A stretch of DNA of 64,000 nucleotides, taken from assembly GCA_011033025.1 (NCBI GenBank), contig WFMF01000104.1:124001-188000 (forward strand), written 5' to 3'. The notes below the pieces were generated by a model, which saw only the letters and a program-made list of their open reading frames with translations, did no database searches and was not told the origin of the DNA. The position numbers were made by a program, and so were the translations under genes. Every line of letters begins with the position of its first letter. Position 1 is the stretch's first letter. Positions 1 through 64,000 of the stretch are shown here, one piece after another. This DNA comes from Beroe forskalii (Eukaryota > Ctenophora > Nuda > Beroida > Beroidae).

Positions 1-50
1 CATCTTGATGAGCACGGAGAACCGAACGTAAATTATTAACGTGAACTTAC

Positions 51-906
51 CAGGGGGCAGGGTAACTTTCTTCTGAGCGAACATCTTGATCCTGTTCCTG
101 ACAACATCAATCCCCCGTTCGTTGGAAGCGTTCAGTTCTAACACCCCTTCCTTCAGGGCAGGACCTGAAAGGGATCAGATGAAATAGTTGTTTGTTTCGG
201 GTGGGATCAGACTATATATGAAGATTGAGGACACCACTACGTGAGGAATCAGCTGATGACAGTGTCGTGTGATATGGCAATGGGATCATTCACATAGTAT
301 AACGTAGATAACTAGCTTTTCAATCAAGATTCAGAACTAAAACCTCCTCCTCTAACCTGATTAAGTTGTATCATGTTAACGATCACTGTATTGAATCTGA
401 TAAAATTAAAAATATCACATTTGTGTAAAATTGACCCACCCAGGAGGGCTCTAGCAAGACACAAAATGGTCGTTGTCTTCCCGATACCAGGAGGTCCGGC
501 TATTATGATGTTAGGGAGATTTCCCTGCTCTGCAAAGACTCCTAATCTCTTAATCGTATCCTCATTTCCTACTATTTCAGGCAAATACCTGGCGATGTTG
601 ATAATAAGTGTTGAGCAGTTGCTTGGTTTCATAAGGCAGGTTGAAGGTTCCAGGATCATACCAAAAAGCGTTGAAGTTAGGAAAACTAAAAAAATTGTTA
701 GGTGAGTCTGTGAGGTATCACTTGCACTAGGCATAAGTTCGAAAAAAACAAATTTAATTTAACTGAAATTGTTTTCTTCTTTTGTGGTGTTGAACAAACC
801 TAGGCCTGTGCTTTTCAATCCAAGGTAGTTCGTATGAACGCTTACTTTTCTTCTTAACGTGCTGAACTTCTGTCTTCTCAGCAGCTTCCATATCCACATC
901 AGTCAT
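51..906 (-). CDS. RFC2: Replication factor C subunit 2 (RFC2/RFC40), 5' exons only
   Basis: AAA+ subunit of the RFC clamp loader, which loads PCNA at primer-template junctions in the nucleus. Three exons are visible: 800-906 (ATG complementary to 904-906), 440-588 and 51-164. All junctions are GT/AG and the phases join without a stop, giving about 123 codons. Residues seen are [11 protein letters not shown] near 25-35, EIVGNED near 40-46, Walker [10 protein letters not shown] near 67-75, and [14 protein letters not shown] near 96-109. These match animal RFC2 in order and spacing. The Walker A has Ile where Thr is usual. The intron after 51 runs off the window, so Walker B, the sensors and the C-terminal collar are missing. 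The next gene on the same strand ends only about 780 bases upstream. Identity is near certain; exon borders are read by eye. Confidence 0.93.
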
Positions 907-1683
907 TGTAACTAGATATTATCAGATATTGAAATATTGAATTAAACTTATAGACTTCTTCTTTGATTCTAGTTCACTACCAACTGGTTGCCTACAATCA
1001 CCCATTCCGTCGATTCATTTCAGCATTAGGAAACTCGCTAATGAACTATTCCGAATCTCCTTAAATAAATCATCAATTTTTTCTAACTTATATATAATCC
1101 ACTTCGACAGGTGTCACGCCAAGAGTAAATAGATGATGTCCTGCGATTCAACAAAAGGAAAGCTTTCAGAGTCTTTTAACAAACTCCGATTACCGAACAT
1201 CGGAGAGGCAGCCTCGATTAGAGAGACTTAATAAATATGAATTCGCTAGTCTAATTAATTTGCTTGTTTAATAATTTAATGATAATGACACCTTGAAGGA
1301 AAGAACTGACGTCGATTGCGACTATTTCGTGTAGATATTCTTGAACTGCTAAAGATTTTGGATTATTTACACATTGTAAACTGTTTGGAATGATATTGAT
1401 AATTTTCCCGTCTCCCTCACGCATGATTTTGTTTTTTCATTACTGAGGAAAAAGGGGCCTATATAAAAACGTGGTTTACAAAACACAATGGCGATTAATT
1501 TACCCAAACATAAACAGCACTATATACCCGTTTGAAATTTATGAAAGAATTTAAAACTATTATCTTCTTATGATCTGAATAAATAAGCAAGATATTATAA
1601 AATATCAAAATCTTAATCACGTATGATATTATATCAACTTCCACTGATTCACTGAAACCACAATATAACCAACCTAGAGTTCT
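907..1683. other. Intergenic, AT-rich
   Basis: Holds the 5' flank of RFC2 and the 3' flank of the next minus-strand gene. I see no gene, no clear TATA box and no repeat family here. Confidence 0.5.
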
Positions 1684-2913
1684 TCAATGAAGCATTATCT
1701 GCTGATCATTGTACAGTGTATTACTGATCACACTTAAAGGATTCATTTTAGAAGTCTCAGCATCCTGATTAAATTTGCTCTTGCCACCGCAAGCTCTGTA
1801 TTTAAATACGGAAGCTGAATAAAGGCTGGTGAGGTAACGATGACGTTTGAATCTTACTACTACAGGGAACTGGGAAAAGATGATCTGTTTGGCTTGTCTT
1901 CGTTTACCCAGCTGAATCAAACTCAGAGCGAGGTAGAGCCTGAAATAACAGCAAAATTTAAATGAACATGATATTTATCTAATGATCTGCCAACTAATTG
2001 ATACTTTATAATTTATATAGAGAACAATTAGTGTTAAATTCCATTGATTAGATGAGACAAAAGTTTGGTTTCAACAAATTGTTTTTCATCAAATAAATGA
2101 GCAGTGTGCCAGTGTTCAGTACACCTCATTTGACATAAATTCATAGGAATAATATCAATGTAACGATATTGAGATTCAACGTGAGAATCTCTTTAAATCC
2201 CTCTGAATAATACTCACCAACATGAGGTAATGAGTTCTGGGTACTGGAGCTTTAGTGCAAGACACAACTGCTGCCTGGATATGTTGAGGCACTGTCTTGC
2301 AGCATAATCTGATGAGTCTCCAAGAGCACTCCAACCACCTGAGACATTTACTTTAATATGCAATGAATGTAGAAATAAATCAAGTAGGTACTAATATAGT
2401 CATAGATGGTTGAATAGAGATGATTGAATTTTGAACCAGCAGAAATTGTCAATTACTTTCAAGAAATCAGGTTAGCAGATTCGTCTGCAGTTCAGTTAAA
2501 AATATAATTCACCAACCACCAAGGGTAGAAAGCCAGTTTATGAGCTCTGATGTTGCTAGATGTACATTTTGGAGATGTGAAATTTTGGACATCCAGCTCA
2601 ACTCTCCCTCGGTCAGGTGGGTACATCTTGCTTTGATTTTCCAACCCACATAATTAGGTACCCCATTGGTCCCATTGCTGCCATTGACAAATACCCGAGT
2701 TTTTCTCAATAGCAGTTGTATCTGATAGTCAAGGCTAGGTAAGTAATGAGGGCATGACTGGACATGAGACAATATCTGATGAACATATTCTTGACAGGTA
2801 TAGAACACAAAATACACACGATTTCCTGGTAATTCAGGGCTTTGCAAACCAAAAAATGGGTATTTTCCTTTTCCTCGGATTTTGTGTCTGTTAGCCGTCA
2901 CTCTGCATTCCAT
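1684..2913 (-). CDS. Unrecognised three-exon protein, 256 codons with stop
   Basis: Three minus-strand exons join in phase: 2520-2913, 2218-2338 and 1684-1939 (stop TGA 1684-1686). Acceptors are TCTCAG and TTTCAG; donors are G/GTGGTT and G/GTGAGT. The summed length is divisible by three. The middle of the protein reads NYVGWKIKARC, then SELINWLSTLGGWSALGD, then LYLALSLIQLGKRRQAKQII. This last part is helical and looks like a TPR-type repeat region. The C-terminal part is basic. I do not recognise the family and assign no function. The ATG at 2911-2913 is preceded by a possible acceptor (ATGCAG at the fourth codon), so a further 5' exon is possible. It sits between RFC2 and the ARB2A-like gene on the same strand, with about 1.5 kb of MITE-rich spacer upstream. 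Coding status is well supported by the phase-consistent splicing. Confidence 0.72.
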
Positions 2914-3180
2914 GCAATTCTCTCAGTTAGTAAATTTAAGTAGTTATGTGGAGATTTTTTACACACCAACTACTTGAAGAAACTTTCAAATGATACAGAA
3001 CCAATCCAATAAACATGTTATAATTTAGTATCATGTAAATTCAATAATGGATAGAAAAGAAAAAAATACCACAATATGATGATGAAAAAATATACACAGT
3101 ATCATTAAAAAATATATTTTTCTTTTATTAATCTTATCAAACAATATATCAAATAATATATGATATTCCTAAGGCACATG

Positions 3181-3324
3181 CATCGTTCTGCGTCAATCAA
3201 ATGGATTGATTAAATGAAAAATGCACACAACTGCTCAGGCTTGCTGTTTTGGGCGGACCTCATCGCAAAAGCGTATTGTGCGTGTTTCATTTGATCGGTC
3301 CATTCGATCAATGCGAAACGATGA
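3181..3324. mobile_element. Short MITE with ~48-bp imperfect inverted arms
   Basis: The left arm starts CATCGTTCTGCG and carries AATCAAATGGATTGATT. The right arm reads as the complement, CATCGTTTCGCATTGATCG. The arms share the GATCRAATGG word with the elements at 3770-3990 and 5664-5893, so the three are probably one family at different divergence. The interior has no coding capacity. Confidence 0.6.
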
Positions 3325-3353
3325 AACCATGCCATTACACACTTTTTTGAGCT

Positions 3354-3690
3354 AATGGGGGCCAAGGCCCCCTATAGATTTTTTCTAGGGGGGGCCTTTT
3401 CAAAACTACGGGGGGCCAAAAATTTACATATGAAAATTTTCATTTTTCATAGCCCTAATTTTCACTATTTTGCATAAAAATACAACTAGTCATGTTTCAT
3501 TCACTGATTTAACCCTAAAAAGGTGAATTTCAGGAAAAATTTCTATCTAAATGCACTAAGTTTTAACCTCCTTTCTATGTTCAAATTTTTGAGAAAATAT
3601 TAGGTAGGGCCAAGGCCCCCTAAGATTTTTCTAGAGGGGGCCTTTTGAAAACTAGGGGGGCCTGGCCCCCCCTTAGGGGGGGCCGTGTAG
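3354..3690. repeat. G/C-tract element with two direct ~65-bp subterminal repeats
   Basis: The blocks at about 3354-3418 and 3603-3680 both read GGGCCAAGGCCCCCTA, then a short T run, CTAG, G-rich GGGGGCCTTTT and AAAACTA. Each contains a strong hairpin (GGGGGCC/GGCCCCC). An AT-rich spacer lies between. It is likely a small non-autonomous element, but I could not fix its ends. Confidence 0.5.
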
Positions 3691-3769
3691 TCCCATGCAT
3701 GAAACCACGTAATGACTTAATGAGCATTAAATAATGAAGGAGAGAATTTTGTTGATATAATTAGGTGCA

Positions 3770-3990
3770 AGTATTGTACATTGGTCAATTGAATGGAATT
3801 GGACGATCAACCAAATTCATTTGATTGACTGATTTGTTTTACACAGAAAATCTTTGAGCTAGCAGGGTTCAAGCAACTAAAATTTTGATTAATCAAACAC
3901 AATTCCAGTCATTTGGGACCAGTAAAACCTTATCAGTTGTTCGAATGAAGTTGATTGATCAACCAATTCCATTCCATCCACCTGAAATAA
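3770..3990. mobile_element. MITE of the GATCRAATGG inverted-repeat family
   Basis: The left arm TTGAATGGAATTGGACGATC and the right arm, read on the complement as GATGGAATGGAATTGG, fold back on each other. The interior AGAAAATCTTTGAGCTAG is the reverse complement of the core of the copy at 5664-5893. The sequence is non-coding. Confidence 0.65.
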
Positions 3991-4457
3991 CTCTGCTAGG
4001 GCCTGTACAAATGTTTTGCCTCATAAATTTGTAGCTACCTATACTACGATCACTTATACTAAGTCCACACATGCAGACACCAATATGAGAATATTATATA
4101 AACTGTACAGCAGTTTTAATGAAATTTAAGAAATTGATCATTTAATCCACAGGAGGGCAATAATATTGCATATATATAATAATAACAATTAAAGAACAGG
4201 TTCTTCAAGTCATTGATGCTGCATCATACATTCAATTTTATCAAACAATTCTTTTTATAACATTTCCATTAATCTAAGGAACAGGAAACTGACAAATATT
4301 TTTTAAATCCTATCATAGAACTAAATTTTTGAGCTTCCCATTTCTCAAATTTCTAGGAGTAAGCTTATTAATTTTGTTTATGAAATGGGGATTCCTTCAT
4401 TAAAAAAGAGGTGAAAATTAAATTAAAGAGCAATGATGTATGTGTTTTCTAGATGAT
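3991..4457. other. 3' flank of the ARB2A-like gene
   Basis: AT-rich sequence downstream of the minus-strand stop at 4458, presumably 3' UTR and spacer. No gene or repeat was recognised. Confidence 0.4.
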
Positions 4458-5300
4458 TTATGCTTTTGGTTTGTTGTCATCCAAGAACCAATCAAAGATA
4501 TAGTTCATTGCACAATTTGAAGTCCAAGAATGCTCAGATGTTCCAGCAGATCTTATTTCACAACCATGGGCTTTCCCTAGATAGTTATTTGTAGCCTCAT
4601 CAGAAGTAACCCAATTTATTATTTGTGTGTCATCACATTCAAAAGAACCCATGTGAACACTATCAGTGAGTGCAATTTTAGAAACTACCTTATTGAAGTT
4701 AGCCTGTTCTGCAGCTAAGTTTTGAGTAACTATACCCCCAAAGCTATGAGCAATAATGAAAACTGATTTTTCAGGAACATCGCTTAGAAATGTATTCCAT
4801 ACAGTTTCAGCATGCATCAAAGGTGTCTCTGAACCTTCCATGTTAGAGCCACTTTCATTAGTATTTAATACAAGTACATCAAATTCATGATGAATTGCCC
4901 ATTCAATGAAAGGAAGCATTGATCCAGCATTAAGGTTGTCATTTACAATTATTTTCCGGGCCCATTGTCCAGCTTTCACTGCTCCACTGCCATTAATAAG
5001 GACCAATTTCTTCCTCTGAGTATTTTGAAATTCATCTGATATAAACACAAATGACTTTTGTTGGCTAGAATCCGCTTCATCAGGGATTTTTGTTCTTTTT
5101 AGATTGAATTTTGTTTCCATAACCTCATAGATATAATCAGTAACTTCATTCCCAATTTTTTCATACCTCATCTGATTTTTTGAGTTGCTGGCATAAAATG
5201 CAAATTTAAACTTGTTTCCATGCTGATCTAAAAGCTCTCCAGATGGTGAAAAAGAGAAATTCAAAGGAGATTGTCTTTCAAGTGAATCTTCATTTTCCAT
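4458..5300 (-). CDS. ARB2A: ARB2A / FAM172A-like protein (Arb2 domain), intronless coding region
   Basis: A 280-residue protein with an Arb2-type alpha/beta-hydrolase fold. In animals this family (ARB2A, formerly FAM172A) is described as a nuclear cofactor linking chromatin, Argonaute and splicing. The fungal namesake Arb2 is an Argonaute-complex subunit. Visible motifs are GELLDQHGNKFKF (21-33), LINGSGAVKAGQWARK (101-116), VLVLNTNES (142-150), the nucleophile-elbow-like AHSFGG with Ser186 (184-189), LTDSVH (211-216) and EHSW (256-259). The order matches the family; it is shorter than the roughly 416-residue human protein. A pyrimidine-rich TTTTAG lies one base before the start codon on the coding strand, so a 5' UTR intron probably ends there. 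Whether the Ser is catalytic is not known. Confidence 0.88.
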   Translation of the reverse strand: MENEDSLERQSPLNFSFSPSGELLDQHGNKFKFAFYASNSKNQMRYEKIGNEVTDYIYEVMETKFNLKRTKIPDEADSSQQKSFVFISDEFQNTQRKKLVLINGSGAVKAGQWARKIIVNDNLNAGSMLPFIEWAIHHEFDVLVLNTNESGSNMEGSETPLMHAETVWNTFLSDVPEKSVFIIAHSFGGIVTQNLAAEQANFNKVVSKIALTDSVHMGSFECDDTQIINWVTSDEATNNYLGKAHGCEIRSAGTSEHSWTSNCAMNYIFDWFLDDNKPKA

Positions 5301-5663
5301 GCTAAAATATAAAATGTTTGACTAATTGGGTTGATTTTGAGGAACACAATTTGCATTCAGAAACATTTTCAGGCTGTATTAGCCCATTTTGACTTTCGAG
5401 GGTGCTTGTAGGTGTACATTAATATAAGATAAGATAAGAGTAAAAGACAAAATAGTAAAAGACAAAATTAATATTTGCAACATTTATAAATCAAATTATA
5501 TTGTACAACTTCCACCCTTGCCAAACAAACATAAGTAGCATATGTGATATTAGTATTTAGGTATTGAAGGTGCCAAGATTAAGGTGTACCATATTTAAAG
5601 TGTTAATAAAAGATAATAAAAGATATAAAGAATGCCTGATTAAATTTGAAGCTGAGTGTAAGG
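5301..5663. other. 5' flank of the ARB2A-like gene
   Basis: The coding strand reads TTATATTTTAG just before the ATG, a plausible splice acceptor for a 5' UTR intron. Further upstream are short near-duplicated AT-rich words (AAGATAAGAT and AAAGACAAAAT). No gene was seen. Confidence 0.4.
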
Positions 5664-5893
5664 CGCCCGTAACGTTCGTCGGTCGATCGAATGGAATTGG
5701 TCGATCGATCAACTCCATTTGAACGAATGATGTGTTTTAATGCTCCCTGTTGACTTAAATCGTGTTTGAATGAGCAATATTTAGTTGTTTCCCTACTAGC
5801 TTAAAGATTTTCTATTGAAAACACATCAATCGATCAAATGAAGTTGATCGATCGACCAACTCCATTCGATCGACCGACGAACGTTACATGCAC
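5664..5893. mobile_element. Palindromic MITE, arms ~75 bp
   Basis: The left arm begins TAACGTTCGTCGGTCGATCG and continues ATGGAATTGG and CGATCGATCAACTCCATT. The right arm ends with the reverse complement (CGATCGACCGACGAACGTTA). The arms are almost perfect and the interior of about 80 bases is AT-rich, so the whole can fold into one long hairpin. This is the freshest member of the three-copy family. Copies at 3181 and 3770 are older. Confidence 0.75.
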
Positions 5894-6158
5894 CTAACTT
5901 TGAAAATTAAGTAAAAAGGGCTGTTGTTCTATAGTTAGCTCTTTTGCCATAAGTCAACTCAATTAGACATAAAAATTACTTCGTCACATTTTATCATGTA
6001 CCCTTACTAAGGTACTCAAAATATAACTATGTATATTGCATATAAAAATTGTTTGAAAATCCATAGAATATTGACATTTCATTTCATTATATTATTATTT
6101 AGCAGGTTATATTGTTATTTAGCAGGTTCATTCGGAGCTGCTATCCAGCATCTTGTTC

Positions 6159-6225
6159 CCCTAACCAGGGGTGGTTTGGAGCAAGGCGCGGCGCGCGCGT
6201 AAAACTAGGGATCTGGTTAGAGCAA
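6159..6225. mobile_element. 67-bp GC-rich mini-element with 12-bp flanking duplication
   Basis: The segment starts CCCTAACCAGGGG, passes through a GCGCGGCGCGCGCG core and ends GGTTAGAGCAA. It is flanked on both sides by the exact 12-mer AGCATCTTGTTC (6147-6158 and 6226-6237). A relative lies at 6656-6737. The ends form a TIR-like hairpin, CCCTAACCAGG against CTGGTTAG. It is too short to encode anything. Confidence 0.6.
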
Positions 6226-6237
6226 AGCATCTTGTTC

Positions 6238-6525
6238 ACAAATTTTAGACCTATCAATCTTGCAGATTGATGTCTTGAAGGAAGATTTCTTAACCCATAT
6301 TTGTGTAGACTGCTCGATTGAAAAAGGCCTTGATTACTTGTAAGACATGGGAAATTGTGTACTTTTTGACAAAATTTATATAGAAATCTGAAGCACCCAG
6401 AGGAAATCCGTGCTCTTTATCGAGGCCTCTGTCCATCGAGCAATCTGAGCTGCACACACATGTGTTATGATTCAAATATGCAGTTCAAATAAATGAAAAT
6501 CTGCTTACTGCATCAACATTTTTTT
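6238..6525. other. No gene recognised
   Basis: Ordinary AT-rich spacer between the 67-bp mini-element and the GC-rich block. Upstream, 6121-6150 resembles the subterminal part of the Helitron-like ends at 56957 and 62117 (ATTCGG, then GCTGCTA, then CAGCA), so the area may be a decayed copy. Confidence 0.3.
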
Positions 6526-6576
6526 GTAGGATGTTACCCTACCCTCCGCCGCGCACACAACGTTTTCCGCGACACG

Positions 6577-6640
6577 ACCCTCCAACACGACCCTCCAACA
6601 CGACCCTCCAACACGACCCTCCAACACGACCCTCCAAACC
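6577..6640 (+). repeat. 12-bp minisatellite (CGACCCTCCAACA)n
   Basis: About five head-to-tail copies of CCTCCAACACGA within the GC-rich element. The unit length keeps reading frames open, which explains the spurious open frames there. Confidence 0.85.
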
Positions 6641-6655
6641 TCCGAGTGTTGCGCG

Positions 6656-6737
6656 CGGGGTTCCCCTAACCAGGGGTTTAGCGCTTGCCGCGCCGCGCAC
6701 TCCGTGCGCGTAACCAGGGCCCTGGTTAGGGCAACGC
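6656..6737. mobile_element. Second CCCTAACCAGGG mini-element
   Basis: Starts TTCCCCTAACCAGGGG and ends CCCTGGTTAGGGCAA, with a GCGC-rich core. It has the same architecture as 6159-6225 but a better terminal hairpin (CCCTAACCAGGG/CCCTGGTTAGGG). It lies inside the larger GC-rich element. Confidence 0.55.
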
Positions 6738-7471
6738 GCAGGGATGGGAGAAATCCATCAACATTTTTTTTAAACAAATTTTTAAGATCATACATTCATA
6801 CCGATCGGCGTTAGCACTTGGTTGAGGAATTGTCGTACGGTGCATGACCCGCTGACGCCAGATGCGCGGCGCTGATTCTCGAGAGGGTCTGTCATTCTGT
6901 CAACGTCAGACAAGTGAAAAACAATGCTTGAGCTTGCCCTAACCATGACGCCGCTGGTAAGAGGTAGTGTAGCAGGATATTACCCAAAGCTCCGCCAGTC
7001 CATCGCGGCCGCGCTAAAAACGCGAGAAAACTATTTAGTTAGAGCTAAGGTCGTAGGGTGTTACCCTATAAACCCTACCCTGTGTGCGCATTGCGCAACG
7101 CTCCACGCCACATTTGTTGTCAGCCGTTGACAGACCCTCGTGTTCTTAAGCCTGCATAGGCGTGTGTACGCGCCGCGCGAGCCAAACAGGGATATACGCG
7201 TTTAGCAAACCCTCGTGAGAATAAGCGCCGCCCAACCGCCCGCGCGGCGCTGATTCTCATCCACAATCCAGCTGACGCGGTTTTTGCAAAATTATTTTTT
7301 CGAAAATTTCCATCTTTGCTGAATACAAAATTCTTGCCTATGACAAAAAGGGTGTCTTGAAAGGCCAGATGCACAATTAAATATTTGATTATTATTTCAT
7401 CTGAGTACTTTATAGAGTTTCATAGGTTTGAAGATTAGTGCTCAGATGGAAAATTTTTTGGTCTTAGTGTA

Positions 7472-7534
7472 GTAATACAGTGAGTAATAATGTCGAGCCC
7501 CGAAGGGGCGAGCCATTATTACGAACTGTATTAC
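7472..7534. repeat. 63-bp near-perfect hairpin with GAGCCCC/GGGGC tip
   Basis: GTAATACAGT, then AGTAATAATG, then GAGCCCC, a GAA loop and GGGGC, then CATTATTAC and ACTGTATTAC. The arms pair almost completely. It may be a tiny MITE or a structured terminator-like element. No gene lies beside it. Confidence 0.75.
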
Positions 7535-8118
7535 GTACTAATACTGCAACCACTATAGTTTCGGACATATCCTAATTAGGTTTGCTTTGAAAACCAGTAG
7601 ATTTTAGCAGTTTTGCAACAAAACTTATCCAAATATATAGCAGTTGCAGTATTATCTGTCTTAATATCTACTGTAATAATGCACATGTTATGACTTTATA
7701 ATGGCAGAATAGGAAATTTTGTGGCAGAATGCAGGCTTTTACTTGTATGTATATTATAAAGTGATGAGCCTGCCTTATGTTATTTATGATTGGTACCTGC
7801 TTGTGGTACAATGTTTATGTTTTTAACTTATCGTTGTATTTCGAGTACCTTGTTAGGGTACACAATGAGTGAATAAGTGTGGCAAGGAATTGCATCCAAT
7901 TGTGTTGTTGTATGACACAATTTTAAATTAAACTAACTAACTCATAATTCATGATTGTTTGTGTTGCATGAATAGAGTTTGTGTTTGATGTGATTGATCA
8001 TTGATACATTGAAACAAACAACTTTCGACGGACGTTGCCCTTCTATTTCTTCTGACACAAAGTGACGTCCAAATGTGGAATGTTGCGCTGCGTGTGAGGG
8101 TAGGGTAACATCCTACGA

Positions 8119-8642
8119 AACAACTTTCAATAAAGGAATCAAACCCACACACTATAAACCACTATTCTTCTGACCATTTCAATTTTCAAGATCAAAAAGA
8201 TCTCTATTCTTCAGGATCTCCATATAGTGTAACACAACTTTTATATTTTGTTGCTTACTTATGACAGAGGTGATTCAACTGTTGAATAGGAGGTCTAGAA
8301 CACAGCCAAACTTGGAGATGTCGAGGGGGTTAGCGTATCCATGGTAGAAGGGTTATGTGATATGATGTGCTCTGTACCAACATTACATTGTGAACAGGAC
8401 ATCACTTATCTTATGGGCAGGGCAGTCTGCTAGTCTTCTGATGTGTGCACCCACCGCCGGCAGCCACTGCGCTGGATCTGATCAGGGAACCAACACGCCC
8501 ATGGACACGCTAACCACCTGAACATCCCAAGGCACCTCACCCCTTTCACCCACTCAGCTCACACGCTTTTACGCCGTCATAATTATTGCATCGACTTCCT
8601 CAAATTTGATTGTATAAAGTAGTGTTGTAAAGTTTAAAAATA
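8119..8642. other. No gene recognised
   Basis: Mixed-composition spacer with no coding exon or repeat family that I can support. Confidence 0.3.
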
Positions 8643-8888
8643 TCATAACATGTCCGTACCCTTTAAATGTATAGGTCGGCAGATCTTGTAACGTGCTGCG
8701 CCGGCAAGTTTCGCATCATAACAACAGTGGTAGTCTGCGTCAGTGGTGACCCGTGACTCGATCTCACGGAGAACACCAATGTTAGGTCCAAAATATAAAT
8801 TTCCCTTCTCGTTCAACGTGACCCAATAGCCGCATAACATAAACATAACTGACGTTGACATAAATAAAATCCGTACCAAAAATCTCAT
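8643..8888 (-). CDS. Possible small secreted protein, 81 aa
   Basis: The reading frame starts MRFLVRILFMSTSVMFMLCG, a plausible signal peptide with a basic N-terminus and a hydrophobic core. A polar tail with a CC pair (HCCYDAKLAG) and two further Cys follows. There is no homology that I recognise, no supporting splice signals, and the flanks look non-coding. It could be a chance open frame; the signal-like N-terminus is the only argument for it. Confidence 0.2.
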   Translation of the reverse strand: MRFLVRILFMSTSVMFMLCGYWVTLNEKGNLYFGPNIGVLREIESRVTTDADYHCCYDAKLAGAARYKICRPIHLKGTDML

Positions 8889-9784
8889 AATTCCTATGAA
8901 AATCTCTCGTTAAAGTTTCAAAACGTATCACAACAAGGTATCATAAATAATCTCACGTATTATAATTCACGCGTATCATCAATCACACTTATCTGCTTAT
9001 CTGCATACTGATAAGTCACACGTAACAAAATTTTAACCGAACTAAGGTGTCGTCCCCCATCAATTATAACTCGACTTAAGGTGTCGGCCCCCATCAATTA
9101 TAACTTATACTCGCACGAACTTGTCGGCCCCAATACCTTATCTACCCGCAACGAACTAATTCGGCCCCAAACACTAAAAATCTCTCAATTCCACATTCTT
9201 AACTCACCCTCGTACGCATGCTTCTCTCTCAATACTTGACTTTTTCTTCACACTGATCACTCTTATACCGGGAACTGTGACTGTGAACGCTGCCAGGCGT
9301 CTTGGCTTCCGCTTATCAAAAGCTGCAATATAAGAATTTAAGAAAACTTTAAATAAACGTGCTATAGCCATGTGAAATCTTAAAATAATTATAGCAGTGT
9401 AAAATTAAAATGTGTCGCAATCTACAGTTGATTACGCCATCTCTAAAGCTACAAGTTTACCAACATATAAACTTATAAAGAATTAAATGCAGCACGAAAT
9501 GAAATCATAACAAAAATCGCAGGAAGGGAAAAAATAGGGAGTTCGATTTTCTGTAAGTGTAACGCAGCAAATCGCACGACTGCCTCCCCCGATCAAAAAG
9601 AACCAGCAGCAGGGCTCCACATGTGATAAAATAAATAGTAAGATGGTGATGGGGTAAAGGGGGTTTATCACTTCAGCAGTATGGTTCATCTTTAGCTGTA
9701 TGCTCGTAGGGCTCAGGGGTTCTGACGTAACAAAATTCGCTCACTATGCTATCCCTATTACGTATCAAAATGAACTCTATATTA
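8889..9784. other. Spacer with a short ~40-bp tandem repeat
   Basis: At about 9040-9165 the words AAGGTGTCG, CCCCATCAATTATAAC and GTCGGCCCC recur two to four times with decay. The rest is unremarkable and holds no gene. Confidence 0.4.
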
Positions 9785-12700
9785 TGGCGTATTCATTGCC
9801 CTCAATTTGAAAAAAACCGTCGCAGGGCAAGATTTTTGACGAAAAGAAGGGCAAAAAGAAGGGCAATAGGTACCTTTTTGCGGAGCAAAATTGGTCATTT
9901 TAGCAGGCAAATCACCTGATGAACGCATGCTACCATAGGCTTTTAGGTACCTTTTTGAACACCAGCTACACCAACCAATTATGGGTACCTTTTCGAACAA
10001 ACAGTTACACCAACCATTAATGTGTACCTTTCTTAGCCACCAGTAACACTAAAAAATTATGGGTACCTTTCTGAACCACCAGTTTCGCCAACCTATTATG
10101 GGTACCTTTTCTAACATACAGTTACACCAATCAATTATGGGTACCTTTCTGAACCACCAGTTACACCAACTAATTATGGGTACCTTTCTGAACCACCATT
10201 TATGCTAACCAATTATGGGTACCTTTCTGAGCCACCAGATACACTAATCAATTATGGGTACCTTTCTGAACCACCAGTTACACTCACCAATTATGGGTAC
10301 CTTTCTGAGCCACCAGTTACACCGACTAATTATGGGTACCTTTCTGAACCACCAGTTACACTAACAAATTATGGGTACCTTTCTGAACCACCAGTTACAC
10401 TAAACAATTATGGGTACCTTTCTGAACCACTAGTTACACCAACCAATTATGGGTACACCAGTTACACCAACTAATTATGGGTACCTTTCTGAACCACCAG
10501 TTACACCAACCAATTATGGGTACATTTCTGAACCACCAGTTACACTAACCAATTATGGGTACCTTTGTAAACCACTAGTTACACCAACCAATTATGGGTA
10601 CATTTCTGAACCACCAGTTACACTAACCAATTATGGGTACATTTCTGAACAACCAGTTACACCAACCAATTATGGGTACCTTTCTGAACCACCAGTTACA
10701 CTAACCAATGATGGGTACCTTTCAATAACCAGTTACACCAGTTACCAATTATGGGTCCTTTTCTGAACCACCAGTTACACCAACCAATTATGGGTACCTT
10801 TTTGAACCACCAGTTACACCTATCAATTATGGGTACCTTTCAATAACCAGTTACCAATTATGGGTACCTTTCTGAACCACCAGTTACACCAACCAATTAT
10901 GGGTACATTTCTGAACCACCAGTTACACTAACCAATTATGGGTACCTTTCAATAACCAGTTACACCACCACCAATTATGGGTACATTTCTGGAACCACCA
11001 GTTACACCAACCAATTATGGGTACCTTTCTGAACAACCAGTTACACCAACCAATTATGGGTACTTTTCTGAACCACCAGTTACACCAACCAATTATGGGT
11101 GCCTTTTTGAACCACCAGTTACACCAAGCAATTATGGGTACCTTTCAATAACCAGTTACACCAGTTACCAATTATGGATACCTTTCTGAACCACCAGTTA
11201 CACCAACCAATTATGGGTACCTATTTGAACTACCAGTTACACCAACCAATTATGGGTACCCTTCTGAACCACCAGTTACACTAAGCAATTATGGGTACCT
11301 TTCAATAACCAGTTACCAATTATGGGTACTTTTCTGAACCACCAGTTACACCAACCAATTATGGGTACCTTTTTGAACCACCAGTTACACCAACCAATTA
11401 TGGGTACCTTTTTGAACCACCAGATACACTAAAAAATTATGGGTACCTTTCTGAACCACCAGTTTCGCCAACCTATTATGGGTACCTTTTTCTGAACCAC
11501 CAGTTACACAAACCAATTATGGGTACCCTTTCTGAACCACCAGTTACACCAACCAATTATGGGTACCTTTCTGAACCACCATTTATGTGTTAACCAATTT
11601 TAAACCAATTATGGGTACTTTTCTGAGAACCACCAGATACACCAATCAATTATGGGTACCTTTCTGAACCACCAGTTACACTCACCAATTATGGGTACCT
11701 TTCTGAGCCACCAGTTACACTAACAAATTATGGGTACCCTTTTGAGCCACCAGTTACACTAAACAATTATGGGTACCTTTCTGAGCCACCAGTTACACCA
11801 ACCAATTATGGGTACATTTCTGAACCACCAGTTACACCAACCAATTATGGGTACCTTTCTGAACCACCAGTTACACCAACCAATTATGGGTACCTTTCTA
11901 AAGTCTGAACCACCAGTTACACTAACCAATTATGGGTACCTTTCTGAGCCACCAGTTACACCAACCAATTATGGGTACCTTTCTGAACCACCAGTTACAC
12001 TAACCAATTATGGGTACCTTTCTGAACCACCAGTTACACTAACAAATTATGGGTACCCTTTGCCCCTTTGGAACCACCAGTTACACTAAACAATTATGGT
12101 TACCTTTCTGAACCACTAGTTACACCAACCAATTATGGGTACATTTCTGAACCACCAGTAACACCAACCAATTATGGGTACCTTTCGTGAACCACCAGTT
12201 ACACTAACCAATTATGGATACCTTTGTAAACCACTAGTTACACCAACCAATTATGGGTACAATTCTGAACCACCAGTTACACCACCAATTATGGGTACCT
12301 TTTCAATAACCAGTTACACTAACAAGGTACCCTTTTGAACCACCAGTTACACTAAACAATTATGGGTACCTTTCTGAACCACTAGTTACACCAACCAATT
12401 ATGGGTACCTTTCTGAACCACCAGTTACACCAACCAATTATGGGTACCTTTTTGAACCACCAGTTACACCAACCAATTATGGGTACCTTTTTGAACCACC
12501 AGTTACACAAACCCATTATGGGTACCTTTCTGAACCACCAGTTACACCAACCAATTATGGGTACCTTTCAATAACCAGTTACACCAGTTACCAATTATGG
12601 GTACATTTCTGAACCACCAGTTACACCAACCAATTATGGGTACCTTTTTGAACCACCAGTTACACCAACTAATTATGGGGTACCTTTTGATCCACCAGTT

Positions 12701-14215
12701 ACACCAACCAATTATGGGTACCTTTCAATAACCAGTTACACCAGTTACCAATTATGGGTACCTTTCTGAACCACCAGTTACACCAACCAATTATGGGTAC
12801 CTTTTTGAACCACCAGCTACACCAGCAACCAATTATGGGTACCTTTCTGAACCACCAGTTACAATAACCAATTATGGGTACCTTTCGAGCAACCAGTTTC
12901 GCCACCAATTACACCAACCAATTATGGGTACCTTTCTGAACCACCAGTAACACTAACAATTATGGGTACTTTTCTGAACCACCAGGTAAACTAAACAATT
13001 ATGGGAACCTTTCCGAACCACCAGTTACACTAAACAATTATGGGTACCTTTCTGAACCACCAGTTACACTAACCAATTATGGGTACCTTTCTGAACCACC
13101 AGTTACGCCACCAATTACAACAACCAATTACAACAACCAATTATGGGTACCTTTCTGAACCACCAGTTACACTTAACAATTATGGGCACCTTTCTGAACC
13201 ACCAGTTACACCAACCAATTATGGGTACCTTTCTGAACCACCAGTTACACTAACCAATTGTGGGTACTGTTCTGAACCACCAGTTACCCCGAACCAATTA
13301 TGGGTACCTTTTCGAACAACCAGTTACACCAATCAATTATGGGCACCTTTTTGAGCCACCAGTTACACCACCAAGTACACCAACCAATTACGGGTACCTT
13401 TCTAAACCACCAGTTACACTAACCAATTATGGGTACCTTCCTGAAGCAACAGTTACAACATCAATTATGGGTACTTTTCTGAACCACCAGTTACACTAAA
13501 CAATTATGGGTACCTTTTCGAACAACCAGTTACACCAACCAATTATGGGTACCTTTCTGAACCACCAGTTACACCAACCAATTATGGGTACCTTTCCGAA
13601 CAACCAGTTACACCAACCAATTATGGGTACCTTTTCGAACAACCAGTTACACCAACCAATTATGGGTACCTTTCTGAACCACCAGTTACACTAACCAATT
13701 ATGGGTACCTTTCTGAACCACCAGTTACATCAACCAATTATGGTTACCTTTCTCAACCACCAGTTACACTAAACAATTATGGGTACCTTTCTGAACCACC
13801 AGTTACACTGAGCAATTATGGGTACCTTTTCGAACCACCAGTTACACTGAGCAATTATGGGTACCTTTTCGAATAACCAGGTAACTTTGCTCATCCTGCT
13901 AAGTATACTTTTTTAAACTGCACTAACGTCCATACCAATATAAGTACTTTTAAAAATTGAAATAGTGCCGATACCATCTTCAGCATTTCTGTGTTCCACA
14001 AAATACACAACTTTGCAGAAATTCGATAAACCCATCGATGAAGATGCTTGTAATCCAAATGATGATTGATGAATCACTGATTCAGGCTACAGGTATACTA
14101 ATCAATTAGTGTGTTTTTATTTTTCCAACTCACCGATTTTAAAATCTTATTCCTATGATACAGGAAAATATAGGTACCTTTCGGACTGATTTGCCCTGCT
14201 AAAGCAGTAAATTCA
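9785..14215 (+). mobile_element. 39-bp-satellite element, copy 1 (3' end truncated)
   Basis: The left flank (about 9785-9960: GTCGCAGGGCAAGATTTTTG, AAGGGCAAAAAGAAGGGC, then GCAGGCAAATCACC) and the right flank (13880-14215) match, in inverse orientation, the flanks of 56935-60540. The two are therefore copies of one element. Copy 1 lacks the hairpin-CTAG terminus found in copy 2. Flanks on both sides carry GCAGG(G)CAAATCA in opposite orientations, a short internal inverted repeat. It is non-coding apart from frames opened by the repeat. Confidence 0.7.
9950..13876 (+). repeat. 39-bp tandem array, about 100 units
   Basis: The unit reads ACCAATTATGGGTACC then TTTCTGAACCACCAGTTAC plus ACYA. Variants differ by point changes (TTTTTGAA, TTTCGAACAA) and shorter hybrid units (CAATAACCAGTTACCAA) occur. 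The unit equals 13 codons, so TNYGYLSEPPVTL-type frames stay open for up to about 100 residues. They are broken by frequent 1-3 base changes and are not taken as genes. Confidence 0.95.
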
Positions 14216-14860
14216 TTGTAATTGTAAAGCATGAGACTTAATAATCAGCAGGGTTGCGTTGAGGTTCGTGCCACGTGTCCTTTTAATGACCCGGGAATAC
14301 AGACTGTCGCGCGATTCCCTTCGTCACAGTTCAACTCCAAATTTTTACAATATGCTGTGCTGCAGCTGTATTTGATTATTTGAAATCATTTGTCAATAAA
14401 AGAATAAACTAAGAGAAACTCGGGTATAAAAAGGTGGAAATGCCTGATTGGCTTTTGAGTTAAACTTGGCTATTTTGCAAAATGCATGTTTTGAATTTGG
14501 TAAAATCGAATATGAAAGTATGAACGATCACAGTCGCAATATTCTTACAAATAGTAATACAATAGAACAAAAAGGTGGATGCGTTACGCCTTATAGGCCG
14601 GCACCACTTTAATCACTATAATATGTCGCCCATACTCAAACCGTACTATTGCGTGATTTTCACCACGACTTCAATCATGGGGCGAAAATCACAATATCAA
14701 TCATCAATAAATAACGAAGACGTGTGTATCCGTTAAGCCGTTACATATAATATAAAACAACAAAGATACGTATCGGAATAAAGATACGTACAGAAACACG
14801 TATATTTAACTTAATTCAAAGCTATCATACTCAATTAATTGGCCATGACGAGATACTTGA
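14216..14860. other. No gene recognised
   Basis: AT-rich spacer right of the satellite element. No supported exon or RNA gene. Confidence 0.3.
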
Positions 14861-15180
14861 AGCTCCGCCTAAGACGGGACACTTCTTATAAAACCATTTA
14901 ACCAATGTTAATACTATATAGCAAATCAATATGGACTGGATGGACTCGAATAGTAATTACGGCCTTACAAAGTTACAAAATAGGACTTTAAGAGCTCCAC
15001 CTTATAGCTGGTGGGACACTCTAAAGAAACCTACAACTACTTACTAAATAGGACTATAAGAGCTCCACCTCATAGCCGGTGACACACTCTTAAAAACCTA
15101 CAAATCCTTATAACATAGGACTATGTGTATAACTATAAGAGCTCCACCTTATAGCCGGTGGGACACTCTCAAGAAAACGT
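14861..15180 (+). repeat. ~80-bp degenerate tandem repeat, four copies
   Basis: Copies share AAGAGCTCCACCTTATAG, then GGTGGGACACTC and a short AAAAACCTAC tail, at about 14862, 14992, 15060 and 15140. An earlier relative (TTATAGGCCGGCACCAC) lies near 14590. No coding potential. Confidence 0.7.
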
Positions 15181-15744
15181 ACAAAATACGTGGCCCTAAC
15201 CTATTCTTAAGACGTGCATCAGCCACGTATCAACAAATCGTCCAGTCAGCCACCACCTACTGCGAATTACGCATTGTTAAAGTGCTGGGTCACGTGACTG
15301 ACACAGCGCGTTACTCCGCAACGCACTGTTACCTTACTGCCCTACGTTCTACTGCAGCTGTATTATGTGACGTATACTAAGGTGTATCTTATTACCTTAC
15401 GATGACGTTTGTATGGCAGTTTCCTAAGACCTATGCTGTTATCTGCAGCTGCAGCTTCTATACCTACTTATCTACTGCTTCTATCTCTATAAGAGTATAA
15501 GTGCCAATGATTTCCTAAGACTTAAAAGACGCCCTATCTATATCATAACTACCCTACAGCCCTATCTATTACTCTATGATACTACCTTAACCTATAAGCC
15601 GTCTAATAAACAGTACAGGGGGACCATGGGTCTCCCACACCCCCCTCTCCAGCCAAAACAGTAAAAGATACGGACTTGTCCTTTTGAACATAATTAGTAC
15701 TATCAATTGTGAGTAGAAAAAAGTATAGGTAAGTATAGGTACCG
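15181..15744. other. No gene recognised
   Basis: CTAC- and CTAT-rich spacer without a supported gene. Confidence 0.3.
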
Positions 15745-15870
15745 GGTATGTACATTTTTGTACATTTTTGTAGGTACATACTTTTTTGTACATATTCAGT
15801 TTTACTGGGTAAAAATGTACAAAAAAATGTACAAAAATTACGTTGCCTCCTCCCCCCCCCCCCCCCTAAC
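15745..15870. repeat. Inverted GTACATTTTTGTAC words next to a long C tract
   Basis: GTACATTTTTGTACATTTTT (15748 on) faces AAAAATGTACAAAAAAATGT (15811 on), so the segment can fold into a hairpin. An uninterrupted C tract of more than 15 bases follows at about 15852. Confidence 0.6.
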
Positions 15871-16184
15871 ATAGTTATACTGATACTGTACACCGTTTTC
15901 ACATACCAATCGTTTCTAAATTAAGAAAGTTTCATGTGCTTGAGTGCCTCAAAACTTGATAAGGTACATTGTTATAAATACTGTACCTAGAAGTCCTAAA
16001 CTAACTGAGTTTTTTGTCCGAATCCATTTTCAGAGTCCAATAGAACTATAATGATATGATAAGGGCCGAGTATTCCGGAACCTATAATAGTACAGTTACT
16101 ACGCGGGGGAAAGGACATTTTACCTACCTCACGACATTTTACCACACGACACTACCACATGATATTCCAACTATAATAGGCAAT
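15871..16184. other. No gene recognised
   Basis: Spacer with no supported feature. Confidence 0.3.
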
Positions 16185-16360
16185 ATTTCCGAATGGTTAG
16201 GGTATGGGTTAGGGTTATTGGTAATGGTTAGGGTCAGTGTCACGCGGGTTTGGCTAAGGTTAGGGATAATGTTATGATTAGGTTGGGGAAAACGTGCCGC
16301 TCCTTATCTTGGCTGTATAATCACATATGTCGCAATAGCAATTTGGGGGGTTAGGGGGTT
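16185..16360 (+). repeat. Degenerate interstitial GGTTAGGG-like tract
   Basis: Words such as GGTTAGGGT, GGGTTAGGGTTA, GGTTAGGGTC, AGGTTAGGGAT and GGGGTTAGGGGG recur between 16195 and 16355 with interruptions. They resemble the TTAGGG animal telomere repeat but are not head-to-tail. Confidence 0.5.
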
Positions 16361-16969
16361 TAAGGGAGCTTACTTCTGGGTGGCAGAATATATAATACTT
16401 GCCCTTATTAAATAAATAAGGGAAACTTTTTCCAATGGTACCAATTGGCAATTTTGTTCTTGATTTCTGTCATTTTCTCTCAAATTGTAACGTTTTCTTT
16501 CTGATTTTTCACATCATTTTCAAATTGTACCTTATTTGCTTTCAATTTTCAAACTCTTCTTTTGAAATGGTACCTACCAATTTTAATTGTGATTTTTACA
16601 ACTTATTACAATTGTACCATTATTGCTTTTTTTCAATTGGTACCTTTTTTGCCTAATTTTTGTGCTTCCCTGAGACCATACTATGGATGGTGGGGTCAAT
16701 TGCTCTCCTCCACGTGGCGACCCTGGAAACTGGCCTTTCTGTTCCGTCCCTGGCAGCTTAGGTCTGAGCTAACGAGCGCTAGCATTGCACTACGCTAGTC
16801 TACATCTGAGGGTTGCCACAACCCATCAGATGTTGAAAACACATCCCTAATCCCAAAATGCTCGTGATGTGCATGTGTGCGATGCCCTGGTACTGCACAC
16901 ATCATCGCAGACAGAGGCACACGAACCATAAGGGACAAATCTTAACAATTCTATCTTTCAGAAACAGAC
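16361..16969. other. No gene recognised
   Basis: Contains recurrent CAATTGGTACC and CAAATTGTACC words near 16433-16640 (a weak dispersed repeat) and otherwise nothing that I can support. Confidence 0.35.
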
Positions 16970-17106
16970 GGAAACAAGAGACAAAAGAAACCAAAACTCC
17001 AAGAGAGAGAGTTCCAAGAGAGCCGAAACCCATAAGCCCGAGAGAGCCCCAAAACCCAAAAACTCCAAGAGAGAAAGCTCCAAGAGAGCCCCAAAACCCA
17101 AAAACT
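16970..17106 (+). repeat. AG-rich imperfect tandem repeat
   Basis: Repeats of CAAGAGAG, GAGCCCCAAAACCC and AAAAACTC, two to four times. The open frame across it is a by-product of the repeat. Confidence 0.6.
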
Positions 17107-17132
17107 CACTACTATAATTGTATAAGTTATTT

Positions 17133-17718
17133 CCAGCCCCAATCACCTTACTAGTGATTGGCAACACCCTATCTGTTACTATTTGACAGAATGGGGTGGG
17201 TTAGGAATAACAGTGCATTTCTAAGCCCCATGACAACAGTGACAACACTGCACAATGACCCTAACTCTTGAATCATGATCACCATTCTACAATATTCTCA
17301 CACGCTATACCACTCGCATCTTCGACCAACATGCTAACATTGTGAAACTTGTCACAACAAAATAAAGCATCTAATAATATGATATTACACATCAAATAAG
17401 AGAACGTACTCTGATCATTGAACACTATGTAATAATTTATTATCAACATACCCAACTAGAGAATTAAGTTTACTCACCCATTAGATATTATGCAATAATT
17501 TAAGCCCAGTTCACCATAAAGCCATAGCACAGCTATTCTCAGCCCCAATCACCTTACTAGTGATTGGCAACACCCTATCTGCTACTTTTTGACAGAATGG
17601 GGTGGGTTGGGAATAACAGTGCATTGCTAAGCCCCATGACAACACTACACATTGATGGTAACTCCTGAATCCTGATCACCATGACAATATCATTCCCGTC
17701 AACACGCTATACCACTCG
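17133..17718 (+). repeat. ~180-bp direct duplication flanking a decayed array
   Basis: 17133-17312 and 17538-17718 are near-identical (CCCCAATCACCTTACTAGTG, then GACAGAATGGGGTGGGTT, then ACACGCTATACCACTCGCA), about 405 bases apart. Between them is a fragment of the degenerate CAAATAAG/CACCCA array that resumes at 22540. The second copy ends exactly at the target duplication of the next element. Confidence 0.8.
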
Positions 17719-17754
17719 CAAAGACACCCCCCCAAAGGCTCCCTTTGATTCTTC

Positions 17755-18030
17755 ATTTTCGCAGTTCTATCACCGGCTGTGCAAGATTTTCACCGGTCTA
17801 GCCAGCTGCACCCAGAAATCATTATGTCAGGTGGATGTCATGCGACTGAGCTCGCGATTCAATATTTTCGCAGTTCTACCACCGGTTGTGCAAGATTTCC
17901 ACCGGTCTAGCCAGCTGCACCCAGAAATCATAAAGTCAGGTGGATGTCACGTGACTGAGCTGCGATTCAATATTTTTGCACTTCTACCACCGGCTGTGCA
18001 AGATTTTCACCGGTCTAGCCCGATGTATGT
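17755..18030 (+). repeat. 108-bp satellite, left arm, ~2.7 units
   Basis: The unit contains CACCGGTCTAGCCAGCTGCA, then CCCAGAAATCAT, TCAGGTGGATGTCACGTGAC and GATTCAATATTTTCGCAG. The same array appears inverted at 22185-22440 and again at 62860-63210. Two 22-kb units start exactly 108 bases apart. Confidence 0.9.
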
Positions 18031-18260
18031 ATGATATAGTTACACATTAATCTACATAACTGTTTACACAACATACACACACAATGATTGAATTACATTG
18101 GGTAACAGACATTGCGCTACACACAGGCATCAACGTACACCCTTCGGTACACAGTGGCCAGTGTATAGTTGTGTGAGTGTTGGACTTAGCAAGTATGTAA
18201 GACGTAAGTTATGAAGTGAAGTACCTACCTACTACCTAGGTACTCTTGGGACGGAGATTA

Positions 18261-19939
18261 ATAAACACAGAAACTGATTCATGATTTTAGAATAGGTAGG
18301 TAATAACTTAAATTGTATTTGTACTTTTGTACCATTAACAAACAGGCCTGCCGGGCGCATTTCGCCCATTGTTCCGCATGCAGGCGCTTAATTTCCTGTT
18401 CCCCGGGCTGGTATAAAACACGCTGTCATTTGATCGTCGACCATTGTCCGTCTCATTTACTGACATGATGAGTTGACGATAAAACACTACTATCATGTCA
18501 CATCGCAATACCAAAGGGCAAAGTACCAATTCATCATTGAATGAATTTTATAAATATTTCATTCATAAGTATAAACTGAAACAATTAAGTTCGCATGTGA
18601 TCACAACTCGCACGTGCATTTTATTGCGCCAACACCTGTCATGTTCTGTTTGCGCAACACCTGCCATGTTCTGTGTGCTTGTTTGCTGCACAAATTCATT
18701 CTTGGTTGTTTCCTTTTTGAGTTTTGTGCGACATGTCATGCTCACATCGCTGCCAGTACATTATCAACCGTTTCCATTGATGACAATAATTATATCATAC
18801 ATTATTTTCTGTCCTTGCAAGTTTCTGCAGTTTGAGTTTGTGTTGCTCAGCTATCACAGTCAGAGCTCACTTCAAAATAAAAACTTGACTGAGGATTTCA
18901 TGGTGACTATTGATATTCAAACCAAATGCAATGTAATTCCTGGGTGTCGAAATTTGTGATGTTATTGAGATCAACTTGTGCCAACTTGCAGATAAAGAGA
19001 AGGATTTCTAACCAAGATTGAAGATTCAGATATCGTAAATTCATCAAGTATCGGGACAAAATTTCATCTCTTACTTTCCTTAGCACAATTGCTAAGGTCA
19101 ATCATCATTGATTGAACTCAAATTGCTCATTGCCAATTGGCAACTGCTTAAAGAAAAATGTTAATTTGATTGAAACCCAATCAAAATTTGATGGAGATTC
19201 CCAAGAAAATCGATAAACATTCATGCACCTCTTGTCATTGACTTAAGTGTGATGAAATTAAAGAATGATGAAGTTTATGAAAAAGAATCAATTTCAAGTT
19301 TCAACATTAGGATGGGCAGAGCATTGAACCGAATTCCTGTAAGCTAGCGGCTGCAGTGGACACTGAACAGTATGCCACTACACCAAGCTATATTGGCGCT
19401 GAAAGTGATATTATAAAGGAGCAGTTGATCGAAAAGTGACATACGACCAACGACCAAATTCGGTCGCGCTGCAGCACACCACCTATTTCAGATTTAACAG
19501 TACGCATAAAGGTAGTATACACACAACCCCCACAAAACACGATCTCTGCTAACCTTTTCTCAATGCCTTTTTGTAAAACAAAAACGCGATTGGGAACAGG
19601 AAAAAATCATGATGATATAGACGTTCCTTGAATCATTATTATCTATATTGATATTTTGGCGCACCCTGTAAGTAAATAATTTCAAAGTAATCATACATCT
19701 GTGTGTATGTATGTGTCATTGTGTGTAATGAGTTTAGCGAGCCGTGGCCATCACATATTACGTCAGCACTTTTTTGTAATTTTTGACCCCCCTCCCGTCT
19801 GTCAATGGAAATATAAAATCAATCAGGTAGGAGTGGTGCATCTAATCTTCTTAGATTCGTTTGAGATCAACAAAATATCAAATGTCATGTCACGTGCTAA
19901 GTAAATTATCTAACAATTATAGATATCAAATGCAAAATA
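18261..19939. other. Inner spacer of the fold-back element, left
   Basis: Several open frames of 60-150 codons occur on both strands (for example 18495-18959, Cys/Phe-rich and hydrophobic), but none has a recognisable domain or splice context. A GC-rich inverted word (CAGGCCTGCCGGGCGC and GCATGCAGGCGC at 18343-18390) resembles one at 25505-25552. Confidence 0.35.
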
Positions 19940-20690
19940 ACTGGTGTCACACACTCGTAGTGTACTAGTGTCACACACTCCTAGTCTAGTGTACTGGTGT
20001 CACACACTCGTATTCTAGTGTACTGGTGTCACACACTCGTAGTCTAGTGTACTGGTGTCACACACTCGTAGTCTAGTGCACTGGTGTCACACACTCGTAG
20101 TCTAGTGTAGGTACTGGTGTCACACACTCGTAGTGTACTGGTGTCACACTCGTAGTCTATTGTACTGGTGTCACACACTCGTAGTGTACTGGTGTCACAC
20201 TCGTAGTCTAGTGTACTGGTGTCACACACTCGTAGTGTACTGGTGTCACACTCGTAGTCTAGTGTACTGTTGTCACACACTCGTAGTCTAGTGTACTGGT
20301 GTCACACATTCGCAGTTTAGTGTACTGGTGTCACACACTCGTAGTCTAGTATACTGGTGTCACACACTCGTAGTCTAGTGTACTGGTGTCACACACTCGT
20401 AGTCTAGTGTACTGGTGTCACACACTCGTAGTCTAGTGTACTGGTGTCAACCATTCGTAGTCTAGTGTACTGGTGTCACTCACTCGTAGTCTAGAGTACA
20501 GGTGCCACACACTTGTAGTCTAGTTTACTGGTGTCACACACTCGTAGTCTACTGTACTGGTGTCACACACTCGTAGTCAAGTGTACTGGTGTCACACACT
20601 CGTAGTCTAGTGTACTGGTGTCACACACTCGTAGTTTAGTGTACTGGTGTCACACACTCGTAGTCTAGTGTACTGGTGTCACAATAAAGT
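19940..20690 (+). repeat. 29-bp minisatellite, about 26 units
   Basis: The unit is GTGTACTGGTGTCACACACT plus CGTAGTCTA. Shortened units (missing CACA or TCTAGTG) alternate with full ones at 20110-20280. It lies at the centre of the fold-back element. Confidence 0.93.
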
Positions 20691-20813
20691 AATAAAGTAA
20701 TTGATAATAACGAATATATAGGTACATCAGCTATATCATGGTTTGTGGACGTTCAAAAGTACAATTTATACAGTTTAGGTATAAGTCTTTAAAATATCAT
20801 AACGGTGAAATTT

Positions 20814-21722
20814 CCGGGGGGGGGGTTCAGCGGTAAGTGGTATGGACGGCATCACACTTAAGGGCATGGGGGTGGTGGGTACTTCGAACTAGCGACCAGA
20901 TAGCGGCAGACGGTAAATGGTATAAATTTTAGGTAAAATGCAGTAAATCCACTAAATTTGTTACGAAATTTGTGAAAAATTTGTCAAAAAATGCCCATTT
21001 TCAGAAATTTTGGATATTGAAACTGGATTTCTCGGCTGCTCCTAGCGCTCTTAAGTAAATTTAATTATGAATCAGGAATCTTAACCTTAAATTGGTGTGA
21101 CGTCATCATGGACTATTACATGCTACAAAAGACGACGTAACGAGCTGATTTCTAATATCGATGATATATGCCAATGATTTGGCACAATTGTTTGAAGAAT
21201 TCACGTGACATAAATGTTACTATGTAGATAAGACTTCAAAGTTTCAAGTTGATTAGTACCTAAGAGTAGTTAGTAAAAAAGTTTTGAGTTCGTAAAATGT
21301 TGCGGGTCACATCAATACCTACCCATTGCACCCAGTGCAGTCTAGATAGTTCTAGGTATCTAGATATCTAGGCAGTTGTATGGTAAAATTCTCTTGTGTT
21401 TTTAAAATCTGTAGCAATTTTGGGTATTAAATTGATTGTGTCCCTAGAAAGGAATCACTTCATTAAGAGTAAGTGACTTCATATATTTGATAAGAGTGAG
21501 AAACTAAAATTATATTAAACAAAGGGTCGTTATTTGCAACGAATTTGTGGTCCCTGAAACAATTTCTGTAGCTTGTAGGGGTGGGTCTAATTCTTAGTTC
21601 AGCTTGACCAGTTACAGGCATGCCGCTATCTGGTGGGTGGGTGGGTGGTTGGGATTCTTGACCAGATAGGGTGATGCCGTCCTCCCACTTACTGCTGAAC
21701 CCCCCCCCGAAATTTCACATAT
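20814..21722. mobile_element. Nested ~0.9-kb element with GTGAAATTTC-G9 inverted ends
   Basis: The left end GTGAAATTTCCGGGGGGGGG, then TTCAGC and GTAAGTGG, then GACGGCATCAC, is matched inversely at 21672-21722 (GATGCCGTC, then CCACTTACTGCTGAAC, CCCCCCCC, GAAATTTCAC). A second inner pair (CTAGCGACCAGATAGCGGC at 20889 against GCCGCTATCTGG at 21623) extends the arms. There is no open frame of note and no target duplication could be resolved. Confidence 0.75.
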
Positions 21723-22184
21723 TTAATGTTATGCTCTTTGAGTATGACCAACATTTGTCCCTATGTTTGTTTGGATATGGCCTAGCCTGGCGAGCTCAGT
21801 GGATGTCCTTGCTGAACGGCATGTTAAACAAGGAACTGAAGCTGTGAGGTTCCGTTCAGTCCAAACAACTATCTAACTATTGTGTCAAATGTTGGTACAT
21901 ACAAAATGTGTTTCTCAACACAACCCAAGAGTAAGCATTTTCTGTGTTTACTCTCCGTCCCAGGAGTACCTAGGTACTTCACTTCATAACTTACGTCTTA
22001 CATACTTGCTAAGTCCAACACTCACACAACTATACACTGACCTCTGTGTACCAAAGGGTGTACGTTGATGCCTGTGTGCAGCGCAATGTCTATTACCCAA
22101 TGTAATTCAATCATTGTATGTGTATGTTGTGTAAACAGTTATGTAGATTAATGTGTAACTATATCATACATACATCGGGCTAGA

Positions 22185-22440
22185 CCGGTGAAAATCTTGC
22201 ACAGCCGGTGGTAGAACTGCGAAAATATTGAATCGAAGCTCAGTCACGTGACATCCACCTGACATAATGATTTCTGGGTGCAGCTGGCTAGACCGGTGAA
22301 AATCTTGCACAACCGGCGGTAGAACTGCGAAAATATTGAATCGCAGCTCAGTCACGTGACATCCACCTGACATAATGATTTCTGGGTGCAGCTGGCTAGA
22401 CCGGTGAAAATCTTGCACAACCGGTGGCAGAACTGTGCAA
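22185..22440 (-). repeat. 108-bp satellite, right arm (inverted)
   Basis: Reverse complement of the array at 17755-18030, with about 2.4 units. The word ATCCACCT recurs exactly 108 bases apart (22253 and 22361). Confidence 0.9.
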
Positions 22441-22539
22441 CTGTGGCAATTTGAAATCAAAGGGAGCCTCTGGGGGGGTGTCTTCGCAACTTCGATTTTA
22501 AAAAAACACAGTATAACACAGTATAACTTGTCTGAACAA

Positions 22540-24460
22540 AATAATGCACTTTAACACATCAAATAAGAGAACATCATCGCTTACTATGTAATCCTATGTA
22601 ATGTAATCCTATAGTATCAACAAGGGAATTAACTTTATCCACCCAATAATTTGCAACACTGAAACATTATATTAACTCACCAAATAATGGATTTTATGCT
22701 GTTCACCCAATTCAACACTACATGCAAAATTATTGTATCACAGGAATTATATGCTTATATGGGATTTTAGTCTTTTCACCCAACTCTAAACAGTTAATTA
22801 TCAACACACTAGATAAAGAAATTTCGCTGTACTACAGTACCTACATTACGTTACATTACTATATAAACATGGAATAAGAGAATTACGTCTATTCACCCAA
22901 TAATCCACTACATTGCGTTACTAAAACACCAATTATCAAATAAACTGATCATCCACTACTTGGCAAATACACCAAATAAGGGAATCGCGCTGTATACCCA
23001 ATGCTAGATAACATACCAATATAATACATACAAAAAATTAGGAAAGGAACTTAGCTTACTCACCCTGTACTATCAATGCTATAATTCTGTAATGATGCCT
23101 ATCACAAGGAATGCTTTGAGTTGTAGCATATTAAAGTTTAGTAACACACCAAATAAGGGATCTTTCACTGTCTAGGTTCATCCAATACTTCATAGAAGTG
23201 TAGTACTAACTATCACAGCATCACAGGAAAAAAAAATATTTTAACCTTATAATACATCTAACATCAAATCAACGCACCAAGGGAATTTCATAATATGTTC
23301 ACCCAATACTAAATATAAATATTATATGAAGACATACTATTGAGGAAACTTATTAGTTCACCCAATAATTCATAACACAATACTATAATCATATTAACCC
23401 ATCAAATAATGCAATTTGCCCTGTTAACCCAATAACATAATCAACAAGTTGTTACATCAAATTAGAGAATCAAATCTGCCCATCCATCACCATTCACCAT
23501 GCTACATTATTATTATTATTATTAACATAACAAATAAGCTAATAACCTGAATATAATCCGCTCAGTACTCACTCATTAATTTGTAATATTACATAAACAA
23601 CTTAATAAGAGAATTTAGTCTGTTACCCAATAATACATAAAATTATGTCAATATCACAAATAAGTAAAGTTAGTAGAAACAAAGTAAAATATGATATAAA
23701 CAAACTAAAAATAGGAATTTAATCTAGTCACCTAATATTATATAACATAATACTTAATAGGTATCTTTATCAATTAATAGAATGATAAATAATAATAAAT
23801 TAGAACTAAATCTGTATAAATGTACCTAACACGACATAATAACCTTTTACTTGTTATAACATGTAGGATAGTAGGATGTTAGAATATCAAAAAAGGGAAA
23901 TTACTCGGTTATCCAATACTACGTAACTTTGTTTTAACCATCAAATAAGGATATCCAATATTCATCATGTTCAACCAATACTTTATAACATTCCATTAAG
24001 TACATCAACTTACCATAAAAGGGAACTCACTCTTTTACCAAATACCATTTAGCATCGTAGGAACTTAAACCGTTAATTTAGGGATTCTGCCCAATCAAAA
24101 ATTCGTTTTTATGTATACAAATATGGTAGTTTATATCTCTGCACCTAACAAATTTTTACAACAAATTATAGAATGATAGGTTCTCTTACTAATAGTAATA
24201 ATTAAATTTACTTGGTCCATCCAATCATATTAATAACATCAAATAATTAAAGACGACTGTTTAAACTGCAGTGTGCACGGCTTGAGTTTGTATGGCGTAT
24301 GCCGTACATACATGTTATTTATTTTGGTCTGCGTGCCGCACGGACCTGGGCATTGTGCACCAGGGGCACATGGGGTGCATTTCGAACTGCCTGCATAACA
24401 CACCAAATAAGGGAATTTAGTATGTTTACCCAAAATGCGAAACAACAGTACAGAAGTGTT
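22540..24460 (+). repeat. Ancient, strongly degenerate ~60-70-bp satellite
   Basis: Across nearly 2 kb the words CAAATAAGGGAAT, then GTTCACCCAATA and then ATAACA recur in that order with heavy decay (for example near 22545, 22975, 23150, 23400, 23580, 24395). A related fragment lies at 17385-17520, on the other side of the fold-back element, which probably inserted into this array. Confidence 0.65.
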
Positions 24461-25187
24461 TGATTCTGGTCCCCCATACAAGAGCATCAGATACAGGACA
24501 TTCTAGTCCATTTCTTGTCCTGGATACTAGTAGTAAAATAAGAAAATGGAGGAGAAGCCTTTGCCTTTTTCATCGCCTTAAAAAGAAATTGAGCGTATGT
24601 TTTCGGCTCAAGCCAGTTAGGCAGATAACTTCTTGAGTTGAGGCCATTGGGGTTTATTACCCAACTGGCACTTATAGTTAAGCGTTCAATAGTTTGCATA
24701 GTCACCTGCCCTCTGCTATTTAGACTATTCGGCACGCCAACATGTCAGCCTCGCCGCGTCACCCGGCACAACCGTTACTCCTCAGAATTAATTGTTAAAT
24801 GTAAGGGGTCTTGTCGTTCGGCACAGCGCATCTTCGGAAGCGCATCTACATACATACTATGGATGGTTGCCCATCCAGATTCCAGAATCGTTTTTGGTGT
24901 TGACAGGGGGTTAAATTTTTTTTGGAGGGAGGCGGGTTAATTTAACCCCCAAGTGGATATAAGAATTGCCAATTGGGGGTTTAATTCTAGGAGTTGGGGG
25001 GTTTGAGGGAGCCCCCCCCCCTAAATAAATAAATATCAAAATTTTCTAGAGTGATGTTAAGTAGATTCTTACTTCTTTACTTAAGTATTCTACGAAAAAT
25101 TTAAAAAGATGAATCATCCCTCCAGGTTATTGCAGAATCTTCCTTCTGGCATTCATATCGCTTACCAGTGACTACATCTTCCAAAAC
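24461..25187. other. Spacer with oligo-G/C tracts
   Basis: 24905-25025 has alternating GGGGGTTAAATT, TTAATTTAACCCCC, GGGGGTTTAATT and a long C tract, imperfect inverted repeats that may be remains of another G-tract element. No supported gene. Confidence 0.4.
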
Positions 25188-25484
25188 ATGGAGGTGATCA
25201 AGGCAACATTTGGAACTATAGCAAGTGTTTGTCACGCAGAAAACAGGGTGGTGTTTCACAGTGAGATGTGCGAGAAACAGAAGGAGTTCATCAACGATGT
25301 TATAGAGGTTGCTTCCCTGAACAACACTACACACTTGATATGCATATCTATTGTTGAGTTATTGGTACATCTAGAAAACTGTATCAATAATCACAATCTT
25401 AAAGATTCTGTTAAACCTTTTAACGCATTAGCCAGAGCGGTAACCCCCTGCATTATGTACTTATGTAAGAAAAAGAGACTGTAA
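25188..25484 (+). CDS. Possible short protein or exon, 98 aa, unrecognised
   Basis: The frame reads MEVIKATFGTIASVCHAENR, then a helical stretch with EKQKEFINDVIEVASLNN and ICISIVELLVHLENCINN, ending KKKRL. Composition is protein-like and the ATG context ACATGG is fair, but there is no known domain and no splice evidence. The opposite strand also has a Cys/His-containing frame (25101-25334), so chance cannot be excluded. Confidence 0.2.
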   Translation: MEVIKATFGTIASVCHAENRVVFHSEMCEKQKEFINDVIEVASLNNTTHLICISIVELLVHLENCINNHNLKDSVKPFNALARAVTPCIMYLCKKKRL

Positions 25485-26198
25485 GAAAAAGAGACAAGAA
25501 TTGCGCCTGCCGGCACAATTCTTATTTTTTCGTTTTCCCGTATGCAGGCGCGGACCAATACAACCAAATCCTTCTTGGTTTTTGGGAAAAATGTTATATA
25601 GATGTGCGCTCTCAGCTCTCACAGACAGTAGACATCTATATTTTCTGCGAGTTCGTCTTATGCTCTAAAACTTACATAATATATTACACATACAATTACA
25701 TCATTATTATAAAGGATTAAGGCAGTTGAAGCACCCTGCTTAGCGCAACCCAAACGCCGGCTAAAAACGGAGTTAAAATCCCGCGATTTTTTGCAGGGTA
25801 GTAGAAAAATAAATTCCCTCTAGAGAAGCATTATTTTTATTTGAATTTAGGCTTTAGATTTTCTGTCATTAATGCTCAAAGTTGGAAAAGGAATCGCGAA
25901 AAACTAGATTTAGTTGAAGGTTTGATTCACCAGTTGCGCGCGTTGCCATGGTGATTGGTGATTGCGCGCAAAAACTGCACGTGCATTTTAACAAAGAACC
26001 TGCCATTTCTTTATTGTGTATTTTGGAAACGTTTAAACTGTTTTAAGTCATGATTTACGTTCTCATTGTTAGTTTCGAGTTTGGTAAAAAAATCACGACA
26101 GAAGACTATCAACTCGTTATCACTATTATAGGAGAGAAGGTAAGAGTTGAAAATTTTGTTCCATTACGTGAAAATCAGCGATAATTCTTCCATTTGAA
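25485..26198. other. No gene recognised
   Basis: Contains a GC-rich inverted word pair (GCGCCTGCCGGC at 25504 and GCAGGCGCGG at 25545) and a GCGCGC-rich palindromic stretch near 25930-25970. Nothing codes convincingly. Confidence 0.35.
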
Positions 26199-26360
26199 GA
26201 TATCACCACCAAAACCGTTGGACGGTTGGTCTAGTAACCCCCCGCTGGTTTGGATGTGATCAGCCCATTTTGTCTCTTTTCAGGTTCCGTTGTCACATCC
26301 AAACCCGCGGGGGGTTACTAGACCAACCGTCCAACGGTTTTGGTGGTGATATCTTGACAG
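26199..26360. repeat. Long hairpin, ~65-bp arms, ~30-bp loop
   Basis: The left arm GATATCACCACCAAAACCGT, then TGGACGGTTGGTCTAGTAAC, then CCCCCGC and GGTTTGGATGTGA, pairs with the right arm that ends ACGGTTTTGGTGGTGATATC. The arms are almost perfect. The AT-rich loop contains a pyrimidine-rich CTCTTTTCAG. Confidence 0.9.
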
Positions 26361-26394
26361 ATGTATGTAGTTTAAACCATGTTACTCGTACCCC

Positions 26395-26650
26395 GTTATT
26401 CAGACCCCGTTATTCGGACCCCCCTTTTTTCGGACCCCCGTTATTCGGATCCCCGTTATTCGGACCCCGTTATTCGGACCCCCCACATTCGGACCCCGTT
26501 ATTCGGACCCCTGTTATTCGGACCCCCGTCATTCGGCCCCCCGTTATGCGGACCCCTGTTATTCGGACCCCCGTTATTCGGACCCCCGTCATTCGACCCC
26601 CGTCATTCGGACCCCGTTATTCAGACCCCGTTATTCAGACCCCGTTAGTC
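26395..26650 (+). repeat. ~15-bp minisatellite (ATTCGGACCCCCGTT)n
   Basis: About 17 units with small variations. A decayed counterpart at 30211-30440 marks the start of the tandem duplication. Two overlapping open frames of 89 and 134 codons run through it because of the unit size and are not genes. Confidence 0.9.
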
Positions 26651-29600
26651 GTATTTAAACTCATTTCAACATAATCAAGTCGAAAATCCCGTGTAAACAT
26701 AAATTTCTTCAAATCCCCTAATTTCTACAAAACGTCCGTGTGTACCACGTGCTGAAATATGGCAACTAGATCTAATTTCACGTGCATTAGTCGTATTTAA
26801 ACTCATTTCAACGTAATCAAGTCGAAAATCCCGTGTAAATATCAATTTCTTTAAATCCCCTAATTTCTACAAAACGTCCGTCAACTCACGTGCTCCACTA
26901 GTTCATCGTATATTTCCCATCCCTATTCACTGCAAGACATGGAGAAACCATTATCAGTAGACCATCGTATCAATAGAATAGGATTACAGTACAATTTTTC
27001 GTCATAAACCTAATTTCAATCAATTGCAGTTCAATTTTTTAGAAGCCTCCCACGACAACAATCTTCGACCGATCGCCCTGAAACTCGCTCTTTATAGCTA
27101 AATCTTAAGGTCTTAAAAGCAGCATATCAAAGTAAAACATAATCCGATGAAAACTATTTGAGTTAGAGATGTCCAAAGTAGCGCAAAATAGCGATTTTGA
27201 TGACGTCATCACAGCACCCAAATAGACTCAAACCAACTTCCCATATAGCCTATAAGACAATTCCACCTTTAGTACAACATATACTTTGACCGGTCTCATC
27301 TCAAGATAAGTTGCAGTTCTTGACACCTCACTCATTTAAATTTTGTCCTATAATTTGGAAATCGATTTTCACCGTACCTTAGAAAATCGCGCATATCTCG
27401 ATGAAAATCGAGATAGCCCAATAATCCGTATGTTTTCTGAAAGCTCTTTAAATTTGCTAAAAAATTGTTCTTGAAAAATCAGACCGCTATCTCCTTTCCT
27501 TCTTGGTGAAAAATGCGCTCGAAATTAGCCTATTTTCGCTAAAAAAGAAACAAAATTTCGCTAAGTTGATGACGTCATAGTGACGGAAAAATGACGTCAC
27601 CAGAACTTCTCTTATAGCCTATAACATTTTCCCATCTTAGATCAACAAAACCTGACCTCGATTATGGCTCTACCATTTCCGTTCTTGACATCTCATCGTT
27701 TTAAATTTGCTCCCCAACTATCATGTATATTATTATATCTTATTATGCTATCACCCTGTGACACTCAAATCTCTAACTTATACCCCTGGCCAGTTTTTTT
27801 TTATTACCGCGGGGGGGTTACCGCCCTGGCCAGGGCGGGAATCTGTAGCTTCGATAGTTTGCTGCGAGGATTCGACTGAAGGAATTCATATTAGCTCAAG
27901 TTAGATGTGTGTTCTAAACAGATGGAAATGCGGACAATTTTGATTTCAGTGAGATTGGATTCAAATTTGTTGCCCATCTTTTCTCCGGATCTTAACTTTG
28001 GATTAGAAAACCATTGTTCCTGTGTTCTTCTTATTTACTGTCCTCGACATTAATTTATTATCGCAAAATCTGCAATATTTTTTATTCATATTCAAATCCT
28101 ATGTAAATATTTCGTAATTTCGTTATATTGCACCCCTACCCCCAGTAACAAAAAATTGCATCAATGACTTCGTTCAATTTATATTGTACGTCCAACTGAC
28201 TATACGTCAAATTTAACATAAAAACCCAACGGGTTTTCGTGAGCTTATAAGTAGGTACTGCATATTGAGTTGGTATAATTATAATGGAATTGTAGGTACT
28301 GCATATGGAGTTGGTATAATTATAATGGAATTGTCTCTCAGAGCGACCAAATAGCGTGGTGGCTGGAAGGAAATGGAAAAGTCCACTCTTTACCCTCCTG
28401 ATTCAGCCTTCTCTAAGGGGAGTTCCATGACGATCTCCACGTTCACAGTTCAAAGTTTCCTAAATCATGTCTAACTCCTCCGCTAGCAAGATTGAGCCAC
28501 GTAGCTTGCCTATCAGTTTAAAAAAAAATAGTAAGTCCATTATTAAACATAATATTATTATATTAAAATATGCTCAAATTGGATGTAATTCTCATTTACT
28601 GCTGGAGCAACTGAACATAATATTAACTCTGCATGAACAATTTGATTCAAAGTTTAAAATTGAATTTAAATTCAAGTTTAAATTGAACCTTTAGAGTAAA
28701 CTCTAAACATATATATGTATGTATTCCTGTCAGGGTTCATTAGACACAGAGGGACCATTAAACCTGGAGCTGAGTTGTTGCGGTCTATGAGGAAGCCTCG
28801 TTCCTGCTGCCTACAGATTCCTAAGAAGGTTATATTAAAATATGTTTATGCAAAAAACTGCTTATTTTCACTGGTGAGAGTAGTAGCATGTTAGCATGCA
28901 CCTGGGTATCTTATCGCAGCATTTTGTTGGCAGCTAACTCTCGGCTGTAGTGTATGTGAGTGCAGCTAACAATTTGAACAGGTCGTTGTGTCTTGCTCTA
29001 TAGAAGTGGGAGGAAGGAGGGGACCATTGAAAGAGGAGAAAGCCAAGCAATCTCACCCCCACCCAGCCCTAACTCGGGAGGTACCTCTTGCAAGTGAGTC
29101 GAAATACTTGTAGCTTTTTTCTAGAGTGTATTATTTCAAAATATTATCTTTATAATGATCTGATACTTTGTAAATAATAAATAATCATTTTATATCCTTT
29201 CAGTGTCCGACTCCTTTCCTTCTACTTAGAGAATGATGATCGCCTTTACCTCTGGTGGGTGATAGCTTTGATAAGTAGAATTCTAATTCCTCTTTAATGT
29301 GGTGCTTCACACCTCTTAGGGAATTTAAGAAACCTCAGTGCTTCAGTGCACCTCATTTTGTGTAGCCCCTTGCTGTTTCATTGCCTAATGGGATGCTTCT
29401 CAGGACCCCTGACGTGTCACCTCGTACTCAAGTCAGCCTCTGCCTCCTCCCAGGATGAGGACAATATGTCCACTTTCCGAGGGACACAGAAGACCCGCCC
29501 CGCCACCTTGGCCAGGGACTTCTAGTTTCTATGGACAGCATACATGTTACAGACAGTCCACGGCAGAAGTGATCTCTGTGGGGGGACTCACCTTTCTTCC

Positions 29601-30139
29601 TGGCCAGAGCACAAGCCCCGTGGTGGGCATTGTCTTAGGAACCTCCTGGAACCTGAGAGAGGGAGATATCCTCATCCGACTCCTTTGAGGTTTGAATCTT
29701 GAATTTGGAAAGCCTTCAAATACGGTAATATTTGCCAAAACAAGGATTTTTCTAATAACTAAAAACTTTAAAAGAAGACTAAGACCGTATTCTGCTATCT
29801 AAGTTCGTTATTTACCTGTTTGTATGGGATATACTTGGTATGGATATTCATTAATGACTTGATTAATATCTTGAGGTAAGGCTGGATCTCAATAGGCGGA
29901 GTCGATGATATCCTGATCAACCCTCGCTGAAGTGCAAGCTAAACCCCGGACCCCTTCATCTCGGCCTATCACCCCACGTTAGCACTACTTCAATAACTTG
30001 TGAGTACTGAGAAAATTCAACTACAGTTGTGAGTGGTGATGTTCTAAAGTTTGAATTTTTCTATAACAACATAACATGATGATTGATAACAATATATTGG
30101 TTATTATTATTATGGAATATAAATTAACCCACTTGCCCC
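26400..30139 (+). pseudogene. Tandem duplicate copy A, exons frameshifted
   Basis: Homologous along its full length to 30211-33849. The exon equivalents of the gene in copy B are recognisable at about 28350-28533, 28737-28830, 28981-29093, 29205-29255 and 29400-29688. Each of the five carries small insertions or deletions; for example TGGCTGGAAGGAAATGG replaces TGGCTGAAGGAAATGG and shifts the frame. The 5' non-coding half looks better preserved here than in copy B. It is either a decayed duplicate or an assembly artefact of two alleles placed side by side. Confidence 0.6.
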
Positions 30140-30210
30140 TTTTACCCCGTTTGTATTTAAAGCCAAAACCTAACTTTTTAAACTTTTTTTTCCCTTTTAC
30201 CCCCCTTTTT

Positions 30211-33200
30211 CAGACCCCGTTATTGGGCCCCCCTTTTTTGGGGACCCCGTTTTTCGACCCCCGTTATTGGGACCCCGTTATTCGACCCCGTTATTGGGAA
30301 CCGTTTCGACCCCGTTATTCGGACTGTCACGGGCCCCCCCGTTAGGGGCCCCCTGTTATTCGACCCCGTTATTCGCCCCCCGTCATTCGCCCCCCGTCAT
30401 TGGACCCGTTTTTCAGCCCCCCCTTATTCAGACCCCGTTAGTCGTATTTAAACCATTTAAAATAATCAAGTCAAAACCCTTTAAACATAAATTTTCAAAT
30501 CCCCTTTTTTAAAAAACGTCCGTGTGTCCCACGTTGAAATATGGCAATAGATCTAATTTCATGCATTAGTCGTTTTTAAAAATCATTTCAACGTAATCAA
30601 GTCGAAAATTTAAATATTTTCTTTTAAACCCCCAAATTTTTTACAAACGTCCGTCAACTAGTGCCACAGTTCATCGTATATTTATCCCTATTCACTGCAA
30701 GACATGGAAAACCTTTTCAGTAGACCATCGTATCAAAGAATAGATTAAGTACAATTTTTCGTCATAAACCAATTTAACAATTTAGTTCAATTTTTAGAAG
30801 CCCCCCGAAAAAAATTTTAGACCCCCCCTGAAACTTTTTTATAGCAAAATTTTTCGTTTTAAAAAAGCAGCATATCAAAGTAAAAAAACCGATGAAAACT
30901 TTTTGAGTTAGAGATGCCCAAAGAGCGCAAATAGCGTTCTACCAAAATAATTTTAGTTTTTGGTTTTTGATGAGTCATCACAGCACCCAAATAACCAAAC
31001 CAATTTCCCCATAAAAGTATAAGAAAATTCCCATTTAGTAAAATACTTTTGAGGTTCATCTCGATAAGTTATTTTACACCACCTTTTAAAATTTTTGTCC
31101 TATAATTTGGAAATCATTTTCACTACCTAAAAAATCGCGCATATCTCGATGAAAACAGATCCCCCAATAATCCGTAGGATTTTCTGAAAGCTCTTAAATT
31201 TGCTAAAAATTGCCAAAAAATCAGACCCCTTCCCTTTCCTTCTGGAAAAAGGGCCCGAAATTAGCCTTTTTTCCCAAAAAAGAAACAAAATTTCGCTGTT
31301 GATGACGTCATATGACGGAAAATGGTCACCAGAACCCCTTTTTAGCCTATAACATTTTCCCATCTTAGATCAACAAAACTCCGAATTCGATTATGGCTCT
31401 ACCATTTCCTGCCCCTGACATCTCATCATGTTTTAAATTTGCTCCCAACTATCATGATATTATTATTATATCTTATTATGCTATCACCCTGTGACACTCA
31501 AATTCTAACTTATACCCTGGCCAGTTTTTTTTATTACCGGGGGTCGCCCTGGCCAGGGCGGAATCTGTAGCTTCGATAGTTTGCTGCGAGGACTGGACTG
31601 AAGGAATCTATATTAGCCAAGTTAGATGTGTGTTCTAAACAGATGGAAATGCGGACAATTTTGATTTCAGTGAGATTGGATTCAAATTTGTTGCCCATCT
31701 TTTCTCCGGATCTTAAACTTTGGATTAGAAACCATTGTTCCTGTGTTCTTCTTATTTACTGTCCTCGACATTAATTTATCGCAAAATCTGCAATATTTTT
31801 TATTCATATTCAAATCCTATGTAAATATTTCGTAATTTCGTTATATTGCACCCCTACCCCCAGTAACAAAAAATTGCATCAATGACTTCGTTCAATTTAT
31901 TGTACGTCCAACTGACTATACGTCAAATTTAACATAAAACCCAACGGGTTTTCTCGTGAGCTTATAAGTAGGTACTGCATATTGAGTTGGTATAATTATA
32001 ATGGAATTGTAGGTACTGCATATGGAGTTGGTATAATTATAATGGAATTGTCTCTCAGAGCGACCAAATAGCGTGGTGGCTGAAGGAAATGGAAAAAGTC
32101 CACTCTTTACCCCTCCCGATTAAGCCTTCCTCTAAGGGGGATTTCCACGACGATCTCCACGTTCACAGTTCAAAGTTTCCTAAATCATGTCTAGCTTCTC
32201 CTCGCAAGATTGAGCGCTCACGTAGCTTGCCTATCAGTTTGAAAAATAGTAAGTCCACATTAAACATAATATTATTATATTAAAATATGCTCAAATTGAT
32301 GTAATTCTCATTTTACTGCTGAGCAACTGAACATAATATTAACTCTGCATGAACAATTTGATTCAAAGTTTAAATTGAATTTAAATTCAAGTTTAAATTG
32401 AACCTTTAGAGTAAACTCTAAACATATATATGTATGTATTCCCGTCAGGGTTCATTAGACACAGAGGGACCATTAAACCTGGAGCTGAGTTGCTGCGGTC
32501 TATGAGGAAGCTCGTTCCTGTTGCCTACAGATTCCTAAGAAGGTTATACAAAATATGTTTATGCAAAAAACTGCTTATTTTCACTGGTGAGATAGTAGCA
32601 TGTTAGCATGCACCTGGTATCTTATCGCAGCATTTTGTTGGCAGCTAACTCTCGGCTGTAGTGTATGTGAGTGCAGCTAACAATTTGAACAGGTCGTTGT
32701 GTCTGCTCTACAGAAGTGGAGGAAGGAGGGGGACCATTAAAAGGGGAGAAAGCCAAGCAACTTCACCCCACCCAGCCCTAACTCTCGGGAGGTACCTCTT
32801 GCAAGTGAGTCGAAATACTTGTAGCTTTTTTCTAGAGTGTATTATTTCAAAATATTATCTTATAATGATCTGATACTTTGTAAATAATAATAACAATCAT
32901 TTTATATCCTTTTCAGTGTCCGACTCCTTCCTTCTACTTAGAGAATGATGATCGCTCTTTACTCCTGGTGGGTGATAGCTTTGATAAGTAGAATTCTAAT
33001 TCCCCTTAATGTGGTGCTTCACACCTCTTAGGGAATTTAAGAAACCTCAGTGCTTCAGTGCACTCTCATTTTGTAGCCCCCTGTTTCATTGCCTCCATGA
33101 TGCTTCTCAGGACCTCTCTGACGTCACCTCGTACTCAAGTCGTACTGCCTCCTCCCAGGATGAGGACAATATGTCCACTTTCTCCGAGGACACAGAAGAC

Positions 33201-33849
33201 TCGCCCGCCACCCACACAGGGACTTCTAGTTTCTACAGGACAGCATACAGCAGACAGTCCACAGCAGAAGTGATCTCTGTGGGGGACTCCACCTTCTTCC
33301 CCACAGAGCATTGCCCCGTGGTGGGCATTGTCTTAGAACCTCCTGAACCTGAGAGGGAGATATCCTCATCCGACTCTTTCGAGGTTTGAATCTTGAATTT
33401 GGAAAGCCTTCGCCGTCGGTACATTGCCAAGTATCAAAATTAGGATTTTTCAATAACTAAAACTTTAAAAGAAGATTCAAGACCGTATTCAAGTATCTAA
33501 GTTCATATTTACCTGTTTGTATGGAGATATACTTGGTATGGATATCTATTAATGACTTGATTAATATCTTGATAAGGCTGATCTCATCAGGCGGAGTCGT
33601 ATGATATCCTGATCAACCCTCGCTTGAAGTGCAAGCTAAACCCCTCGGACCCGCCCTTCATCTCGGCCTATCACCCCACTAGCACTACTTCACAATCTTG
33701 TGAGTACTGAGAAATTCAACCACAGTTGTGGAGTGGTGATGTTCTAAAGTTTGGAATTCTTTTCTATAACAACATAACATGATGATTGATAACAATATAT
33801 TGGTTATTATTATTATGGAATATAAATTAACCCACTTGCCCTTTACCCC
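30211..33849 (+). repeat. Tandem duplicate copy B
   Basis: Second copy of the 3.7-kb unit. The shared end TGATAACAATATATTGGTTA lies at about 30080 and 33784. Its 5' half (30211-31450) has lost many single bases compared with copy A, whereas its exon-bearing half (32050-33400) is intact. The divergence is dominated by indels rather than substitutions. Confidence 0.75.
32059..33389 (+). CDS. Unrecognised multi-exon protein, Ser/acidic-rich C-terminus
   Basis: Five exons join in phase: 32059-32248, 32449-32542, 32693-32804, 32917-32967 and 33111-33389 (stop). All have AG acceptors and GT donors (GTAAGT, GTTATA, GTGAGT, GTGGGT). The reading begins SDQIAWWLKEMEKVHSLP, passes SRSLPISLKN, LRSMRKLVPVAYRFLRR and SFYLENDDRSLLL. 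It ends with a low-complexity acidic and Ser tail, SYSSRTASSQDEDNMSTF to EPPEPEREISSSDSF. I do not recognise the family. Start codon and upstream exons are not identified. The last exon could instead splice at GAG/GTTTGA (33381/33382) into the exons at 42926 onward, making one gene. The phase-preserving joins across four introns are the main argument for reality. Confidence 0.55.
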
Positions 33850-33934
33850 TGGCACCTGTATGGTTCCCCGTAACACCCCTAGGTGAAATGGACTTACAAC
33901 TTTAGAAGTTTAGAATAACGAATAGGTGAATAAA
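33850..33934. other. Entry into the 69-bp array
   Basis: Partial, scrambled units (AAATGGACTTACAACTTTAG, TTTAGAATAACGAATAGG) precede the first full 69-bp repeat. Confidence 0.5.
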
Positions 33935-34220
33935 ATTTAGAATAACATTTCCACTTGAATCAGGCAGGGAGAGAAGGGACACCCTCAAGAAATGGACTTA
34001 GAACTTTAGAATAACATTTCCACTTGAATCAGGCAGGGAGAGAAGGGACACCCTCAAGAAATGGACTTAGAACTTTAGAATAACATTTCCACTTGAATCA
34101 GGCAGGGAGAGAAGGACACCCTCAAGAAATGGACTTAGAACTTTAGAATAACGTTTCCACTTGAATCAGGCAGGGAGAGAAGGGACACCCTCAAGTAATG
34201 GACCTAGAACTTTAGAATAA
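33935..34220 (+). repeat. 69-bp minisatellite, left part (about 4 units)
   Basis: The unit runs TTCCACTTGAATCAGGCAGG, GAGAGAAGGGACACCCTCAA, GAAATGGACTTAGAACTTTA, GAATAACAT. It is split from the right part (41111-42925) by insertion of the 6.9-kb fold-back element. Confidence 0.95.
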
Positions 34221-34329
34221 AGGCTCCCCCCCCGATGGTATAATGCATCTCTAGCTTGGCAGTATTTTAGATAGTGGATGCAAGACTGCAATCAAAATGC
34301 CTGTTACTGTCACAAGGATACATTTAGAC

Positions 34330-35310
34330 TAATGCAAGCCTTCATAGGAAAGGCAAGATTTTCATTGCAATATTTGCAAGATTCGAATGATCTTATGCAA
34401 GCTTTTAGTGGTCTCTGATATCCCAATGCAAGAATTCATAGGAAAGGCAAGATTTTCATTGCAATATTTGCAAGATTCGAATGATCTTATGCAAGCTTTT
34501 AGTGGTCTCTGATATTCCACTGCAAGAATTCATAGGAAAGGCAAGATTTTCATTGCAATATTTGCAAGATTCAGTTGGTCCCATGCAAGCTTTGAGTGGT
34601 CTCCGATATTCCACTGCAAGCCTTCATAGGAAAGGCAAGATTTTCATTGCAATATTTGCAAGATTCGTATGATCTTATGCAAGCTTTTAGTGTCTCTGAT
34701 ATTTCACTGCAAGCTTTCATTGGAAAGGCAAGATTTTCATTGCAATATTTGCAAGATTCGAATGATCTTATGCAAGCTTTTAGTGGTCTCTGATATTCCA
34801 CTGCAAGAATTCATAGGAAAGGCAAGATTTTCATTGCAATATTTGCAAGATTCAGTTGGTCCCATGCAAGCTTTGAGTGGTCTCCGATATTCCACTGCAA
34901 GCCTTCATAGGAAAGGCAAGATTTTCATTGCAATATTTGCAAGATTCGAATGATCTTATGCAAGCTTTTAGTGGTCTCTGATATCCCAATGCAAGAATTC
35001 ATAGGAAAACAGATTTTCATTGCAATATTTGCAAGATTCGAATGATCTTATGCAAGCTTTTAGTGGTCTCTGATATTCCACTGCAAATTCAATTCATAGG
35101 GAAAGGCAAGATTTTCATTGCAATATTTGTGCAAGATTCAGTTGGTCCCATGCAAGCTTTGAGTGGTCTCCGATATTCCACTGCAAGCCTTCATAGGAAA
35201 GGCAAGATTTTCATTGCAATATTTGCAAGATTCGTATGATCTTATGCAAGCTTTTAGTGTCTCTGATATTTCACTGCAAGCCTTCATAGGAAAGGCAAGA
35301 TTTTCATTGT
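34330..35310 (+). repeat. 94-bp satellite, left arm, about 10 units
   Basis: The unit contains TGCAAGCTTTTAGTGGTCTC, TGATATTCCACTGCAAGAAT, TCATAGGAAAGGCAAGATTT and TCATTGCAATATTTGCAAGA. Two variant classes alternate (GATTCGAATGATCTTATGCA and GATTCAGTTGGTCCCATGCA), a higher-order pattern. Frames through it are repeat by-products. Confidence 0.93.
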
Positions 35311-35312
35311 AT

Positions 35313-35998
35313 GATACACCTAGCAGCTAGGCAGGTACATAGAAAATGATACGGCCCACACGTTAATCTATGATACATTATATAGTGACTTTGATACGGT
35401 TTATATAGGACTGTGTGTGCAATGTTATTCTATGTAAATGATACACTGTACACCCAGCCTTTACCGCAGCGCTAAATATCTCGATGAAGAGTTTCTCAGC
35501 AGGGTTCACGAATCACGGAAACAGTTTACAAGCAACGTGTAAATTCAACAATACGGTGTATAGTGTACTTGTACATGAAAATAAAATTCCAAATAATGTT
35601 TACTGTGTGTTTATCGAATAATGGAATTACTTCATTAAACCTCTGAAAATTCGATGTGTGTCAATTATAGTCGTTAACAACCCCACCAACGGTGTCAGAC
35701 TTTTGATGTGTGATTTAAAAATCTTACGGCACGAAGTTTATCCATAGGAACCTATCCAGGAAAAAAAATCTTGTTCAGGTACCTAATATGATTTTTGTTC
35801 ATAAAGGTAGGTCGCTTTTTGGAAGGATGATAAAAGATTGAAACCTAAGCTTTGGATTATGAGTTGTTTGAAGCAATCTCTTCGAATGTGCTATTCATCT
35901 TGATGGCAGTGCATCTTTTTAAATTGAACAGGGGTATTTTTCAACGATGTGCATCACTAGGTGCAGATGCACTGAAGGGATGCGCAGAAAATGATAAG
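35313..35998 (+). repeat. Unique part of the left inverted arm
   Basis: TACACCTAGCAGCTAGG, GATACGGCCCACACG and CAGCGCTAAATATCTCG recur inverted at 38097-38562. A segment around 37775-37915 repeats it in direct orientation, so the core has several nested inversions. No gene. Confidence 0.8.
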
Positions 35999-35999
35999 T

Positions 36000-37360
36000 G
36001 AGAGGGTCGTTCAGGAGTGTGAGAGAGTCGTTCAGGACTGTGAGAGGGTCTTTCAGGACTGTGAGATTGTCGATTAGGACTGTGAAAGTGTCGTTCAGGA
36101 CTGTACGAGAGGGTCGTTCAGGACTGTGAGAGGGTCGTTCAGGACTGCTAGATGGTCGATTAGGACTGTGAGAGGGTCGTTCAGGACTGTACAACTACAA
36201 GAGGGTCGTTCAGGACTGCTAGAGAGTCGTTCAGGAGTGTGAAAGTGTCGTTCAGGACTGTACGAGAGGGTCGTTCAGGAGTGTGAAAGTGTCGTTCAGG
36301 AGTGTGAGAGGGTCTTTCAGGACTGTGAGATTGTCGATTAGGACTGTGAAAGGGTTGTTCAGGACTGTGAAAGTGTCGTTCAGGACTGTGAGAGGGGTTC
36401 AGGACTGGTAGATTGTCGATTAGGACTGTGAAAGTGTCGTTCAGGACTGTACGAGAGGGTCGTTCAGGACTGTGAGAGGGGTTCAGGACTGCTAGATGGT
36501 CGATTAGGACTGTGAGAGGGTCGTTCAGGACTGTACAACTACAAGAGGGTCGTTCAGGACTGCTAGAGGGTCGTTCAGGAGTGTGAAAGTGTCGTTCAGG
36601 ACTGTACGAGAGGGTCGTTCAGGAGTGTGAAAGGGTTGTTCAGGACTGCACAAGAGAGTCGATCACGAGTGTGAGAGGGTCGTTCAGGACTGTCCAAGAG
36701 GGTCGATCAGGAGTGTGAGCGGGTCGATCAGGACTGTACAGGAGGGTCGTCAGGACTGTGAGAGGGTCGTTCAGGACTGTACAGGAGGGTCGTCAGGACT
36801 GTGAGAGGGTCTTTCAGGACTGTGAGATTGTCGATAAGGACTGTGAAAGTGTCGTTCAGGACTGTACAGGGTCGGTCGTCAGGACTGTGAGAGGGGTCTT
36901 TCAGGACTGTGAGATTGTCGATAAGGACTGTGAAAGTGTCGTTCAGGACTGTACAGGAGGGTCGTCAGGACTGTGAGAGGGTCTTTCAGGACTGTGAGAT
37001 TGTCGATTAGGACTGTGAAAGTGTCGTTCAGGACTGTACAGGAGGGTCGTCAGGACTGTGAGAGGGTCTTTCAGGACTGTGAGATTGTCGATTAGGACTG
37101 TGAAAGTGTCGTTCAGGACTGTACAGGAGGGTCGTCAGGACTGTGAGAGGGTCTTTCAGGACTGTGAGATTGTCGATTAGGACTGTGAAAGTGTCGTTCA
37201 GGACTGTACAGGAGGGTCGTCAGGACTGTGAGAGGGTCTTTCAGGACTGTGAGAGGGTCGTTCAGGACTGCGAGAGGGTCGATCAGGACTGTACAGGAGG
37301 GGGGTCAGGACTGTGAGAGGGTCGATCAGGACTGTGAGCGGGTCGATCAGGACTGTGCAT
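36000..37360 (+). repeat. 21-bp minisatellite with 85-bp higher-order unit
   Basis: The basic unit is GGGTCGTTCAGGACTGTGAG plus A, with variants GTCGATTAGGACTGTGAAAGT and GTACAGGAGGGTCGTCAGGA. Between 36785 and 37230 a block of four variants repeats at spacing 85 (for example 36952, 37037, 37122, 37207), showing recent higher-order amplification. Confidence 0.93.
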
Positions 37361-39119
37361 GGTACTTTTAACATAAATTGCCCTAAATTATTCTGCGATA
37401 TGAAGATTGAAGATCGATGATATAGAATCATCCAAGAATGCAAAGGAACCTTCCATTAAATTTCGGTGCATCCTTTATTATATAAGGTACACTTCAACTT
37501 CTAGTGACAAATCGGTACGAGGATTACAAACTGGTGATTGAGTTTTGAAATCCGTACCGATAAGTCACCGAAGTAGAGTCTGTGGTTGATCAAATTAGTC
37601 GTCTTCCGGATTCATGAAGTAAGAAGACGTGACATATCAATCACAGTTCGATAGACGAATCGGTACGGGTGACATATCGGGGTCTAGCAATATTTTCGAC
37701 ACAGTTTATTGTTTAAATCCTCAATTTAAACTATCAATTAACGTCGTGTTCTTGATACAATTGAAGATGAAACATTATATAGTGACTTTGATACGGTTTA
37801 TATAGGACAGTGTGTGTTATGTTATTTTAATATATAAATGATACACTGTACACCCAGCCTTTATTACCGCAGCGCTAAATATCTCGAGAAGAGTTTCTGA
37901 GCAGGGTTCACTCGTCCTACTCTGATTCACGTCCTATTGACGAAGAAATCCTTGTTCTACACACCACGTCTTTACATCAGTGTCGAAATTTTATTTCCAT
38001 CTACAAGTAAACTATACATTGTAGGTACACTGTACATTGTATGTTGATTTTACGTTGCTAGCAAACTGTTTCCGTGAACCCTGCTCAGAAACTCTTCATC
38101 GAGATCATATTAGGTACCTACCAAAGATTTTTTTTCCTGGAAAGGTTCCTATGGATAAACTTCGTGCCGTAAGATTTTAAATCACACATCAAAACACCGT
38201 TGGTGGGGTTGTTAACGACTATAATTGACACATCGAATTTTCAGAGGTTTAATGAAGTAATTCCATTATTCGATAAACACACAGTAAACATTATTTGGAA
38301 TTTTATTTTCATGTACAAGTACACTATACACCGTATTGTTGAATTTACGTTGCTTGTAAACTGTTTCCGTGATTCGTGAACCCTGCTGAGAAACTCTTCA
38401 TCGAGATATTTAGCGCTGCGGTAAAGGCTGGGTGTACAGTGTATCATTTACATAGAATAACATTGCACACACAGTCCTATATAAACCGTATCAAAGTCAC
38501 TATATAATGTATCATAGATTAACGTGTGGGCCGTATCACTATGTACCTAGCTGCTAGGTGTATCTTACAATAACATTGCGCCCCAGTGTGCGGTCGGTGC
38601 TCCGAGGCGTATCGAATATCAAAGTCGGTCACGTGACATGCATTCTGTATGTTTTACCTGATATGCGCGGTGTGACGTAGAAGTCACGTGAACGGGTTGA
38701 GGTGGGTGCGTGATAATCGTGGTCACGTGACAGTCACGTGATGCCACTCGAAAGCTCGTGTTGCCAAATGAAAACACGTTTTAGTTTCTTCTTGTATCAG
38801 CAATTATAATGCCCCTGTGCTCTGTGTGTGAATGTGATGTGAATAGGATTACATATATACCAATACACAGAGAAGCTTTCCAATTAAAATGGTCTGAGAA
38901 ATAGCGAAGCAATGTCAACATTCCATCATTGATGTGGATGGTTATTAAGCTTTATGCTATAGCTGGTGTGCGTAATCATATTATTGATATTCCATTTCCC
39001 GCTGATCATTAGTCAAGATGACAAGAAGTACCTACCGTGTTTCGAACTGAAACCGGAAACTCTCCCTACGCTATCACTGACAGGCTTATTACTTTATTAC
39101 CTTATTACTTTATTACATA
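37361..39119. other. Core and right unique arm of the 6.9-kb element
   Basis: 37490-37700 is unassigned sequence, 37775-38100 contains rearranged direct and inverted copies of the arm, 38097-38562 is the inverted arm, and 38590-39119 is single-copy here. No supported gene. Confidence 0.5.
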
Positions 39120-39905
39120 CCTTAGTGGTAGAAATTAAGAAGTGTACTATTTAAGGCAGTAAGCAATTTTACTGCCTTAAATAGTACACTCCTTAAATTC
39201 TACAAGTCTTAATTTCTCCCTACCGTAATTTGTACAATACCCAAATTTTAGAAAATTTTGTTTAAGTAAAGATTTGTACATCTATGCCTAGCTTTTCTTT
39301 CACTACAATATCAAGGCATTCTATTTTCTCTCGATACAGGTTCAGAATTTTTCAGCGATAGCATCACTGCAAACAAAATTGAACTTGAAGTTGATATGAT
39401 AAACAATTATCACTCGATTAAAATTATAGGCATTTCTTCAGCTTCTTCGTCTTCCTGCACATCTTCCATAATCCATATCTTCCATCTCAAGCCCAATAGA
39501 ACCATCTTCGATGTCTTCTTTGATGTTTTTCATCAGGAAACAAGGCCTTCAAAATTTCAGCGGAATCATCGGCCAATCTTTTGATCAAACGGAGGCAGTG
39601 AAACGTTGCAAAGAACATGGTGTTGACTCTAGGATGTTCATTGACCCATTTGCTAATCTGTTTCGCAAGAACGCCTAGTTTTACTGTTGTCTATATTCTA
39701 TAGATCCCAAATAAATTGAATTCAATGGAAAAATCTGCCCCTCTTCTTGTTTTCATATCGGTATTTTTGGCTGAAAATTGGTGAAACGACGTGAAATTTA
39801 GTCCTAGATTTGCCTGATTTTTGTAGAAATGTTACTGCCTTAATTAGTACACTTCTTAATAAGTACGTCCTTAATAAATACACATCTTAATTTCTACCAC
39901 TAAGG
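39120..39905. mobile_element. 786-bp MITE with TA duplication (CCTTAGTGGTAGAAATTAAG)
   Basis: The left end CCTTAGTGGTAGAAATTAAG and the right end CTTAATTTCTACCACTAAGG are exact inverse partners, each flanked by TA (39118-39119 and 39906-39907), as in Tc1/mariner-type insertions. Near the left end a 50-bp hairpin (39141-39190) has perfect 22-base arms starting AGTGTACTATTTAAGGCAG. A further copy starts at 63358. No transposase. Confidence 0.85.
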
Positions 39906-40261
39906 TAATCAGAGTGGGAGAGTCCTCCTCCGGTACAGCCCTTGCGCTGCCTATAAAGTTAAGAAGTTAAAAGAGAAGATACCATATAGGAATGAACTAA
40001 GAGCCAAATTTTCCAGGGCTAAATAACGGGCGATTCCAGAAAGCTTGGTATCACATAACCACAGAAGCACATAATATCAAAAACCTATGAAGATCTGAGT
40101 TTTGGCCCCAAAACGACACCACCTTAGCCTAGTGAAAGGCATTCATGATAAAATGATATCATTTCTGTGGGCCGAAAGAAAATTTTTAAATCATAATTTG
40201 ATCCGATAGCCCTACCCCTGGCGTGGACCCCTGTTGATGGGGGGAGTAAGTAACTTTTCAA
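39906..40261. other. Right spacer of the 6.9-kb element
   Basis: Single-copy in this window and without a supported gene. Confidence 0.3.
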
Positions 40262-40850
40262 CCTATGAAGGCTTTCATTGGTATATCAGAGACCACTAAA
40301 AGCTTGCATCAGATCATTCGAATCTTGCAAATATCGCAATGAAAATCTTGCCTTTCCTATGAAGGCTTTCATTGGTATATCAGAGACCACTAAAAGCTTG
40401 CATCAGATCATTCGAATCTTGCAAATATTGCAATGAAAATCTTGCCTTTCCTATGAAGGCTTGCAGTGGAATATCAGAGACCACTAAAAGCTTGCATTAG
40501 ATCATTGGAATCTTGCAAATATTGCAATGAAAATCTTGCCTTTCCTATGAAGGCTTGCAGTGGAATATCAGAGACCACTCAAAGTTTGCATAGGACCAAC
40601 TGAATCTTGCAAATATTGCAATGAAAATCTTGCCTTTCCTATGAAAACTTGCAGTGAAATATCAGAGACCACTAAAAGCTTGCATTAGATCATTTGAATC
40701 TTGCAAATATTGCAATGAAAATCTTGCCTTTCCTATGAAAGCTTGCAGTGAAATATCAGAGACCACTAAAAGCTTGCATAAGATCATACGAATCTTGCAA
40801 ATATTTGAATTAAAATCTTGCCTTTCCTATGAAGGCTTGCATGGGAGTCT
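40262..40850 (-). repeat. 94-bp satellite, right arm (inverted), about 6 units
   Basis: Reverse complement of the array at 34330-35310, with the same AAAGCTTGCAT and AAATCTTGCCTTTCC words. The arm is shorter than the left one. Confidence 0.92.
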
Positions 40851-41110
40851 ACATTATGACAGGCATTTTCCTACTGTTGGGTCAGCCAAAGACTGCTCAA
40901 CGTGTGAAATATTGCAAACTTCTTTGCAAGCTTTTTGTTGCCAAATGCTAGATTTGTCTTCTGTCTCATACGGCAAATCTTGCAAAACCACCAAATAAAC
41001 TTGCTGGTCCCTAATTGATTTAAATTCCGCTGGCTATGATGAGCAGTCTTTTGGTAATCTCATGCAAGTTTTTTGGTGACTAGTGCATTATACCATCGGG
41101 GGGGGAGCCT

Positions 41111-42925
41111 GAATAACATTCCCACTTGAATCAGGCTGGGAGAGAAGGGACACCCTCAAGAAATGGACTTAGAACTTTAGAATAACATTTCCACTTGAAT
41201 CAGGCAGGGAGAGAAGGGACACCCTCAAGTAATGGACTTAGAACTTTAGAATAACATTTCCACCTGAATCAGGCAGGGAGAGAAGGGACACCCTCAAGAA
41301 ATGGACTTAGAACTTTAGAATAACATTCCCACTTGAATCAGGCAGGGAGAGAAGGGACACCCTCAAGAAATGGACTTAGAACTTTAGAATAACATTTCCA
41401 CTTGAATCAGGCAGGAGAGAAGGGACACCCTCAAGTAATGGACTTAGAACTTTTAGAATAACATTTCCACTTGAATCAGGCAGGGAGAGAAGGACACCCT
41501 CAAGAAATGGACTTAGAACTTTAGAATAACGTTTCCACTTGAATCAGGCAGGGAGAAGGGACACCCTCAAGAAATGGACTTAGAACTTTAGAATAACATT
41601 TCCACTTGAATCAGGCAGGGAGAGAAGGGACACCCTCAAGAAATGGACTTAGAACTTTAGAATAACATTTCCACTTGAATCAGGCAGGGAGAGAAGGACA
41701 CCCTCAAGAAATGGACTTAGAACTTTAGAATAACGTTTCCACTTGAATCAGGCAGGGAGAGAAGGGACACCCTCAAGTAATGGACTTAGAACTTTAGAAT
41801 AACATTTCCACTTGAATCAGGCAGGGAGAAGGGACACCCTCAAGAAATGGACTTAGAACTTTAGAATAACATTTCCACTTGAATCAGGCAGGGAGAGAAG
41901 GGACACCCTCAAGAAATGGACTTAGAACTTTAGAATAACATTTCCACTTGAATCAGGCAGGGAGAGAAGGGACACCCTCAAGTAATGGACTTAGAACTTT
42001 AGAATAACGTTTCCACTTGAATCAGGCAGGGAGAGAATGGACACCCTCAAGAAATGGACTTAGAACTTTAGAATAACATTTCCACTTGAATCAGGCTGGG
42101 AGAGAAGGGACACCCTCAAGAAATGGACTTAGAACTTTAGAATAACATTTCCACTTGAATCAGGCAGGGAGAGAAGGGACACCCTCAAGAAATGGACTTA
42201 GAACTTTAGAATAACATTTCCACTTGAATCAGGCAGGAGAGAAGGGACACCCTCAAGTAATGGACTTAGAACTTTAGAATAACGTTTCCACTTGAATCAG
42301 GCAGGGAGAGAATGGACACCCTCAAGAAATGGACTTAGAACTTTAGAATAACATTCCCACTTGAATCAGGCTGGGAGAGAAGGGACACTCTCAAGAAATG
42401 GACTTAGAACTTTAGAATAACATTTCCACTTGAATCAGGCAGGGAGAGAAGGGACACCCTCAAGAAATGGACTTAGAACTTTAGAATAACATTTCCACTT
42501 GAATCAGGCAGGGAGAGAAGGGACACCCTCAAGAAATGGACTTAGAACTTTAGAATAACATTTCCACCTGAATCAGGCAGGGAGAGAAGGGACACCCTCA
42601 AGTAATGGACTTAGAACTTTAGAATAACATTTCCACTTGAATCAGGCAGGGAGAGAAGGGACACCCTCAAGAAATGGACTTAGAACTTTAGAATAACATT
42701 TCCACCTGAATCAGGCAGGGATAGAAGGGACACCCTCAAGAAATGGACTTAGAACTTTAGAATAACATTTCCACCTGAATCAGGCAGGGATAGAAGGGAC
42801 ACCCTCAAGAAATGGACTTAGAACTTTAGAATAACATTTCCACTTGAATCAGGCAGGGAGAGAAGGGACACCCTCAAGTAATGGACCTAGAACTTTAGAA
42901 TAACATTTCCACTTGAATCAGGCAG
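41111..42925 (+). repeat. 69-bp minisatellite, right part (about 26 units)
   Basis: Continues the array interrupted at 34220. Unit starts are exactly 69 bases apart (for example 42149 and 42218). The last unit runs straight into the exon at 42926, so each unit carries a copy of that exon's acceptor (AATCAGGCAG) and first 22 bases. Confidence 0.95.
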
Positions 42926-45900
42926 GGAGAGAAGGGACACCCTCAAGAAAGACCGCCGAGTGTCAGAAGACAGCAGGAGCTCGCACACTCTTGGTAGACG
43001 TAGGACTGGGAGTGAGTCTGAGAGGAGGAGTGGAGGAGGGGAGGTGGCCAGGGCAGGGAAGTGCTCTTCTCTGTCCTACAGAGCAGAGCAAGTCAACTGT
43101 CTCAACCCCTCAGATATAGAGACGGATCTCATGCGACTCAGCAGAGCTTTGAGTAAGTGATTTACAAATTCAAAGTACGTCGACAGCCCTCATTTCCCAC
43201 GTTAATGCTGATCAGTTGGTACTCCATCACTATGGACTATTGACTGATTGTTTCTTAGGGTAAAGGGGTGAAGTGGGACAATTTGAGATATTCAGGGTGC
43301 CACAGTCACACTTTTAACGAAAATTAATTTTTGGTTGATGATTTTAGCAATGAACCCATCCTCTTTCCATAGAATTGGTCGAAAAAATCTCAACCAATGG
43401 TTTTCATATAGAAAAAGCTGTCCATCTTTTCCCGCAGCATGTCCCACTTCACCCCTCATGTGGAGGTAAAGAGGACAGTCTCTGTAGCCCTGAGATAACC
43501 ATTTGCAGCCTTTTTAAAATGTCCCACTTTACCCACGTGCTCACCTAAAAACTTCGTAAATTTGTTGTATGGGAACCATTTATCGATTTTTCTCCATTGC
43601 AACGGTTCAGTTGTCATCTGAGTGAAGCCCAAAAATGACGAAATTTAATGAGAAAATGTAATTACCTATAATTAGCACGTTGTGGGGAAAGAGGGACACT
43701 GATAGTTAACAAGGATAATTATCACAATATAAACAATAAAAGCATTTACAATTCATAATTTGTTTACTAAAACATCACCTTATAAGTTTCTCTGGCATGA
43801 AATTTTATTTTCATTGAAAATCATGTTAATGGGGAAAGTGGGACAGTCAAGTCAGATCAAATGAAATCATGTATTCCTAAAGAAACAATTATGCCGTGGA
43901 GGTTGTTTTCATCAAGATTTTCACTTTGGTTGTAGTATACTTTATTTTTTCTTGAAAATAGCACTAAATGATATGGTATAATAATTTTGGGGGGAAAGTG
44001 GGACAGTTGCGCAAAAATTGTCAAAAATTCAATAAAAATCTATAATTTTAATTCGTGATGCTGTATTAAAAGTTTTAATAGGCATTATTGATACGTAGAT
44101 ACTAAAAGCAGGAACTAGCGAAACCACCCCGAAACAAGCCGAAACAAGCGGAACGACCCGAAACCACCCCGAACCAACCCAAAAACCTTCCGAAACAAGC
44201 CGAAACAAGGCGAAACGAGCCGAAACAACCCGAAACAACCCGAAACAAGCGAAACAGGCGAAACAACCCGAAACAAGCGAATCAACTGAAACAACCCGAA
44301 ACAAGCAGTTTTGTATTTTCCACTTGTTTCTGGCTTGTTTCGGCTTGTTCAACTTGTTTCGGTTGATTCGCTTGTTTCAGGTTGGTTCGCCTTGTTTTCG
44401 CTTGATACGACAGAAAAAACACGAAACAACCCGAATCAAGCCCGAATCAAGCCAATTTTTACTAAAACCTGGAACAACCCGAAACAAGCCGAATCACCCC
44501 GAAACAAGCCGAATCACCCCGAAACAAGCCGAAACAAAACAAAACAATCAACAAACTCGAAAAGCGAAACAACCCGAAACAAGCGAATCAACTCGAAACA
44601 AGCAGTTTTGCATTTTCCGCTTGTTTCGGCTTGTTTCGGGTTGATTCGCTTGTTTCGGCTTGTTTCGCTTGTTTCGGCTTGTTTCGGCTTGTTTCGGCTT
44701 GTTTCGGGTTGATTCGCTTGTTTCGGCTTGTTTCGGGTTGATTCGCTTGTTTCAGCTTGTTTCGCTTGTTTCGGCTTGTTTCGAGTAAATCAACCGAATC
44801 AAACGATTCAACCCGAATAAACATCGAAACGAGCCGAATCAATCTGAAGCCGGCCATGATCAATCCGGAATAAGTGTCAGAGTCAAGGTGAATCAACCCG
44901 TATAATTATGGGACATAACTAATAGGATATTTATTGATATTCAGTTTGTCAAGAAATATGTTCTAGTCATCTAGCTATCTAGGCACTCTTAGAGATGTGT
45001 ATACACAAATCTTATGAACTTATATAATTGTATCTCCTTTTCATGATAGGCGACTTTTTACTCAATCCCAACTCAGTCGGCTCATTTACCTGTCTGTCAA
45101 CTGTGAAACACTGCGTACACTGCACATATTTGTATATTATGCATATCCTGTTCTCACAGATCTCTATTTTTTATTTTTCCCTTTCCAACTAACTATTTAG
45201 AGTTGACTGCGGATCCTTATTAGCACTTCCGTACTGTAGTATGTAGATAAAATACTCTGGCTACGTTATCTCTTTTCACCATTCATCACCACCCTATTCT
45301 TGATAACTGATCAACTGTGTCTGACCTGATAATTACATAATAACGTAATCACTCGAGAGGTCGAATGTTTTCAGGTTCCTATCACTCGTTAACTCATTAA
45401 GGCACGGTACTTAACAGTCTTGTTTTGCTAACAGTCATCAAATTATGACAATTATGATCTTTCTCAAGCTGACAACAAAATATTAATGACCTCCTTATTC
45501 GTGGTAAAAATGATCATTTTAAATGCAACGTCATTAATCATTATAATTAATCATGTTATTCCCTTAATTTGCAACAAAATGAAATACAACTCACAATTCG
45601 TAATGGAGAAAAATTATTTGCGGGTCAGTTATCATTCATGTTTGACTATATAACTCCATGAATTGGTGTTTAAAGTTATGACATTTACTAAAACTTATAT
45701 GTTCGTATTATCCAGTATCATCGTCATCCGTGTTTTAGTCTCAAAATGACACGACTCCAATTCGGACAACACTCGAATCAATTCGGAAATTGTCCCACTC
45801 GATATCAATTCATTCAAGTTTACCGGGCAATTTACTGGGCTACGTGGCATAGAGATGCCAATTTAGAGATGCTTCTCGAGTTCACATTTTCATAAAGGCA

Positions 45901-48900
45901 TAGAGGTGAATAAGATGAACGTACGGTCGGAGTACATAGCTTGATGGAGATAAGTGCACGGGCCGTATGAGCAATGAACTTGTACTGCAACGAATGAAGG
46001 ATTCTCATTATTTGTGCGATGCCGCTAACCTGCGGGGCAAATGCGTCGCGCGCGGTAATCGCATTTCAAACAAATGTCAGATTGTTTTTAATGGATCAGA
46101 ATTTGCACATTCGGGCCCAAGTAAAGTGATGCAATCATAACGTTGTTTTAAGAACGTTATGGGTCAAAAAAGTGTTACCATGCATGGTTTCAAAAGTTCA
46201 AAGCACCTTTGCTCCTTTACTCTTTTATGGAGCTTGTGTGACTGCATTAGCTCTAACGTTTATGGGTCTTCATTGGTCGAAAGTAACAGCTTTAGTAGTT
46301 TGCCGTAGGCTGTAGCCCCAGTTTGGAGGATTTTCTTTACAAGAATAAACAAATTCTTATGTTTTTACTACCTATTTCCCTATTTCTCTTGTAGATTAAA
46401 ACCACCATATATTACCCGGCCACTGAGGATCTTTCTTTCTTTTGCACTTTCAACTTTCTTTACAATCTGATGCCTCTGCCCTATGATTTATGAAGATACA
46501 TATCAGTAACGAGCTTGAACTTGGCCGTCGGGCTCGTTCTTCGTAGCTCAAGCTGCCACAAGTCATTAATACATGTCATGTTCCTGATTTACGATTTTAA
46601 GTCGAACTCAGTGTTCAATCCATGTTAATAGTGATATAATAGTGCTGTTATTTCTCCAAACCCCGCTCTTGCATTGGATAGTCATTTTTGCCACAAGAAC
46701 TTTCTGTTCGTTTTAAAATTCTTTGAAGATTTATACTCAAACTTTCAACATTTCCTTTCTAGAAGAGCAAATTTCTCAAAAAAGCTCCCGAGAATGAATA
46801 GGTATTAGTTTAAATGGATATATCGCAGTGAAGTAATTGCCCAGAATAGAAAATCTGCCCCAAAATTCGCTCTCCAGGTATTATAAATTGATACACGTAT
46901 GGATTGGGGATGCTATATTTGAGCGGGGCCGTGGAGTGTGGACACTAGACATATCCATGAGGAATTCAAATTCTTACTTGCACACAAGAAGTGAAATAGC
47001 CCATGTCAGTGTCAACTCTGCAACATGCTGGAGGATGGAAGTCAAGCTACTAATACAGCACTACAGTTATACAAACTTTTACCATGGGCTTTCCTTGAAT
47101 TCACAGTTTATCGTGTTGATTCGGGTTGTTTGGGGTTGATTTGCTTTTTCTGTGTTGATTCCGCTTGTTTCGGGTTGATTTGCCTTGTTTCGGGTTGTTG
47201 TGGGTTGATTCAACGTGTTTCGCCGAAACAAGGCGAAATTTCGGGTTGATTCGCTTGTTTCGCCTTGTTTCGCCTTGTTTCGGCTTGTTTCGGCGAAACA
47301 AGTTGAATCAACCCACAACAACCCGAAACAAGGCAAATCAACCCGAAACAAGCGAATCAACCCGAAACAAGCGAATCAACCCGAAACAACCCGAATCAAC
47401 CCGAATCGACATGAACTACAAGCAGTTTTGCATTTTCCGTTTGTTTCGGGTTGATTCGCCTTGTTTCGGGTTGGTTCGCTTGTTTCGCCTTGTTTCGCCT
47501 TGTTTCGCTTGATATGGCAAAACACGAAACAACCCGAAACAACCCGAATCAAGCCAAAATTTTACTAAAAACTGGAACAACCCGAAACAACCCGAAACAA
47601 GCTGAAACAAGCCGAAACAAGCCGAAACAAGTGGAAAATGCAAAAACTGCTTGTTTCGGGTTGTTTCGGGTTGATCGCTTGTTTCGGGCTATTTCGCTTT
47701 GTTTCGGGCTGTTTCGGGTTGTTTCGGCTCGTTTCGCCTTGTTTCGGCTTGTTTCGGAAGGTTTTTGGGTTGGTTCGGGGTGGTTTCGGGTCGTTCCGCT
47801 TGTTTCGGCTTGTTTCGGGGTGGTTTCGCTAGTTCCTGCTTTTAGTATCTACGATTATTGATATTCTCACATACATAAGTCACAAAAACAGGGCGATTTT
47901 CGATTAGTTCCATACTTTTTATCAATTGTCCCACATTACCCCACCAATCCAATAATCAAGATTAAATTCCTGTTCCACTTTCCCCACTCACCTGTAAAGT
48001 CTTGTTGGCAATAGAATTCCATCTAAATTATAACAAATAAATGTCTAGATCATTATAAAAATCAATTGTTATTGCTGTACCACTTTACCCCCACAATGGG
48101 TAAAATATATAAAAATATGACTGTCCCACTTTACCCAGTGGCTTTTATTGCATGAAATACTGTTGGGGTGTTGCTTTGGAAAATTTTCGAAAATTTGTCC
48201 CTTTACCCCACATCGGTCGTATGCATCATATTGACAGTGTTCCTCTTTACCCAAAGTGTAGTCTTCACCATAGCTTTGCATAGGTGAAGGTTTTTTGAAA
48301 TTTCGTTAAGTGTCCCACTTTCCCCCCAGGTGTTCCATTTCACCCCAATTTGTCCCTCTTTACCTCCTGTCCCACTCCACCCCGTTTTACCCTACTGAAC
48401 CTTGCTGATCCCTACTGACCCCCTGCTGACCCCTGCAGCTGATCCCCTACTGAACCCCTTACTGAACCCTGATGATCCCCTACTGACCCCCTGGTGAACT
48501 CCTACTGACCCCCTGGTGAGTCCCTACTAACCCCCTGCTGAGTCCCTACTAACCCCCTGCTGAGTCCCTACTGACCCCCTACTGACCCCCTGGTGACCCC
48601 CTGGTGAACCCCTACTAACCCCCTGCTGACCCCCTATAATCCCTGCTGACCCCCTGCTGAGTCCCTATTGACCCCCTGCTGAGTCCCTATAATCCCTGCT
48701 GACCCCCTTCTGACCAATGTTACTGCTCAATTTTTGTTTAAAATCCTTCAATTTTATAACTTTTTATCCTGCGTCAGGGTGGTTTATGTAGTTTTATCAA
48801 CTGTGAGAAGAAGCAAGGTAAAGCCCCAAAGTACACTGGAGATTTGATACATAGGATATGGGGCGTGGATTGGAGTAAAGTCTCCGCTAACTTCAATGGT

Positions 48901-51510
48901 ATGCGTCTTTGGAGATTAACATAGTACTGTCTATCACTCAAATAAAACCACATGAGTGTCTTCCAAATACAAACATACAATATACTAATATACATATTAT
49001 ATTCAATGTAACCGATGTAATCAAAGCCAATGACCCCACCACAGCCATGATACCAGCCAGTCTTCCTTTTACTTATAGCTTTATTGGGTATACTTCCCCA
49101 TTTAGTCGAAGTATACCGGGCTTTTATCTTATTTTGTAAGTTTATAATATAATTGTAAGTCACTACCTTCCCCCTAGATAGTATTGTGTTGAGTGCCGTG
49201 CAAAGTGGGCTGGTTTCAGAGCTAGGTACTGAGGTTATGCAGAAATACTACTCTATCCTTCTGGACAAAGAGGTATAGGATTCAGCTTGTAAAGCAACAT
49301 CCCCAAGATTAACATTTCCATGCAGCCATCTAAATAATATTCTATAAAGCTTATTGTAACGAAGGATCTAACTGTATTCCTACCTAAATGTAGTCATATC
49401 CAGTTCTATCCCATCTCCATGGGTCTTAAGTGTCGAGATTATCAATTAACACTGATTTATTATTTTTCCAAACATTTGCTCCTCTATAAACTCAGCAATA
49501 AAAATTTACTTTTTAGACACGAGACTCGAAACACCCTGTATCATTAACGGTTGTATTTTCAAAATTATGTTGAAGCTTTTGAATCCTAACCATTTTCCCT
49601 ACCCCTGGCTTTTTTGTTGACGATATCAAAATTTTATTTGGTAGCGCGTACTTTTTCGCGTAATAAACAACCCTTGATCAGACCTGGTATTGACATTTAT
49701 TAATTTATTGTCACGTATTTTTGGGAAAAACGCGTATTTTTCTCCAGGAGCCAATACGTCTACTTTTGCACGATTTTTGCACGTATTTAAGGGGGGGTCA
49801 ACCCAACTTTTTGGCTGGGCCCAAAAATGGGCCCAAAATGGGCATATTTTTTTCAAAAGCGACTTGGGCGGGATTTAAGGTGCAATCGATAGATAATGGT
49901 CCCCTGAGTTACCATAAAAAATAAGTCAATATCTCAAAAATTGGCCGAGTTATGACCGAAAAACGTATGCCCATATATGGGCATACGCGCGTTGTGCAAG
50001 CCTATTTTGGCCCATAACTTGGTCAAATATCAATATTTTTGAATGAAACCAACTTTATTCGATAAATAGCGTTAAGTTAAGTATTCTCTGCAAGTATGGG
50101 GTTGGTAGCTGTTAAAATGGCGATTTGAGGTCCAAAAACTCTAAAAAACCACAAAATCACATTTTCTCGGTTTGCGGTTTTGCGATAATCGACTTTTTTT
50201 TCAAAATTTTTTTGGTCCTCGGACCAAAAATCCCCGGGGATTTTTGGTCCGAGGACCAAAACATTTTTTGGGGACCTAAATCAAAATTCCGCTGTATCGC
50301 TGTCTTGCTCCTTTTTTAAGCACCGGGCGTTACCTTTAATTTTAAGCCCTGGCCAGGACTATAGATCCGGTGTCTTTTTGTACAGAATACATATGATGCC
50401 ACCAAAATTCCGCTAGGGTGGTGTAGGACGTCGGCGCGGGTGATTAGCCTTAAGCCTCCAACCCGCGCCGGGGTTCTGCCCCCCCCTTCGCGGAACTTTG
50501 GCCGCAATGAGGAAAAAAAATCCGCTCTATAACATAAGTGCGAAATTTATTTTTGAAGCGATTCTGAAAATTTCATGTAAAAATATTGAAAAATGGCGGA
50601 GATTTAAAAAAATGTAAAGTCGATCATCGCAAAACCGCAAACCAAGATAATGGCAATTTTGTGGTTTTTTAGAGGTTTTTCGGGCCTCAAATCGCCATTT
50701 TAGCAGCAATCAACCCCAAACTTACAGAGAATACGTAATCCAAGTTCCAACGCTATTTATCGAATAAAGTTGGTTATGGGCCAAAATAGGCTTGCACAAC
50801 GCGCATATGCCCATATATGGGCATACGTTTTTCGGCCATAACTCGGCCATTTTCTGAGATATCGACTTCAAATTTTTTTTATGGTAACTCAAGGGATCAT
50901 TATCTATCGATTGCACACCTCAAATCCCGCCAAGTCGCTTTTGAAAGACATGCCCATTTTGGGCCCATTTTTGGCCACGGCGCCACGGTGGCGCCGGTGG
51001 GTCTGGGGGTACCAAACCCAGCCAAAAAGTTGGCCCCAGGGATGATCCTTTTTGGTCAACCATTATATCAGAAACGTGTTTTCCAAAAAATTTGGGTTGA
51101 ACCTCCCCCCTTAACGACCCGGGCTTCATTGTCTAAATGTGTACTAAACAATGAAGCCCCTATAATGTGTACATCCCTCAGTGCAGTATAGAGACTGAGT
51201 TTCCCAACACGGACTGTGACAGTGCCATTCTGAAACACCAGATCCACTTGCTGCTGGACAAGGGGATGCCTTTTGTTACCACCACTCACCAGATTACTAC
51301 TGATTTCAAGTAGGTTATTATAACATTCATAATCATTGAAACATGGCTCATAAACATTGAAACATGGCTAATTTATTTCTACGTCAATAGTGTAGGGTAA
51401 GATAAGAAGATACTGCATTTTAACTGCATATATAATTACTGTGTAACACTTTCAAGCCATTTTATGCCCGGCCCCGTTTATAATACTTATCTAATTTTTA
51501 CAGGTTTTAA
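42926..51510 (+). CDS. Unrecognised gene, four 3' exons across repeat-filled introns
   Basis: Exons 42926-43152, 49178-49272, 51182-51309 and 51504-51510 join in phase with AG acceptors and donors GTAAGT, GTATAG and GTAGGT; the stop is TAA (51508-51510). The product reads ERRDTLKKDRRVSEDSRSS, a basic Ser/Arg/Gly-rich stretch, then NPSDIETDLMRLSRALNS, SAVQSGLVSELGTEVMQKYY, ILLDKE, CSIETEFPNTDCDSAILK and HQIHLLLDKGMPFVTTTHQ, ending ITTDFKF. The C-terminal part looks like a conserved helical region, but I cannot name it. Upstream exons are uncertain: the exons at 32059-33389 are the obvious candidates, though the phase fits only with an alternative acceptor at 42948. Intron 1 holds a 5.1-kb fold-back element and intron 2 a 1.3-kb palindrome. 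Confidence 0.55.
44105..44870. repeat. 10-11-bp CGAAACAAGC / CTTGTTTCGG array, left
   Basis: Runs of CGAAACAACC, CGAAACAAGC and CGAATCAACC switch strand several times (for example at about 44310 and 44610), forming local palindromes. Long open frames in all phases (NKPKQAETSR- and LFRLVSACFG-type) are by-products. Confidence 0.93.
44871..47109. other. Core of the 5.1-kb element
   Basis: About 2.2 kb of ordinary-looking AT-rich sequence without repeats found elsewhere in the window. No transposase motif, tRNA or splice-consistent exon was recognised. It may be captured host DNA. Confidence 0.4.
47110..47865. repeat. 10-11-bp CTTGTTTCGG array, right
   Basis: Mirror of the left array. The end TTTCGCTAGTTCCTGCTTTT, then AGTATCTACG, is the inverse of 44093-44120, so the arms are homologous. 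Confidence 0.93.
48395..48720 (+). repeat. ~16-bp minisatellite (CCCTACTGACCCCCTG)n
   Basis: About 20 units with variants CCCTGCTGAGTCCCTACT and CCTGGTGAACCCCTACT. It starts directly at the right end of the 5.1-kb element. Confidence 0.88.
48721..49177. other. Intron sequence
   Basis: No repeat or gene recognised. Ends with the pyrimidine-rich CCTTCCCCCTAG acceptor of the exon at 49178. Confidence 0.4.
49787..51114. mobile_element. 1.33-kb near-palindromic element at TTAA, CCCCGGGG centre
   Basis: Begins TTAAGGGGGGGTCAACCC and ends GGGTTGAACCTCCCCCCTTA plus A; the TTAA boxes are 49787-49790 and 51111-51114. Arms of 450-600 bases pair, including CCCATATATGGGCATACG and CAACGCGC, CCATAACT/AGTTATGG words and CAGAATCGCTTC-type segments. 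They meet at GGTCCTCGGACCAAAAATCC, CCGGGG (centre 50235/50236). Extra non-palindromic DNA (about 50320-50520, and a GGCGCCACGGTGGCGCC hairpin near 50980) breaks the right arm. TTAA duplication is typical of piggyBac and Kolobok superfamilies; which of the two is unknown. It lies in an intron, about 70 bases before an exon. Confidence 0.85.
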
Positions 51511-52885
51511 AGTGTCATTAGTGGAATTGTGAACATCAGAACTCAGAGACGGAGTAATCAATCTCCACAGTAATAATGAGCAGACATCCAACTACCCGGG
51601 ACTCGGATGGAAGTATTATGAACGGATGAACTATCAGATTGAACTGACTGATTGAATAATTGAGTTATTAAACGACTAATGCAATTGTTTCGTAATTACT
51701 AATCATTTTCTGTAAAATACGCAAATGTTTAATAGTTTAATTAACATGATATCCGAATAGGTTTCAATAGATACAATGTAAAATATTTTGTTACATTATC
51801 ATTCTAAAATCAGGAGCGGCATTTGTTCGCTTTAAACCATTTTGATAAATAGTTTGTTGCTAAATTAGGTAGAGCACTTATTGGTTACTTTCGAGAGGGT
51901 CAGTAATGCTGATTTGACAATTGGACGGATCAATTTTAATAAGATAAGTAATACGTTGTGACTACACACTATGGAGGATTGGATTTGGGAATATTCCCCG
52001 AGGCGAATCCGAGTGGAATATGGAAAATCGACACCGATAGTGTGTAGTAACAATATTATTTAACTTAGGGGGCAAGTTAAAACGTTCAATGATACGATAG
52101 AGTTTAAAAATCAGGAGCTTTCGAAAATCATGTGATTTAACGATCCGAGCAAAAGTTACGAGGCCGCTCCATAAACTGGATTCAAAACTTGAATCAAACA
52201 ATTTTGTAATGAATTTTTGGCACTTGACAATCAAGGATTTTGCTCTGATGGTCCGAAAATTAACATAAAGATGACTGAATTGACTAGTGCAGATGTGCCA
52301 CATGAGGTACTGTGACTAAATTTAAAAATAAAATACAGCCAGCCAGGCAAACCAACCTCGCACCTATAGTCCGCATATGGGCCGACAGACATCCCCTGTC
52401 TGTAACTTGGACAATGACCTTTCCAGATCCAAACTCCAGCTGCAATACCGAATTGCCTTCTGCCCTTCAAGTGAGCATTCAATGCAATCAGCTTACATTA
52501 TGACATTGGAAGAATCACATTAGTTCCGGAAATTTAGGAAATGTACTCTGCACTGGCCATGGATGATGGGCCGTGAGTTAAATAATATGGATGATTTATT
52601 CTAACGTTTTATTTTTGATTTCATTGATTAACTTATTAAGTTTGTTTTTATATTATATAAGAATTGATATTGCAATGATTGATTTACAGTTCTTTTTGAT
52701 TCTTATTAAGCTCTGGTAGCTTAATTCATTATTTTGATTTCCTATTATATTTTATAAAACTCAATGGTTTGTAATTCTTTGTTATTAATGTTTCCTATTA
52801 AGCTATTACCCGTTTGTGTAGTGGCTTAGTGGTTTAAAATTGGAATTTTACTGTTTCAACTTTTCAATGGTCGCACGAGCTTATG
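51511..52885. other. Spacer after the unrecognised gene
   Basis: Likely 3' UTR then AT-rich spacer. Minus-strand open frames near 51962-52482 have no splice-supported structure. No gene called. Confidence 0.35.
51958..52050. repeat. ~93-bp hairpin with GACTACACACTAT arms
   Basis: GTGACTACACACTAT and ATAGTGTGTAGTAAC form the stem. The interior pairs further around TTCCCCGAGGCGAATCCGAG. It resembles the hairpin at 7472 in design (an AT stem with a GC, CGAG-containing tip) but not in sequence. Confidence 0.65.
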
Positions 52886-52940
52886 TCGCCGACACACCTA
52901 CGACACACCTACGACACACCTACGACACACCTGCAACACA
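52886..52940 (+). repeat. Short 12-bp repeat (CCTACGACACA)n
   Basis: Four to five units of ACACACCTACG with a variant CACCTGCAACACAG at the end. Confidence 0.8.
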
Positions 52941-53104
52941 GCTGAAGCATAAGTTCTATTGTTATTTGAGGATCCTATAGTGATAATACCATACTACTAC
53001 TTGAGTACTGTTACAGTGTTACTTTCATCCCCCGTGATTTAATTGTGCTAACTTCCCATCCAGAATGTTAAGCTAGATTTTATTTGTTTTCTGTTTAAAC
53101 CCCC

Positions 53105-53525
53105 CTCGGTGTCACCTCAGGTGCCCTTGGTGTGCCCTTGGTGTACCCTCAGTGTACCCTCAGTGTACCTTGGTGTACCCTCGGTGTACCTTCAGTGTGC
53201 CCTTAGTGTGCCCTTGGTGTACCCTCAGTGTACCCTCAGTGTGCCCTTAGTGTACCCTCAGTGTGCCCTTGGTGTACCCTCAGTGTGCCCTTGGTGTACC
53301 CTCAGAGTGCCCTTGGTGTACCCTCAGTATGCCCTCGGTGTACCCTCAGTGTGCCCTTGGTGTACCCTCAGTGTGCCTTTGGTGTACCCTCAGTGTACCC
53401 TTGGTGTACCCTTGGTGTACCCTTAGTGTACCCTTGGTGTACCCTCAGTGTGCCCTTGGTGTACCCTCAGTGTGCCCTTGGTGTACCCTTAGTGTACCCT
53501 TGGTGTACCCTCAGTGTGCCCTTGG
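53105..53525 (+). repeat. 11-bp minisatellite, 22-bp dimer (CCCTTGGTGTA/CCCTCAGTGTG), left part
   Basis: Since 11 is not a multiple of three, every frame stays open over 33 bases. This gives overlapping VPLVYPQCALG-type frames in all three phases, none taken as a gene. The array is interrupted by a MITE at 53526. Confidence 0.95.
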
Positions 53526-54084
53526 CCAAGTGGAATAATATGGGGAATTAAGGAATTAAATTCCCAGTCAAATTTCCAAATAAGAAATCGAAAAAAAGCT
53601 TAAATTCGAACGAAAGAAGCTTTTCTGGACACATTCTGTAATTAATGAACTCAAAATCATGAAATTCATAGAGCTGAATACCATAATCGACCATTCCCGG
53701 TGCCTAATCCGAATCCAGCAGCTGCATTCCCACCGCATTCCCAAACCAGCCATCACATTCCCAAACCAGCCACTGCATTCCCAAACCAGCCACCGCATTC
53801 CTAAACCAGCCGCGGTATTTCCTTGTGTTTGACTTTGGTCAAACTTTTTTAATGAAAACTATCTAAATAGCCATCATAAAAATCTTGAAATAATTACCAT
53901 ATTTAATGAAAAAAATTTTTGCACGTTTCTATTGTTTCTCTAGCTAGCAATCGAACTTATTTTTTAAATTTCGGTCATTTTAGTGAAAACATGTCAAAAC
54001 CAGCTGGTCTTTACCCCAAGCCGAAAAAGCCTCTTTACTCTTAGTTACAGATTCCCAGCCACTTTTTAAAATTATTCCACTGGG
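53526..54084. mobile_element. hAT-like MITE with 8-bp duplication GCCCTTGG
   Basis: Termini CCAAGTGGAATAAT and, inverted, ATTATTCCACTGGG differ at one position. The flanking 8-mers 53518-53525 and 54085-54092 are both GCCCTTGG. Removing the element restores a continuous 11-bp array, confirming the insertion. An 8-bp duplication and a CAGTGG-like end suggest hAT. Inside is a short ATTCCCAAACCAGCCAC repeat near 53720-53810. Confidence 0.85.
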
Positions 54085-54660
54085 GCCCTTGGTGTACCCT
54101 TAGTGTACCCTTGGTGTACCCTCAGTGTGCCCTTGGTGTACCCTTAGTGTACCCTTGGTGTACCCTCAGTGTGCCCTTGGTGTACCCTCAGTGTGCCCTT
54201 GGTGTACCCTCAGTGTGCCCTTGGTGTACCCTCAGTGTGCCCTTGGTGTACCCTCAGTGTGCCCTCGGTGTACCCTCAGTGTACCCTTGGTGTACCCTCA
54301 GTGTGCCCTTGGTGTACCCTCAGTGTGCCCTTGGTGTACCCTCAGTGTGCCCTTGGTGTACCCTCAGTGTGCCCTTGGTGTACCTTCAGTGTGCCCTTGG
54401 TGTACCCTCAGTGTGCCCTTGGTGTACCCTTGGTGTACCCTTAGTGTACCCTTGGTGTACCCTTAGTGTGCCCTTGGTGTACCCTTAGTATATCCTTGGT
54501 GTACCCTTAGTGTACCCTTGGTGTACCCTCAGTGTGCCCTTGGTGTACCCTTAGTGTACCCTTGGTGTACCCTCAGTGTGCCCTCGCTGTACCCTCAGTG
54601 TACCCTTGGTGTACCCTCAGTGTGCCCTCGCTGTACCCTCAGTGTGCCCTTGGTGTGCCT
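54085..54660 (+). repeat. 11-bp minisatellite, right part
   Basis: Continuation of 53105-53525, with runs of alternating CCCTTGGTGTA and CCCTCAGTGTG or CCCTTAGTGTA. Confidence 0.95.
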
Positions 54661-54863
54661 CCAGTAGTCAGTGTGCACTGTGTAAGTGTGTATCAGTGTT
54701 TTACCGAGTTACCAATTAAAATGTAAGTATGTTACCAATTAAAATGTAAGTATGTAGGTAAGTATTTACTATACAATTATACAATCTAATTTCTAATGCT
54801 CAGACCGTAGCTCTACGTACACTCACCCTAGCTCTGCACTAGGTATAGCGAGAAGATGTGCCC
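54661..54863. promoter_or_regulatory. 5' flank of the TAF1B-like gene, with a possible uORF
   Basis: A three-codon upstream frame, ATG TGC CCA TGA (54856-54867), overlaps the main start as ATGA, which could lower initiation. Upstream are two copies of ACCAATTAAAATGTAAGTAT (about 54711 and 54732). No TATA box was identified. Confidence 0.4.
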
Positions 54864-56690
54864 ATGAGGTGTGATGAGTGTGGGGTGGAGGATGACTTTG
54901 AGTACGGTGATGGGACAGGCTACTGCCGGGTTTGTGGGACACAGTCACAGGATATCAGGGAAGAGGTTGTGGACTTCAACGAGACGCTCTTCAGTACTGC
55001 CAACAAATCCATCAGGTTCTGAGCCAACTTTTGATAGAATATTATGATGATGAGCTGGTTTCTCGATATTGATAAATTGATTAAGTTATATCTTATATTA
55101 TTGCTTGGGCGGGGACGGGGGTGGGGGGCTGCAACCCCAAAAAACCCTGGGTGGATAATGGATATAAAGATTGTTTAGTGAGTTCTTGCTTGGTCAGACT
55201 TGGTGTTGATACTTAGATAATAAATATTATGAAGTTATGGCTTCCTTTTCGACACTTAAATAAGTGATATGAATATTGAATATGTTGCGTGTCAGTTGTA
55301 TGTTCTAACCAATAAACTTCTCAGAATGTATGACTATGATGAATGATATATTCATTGAAATATCACAAGAACACGACGTTTTAATGGTTACAATTGAAGA
55401 TGTTCGTAACCACTCTACTCGTCCTATTTCTGCTTAAATACACTTAAATAAGTTCTAACCTTTTCCAGACGGGTTGCAAAAGGTCTAGACAGCTCGAGGA
55501 GTAAAGGACCAGATCAGATGTGGACTATACCCGAAGCAGTCCAAACCATCCTCCAACTCCACACAAATAGCCTGGTTACCAAACTCTGCCTACCCACCAC
55601 TTTTAAAACCCTTGTTGGCAACCTTTGGATACGTTTCCTTGCCAAGATTGGATCAGCTTCTGTGGCAGGAATTGAGCCTGTGCTTCTGACGGAGCCCTAC
55701 AAAGTTACCATATTTGATAACTTTTCCCTCATTTTCCTAGCTCTCCTCCTTATCGACTACCCTGTCCTCATCTCTGACATTGTCAACTGGATCACTGAAG
55801 GAACCCTCTGCTACTACAACTCTGCCCAGATGTTGCCTGGGTATTTCAAACCAAGACAGCTTGTGAACACTGCGATGGGTGTCAGGAATGTACCGTCCGT
55901 AGCATCTCTTTCAGAGAGAATTGCAATTGTCATGGAAATTCTTGATGACGTTCAGAAACCTAGCTTCAGTTACTCATCCCTGGACAGAATAGTTTCTCGT
56001 TTGTTGAAGTACTACGATGTCTCCTCTTCTGATGTCCATTTGTTATGTATGGGTTTGTTTGGGAGGTTTTACTTTTCAAAGGATTCCATCTTTGCCTCAG
56101 ATCTGAGTGTAGCCGCCACCTTTGTGACTTGCCTCCGACTATTCTTCCAGTTCGAGACAGAGGGCTGGGATAAAAGGTCATGGCTATCATGGTTTGAACC
56201 GTATCTCCAGAGACGCCATCAGAACAAGGTTGCTTTGTCCATGAACTCCTCTCTGATATCAGGCAACAACTCCATATCAGCCAAACACTTCCTAAACAAG
56301 CCAAAGGCAGAATACCTTGACCACGTAGGTACCATCACGAGTAGCCATGTTCGAGTCAAGAAAAACGAGGCAGCCGCCAGGGAACTCCAGCTTATGTTCC
56401 TGCCTTCTCTTGAGAAAGAAGAACAAATGAAACCCGTCATGGCTGATAGTAAACCAGAAAACTTCCGAGCAAAGAATGTCGTTAAACGTGGAAGGAAACG
56501 AAAAATAGGAACTGAGAAACAGGAACTTCTTTCACGTAAAATAATCATTTATCCTGTTGATAAACTGATAGATGACTCAATATTGCCTGTAGAGCTCAGT
56601 ATTTTGCTTGAGGATGTTGCTGCACATTTTCACGTTGATTCGTCTGCTGTGTTTTCTGAGTTGCAAAGAATTGCCAGACTTTGTGAGTAG
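54864..56690 (+). CDS. TAF1B: TAF1B / Rrn7-like RNA polymerase I initiation factor
   Basis: TFIIB-related subunit of the Pol I selectivity factor (SL1/core factor), acting at rDNA promoters in the nucleolus. Two exons, 54864-55015 and 55469-56690, join as ATCAG/gt and ag/ACGG in phase and give 457 residues. The N-terminus MRCDECGVEDD, then GYCRVCG, is a zinc ribbon with Cys 3, 6, 21 and 24. VDFNETLFST and the B-linker-like RRVAKGLDSSRSKGPDQ follow. The cyclin-fold region starts at MWTIPEAVQTILQLH and includes LLIDYPVLISDIVNWITEG and YYNSAQMLPGYF, as in TAF1B. A basic VVKRGRKRKIG lies near the C-terminus. It is somewhat shorter than the roughly 590-residue human protein. The start is the first in-frame ATG and places the ribbon at the very N-terminus; a further upstream exon is possible. 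Assigned by domain order and residue pattern, without a search. Confidence 0.85.
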
Positions 56691-56934
56691 CATCCTTCTT
56701 CAATCTTTCAATGTAAGTTATCAAACTTAGTCTGTAATCTTGTAATGAAATGTTTTATTTTTATTGAGTTATTTGATATTTAGGTACAGTTACTGATGTT
56801 AACTTTTTGACAATTGGTTGATGTTATTTGAGTTTTTATTATCTTATGATTGAATGAATCTATCTGTAACTTTGATTTTGATTGTTCACTCATTTACTGA
56901 TTCTGATACTAAATCTTTAAAGTTTATACTTCTA
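56691..56934. other. 3' flank of the TAF1B-like gene
   Basis: AT-rich sequence with no clear AATAAA. The Helitron-type terminus begins at 56935. Confidence 0.4.
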
Positions 56935-59900
56935 CTAGCAGGCCTGTTGGGCCTGCTAATACACTTCATTCGGCGCTACTATGCAGCACATCGTTCGCAA
57001 ATTTCAAACCCCACGATTCAAATTGATTGAATACTTTTTACCACATCAAAAAATTCCAATCACATCAAAAGTTATGGAGCATAGCTGCCAATTTGCCCTT
57101 CTTTCGCAGGGTGCCCTGCTTTGCCCTTCTTTTTGCCCTGCTTTGCAAACCGAGCCCTGCTTTAGCAGGGCAAATCAGTCCGAAAGGTACTTATATTTCC
57201 CTGTATCATAGGAATAAGATTTTAAAATCGGTGAGTTGGAAAAATAAAAACACGCTAATTGATTAGTATACCTGTAGCCTGAATCAGTGATTCATCAATC
57301 ATCATTTGGATTAGAAGCATCTTCATCGATGGGTTTATCGAATTTCTGCAAGGTTGTGTATTTTGTGGAACACAGAAATGCTGAAGATGGTATCGGCACT
57401 ATTTCAATTTTTAAAAGTACTTATATTGTATGGACGTTAGTGCAGTTTAAAAAAGTATACTTAGCAGGATAAGCATAAGTGTCAAAAGTACCCAATACCC
57501 AAAGTTACCCTGTTATTCGAAAAGGTACCCATAATTGCTCAGTGTAACTGGTGGTTCGAAAAGGTACCCATAATTGCTCATTGTAACTGGTGGTTCAGAA
57601 AGGTACCCATAATTGTTTAGTGTAACTGGTGGTTGAGAAAGGTAACCATAATTGGTTGATGTAACTGGTGGTTCGAAAAGGTACCTACCCATAATTGGTT
57701 AGTGTAACTGGTGGTTCAGAAAGGTACCCATAATTGGTTGGTGAAACTGGTTGTTCAAAAAGTTACCCATAATTGGTTGGTGTAACTGGTTGTTCGAAAA
57801 GGTACCCATAATTGGTTGGTGTAACTGGTTGTTCGAAAAGGTACCCATAATTGGTTGGCGTAACTGGTGGTTCGGAAAGGTACCCATAATTGGTTAGTGT
57901 AACCGTTGGTTCGGAAAGGTGCCCATAATTGTTTAGTGTAACTGGTGGTTTAGAAAAGTACCCATAATTGATGTTGTAACTGTTGCTTCAGGAAGGTACC
58001 CATAATTGGTTAGTGTAACTGGTGGTTCAGAAAGGTACCCATAATTGGTTGGTGAAACTGGTTGTTCGAAAAGGTACCCATAATTGGTTGGTGTAACTGG
58101 TTGTTCGAAAAGGTACCCATAATTGGTTGGCGTAACTGGTGGTTCAGAAAGGTACCCATAATTGGTTAGTGTAACCGTTGGTTCGGAAAGGTGCCCATAA
58201 TTGTTTAGTGTAACTGGTGGTTTAGAAAAGTACCCATAATTGATGTTGTAACTGTTGCTTCAGGAAGGTACCCATGATTGGTTAGTGTAACTGGTGGTTT
58301 AGAAAGGTACCCATAATTGGTTGGTGTACTTGGTGGCGTAACTGGTGGCTCAGAAAGGTACCCATAATTGGTTCGGCGTAACTGGTGGTTCAGAACAGTA
58401 CTCACAATTGGTTAGTGTATTTGGTGGTTCAGAAAGGTACCCATAATTGGTTGGTGTAACTGGTGGTTCAGAAAGGTGCCTATAATTGGTTGTTGTAATT
58501 GGTGGCGTAACTGGTGGCTCAGAAAGGTACCCATAATTGGTTATTGTAACTGGTAGTTCAGAAAGGTACCCATGATTGGTTGTTGTAACTGGTGGTTCAG
58601 AAAGGTACCGATAATTGTTTAGTGTAACTGGTGGTTCAGAAAAGTACCCATAATTGCTTGGTGTAACTGGTTGTTCGAAAAGATACCCATAATTGGTTGG
58701 CGTAACTGGTGGTTCAGAAAGGTACCCATAATTGGTTAGTGTAACTGGTGGTTCAGAAAGGTACCCATAATTGGTTAGTGTAACTGGTGGTTCAGAAAGG
58801 TACCCATAATTGTTTAGTGTAACTGGTGGTTCGGAAAGGTTCCCATAATTGTTTAGTTTACCTGGCGGTTCAGAAAAGTACCCATAATTGTTAGTGTTAC
58901 TGGTGGTTCAGAAAGGTACCTATAATTGGTTGGTGTAATTGGTGGCAAAACTGGTTGCTCAGAAAGGTACCCATAATTGGTTATTGTAACTGGTAGTTCA
59001 GAAAGGTACCCATAATTGGTTGGTGTAGCTGGTGGTTTAAAAATGGTACCCATAATTGGTTGATGTAGCTGGTGGTTCAGAAAGGTACCCAAAATTGGTA
59101 ACTGGTGTAACTGGTTATTGAAAGGCACCCATAATTGGTTGGTGTAACTGGTGGTTCAAAAAGGTACCCATAATTGGTTGGTGTAACTGGTGGTTCAAAA
59201 AGGTACCCATAATTGGTTGGTGTAACTGGTGGTTCAGAAAAGTACCCATAATTGGCAACTGGTGTAACTGGTTATTGAAAGGTACCCATAATAGCTTAGT
59301 GTAACTGGTGGTTCAGAAGGGTACCCATAATTGGTTGGTGTAACTGGTGGTTCAAAAAGGTACCCATAATTGGTTGGTGTAACTGGTGGTTCAGAAAGGT
59401 ACCCATAATTGGTAACTGGTGTAACTGGTTATTGAAAGGTACCCATAATTGGTTGGTGTAACTGGTGGTTCAGAAAAGTACCCATAATTGGTAACTGGTG
59501 AAACTGGTTATTGAAAGGTACCCATAATTGGTTAGTGTAACTGGTGGTTCAGAAATGTACCCATAATTGGTTGGTGTAACCAGTGGTTTACAAAGGTACC
59601 CATAATTGGTTAGTGTAACTGGTGGTTCAGACTATAGAAAGGTACCCATAATTGGTTGGTGTAACTGGTGGTTCAGAAATTTACCCATAATTGGTTGGTG
59701 TAACTAGTGGTTCAGAAAGGTACCCATAATTGTTTAGTGTAACTGGTGGTTCAGAAAGGTACCCATAATTAGTTTATGTAACTGGTGGTTCGGAATGGTG
59801 CCCATAATTGTTTAGTGTAACTGGTGGTTCAGACTTTAGAAGGGTACCCATAATTTGTTGGTGTAACTGATGGTTCAGAAAGGTACCCATAATTGGTTGG

Positions 59901-60540
59901 TGTAATTGGTGGTTCAGAAATGTACCCATAATTGGTTGGTGTAACTAGTGGTTCAGAAAGGTACCCACAATTGTTTAGTGTAACTGGTGGTTCAAAAAGG
60001 TACCCATAATTAGTCGGCGTAACTGGTGGCTCAGAAAGGTACCCATAATTGGTGAGTGTAACTGGTGGTTCAGAAAGGTACCCATAATTGATTAGTGTAT
60101 CTGGTGGCTCAGAAAGGTACCCATAATTGGTTAGCATAAATGGTGGTTCAGAAAGGTACCCATAATTAGTTGGTGTAACTGGTGGTTCAGAAAGGTACCC
60201 ATAATTGATTGGTGTAACAGCTGTATGTTAGAAAACGTACCCATAATAGGTTGGCGAAACTGGTGGTTCAGAAAGGTACCCATAATTTTTCAGTGTAACT
60301 GGTGGTTCAGAAAGGTACCCATAATTGGTTGGTGTAGCTGGTGTTCAAAAAGGTACCTAAAAGCTTATGGTAGCATGCGTTCATCAGGTGATTTGCCTGC
60401 TAAGATGACCGATTTTGCTCCGCAAAAAGGTACCTATTGCCCTTCTTTTTGCCCTTCTTTTCGTCAAAAATCTTGCCCTGCGACGGTTTTTTCAAAATTT
60501 GGCAACTATGTTATGGAGCAAAATAATCAAAACCACCGTA
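56935..60540 (-). mobile_element. Helitron-like non-autonomous element with central 39-bp array (copy 2)
   Basis: On the minus strand the element ends in the hairpin GCAGGCCCAACAGGCCTGC followed by CTAG and a target T (plus strand 56935-56956), the hallmark of Helitron 3' ends. A second, subterminal imperfect hairpin (GCGCTACTATGCAGC near 56971) follows. Beyond it come the flanks shared inversely with 9785-14215, and the 39-bp array 57480-60330. The 5' end is not resolved, because the TTAA palindrome at 60541 adjoins it. Animal Helitron derivatives (HINE/DINE-1 type) with central tandem repeats are an established class. No Rep/helicase is encoded. Confidence 0.72.
57480..60330 (-). repeat. 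39-bp tandem array, inverted, about 70 units
   Basis: Reverse complement of the 9950-13876 unit (GGTACCCATAATTGGTTGGT, GTAACTGGTGGTTCAGAAA). A block of about six units appears twice near 57700-57990 and 58020-58260 (both with the rare AACCGTTGGTTCGGAAAGGT and TGTTGCTTCAGGAAGG), showing recent block duplication. Confidence 0.95.
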
Positions 60541-61811
60541 TTAAGGGGGGGGTTCACCCCTCACATTTTGGAAAACGCGAATTTGAGATAGGAGTTGGCC
60601 AAGATGGCCAGGGTGTGTACCAACATTTTGACGGTAGTCAAGAGTCCATAGGTCCAACATTGCCCATGTGAGGCCTCGGAGCAAAAATGGCGTCCAAAAA
60701 TCGAAATTTTACCTGATGGAGATAGAGCTTAGCTTTTGCTTGCATTCGATTCGTCTCGACAAGCTGATCATTTTAGTGTATTTGTTTGTCGAAATTGGAT
60801 GAAAAATGACGAAGTTATGCCATAACTGTTATGGCAATGCAAAGCACGCGCCAAAGTGGCAGTTGGCCTATTTTTGGCCTAAAGATAGCCATTATGGTCA
60901 TAATTTTGGAGATATGAGCTTCAAACTTGTTTTGCCCATCATTTAGGTCAAAACTGATGGGCATACCAATTTAAAGGTGAGTTGGACCTTTTTTGTCCAA
61001 TTTAAGCCCATAAAACCTTCAAAAATCTACTTAATCGCTGATATCTCAGTTAGCGCTTTTGCCCAAATTGACTTTCTACTTTTCGTTATAACTTTTCCAT
61101 TTTTGAATGTTTCTCCATTAAATTTTCAGAATCGCTTCGAAACTAAATTTCGCACTTAAGTTACTAAGCGAAATTTTGAGTTTGGCCTCCAAAAAATTTT
61201 TATGCCCATGAGAGCCAAAATCCCCGGGGATTTGGCTCTCATGAGCATAAACTGAGTAACTAAGTGCAGTGCTTAGTAGCTTAGTTTGAAGCGATTCTGA
61301 AAATTTCATGGAGAAACAATGAAAAATGGAAAAGTTATAACGAAAAAGTAGAAAAGTCAATGGGCAAAAAGCCATCTGAGATATCAGCAATTTAGTGGAT
61401 TTTTGAAGGTTTTATGGCTAAAATGGCCAATTAAGGTCAATTCACTAAAATGGTTGCCCAATTTTTGGACCTAAATGATGGGCAAAATAAGTTTGAAGCT
61501 CACCTCAAAAATGGCCAAATGGATATTTTAGGCCCAAAATAACCAATCACTCACGGCGTAGTGCTTGCATGGCATAACTTGGCCATTTTTCATCCGATTT
61601 TGACAAACAAATACACTAAAAATGATCAGCCTGTCAGAGACGAATCGAATGCAATCAAAAGCTAAGCCCTATCTCCATCAGGTAAAATTTCGATTTTTGG
61701 ACGCCATTTTTGCTTTTTTGCTCCGAGGCCTCACACACGCCCTGGCCATCTTGGCCAACTCCTATCTCAAATTCGTGTTTTCCAAAATGTGAGGGGTGAA
61801 CCCCCCCTTAA
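60541..61811. mobile_element. 1.27-kb near-palindromic element at TTAA, second copy
   Basis: Begins TTAAGGGGGGGGTTCACCCC and ends GGGGTGAACCCCCCCTTAA (TTAA 60541-60544 and 61808-61811). Arms of nearly 600 bases include GGAGTTGGCCAAGATGGCCA and AATTTTACCTGATGGAGATA, and meet at GAGAGCCAAAATCCCCGGGG (centre 61225/61226). It shares terminus type, the TTTTCCAAAA subterminal word, the AATTTCGCACTTA word and the CCCCGGGG centre with 49787-51114, so both are one family. The left arm is about 100 bases longer than the right. Non-coding. Confidence 0.88.
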
Positions 61812-61925
61812 ACAGAAATGAACGTGTGTGCAATTCATCTGCTGTGCACTTTTACCACTGCGCACACTGCTGCCATAGGCGTGATACAAAAATACGATTT
61901 TGCTACACCTATTTTAAGTTATATA

Positions 61926-61944
61926 CTAGCTGGCCCGTTGGGCC
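61926..61944 (-). mobile_element. Helitron-type 3' terminus
   Basis: CTAG then a GGCCCGTTGGGCC hairpin on the plus strand; on the minus strand, hairpin then CTAG then T. It is followed by the same CAAATACGCAGCTCATTCGG subterminal sequence. The body beyond is cut short by the next copy at 62095. Confidence 0.6.
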
Positions 61945-62094
61945 TTCAAATACGCAGCTCATTCGGTGCTGCTACACAAATTGATTGAATACTTTTTACC
62001 GCGTCAAAACTTCCAATCAGATCATTATAAGTTATGAGAAATGAAGTGACGAAAAACAAACAGAATTTGCGATTTTGTAAGTTAGAAGAAGAGA

Positions 62095-62170
62095 CTAGCA
62101 GGCCCGTTGGGCCTGCAAATACACAGCTAACTCGGTGCTGCTACGCAGCACATCGTTTGCAAGGTATTTG
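62095..62170 (-). mobile_element. Helitron-type 3' terminus with two hairpins
   Basis: CTAG (62095-62098), the perfect hairpin GCAGGCCCGTTGGGCCTGC (62098-62116), then a second hairpin GTGCTGCTACGCAGCAC near 62133. It is the best-preserved of the three ends. The remainder of the element is not recognisable downstream, so it is likely a solo or truncated end. Confidence 0.65.
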
Positions 62171-62364
62171 AAATTTCTAATAAATGATTTTCTTTGAGAA
62201 AGCTAGTATGACTTCTCAAGAGGACAGCCACCACACCATGCTCTAGACCCTTTGAAAACTCAATGCCATGACCATCTGAATTTCAAGAGTTGATCATTTC
62301 CCAATCTCCAACGTCAACACTACCCGTCATAACTGAAGTGCCTTCCCACATGTTGTGAGTGGTT

Positions 62365-62517
62365 ATGGGGGACTCTTCTGCTTCCGAGGACGATGACCTC
62401 CCCTGTCTGTCTCCTATTGAGGACTCTGGGGTCCTGAGCAGCATGGCCCCGCCCTCCGACCATATAGGGATATCCTTCCTTGCTCCTCAGGGCAAACTCG
62501 AGTTGTTTATGCTTTTA
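62365..62517 (+). CDS. Possible coding exon, acidic/Ser-rich
   Basis: The frame reads MGDSSASEDDDLPCLSPIED, then SGVLSSMAPPSDHIGISFLA and PQGKLEL. The composition recalls exons at 33111-33389 (acidic, Ser-rich) and differs from the repeats around it. An in-frame stop (TGA 62356) lies just upstream, so it begins at an ATG or at an acceptor I cannot define. A donor is not evident before it runs into the 20-bp repeat. No recognised domain. Confidence 0.25.
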
Positions 62518-62793
62518 GAGTCACAGGACTTAGACAGGAGTCACAGGACCCAGACAGGAGTCACAGGACCTAGACAGGGAGTCATGGGACCTAGACAGGA
62601 GTCACAGGGACTTGGGGAGGAGGAGTCACAGGACCTAGACAGGAGTCACAGACCCAGACAGGAGCACAGGGACCTAGAGTCACAGGACCAGACAGGAGTC
62701 ACAGGACCTAGACAGGAGTCACAGGACCTAGAGAGTGAGTCATAGAGTCTAGACAGGAGTCACAGGACCTCAGACAGGAGTCACAGGACCTAG
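62518..62793 (+). repeat. ~20-bp minisatellite (AGTCACAGGACCTAGACAGG)n
   Basis: About 13 units with single-base changes; the target into which the element at 62794 appears to be inserted. Confidence 0.9.
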
Positions 62794-63357
62794 AGACACC
62801 CCCCCCAGAGGCTCCCTTTGATTTCAAAATTGCCACAGTTGCAATAAAGCCTTACCACCGGTTGTGCAAGATTTTCACCGGTCTAGCCAGCGGACCCAGA
62901 CTTCACCATGTCAGGTGGATGTCACGACTGACCTGGTGATTCAATATTTTCGCAGTTCTACCACCGGCTGTGCTAGATTTTCACCGGTCTAGCCAGCTGC
63001 ACCCAGACTTCACCATGTCAGGTGGATGTCACGTGACTGACCTGCGATTCAATATTTTCACAGTTCTGCCACCGGCTGTGCTAGATTTTCACCGGTCTAG
63101 CCAGCTGCACCCAGAAGTCATGATGTCAGGTGGATGTCACGTGACTGTGCTGCGATTCAATATTTTCACAGTTCTGCCACCGGCTGTGCAAGATTTTCAC
63201 CGGTCTAGCCTGATGTATGTATGATATAGTTACACATTACTCTAGATAATTGTTTACACGATACACACATCAATGATTGAATTACATTGGGTAACATACA
63301 TTGCACAGCACACAAGCAGCAACGTACGACCCTTCGGTACACAGTGATCAGTGTATA
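62794..63357 (+). mobile_element. Left arm of a second AGACACCCCCCC fold-back element
   Basis: Begins AGACACCCCCCCCAGAGGCT, as at 17722, and carries about three 108-bp units (to 63210). The proximal unique sequence GATGTATGTATGATATAGTT, then TACACAGTGATCAGTGTA, follows as in 18020-18180. It breaks off at 63357 where the TA-MITE is inserted; the rest is outside the window or lost. Confidence 0.75.
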
Positions 63358-64000
63358 CCTTAGTGGTAGAAATTATGATGTGTACTTATTATGACGAATG
63401 AAATTATGATCGGTACTAATTATGATGAACAAAATTTTGGGACAAACAAAACCTTTTTGGCAAACTACCAGTGGAACGAAATTTCATTATCATTTAACCA
63501 TTTTACCCGGCCCTTTGAACCAAAATTCTAAAATTGTACTGAGTCCTCCGAAATTTGGTCAAAAATATAAAATAAGCCTTGATGCCGGCTATTTTCTGAC
63601 AAAATCATTTCTTTTAGCATGATTTACATCCATTATTTCGCTAACTTTCAAGATCATGGTGACTGGGAAGTTAATGTTATGTGAATATCATGCCTGCACA
63701 TTCACATATTGTTTTTCGACCGATGTTTTCTGTGTTTTCATTTTGGATCAAATGTAAATTTGGTCTTTGATAAGGTCCGGCAGAAAGGTAGCTTATTTGG
63801 AGGTTAGGGCCTTGATTATTGAGTTATTGGTACCAACTTAGTTGAGTTCAACTCCGTAATTTATGGCAACTCCATGATATGATAGCACCGCAACCTTTGA
63901 TTTTGAAAATTTGCTGATTGAAGTTGTATTTCAAAGATGTAAAAAGGGCCTTAGAGCCAACCATAATTTTTGGGCAACATGGTCATCCTGGTTGTTTCAA
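63358..64000 (+). mobile_element. CCTTAGTGG TA-MITE, left end, partial
   Basis: Starts CCTTAGTGGTAGAAATTATG after TA, inserted at a TA that is intact in the sister sequence (GTGTATAGTTG near 18163). The right end is not seen before the window stops. Open frames inside lack recognisable domains, though a diverged larger relative cannot be excluded. Confidence 0.6.

Follow-up and report, generated by a model that had tools for sequence, protein, structure and literature searches.

The two large inverted structures in the window (the whole analyzed stretch of 64,000 nucleotides from Beroe forskalii) raise the question of whether they are mobile elements and, if so, what enzyme moves them.

Anatomy of the window elements

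Element 1 (17722-22483) and element 2 (34221-41110) end in the tips AGACACCCCCCC and AGGCTCCCCCCCC, respectively, and each is flanked by an exact 6-bp target duplication (TCGCAA and GAATAA), in agreement with the original prediction. The predicted arm arrays of 108 and 94 bp and core arrays of 29 and 21/85 bp are all present, as is a third tip at 62794, which belongs to a right-truncated copy. The features are as follows.

17716..17721, + strand: target duplication TCGCAA on the left side of element 1
17722..18279, + strand: terminal inverted repeat (TIR) that forms the left arm of element 1; length 558 bp, tip AGACACCCCCCCAAAGGCTCCC
17755..18020, + strand: 108-bp repeat in the left arm, 2.5 copies
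18343..19601, no strand assigned: nested repeat X in element 1
19940..20683, + strand: core minisatellite of element 1, 29-bp unit, 26 copies
20815..21708, no strand assigned: nested 894-bp insert in element 1
21933..22483, - strand: TIR that forms the right arm of element 1; length 551 bp, tip AGACACCCCCCCAGAGGCTCCC (inward reading)
22178..22435, - strand: 108-bp repeat in the right arm, 2.4 copies
22484..22489, + strand: right target duplication TCGCAA of element 1
33936..34220, + strand: left part of the 69-bp satellite that is the insertion target of element 2; its final six bases, GAATAA, are the duplication
34221..34247, + strand: left tip of element 2, perfect 27-bp TIR AGGCTCCCCCCCCGATGGTATAATGCA
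34333..35309, + strand: 94-bp repeat in the left arm of element 2, 10.4 copies
35306..35792, + strand: inner inverted repeat of element 2, partner at 38104-38571, 95%
35998..37357, + strand: core minisatellite of element 2, 21/42/85-bp units
39120..39905, no strand assigned: nested small element in element 2, CCTTAGTGGTAGAAATTA ends, apparent TA duplication
40262..40841, - strand: 94-bp repeat in the right arm of element 2, 6.2 copies
41084..41110, - strand: right tip of element 2, perfect 27-bp TIR
41111..42950, + strand: right part of the 69-bp satellite; its initial six bases, GAATAA, are the duplication
62794..64000, + strand: left part of the third copy, family 1, extending to about L028:8131

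Parts of both elements are nested DNA that arrived later, since repeat X and the 894-bp insert are missing from genome copies C1091 and C457a, and the small element in element 2 is missing from copy C458. The 894-bp insert has G-run/C-run ends and an apparent 8-bp duplication, GAAATTTC. A relative of repeat X hosts copy C477, and repeat X in the window represents the empty site of that copy (TATATT). The third copy sits in a 20-bp array (62518-62794), and its right tip is lost: in L028, the inner right arm gives way to the 20-bp array at about 8131.

The shared design proposed for the two elements holds, and their assignment to one family does not. Judged by arm sequence, elements 1 and 2 represent two unrelated families, the arms not being significantly alike. 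Homology between the 108- and 94-bp units was considered and rejected; it amounted to a single 12-base match, equalled in 1 of 500 shuffles (4 of 500 for 1B).

Copies, target duplications, and empty sites

The ends recur throughout the genome. A search of the 216-Mb genome with a 22-base tip pattern gave 39 exact matches (18 + 21) vs. none for the reversed control; the pattern AGRCNCCCCCCCC alone is near background (at least 184 + 203 vs. 143 + 174) and was set aside. No match to a tip pattern was found in IMG/VR contigs. Tips start with AGACAC, AGGCAC, AGGCTC, or variants of these, and the copies read are 1.25-8.9 kb long. Family 1 is split into diverged subfamilies with an arm identity of 74-79% between them. 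Despite this divergence, 22 of the 26 family-1/1B arms contain 2.4-2.6 copies of the 108-bp unit. The TIR match spans 550-1143 bp in 11 of 13 family 1 and 1B elements (136 bp in C477 and 268 bp in C1013b). In family 2, the perfect tip TIR is only 27 bp, accompanied by the inverted 94-bp arrays. Of the 14 matches to the right end of family 2, 13 show 96-100% identity, and thus family 2 moved recently.

Among the pairs examined across the genome with both tips intact, a perfect 6-bp duplication flanks 25 of 26 (10/10 in family 1, 9/9 in subfamilies 1B/1C, and 6/7 in family 2), and all 26 counted pairs have AG..CT ends. The longest direct repeat at the edges is exactly six bases in 14/14 and 6/6 elements of two sets. 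The count covers neither C1013:156 kb, C358:1496 kb, C25, C456, and C44:337 kb, each with one tip lost, nor the loci with one or no exact tip (L010, L015, L020-L023, L025, L026, and L028), nor C381, with its degenerate left tip and unmatched flanks ACCATA/TAACAT. Empty, uninterrupted counterpart sites were found for 6 of 14 insertions, with ungapped junctions checked. Target sequences are varied. A preference for insertion into satellites was rejected: 4 of 13 insertions checked lie within arrays, and the array coverage is 7-30% in three other stretches of the window and 0.4-29% in eight stretches from Polinton loci. Thus, fixed ends, 6-bp duplications, and empty sites bear out the predicted mobility and dispersal of these fold-back elements.

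Coding content and resident Polintons

Pfam recognized no transposase in 27 longer frames from the loci read, a subset of the copies, and no Polinton polymerase, integrase, ATPase, or capsid genes in the same frames. Some frames were considered as transposases and rejected: the large frames of copy C458 owe their RVT_1 match to a nested retroelement, frames at C580 encode an endonuclease of the LINE type, and those at C381 a zinc knuckle.

Polinton genes are present elsewhere in the genome. Polymerase matches occur at seven places, six of them without a stop. At C913, an integrase and chromodomain frame lies beside an Adeno_IVa2-like ATPase frame, together with a weak, sub-cut-off match to the adenovirus protease. 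Further long integrase matches number nine (57-71% identity), eight of them without a stop. Other Polintons are represented by the integrase loci C997, C619, C254, C346, C669, C178, C1000, C64, and C818. The C913 TIR is present elsewhere only at C170 and C257. At C257, an element of the C913 type ends in AGTAGA..TCTACT, and its flanks, CAGGGT/CAGGTT, agree in five of six bases; the flanks of C913 itself differ (TCTATA/CGGCTG). No TIR was found at the Polinton loci C346 and C669 within the stretches examined, and AGACACCCC at C669:589214 was rejected as a Polinton tip, since it appears to fall inside an open frame leading into the polymerase.

The C913 proteins have no match in the family copies compared (those other than L058-L061), and the C913 left TIR has no similarity to the copies compared. 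No element with Polinton genes enclosed by family tips was found, and none of the 33 integrase and 7 polymerase matches lies <20 kb from the listed family ends, as assessed by eye with these ends being a lower bound. C913 carries the motif TCACGTGA about 151 and 199 bp inward of each end, and in family-1 arms the core of this motif, CACGTG, often lies at about 118-126 and 226-236 bp. One or both sites are gone in several family-1/1B arms (C392, C181, C421, and C625), and in the family-2 copies checked CACGTG is internal or absent. This resemblance is weak, and TCACGTGA was rejected as proof of a Polinton link, as GTCACGTGAC is 13-fold over-represented across the genome (4773 vs. 354).

Origin of the fold-back families

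Both fold-back families are best read as new. Our tentative preference is for two non-autonomous families of DNA transposons moved in trans, most likely by a Polinton/Maverick-type integrase. Each copy, as far as read, would supply only DNA signals, that is, an AGRC(N)CCC..C tip and inverted arms with tandem subterminal repeats; a minisatellite core is usual. A DDE enzyme supplied in trans would bring the two ends together and join them to the target with a 6-bp stagger, whose repair would produce a duplication of that length. The most likely role of the subterminal tandem units is that of a series of binding sites; slippage may have given rise to the core arrays. A Polinton integrase is suggested as the enzyme because AG..CT ends, 6-bp duplications, and long TIRs are the Polinton combination and because the genome contains open Polinton integrase frames. 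The only resident Polinton with ends found has AGTAGATA... ends, non-homologous to the fold-back families, and for this reason the Polinton link is one that we infer.

Mavericks/Polintons have AG..CT ends, 6-bp duplications, and long TIRs, of 46-1447 bp in vertebrates (PMC8097293), a signature that the original prediction had left unconsidered. The families described here share the ends and the duplication length, as well as long TIRs in family 1/1B (the 27-bp tip in family 2). They differ in size (1.25-8.9 kb in the copies read vs. 12.7-24.6 kb in Polintons/Mavericks), in the scanned frames lacking Polinton genes, in TIRs non-homologous to that of C913, and in tips that lack the (AGT)2 or (AG)3 repeats found at the termini of vertebrate Mavericks (PMC8097293). 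A more specific variant, possible though rather unlikely, is that the elements are small passengers of Polintons with satellite arms. They would have no genes and would be replicated, integrated, and perhaps even packaged by Polinton machinery via the tandem subterminal signals. In that case they would be the MITE equivalents of Polintons, or the "satellites" of a polintovirus.

Mobilization by another cut-and-paste DDE transposase is nearly as probable. This enzyme would belong to a new or so far uncatalogued group characterized by 6-bp duplications and AGRC oligo-C ends, with source copies that are lost or yet unfound. The 6-bp duplications and empty sites require only some DDE enzyme, the arms and tips lack homology to the one resident Polinton with ends found, and fold-back families may lack a visible source, as Tetris does (PMC4079207). 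However, the 27 frames from the subset of copies read contain no transposase recognized by Pfam, and the combination of AG..CT ends with 6-bp duplications already belongs to a known group. Membership in IS3EU/GingerRoot or Dada, groups to which the original prediction had pointed, is very improbable. Both make 6-bp duplications, but IS3EU ends are TA..TA and those of GingerRoot TA..TA or sometimes TG..CA (PMC10045372), vs. AG..CT in all pairs counted here, whereas Dada lacks TIRs and targets small-RNA genes (PMC3706591), vs. TIRs and many different targets in our families. Rearrangement of satellite arrays by inversion and duplication, mimicking TIRs without any transposon, has a negligible probability: the region is full of tandem and inverted arrays, and 4 of the 13 insertions noted above lie within arrays, but the tips are fixed, the exact 6-bp duplications occur at unrelated sites, and the empty sites already contradict it.

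If a Polinton integrase does move these families, they provide many small, defined substrates (tips, arms, and targets) for studies of Polinton integration. Through them, long inverted satellite repeats also have one more way to spread in a genome.

Short tandem repeats in the arms of a fold-back structure are seen in Foldback (FB/NOF) of Drosophila and in TU of sea urchin, which differ from the families here in longer target duplications and different ends. Tlr of Tetrahymena, a Polinton-like element, has inverted repeats with tandem 19-mers; it differs in encoding integrase, ATPase, and capsid proteins. The long TIRs with tandem repeats also resemble those of two further systems. Tetris, a Drosophila virilis fold-back, has tandem repeats inside long TIRs, and the source of its transposase was not found either; it differs in 8-10-bp duplications and tandem units of other length (PMC4079207). 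Galileo, a fold-back-like member of the P superfamily, has long, internally repetitive TIRs with tandem units proposed to be secondary transposase binding sites, and differs in 7-bp duplications and a P-element transposase (PMC3573991). The original claim that no described group has such a layout holds only in part. It fails for the arms; their combination with AG..CT ends and 6-bp duplications was not found among the records listed in searches of a partial literature collection without Repbase. The families extend the tandem-repeat-arm layout to another duplication length, which supports the idea of an independent evolution of repeated subterminal binding sites across superfamilies. Chimeric Galileo copies have unmatched flanking targets (PMC3573991); the C592:397-kb copy, with its unmatched flanks AAAATA/TATATA, may by analogy be a chimera of the same kind.

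Elements of the window and their relatives

The window, G000:C44:124001-188000, lies in a eukaryotic assembly of 216 Mb in 1134 contigs. As described in the original prediction, both large fold-back elements carry arrays in the arms (the terminal inverted repeat, TIR, regions) and in the core (the middle minisatellite). The elements and the DNA nested in them are:

17722-22483: element 1 (family 1), 4762 bp, starting with AGACACCCCCCCAAAGGCTCCC and finishing with the inverse of AGACACCCCCCCAGAGGCTCCC; TCGCAA on both sides
18343-19601 and 20815-21708: DNA nested in element 1, missing in copies C1091 and C457a
34221-41110: element 2 (family 2), 6890 bp, with a 27-bp perfect tip TIR AGGCTCCCCCCCCGATGGTATAATGCA; GAATAA on both sides
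39120-39905: DNA nested in element 2, missing in copy C458

A 69-bp satellite is the host sequence of element 2. The third tip, at 62794, is also real and belongs to a copy within a 20-bp array. This copy has lost its right tip: in the assembly stretch L028, the inner right arm runs into the array at ~8131. The nested insert at 20815-21708 (894 bp) ends in long G/C runs; its apparent 8-bp duplication, GAAATTTC, is palindromic.

The family-1 copies measured are 1250-4762 bp long, and three copies of the diverged subfamily 1B are 4055-8905 bp long. In 11 of 13 elements the TIR match spans 550-1143 bp; C477 and C1013b have shorter ones (136 and 268 bp). Of 26 arms, 22 contain 2.4-2.6 copies of the 108-bp unit and the two of C358 contain 3.4-3.5; no 108-bp array was called in one arm each of C477 and C1013b. 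In left arms with the array, 1B included, the distance between tip and array start is 26 to 51 bases. The 1B arms are 74-79% identical to those of family 1. Most family-1 copies have ends that can be told apart by AAAGG versus AGAGG, and the 29-bp array has one orientation relative to distinguishable ends in six of the nine copies with this array; it occurs in both orientations in two of the nine, and C358 has two AA-type ends. The family-2 arms contain 4.4-10.4 copies of the 94-bp unit (five copies read).

The elements had been proposed to form one family. The tip style and duplication length are indeed common to both, but the arms of families 1 and 2 show no significant similarity. The tip of the family-2 copy at C333 (AGGCACCCTCCCC) looks intermediate. 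Family 2 moved recently, as 13 of its 14 right-end matches are 96-100% identical (89% in the other).

Target duplications and empty sites

These elements are well supported as real non-autonomous fold-back transposons. The 22-base tip pattern AGRCNCCCCCCCNNAGGCTCCC has 39 matches in the genome versus none for the reversed control. Among the fetched pairs with both tips intact, a perfect 6-bp duplication was observed in 25 of 26, all groups together, and the edge repeat is exactly six bases in sets of 14 and 6 elements, in agreement with the predicted target duplications. These include 10/10 pairs in family 1 (window, C457 twice, C1091, C477, C239, C358:402-407 kb, C181, C392, and C1013:501 kb), 9/9 in subfamilies 1B and 1C (C625, C421, C1013:179 kb, C1013:105 kb, C244, C601, and C814 three times), and, by eye, 6/7 in family 2 (window, C592 twice, C458, C159, and C333). 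The sole exception is the family-2 copy at C592:397 kb, flanked, again by eye, by AAAATA/TATATA. Copies with a lost tip (C1013:156 kb, C358:1496 kb, C25, C456, and C44:337 kb) were excluded from this count, as was C381, which has a degenerate left tip and unmatched flanks. The targets are AT-rich: with both strands of 19 duplications pooled, 26 of 38 begin with T, and 35 of 38 have A or T at position 2, with the same count at position 5.

For the empty-site test, flanks were rejoined minus one duplication and matched to uninterrupted sequence. Empty sites were found for 6 of 14 insertions in the 55 sequences searched, and more may exist; the junction is ungapped in the best match of each. They comprise tandem arrays (C457, C239, and C625), 69-bp monomers (window element 2), a stretch of C422 (C421, 96%), and, for C477, a repeat whose uninterrupted relative sits nested within window element 1. 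The matches of rejoined flanks to uninterrupted sequences show that the elements inserted with a 6-bp duplication.

Known groups and candidate movers

No transposase was recognised by Pfam in 27 longer frames (10, 10, and 7) from the copies read, which are part of those in the genome; Pfam matches in these frames were below the cut-off or to retroelement-type proteins. The frames of the C458 copy belong to a nested retroelement, with an RVT_1 match (E = 1.6e-6) just below the curated cut-off. This retroelement (stretch L058, 2528-5582) has a GIY-YIG-like stretch, noted by eye, before the reverse transcriptase frame, and is possibly Penelope-like with an N-terminal endonuclease.

The claim that no described group has this layout holds in part. 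Tandem repeats occur within the long TIRs of Tetris (PMC4079207) and Galileo (PMC3573991), the units being proposed as extra transposase-binding sites. Our families resemble these groups in this respect but differ in duplication length, 6 bp versus 8-10 bp in Tetris and 7 bp in Galileo. A fold-back group with 6-bp duplications was not found in the literature searched, a partial set outside Repbase, where the families may be described; titles and abstract openings on non-autonomous or derived Polintons and Mavericks mention no such elements. IS3EU ends are TA..TA, GingerRoot ends are TA..TA or occasionally TG..CA (PMC10045372), and Dada has no TIRs and targets small-RNA genes (PMC3706591). Vertebrate Mavericks have 6-bp duplications and TIRs of 46-1447 bp; their tips read, for example, (AGT)2 or (AG)3, with (AC)3A in one group (PMC8097293).

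Polinton polymerase matches occur at seven places in the genome, and 10 of the 33 integrase matches have at least 310 residues and at most one stop. At C913, 220-bp TIRs that begin AGTAGATATATA enclose an integrase with a chromodomain together with an ATPase and a weak protease match, in an element of 16.6 kb end to end. An element related to it, at C257, shares these ends and is flanked by CAGGGT/CAGGTT; the C913 flanks are unmatched. Thus, the ends identified for this resident Polinton group are AG..CT, and one of the two cases shows a 6-bp duplication with one base altered. A 5'-AG end rule for Polintons in general is reportedly due to Kapitonov and Jurka in 2006. Elsewhere, a 2.5-kb inverted duplication (~91.5%) lies between two head-to-head Polinton polymerase matches (L054, G000:C364:126700-135000).

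The sequence TCACGTGA is located ~151 and ~199 bp from each C913 end and is absent from the 9.9-kb stretch L052; many family-1 arms carry CACGTG at ~118-126 and ~226-236 bp. This palindrome near the ends, common to C913 and the family-1 arms, is one suggestive sign of a link to Polintons. Against it, several arms have neither CACGTG site or only one, the family-2 arms checked do not have it, and the palindrome GTCACGTGAC is 13 times commoner genome-wide than its reversed control (4773 versus 354 occurrences). In addition, the C913 TIR has no match in the family copies, and none of the integrase or polymerase matches comes within 20 kb of the family ends listed (lists compared by eye). We therefore place the Polinton reading only slightly above movement by some other DDE enzyme.

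Neighboring sequence in the window

Two large inverted arrays of one 39-bp satellite (9806-14207 and 57157-60496) are ~43 kb apart and have common flanking sequence (GAAAAAACCGTCGCAGGGCAAG); elements 1 and 2 lie between them, and the outer ends of the arrays are not of the AGRC type. A direct duplication of ~3.7 kb (26391-30148 and 30201-33849), 89% identical, contains arrays of the 15-bp GTTATTCGGACCCC, and parts of it recur within the 1B copy at C625 (L027). The region 44094-47853 is fold-back-like, with inverted arrays of the 10-bp unit CCGAAACAAG and outer arms 91.5% identical. An 11/22/44-bp satellite, CCCTTGGTGTA, forms two arrays (53124-53525 and 54085-54656). Apparent host gene pieces with Pfam matches to Arb2-domain and Rrn7/TAF1B-like proteins are found at 4461-5321 and 55452-56687, respectively.
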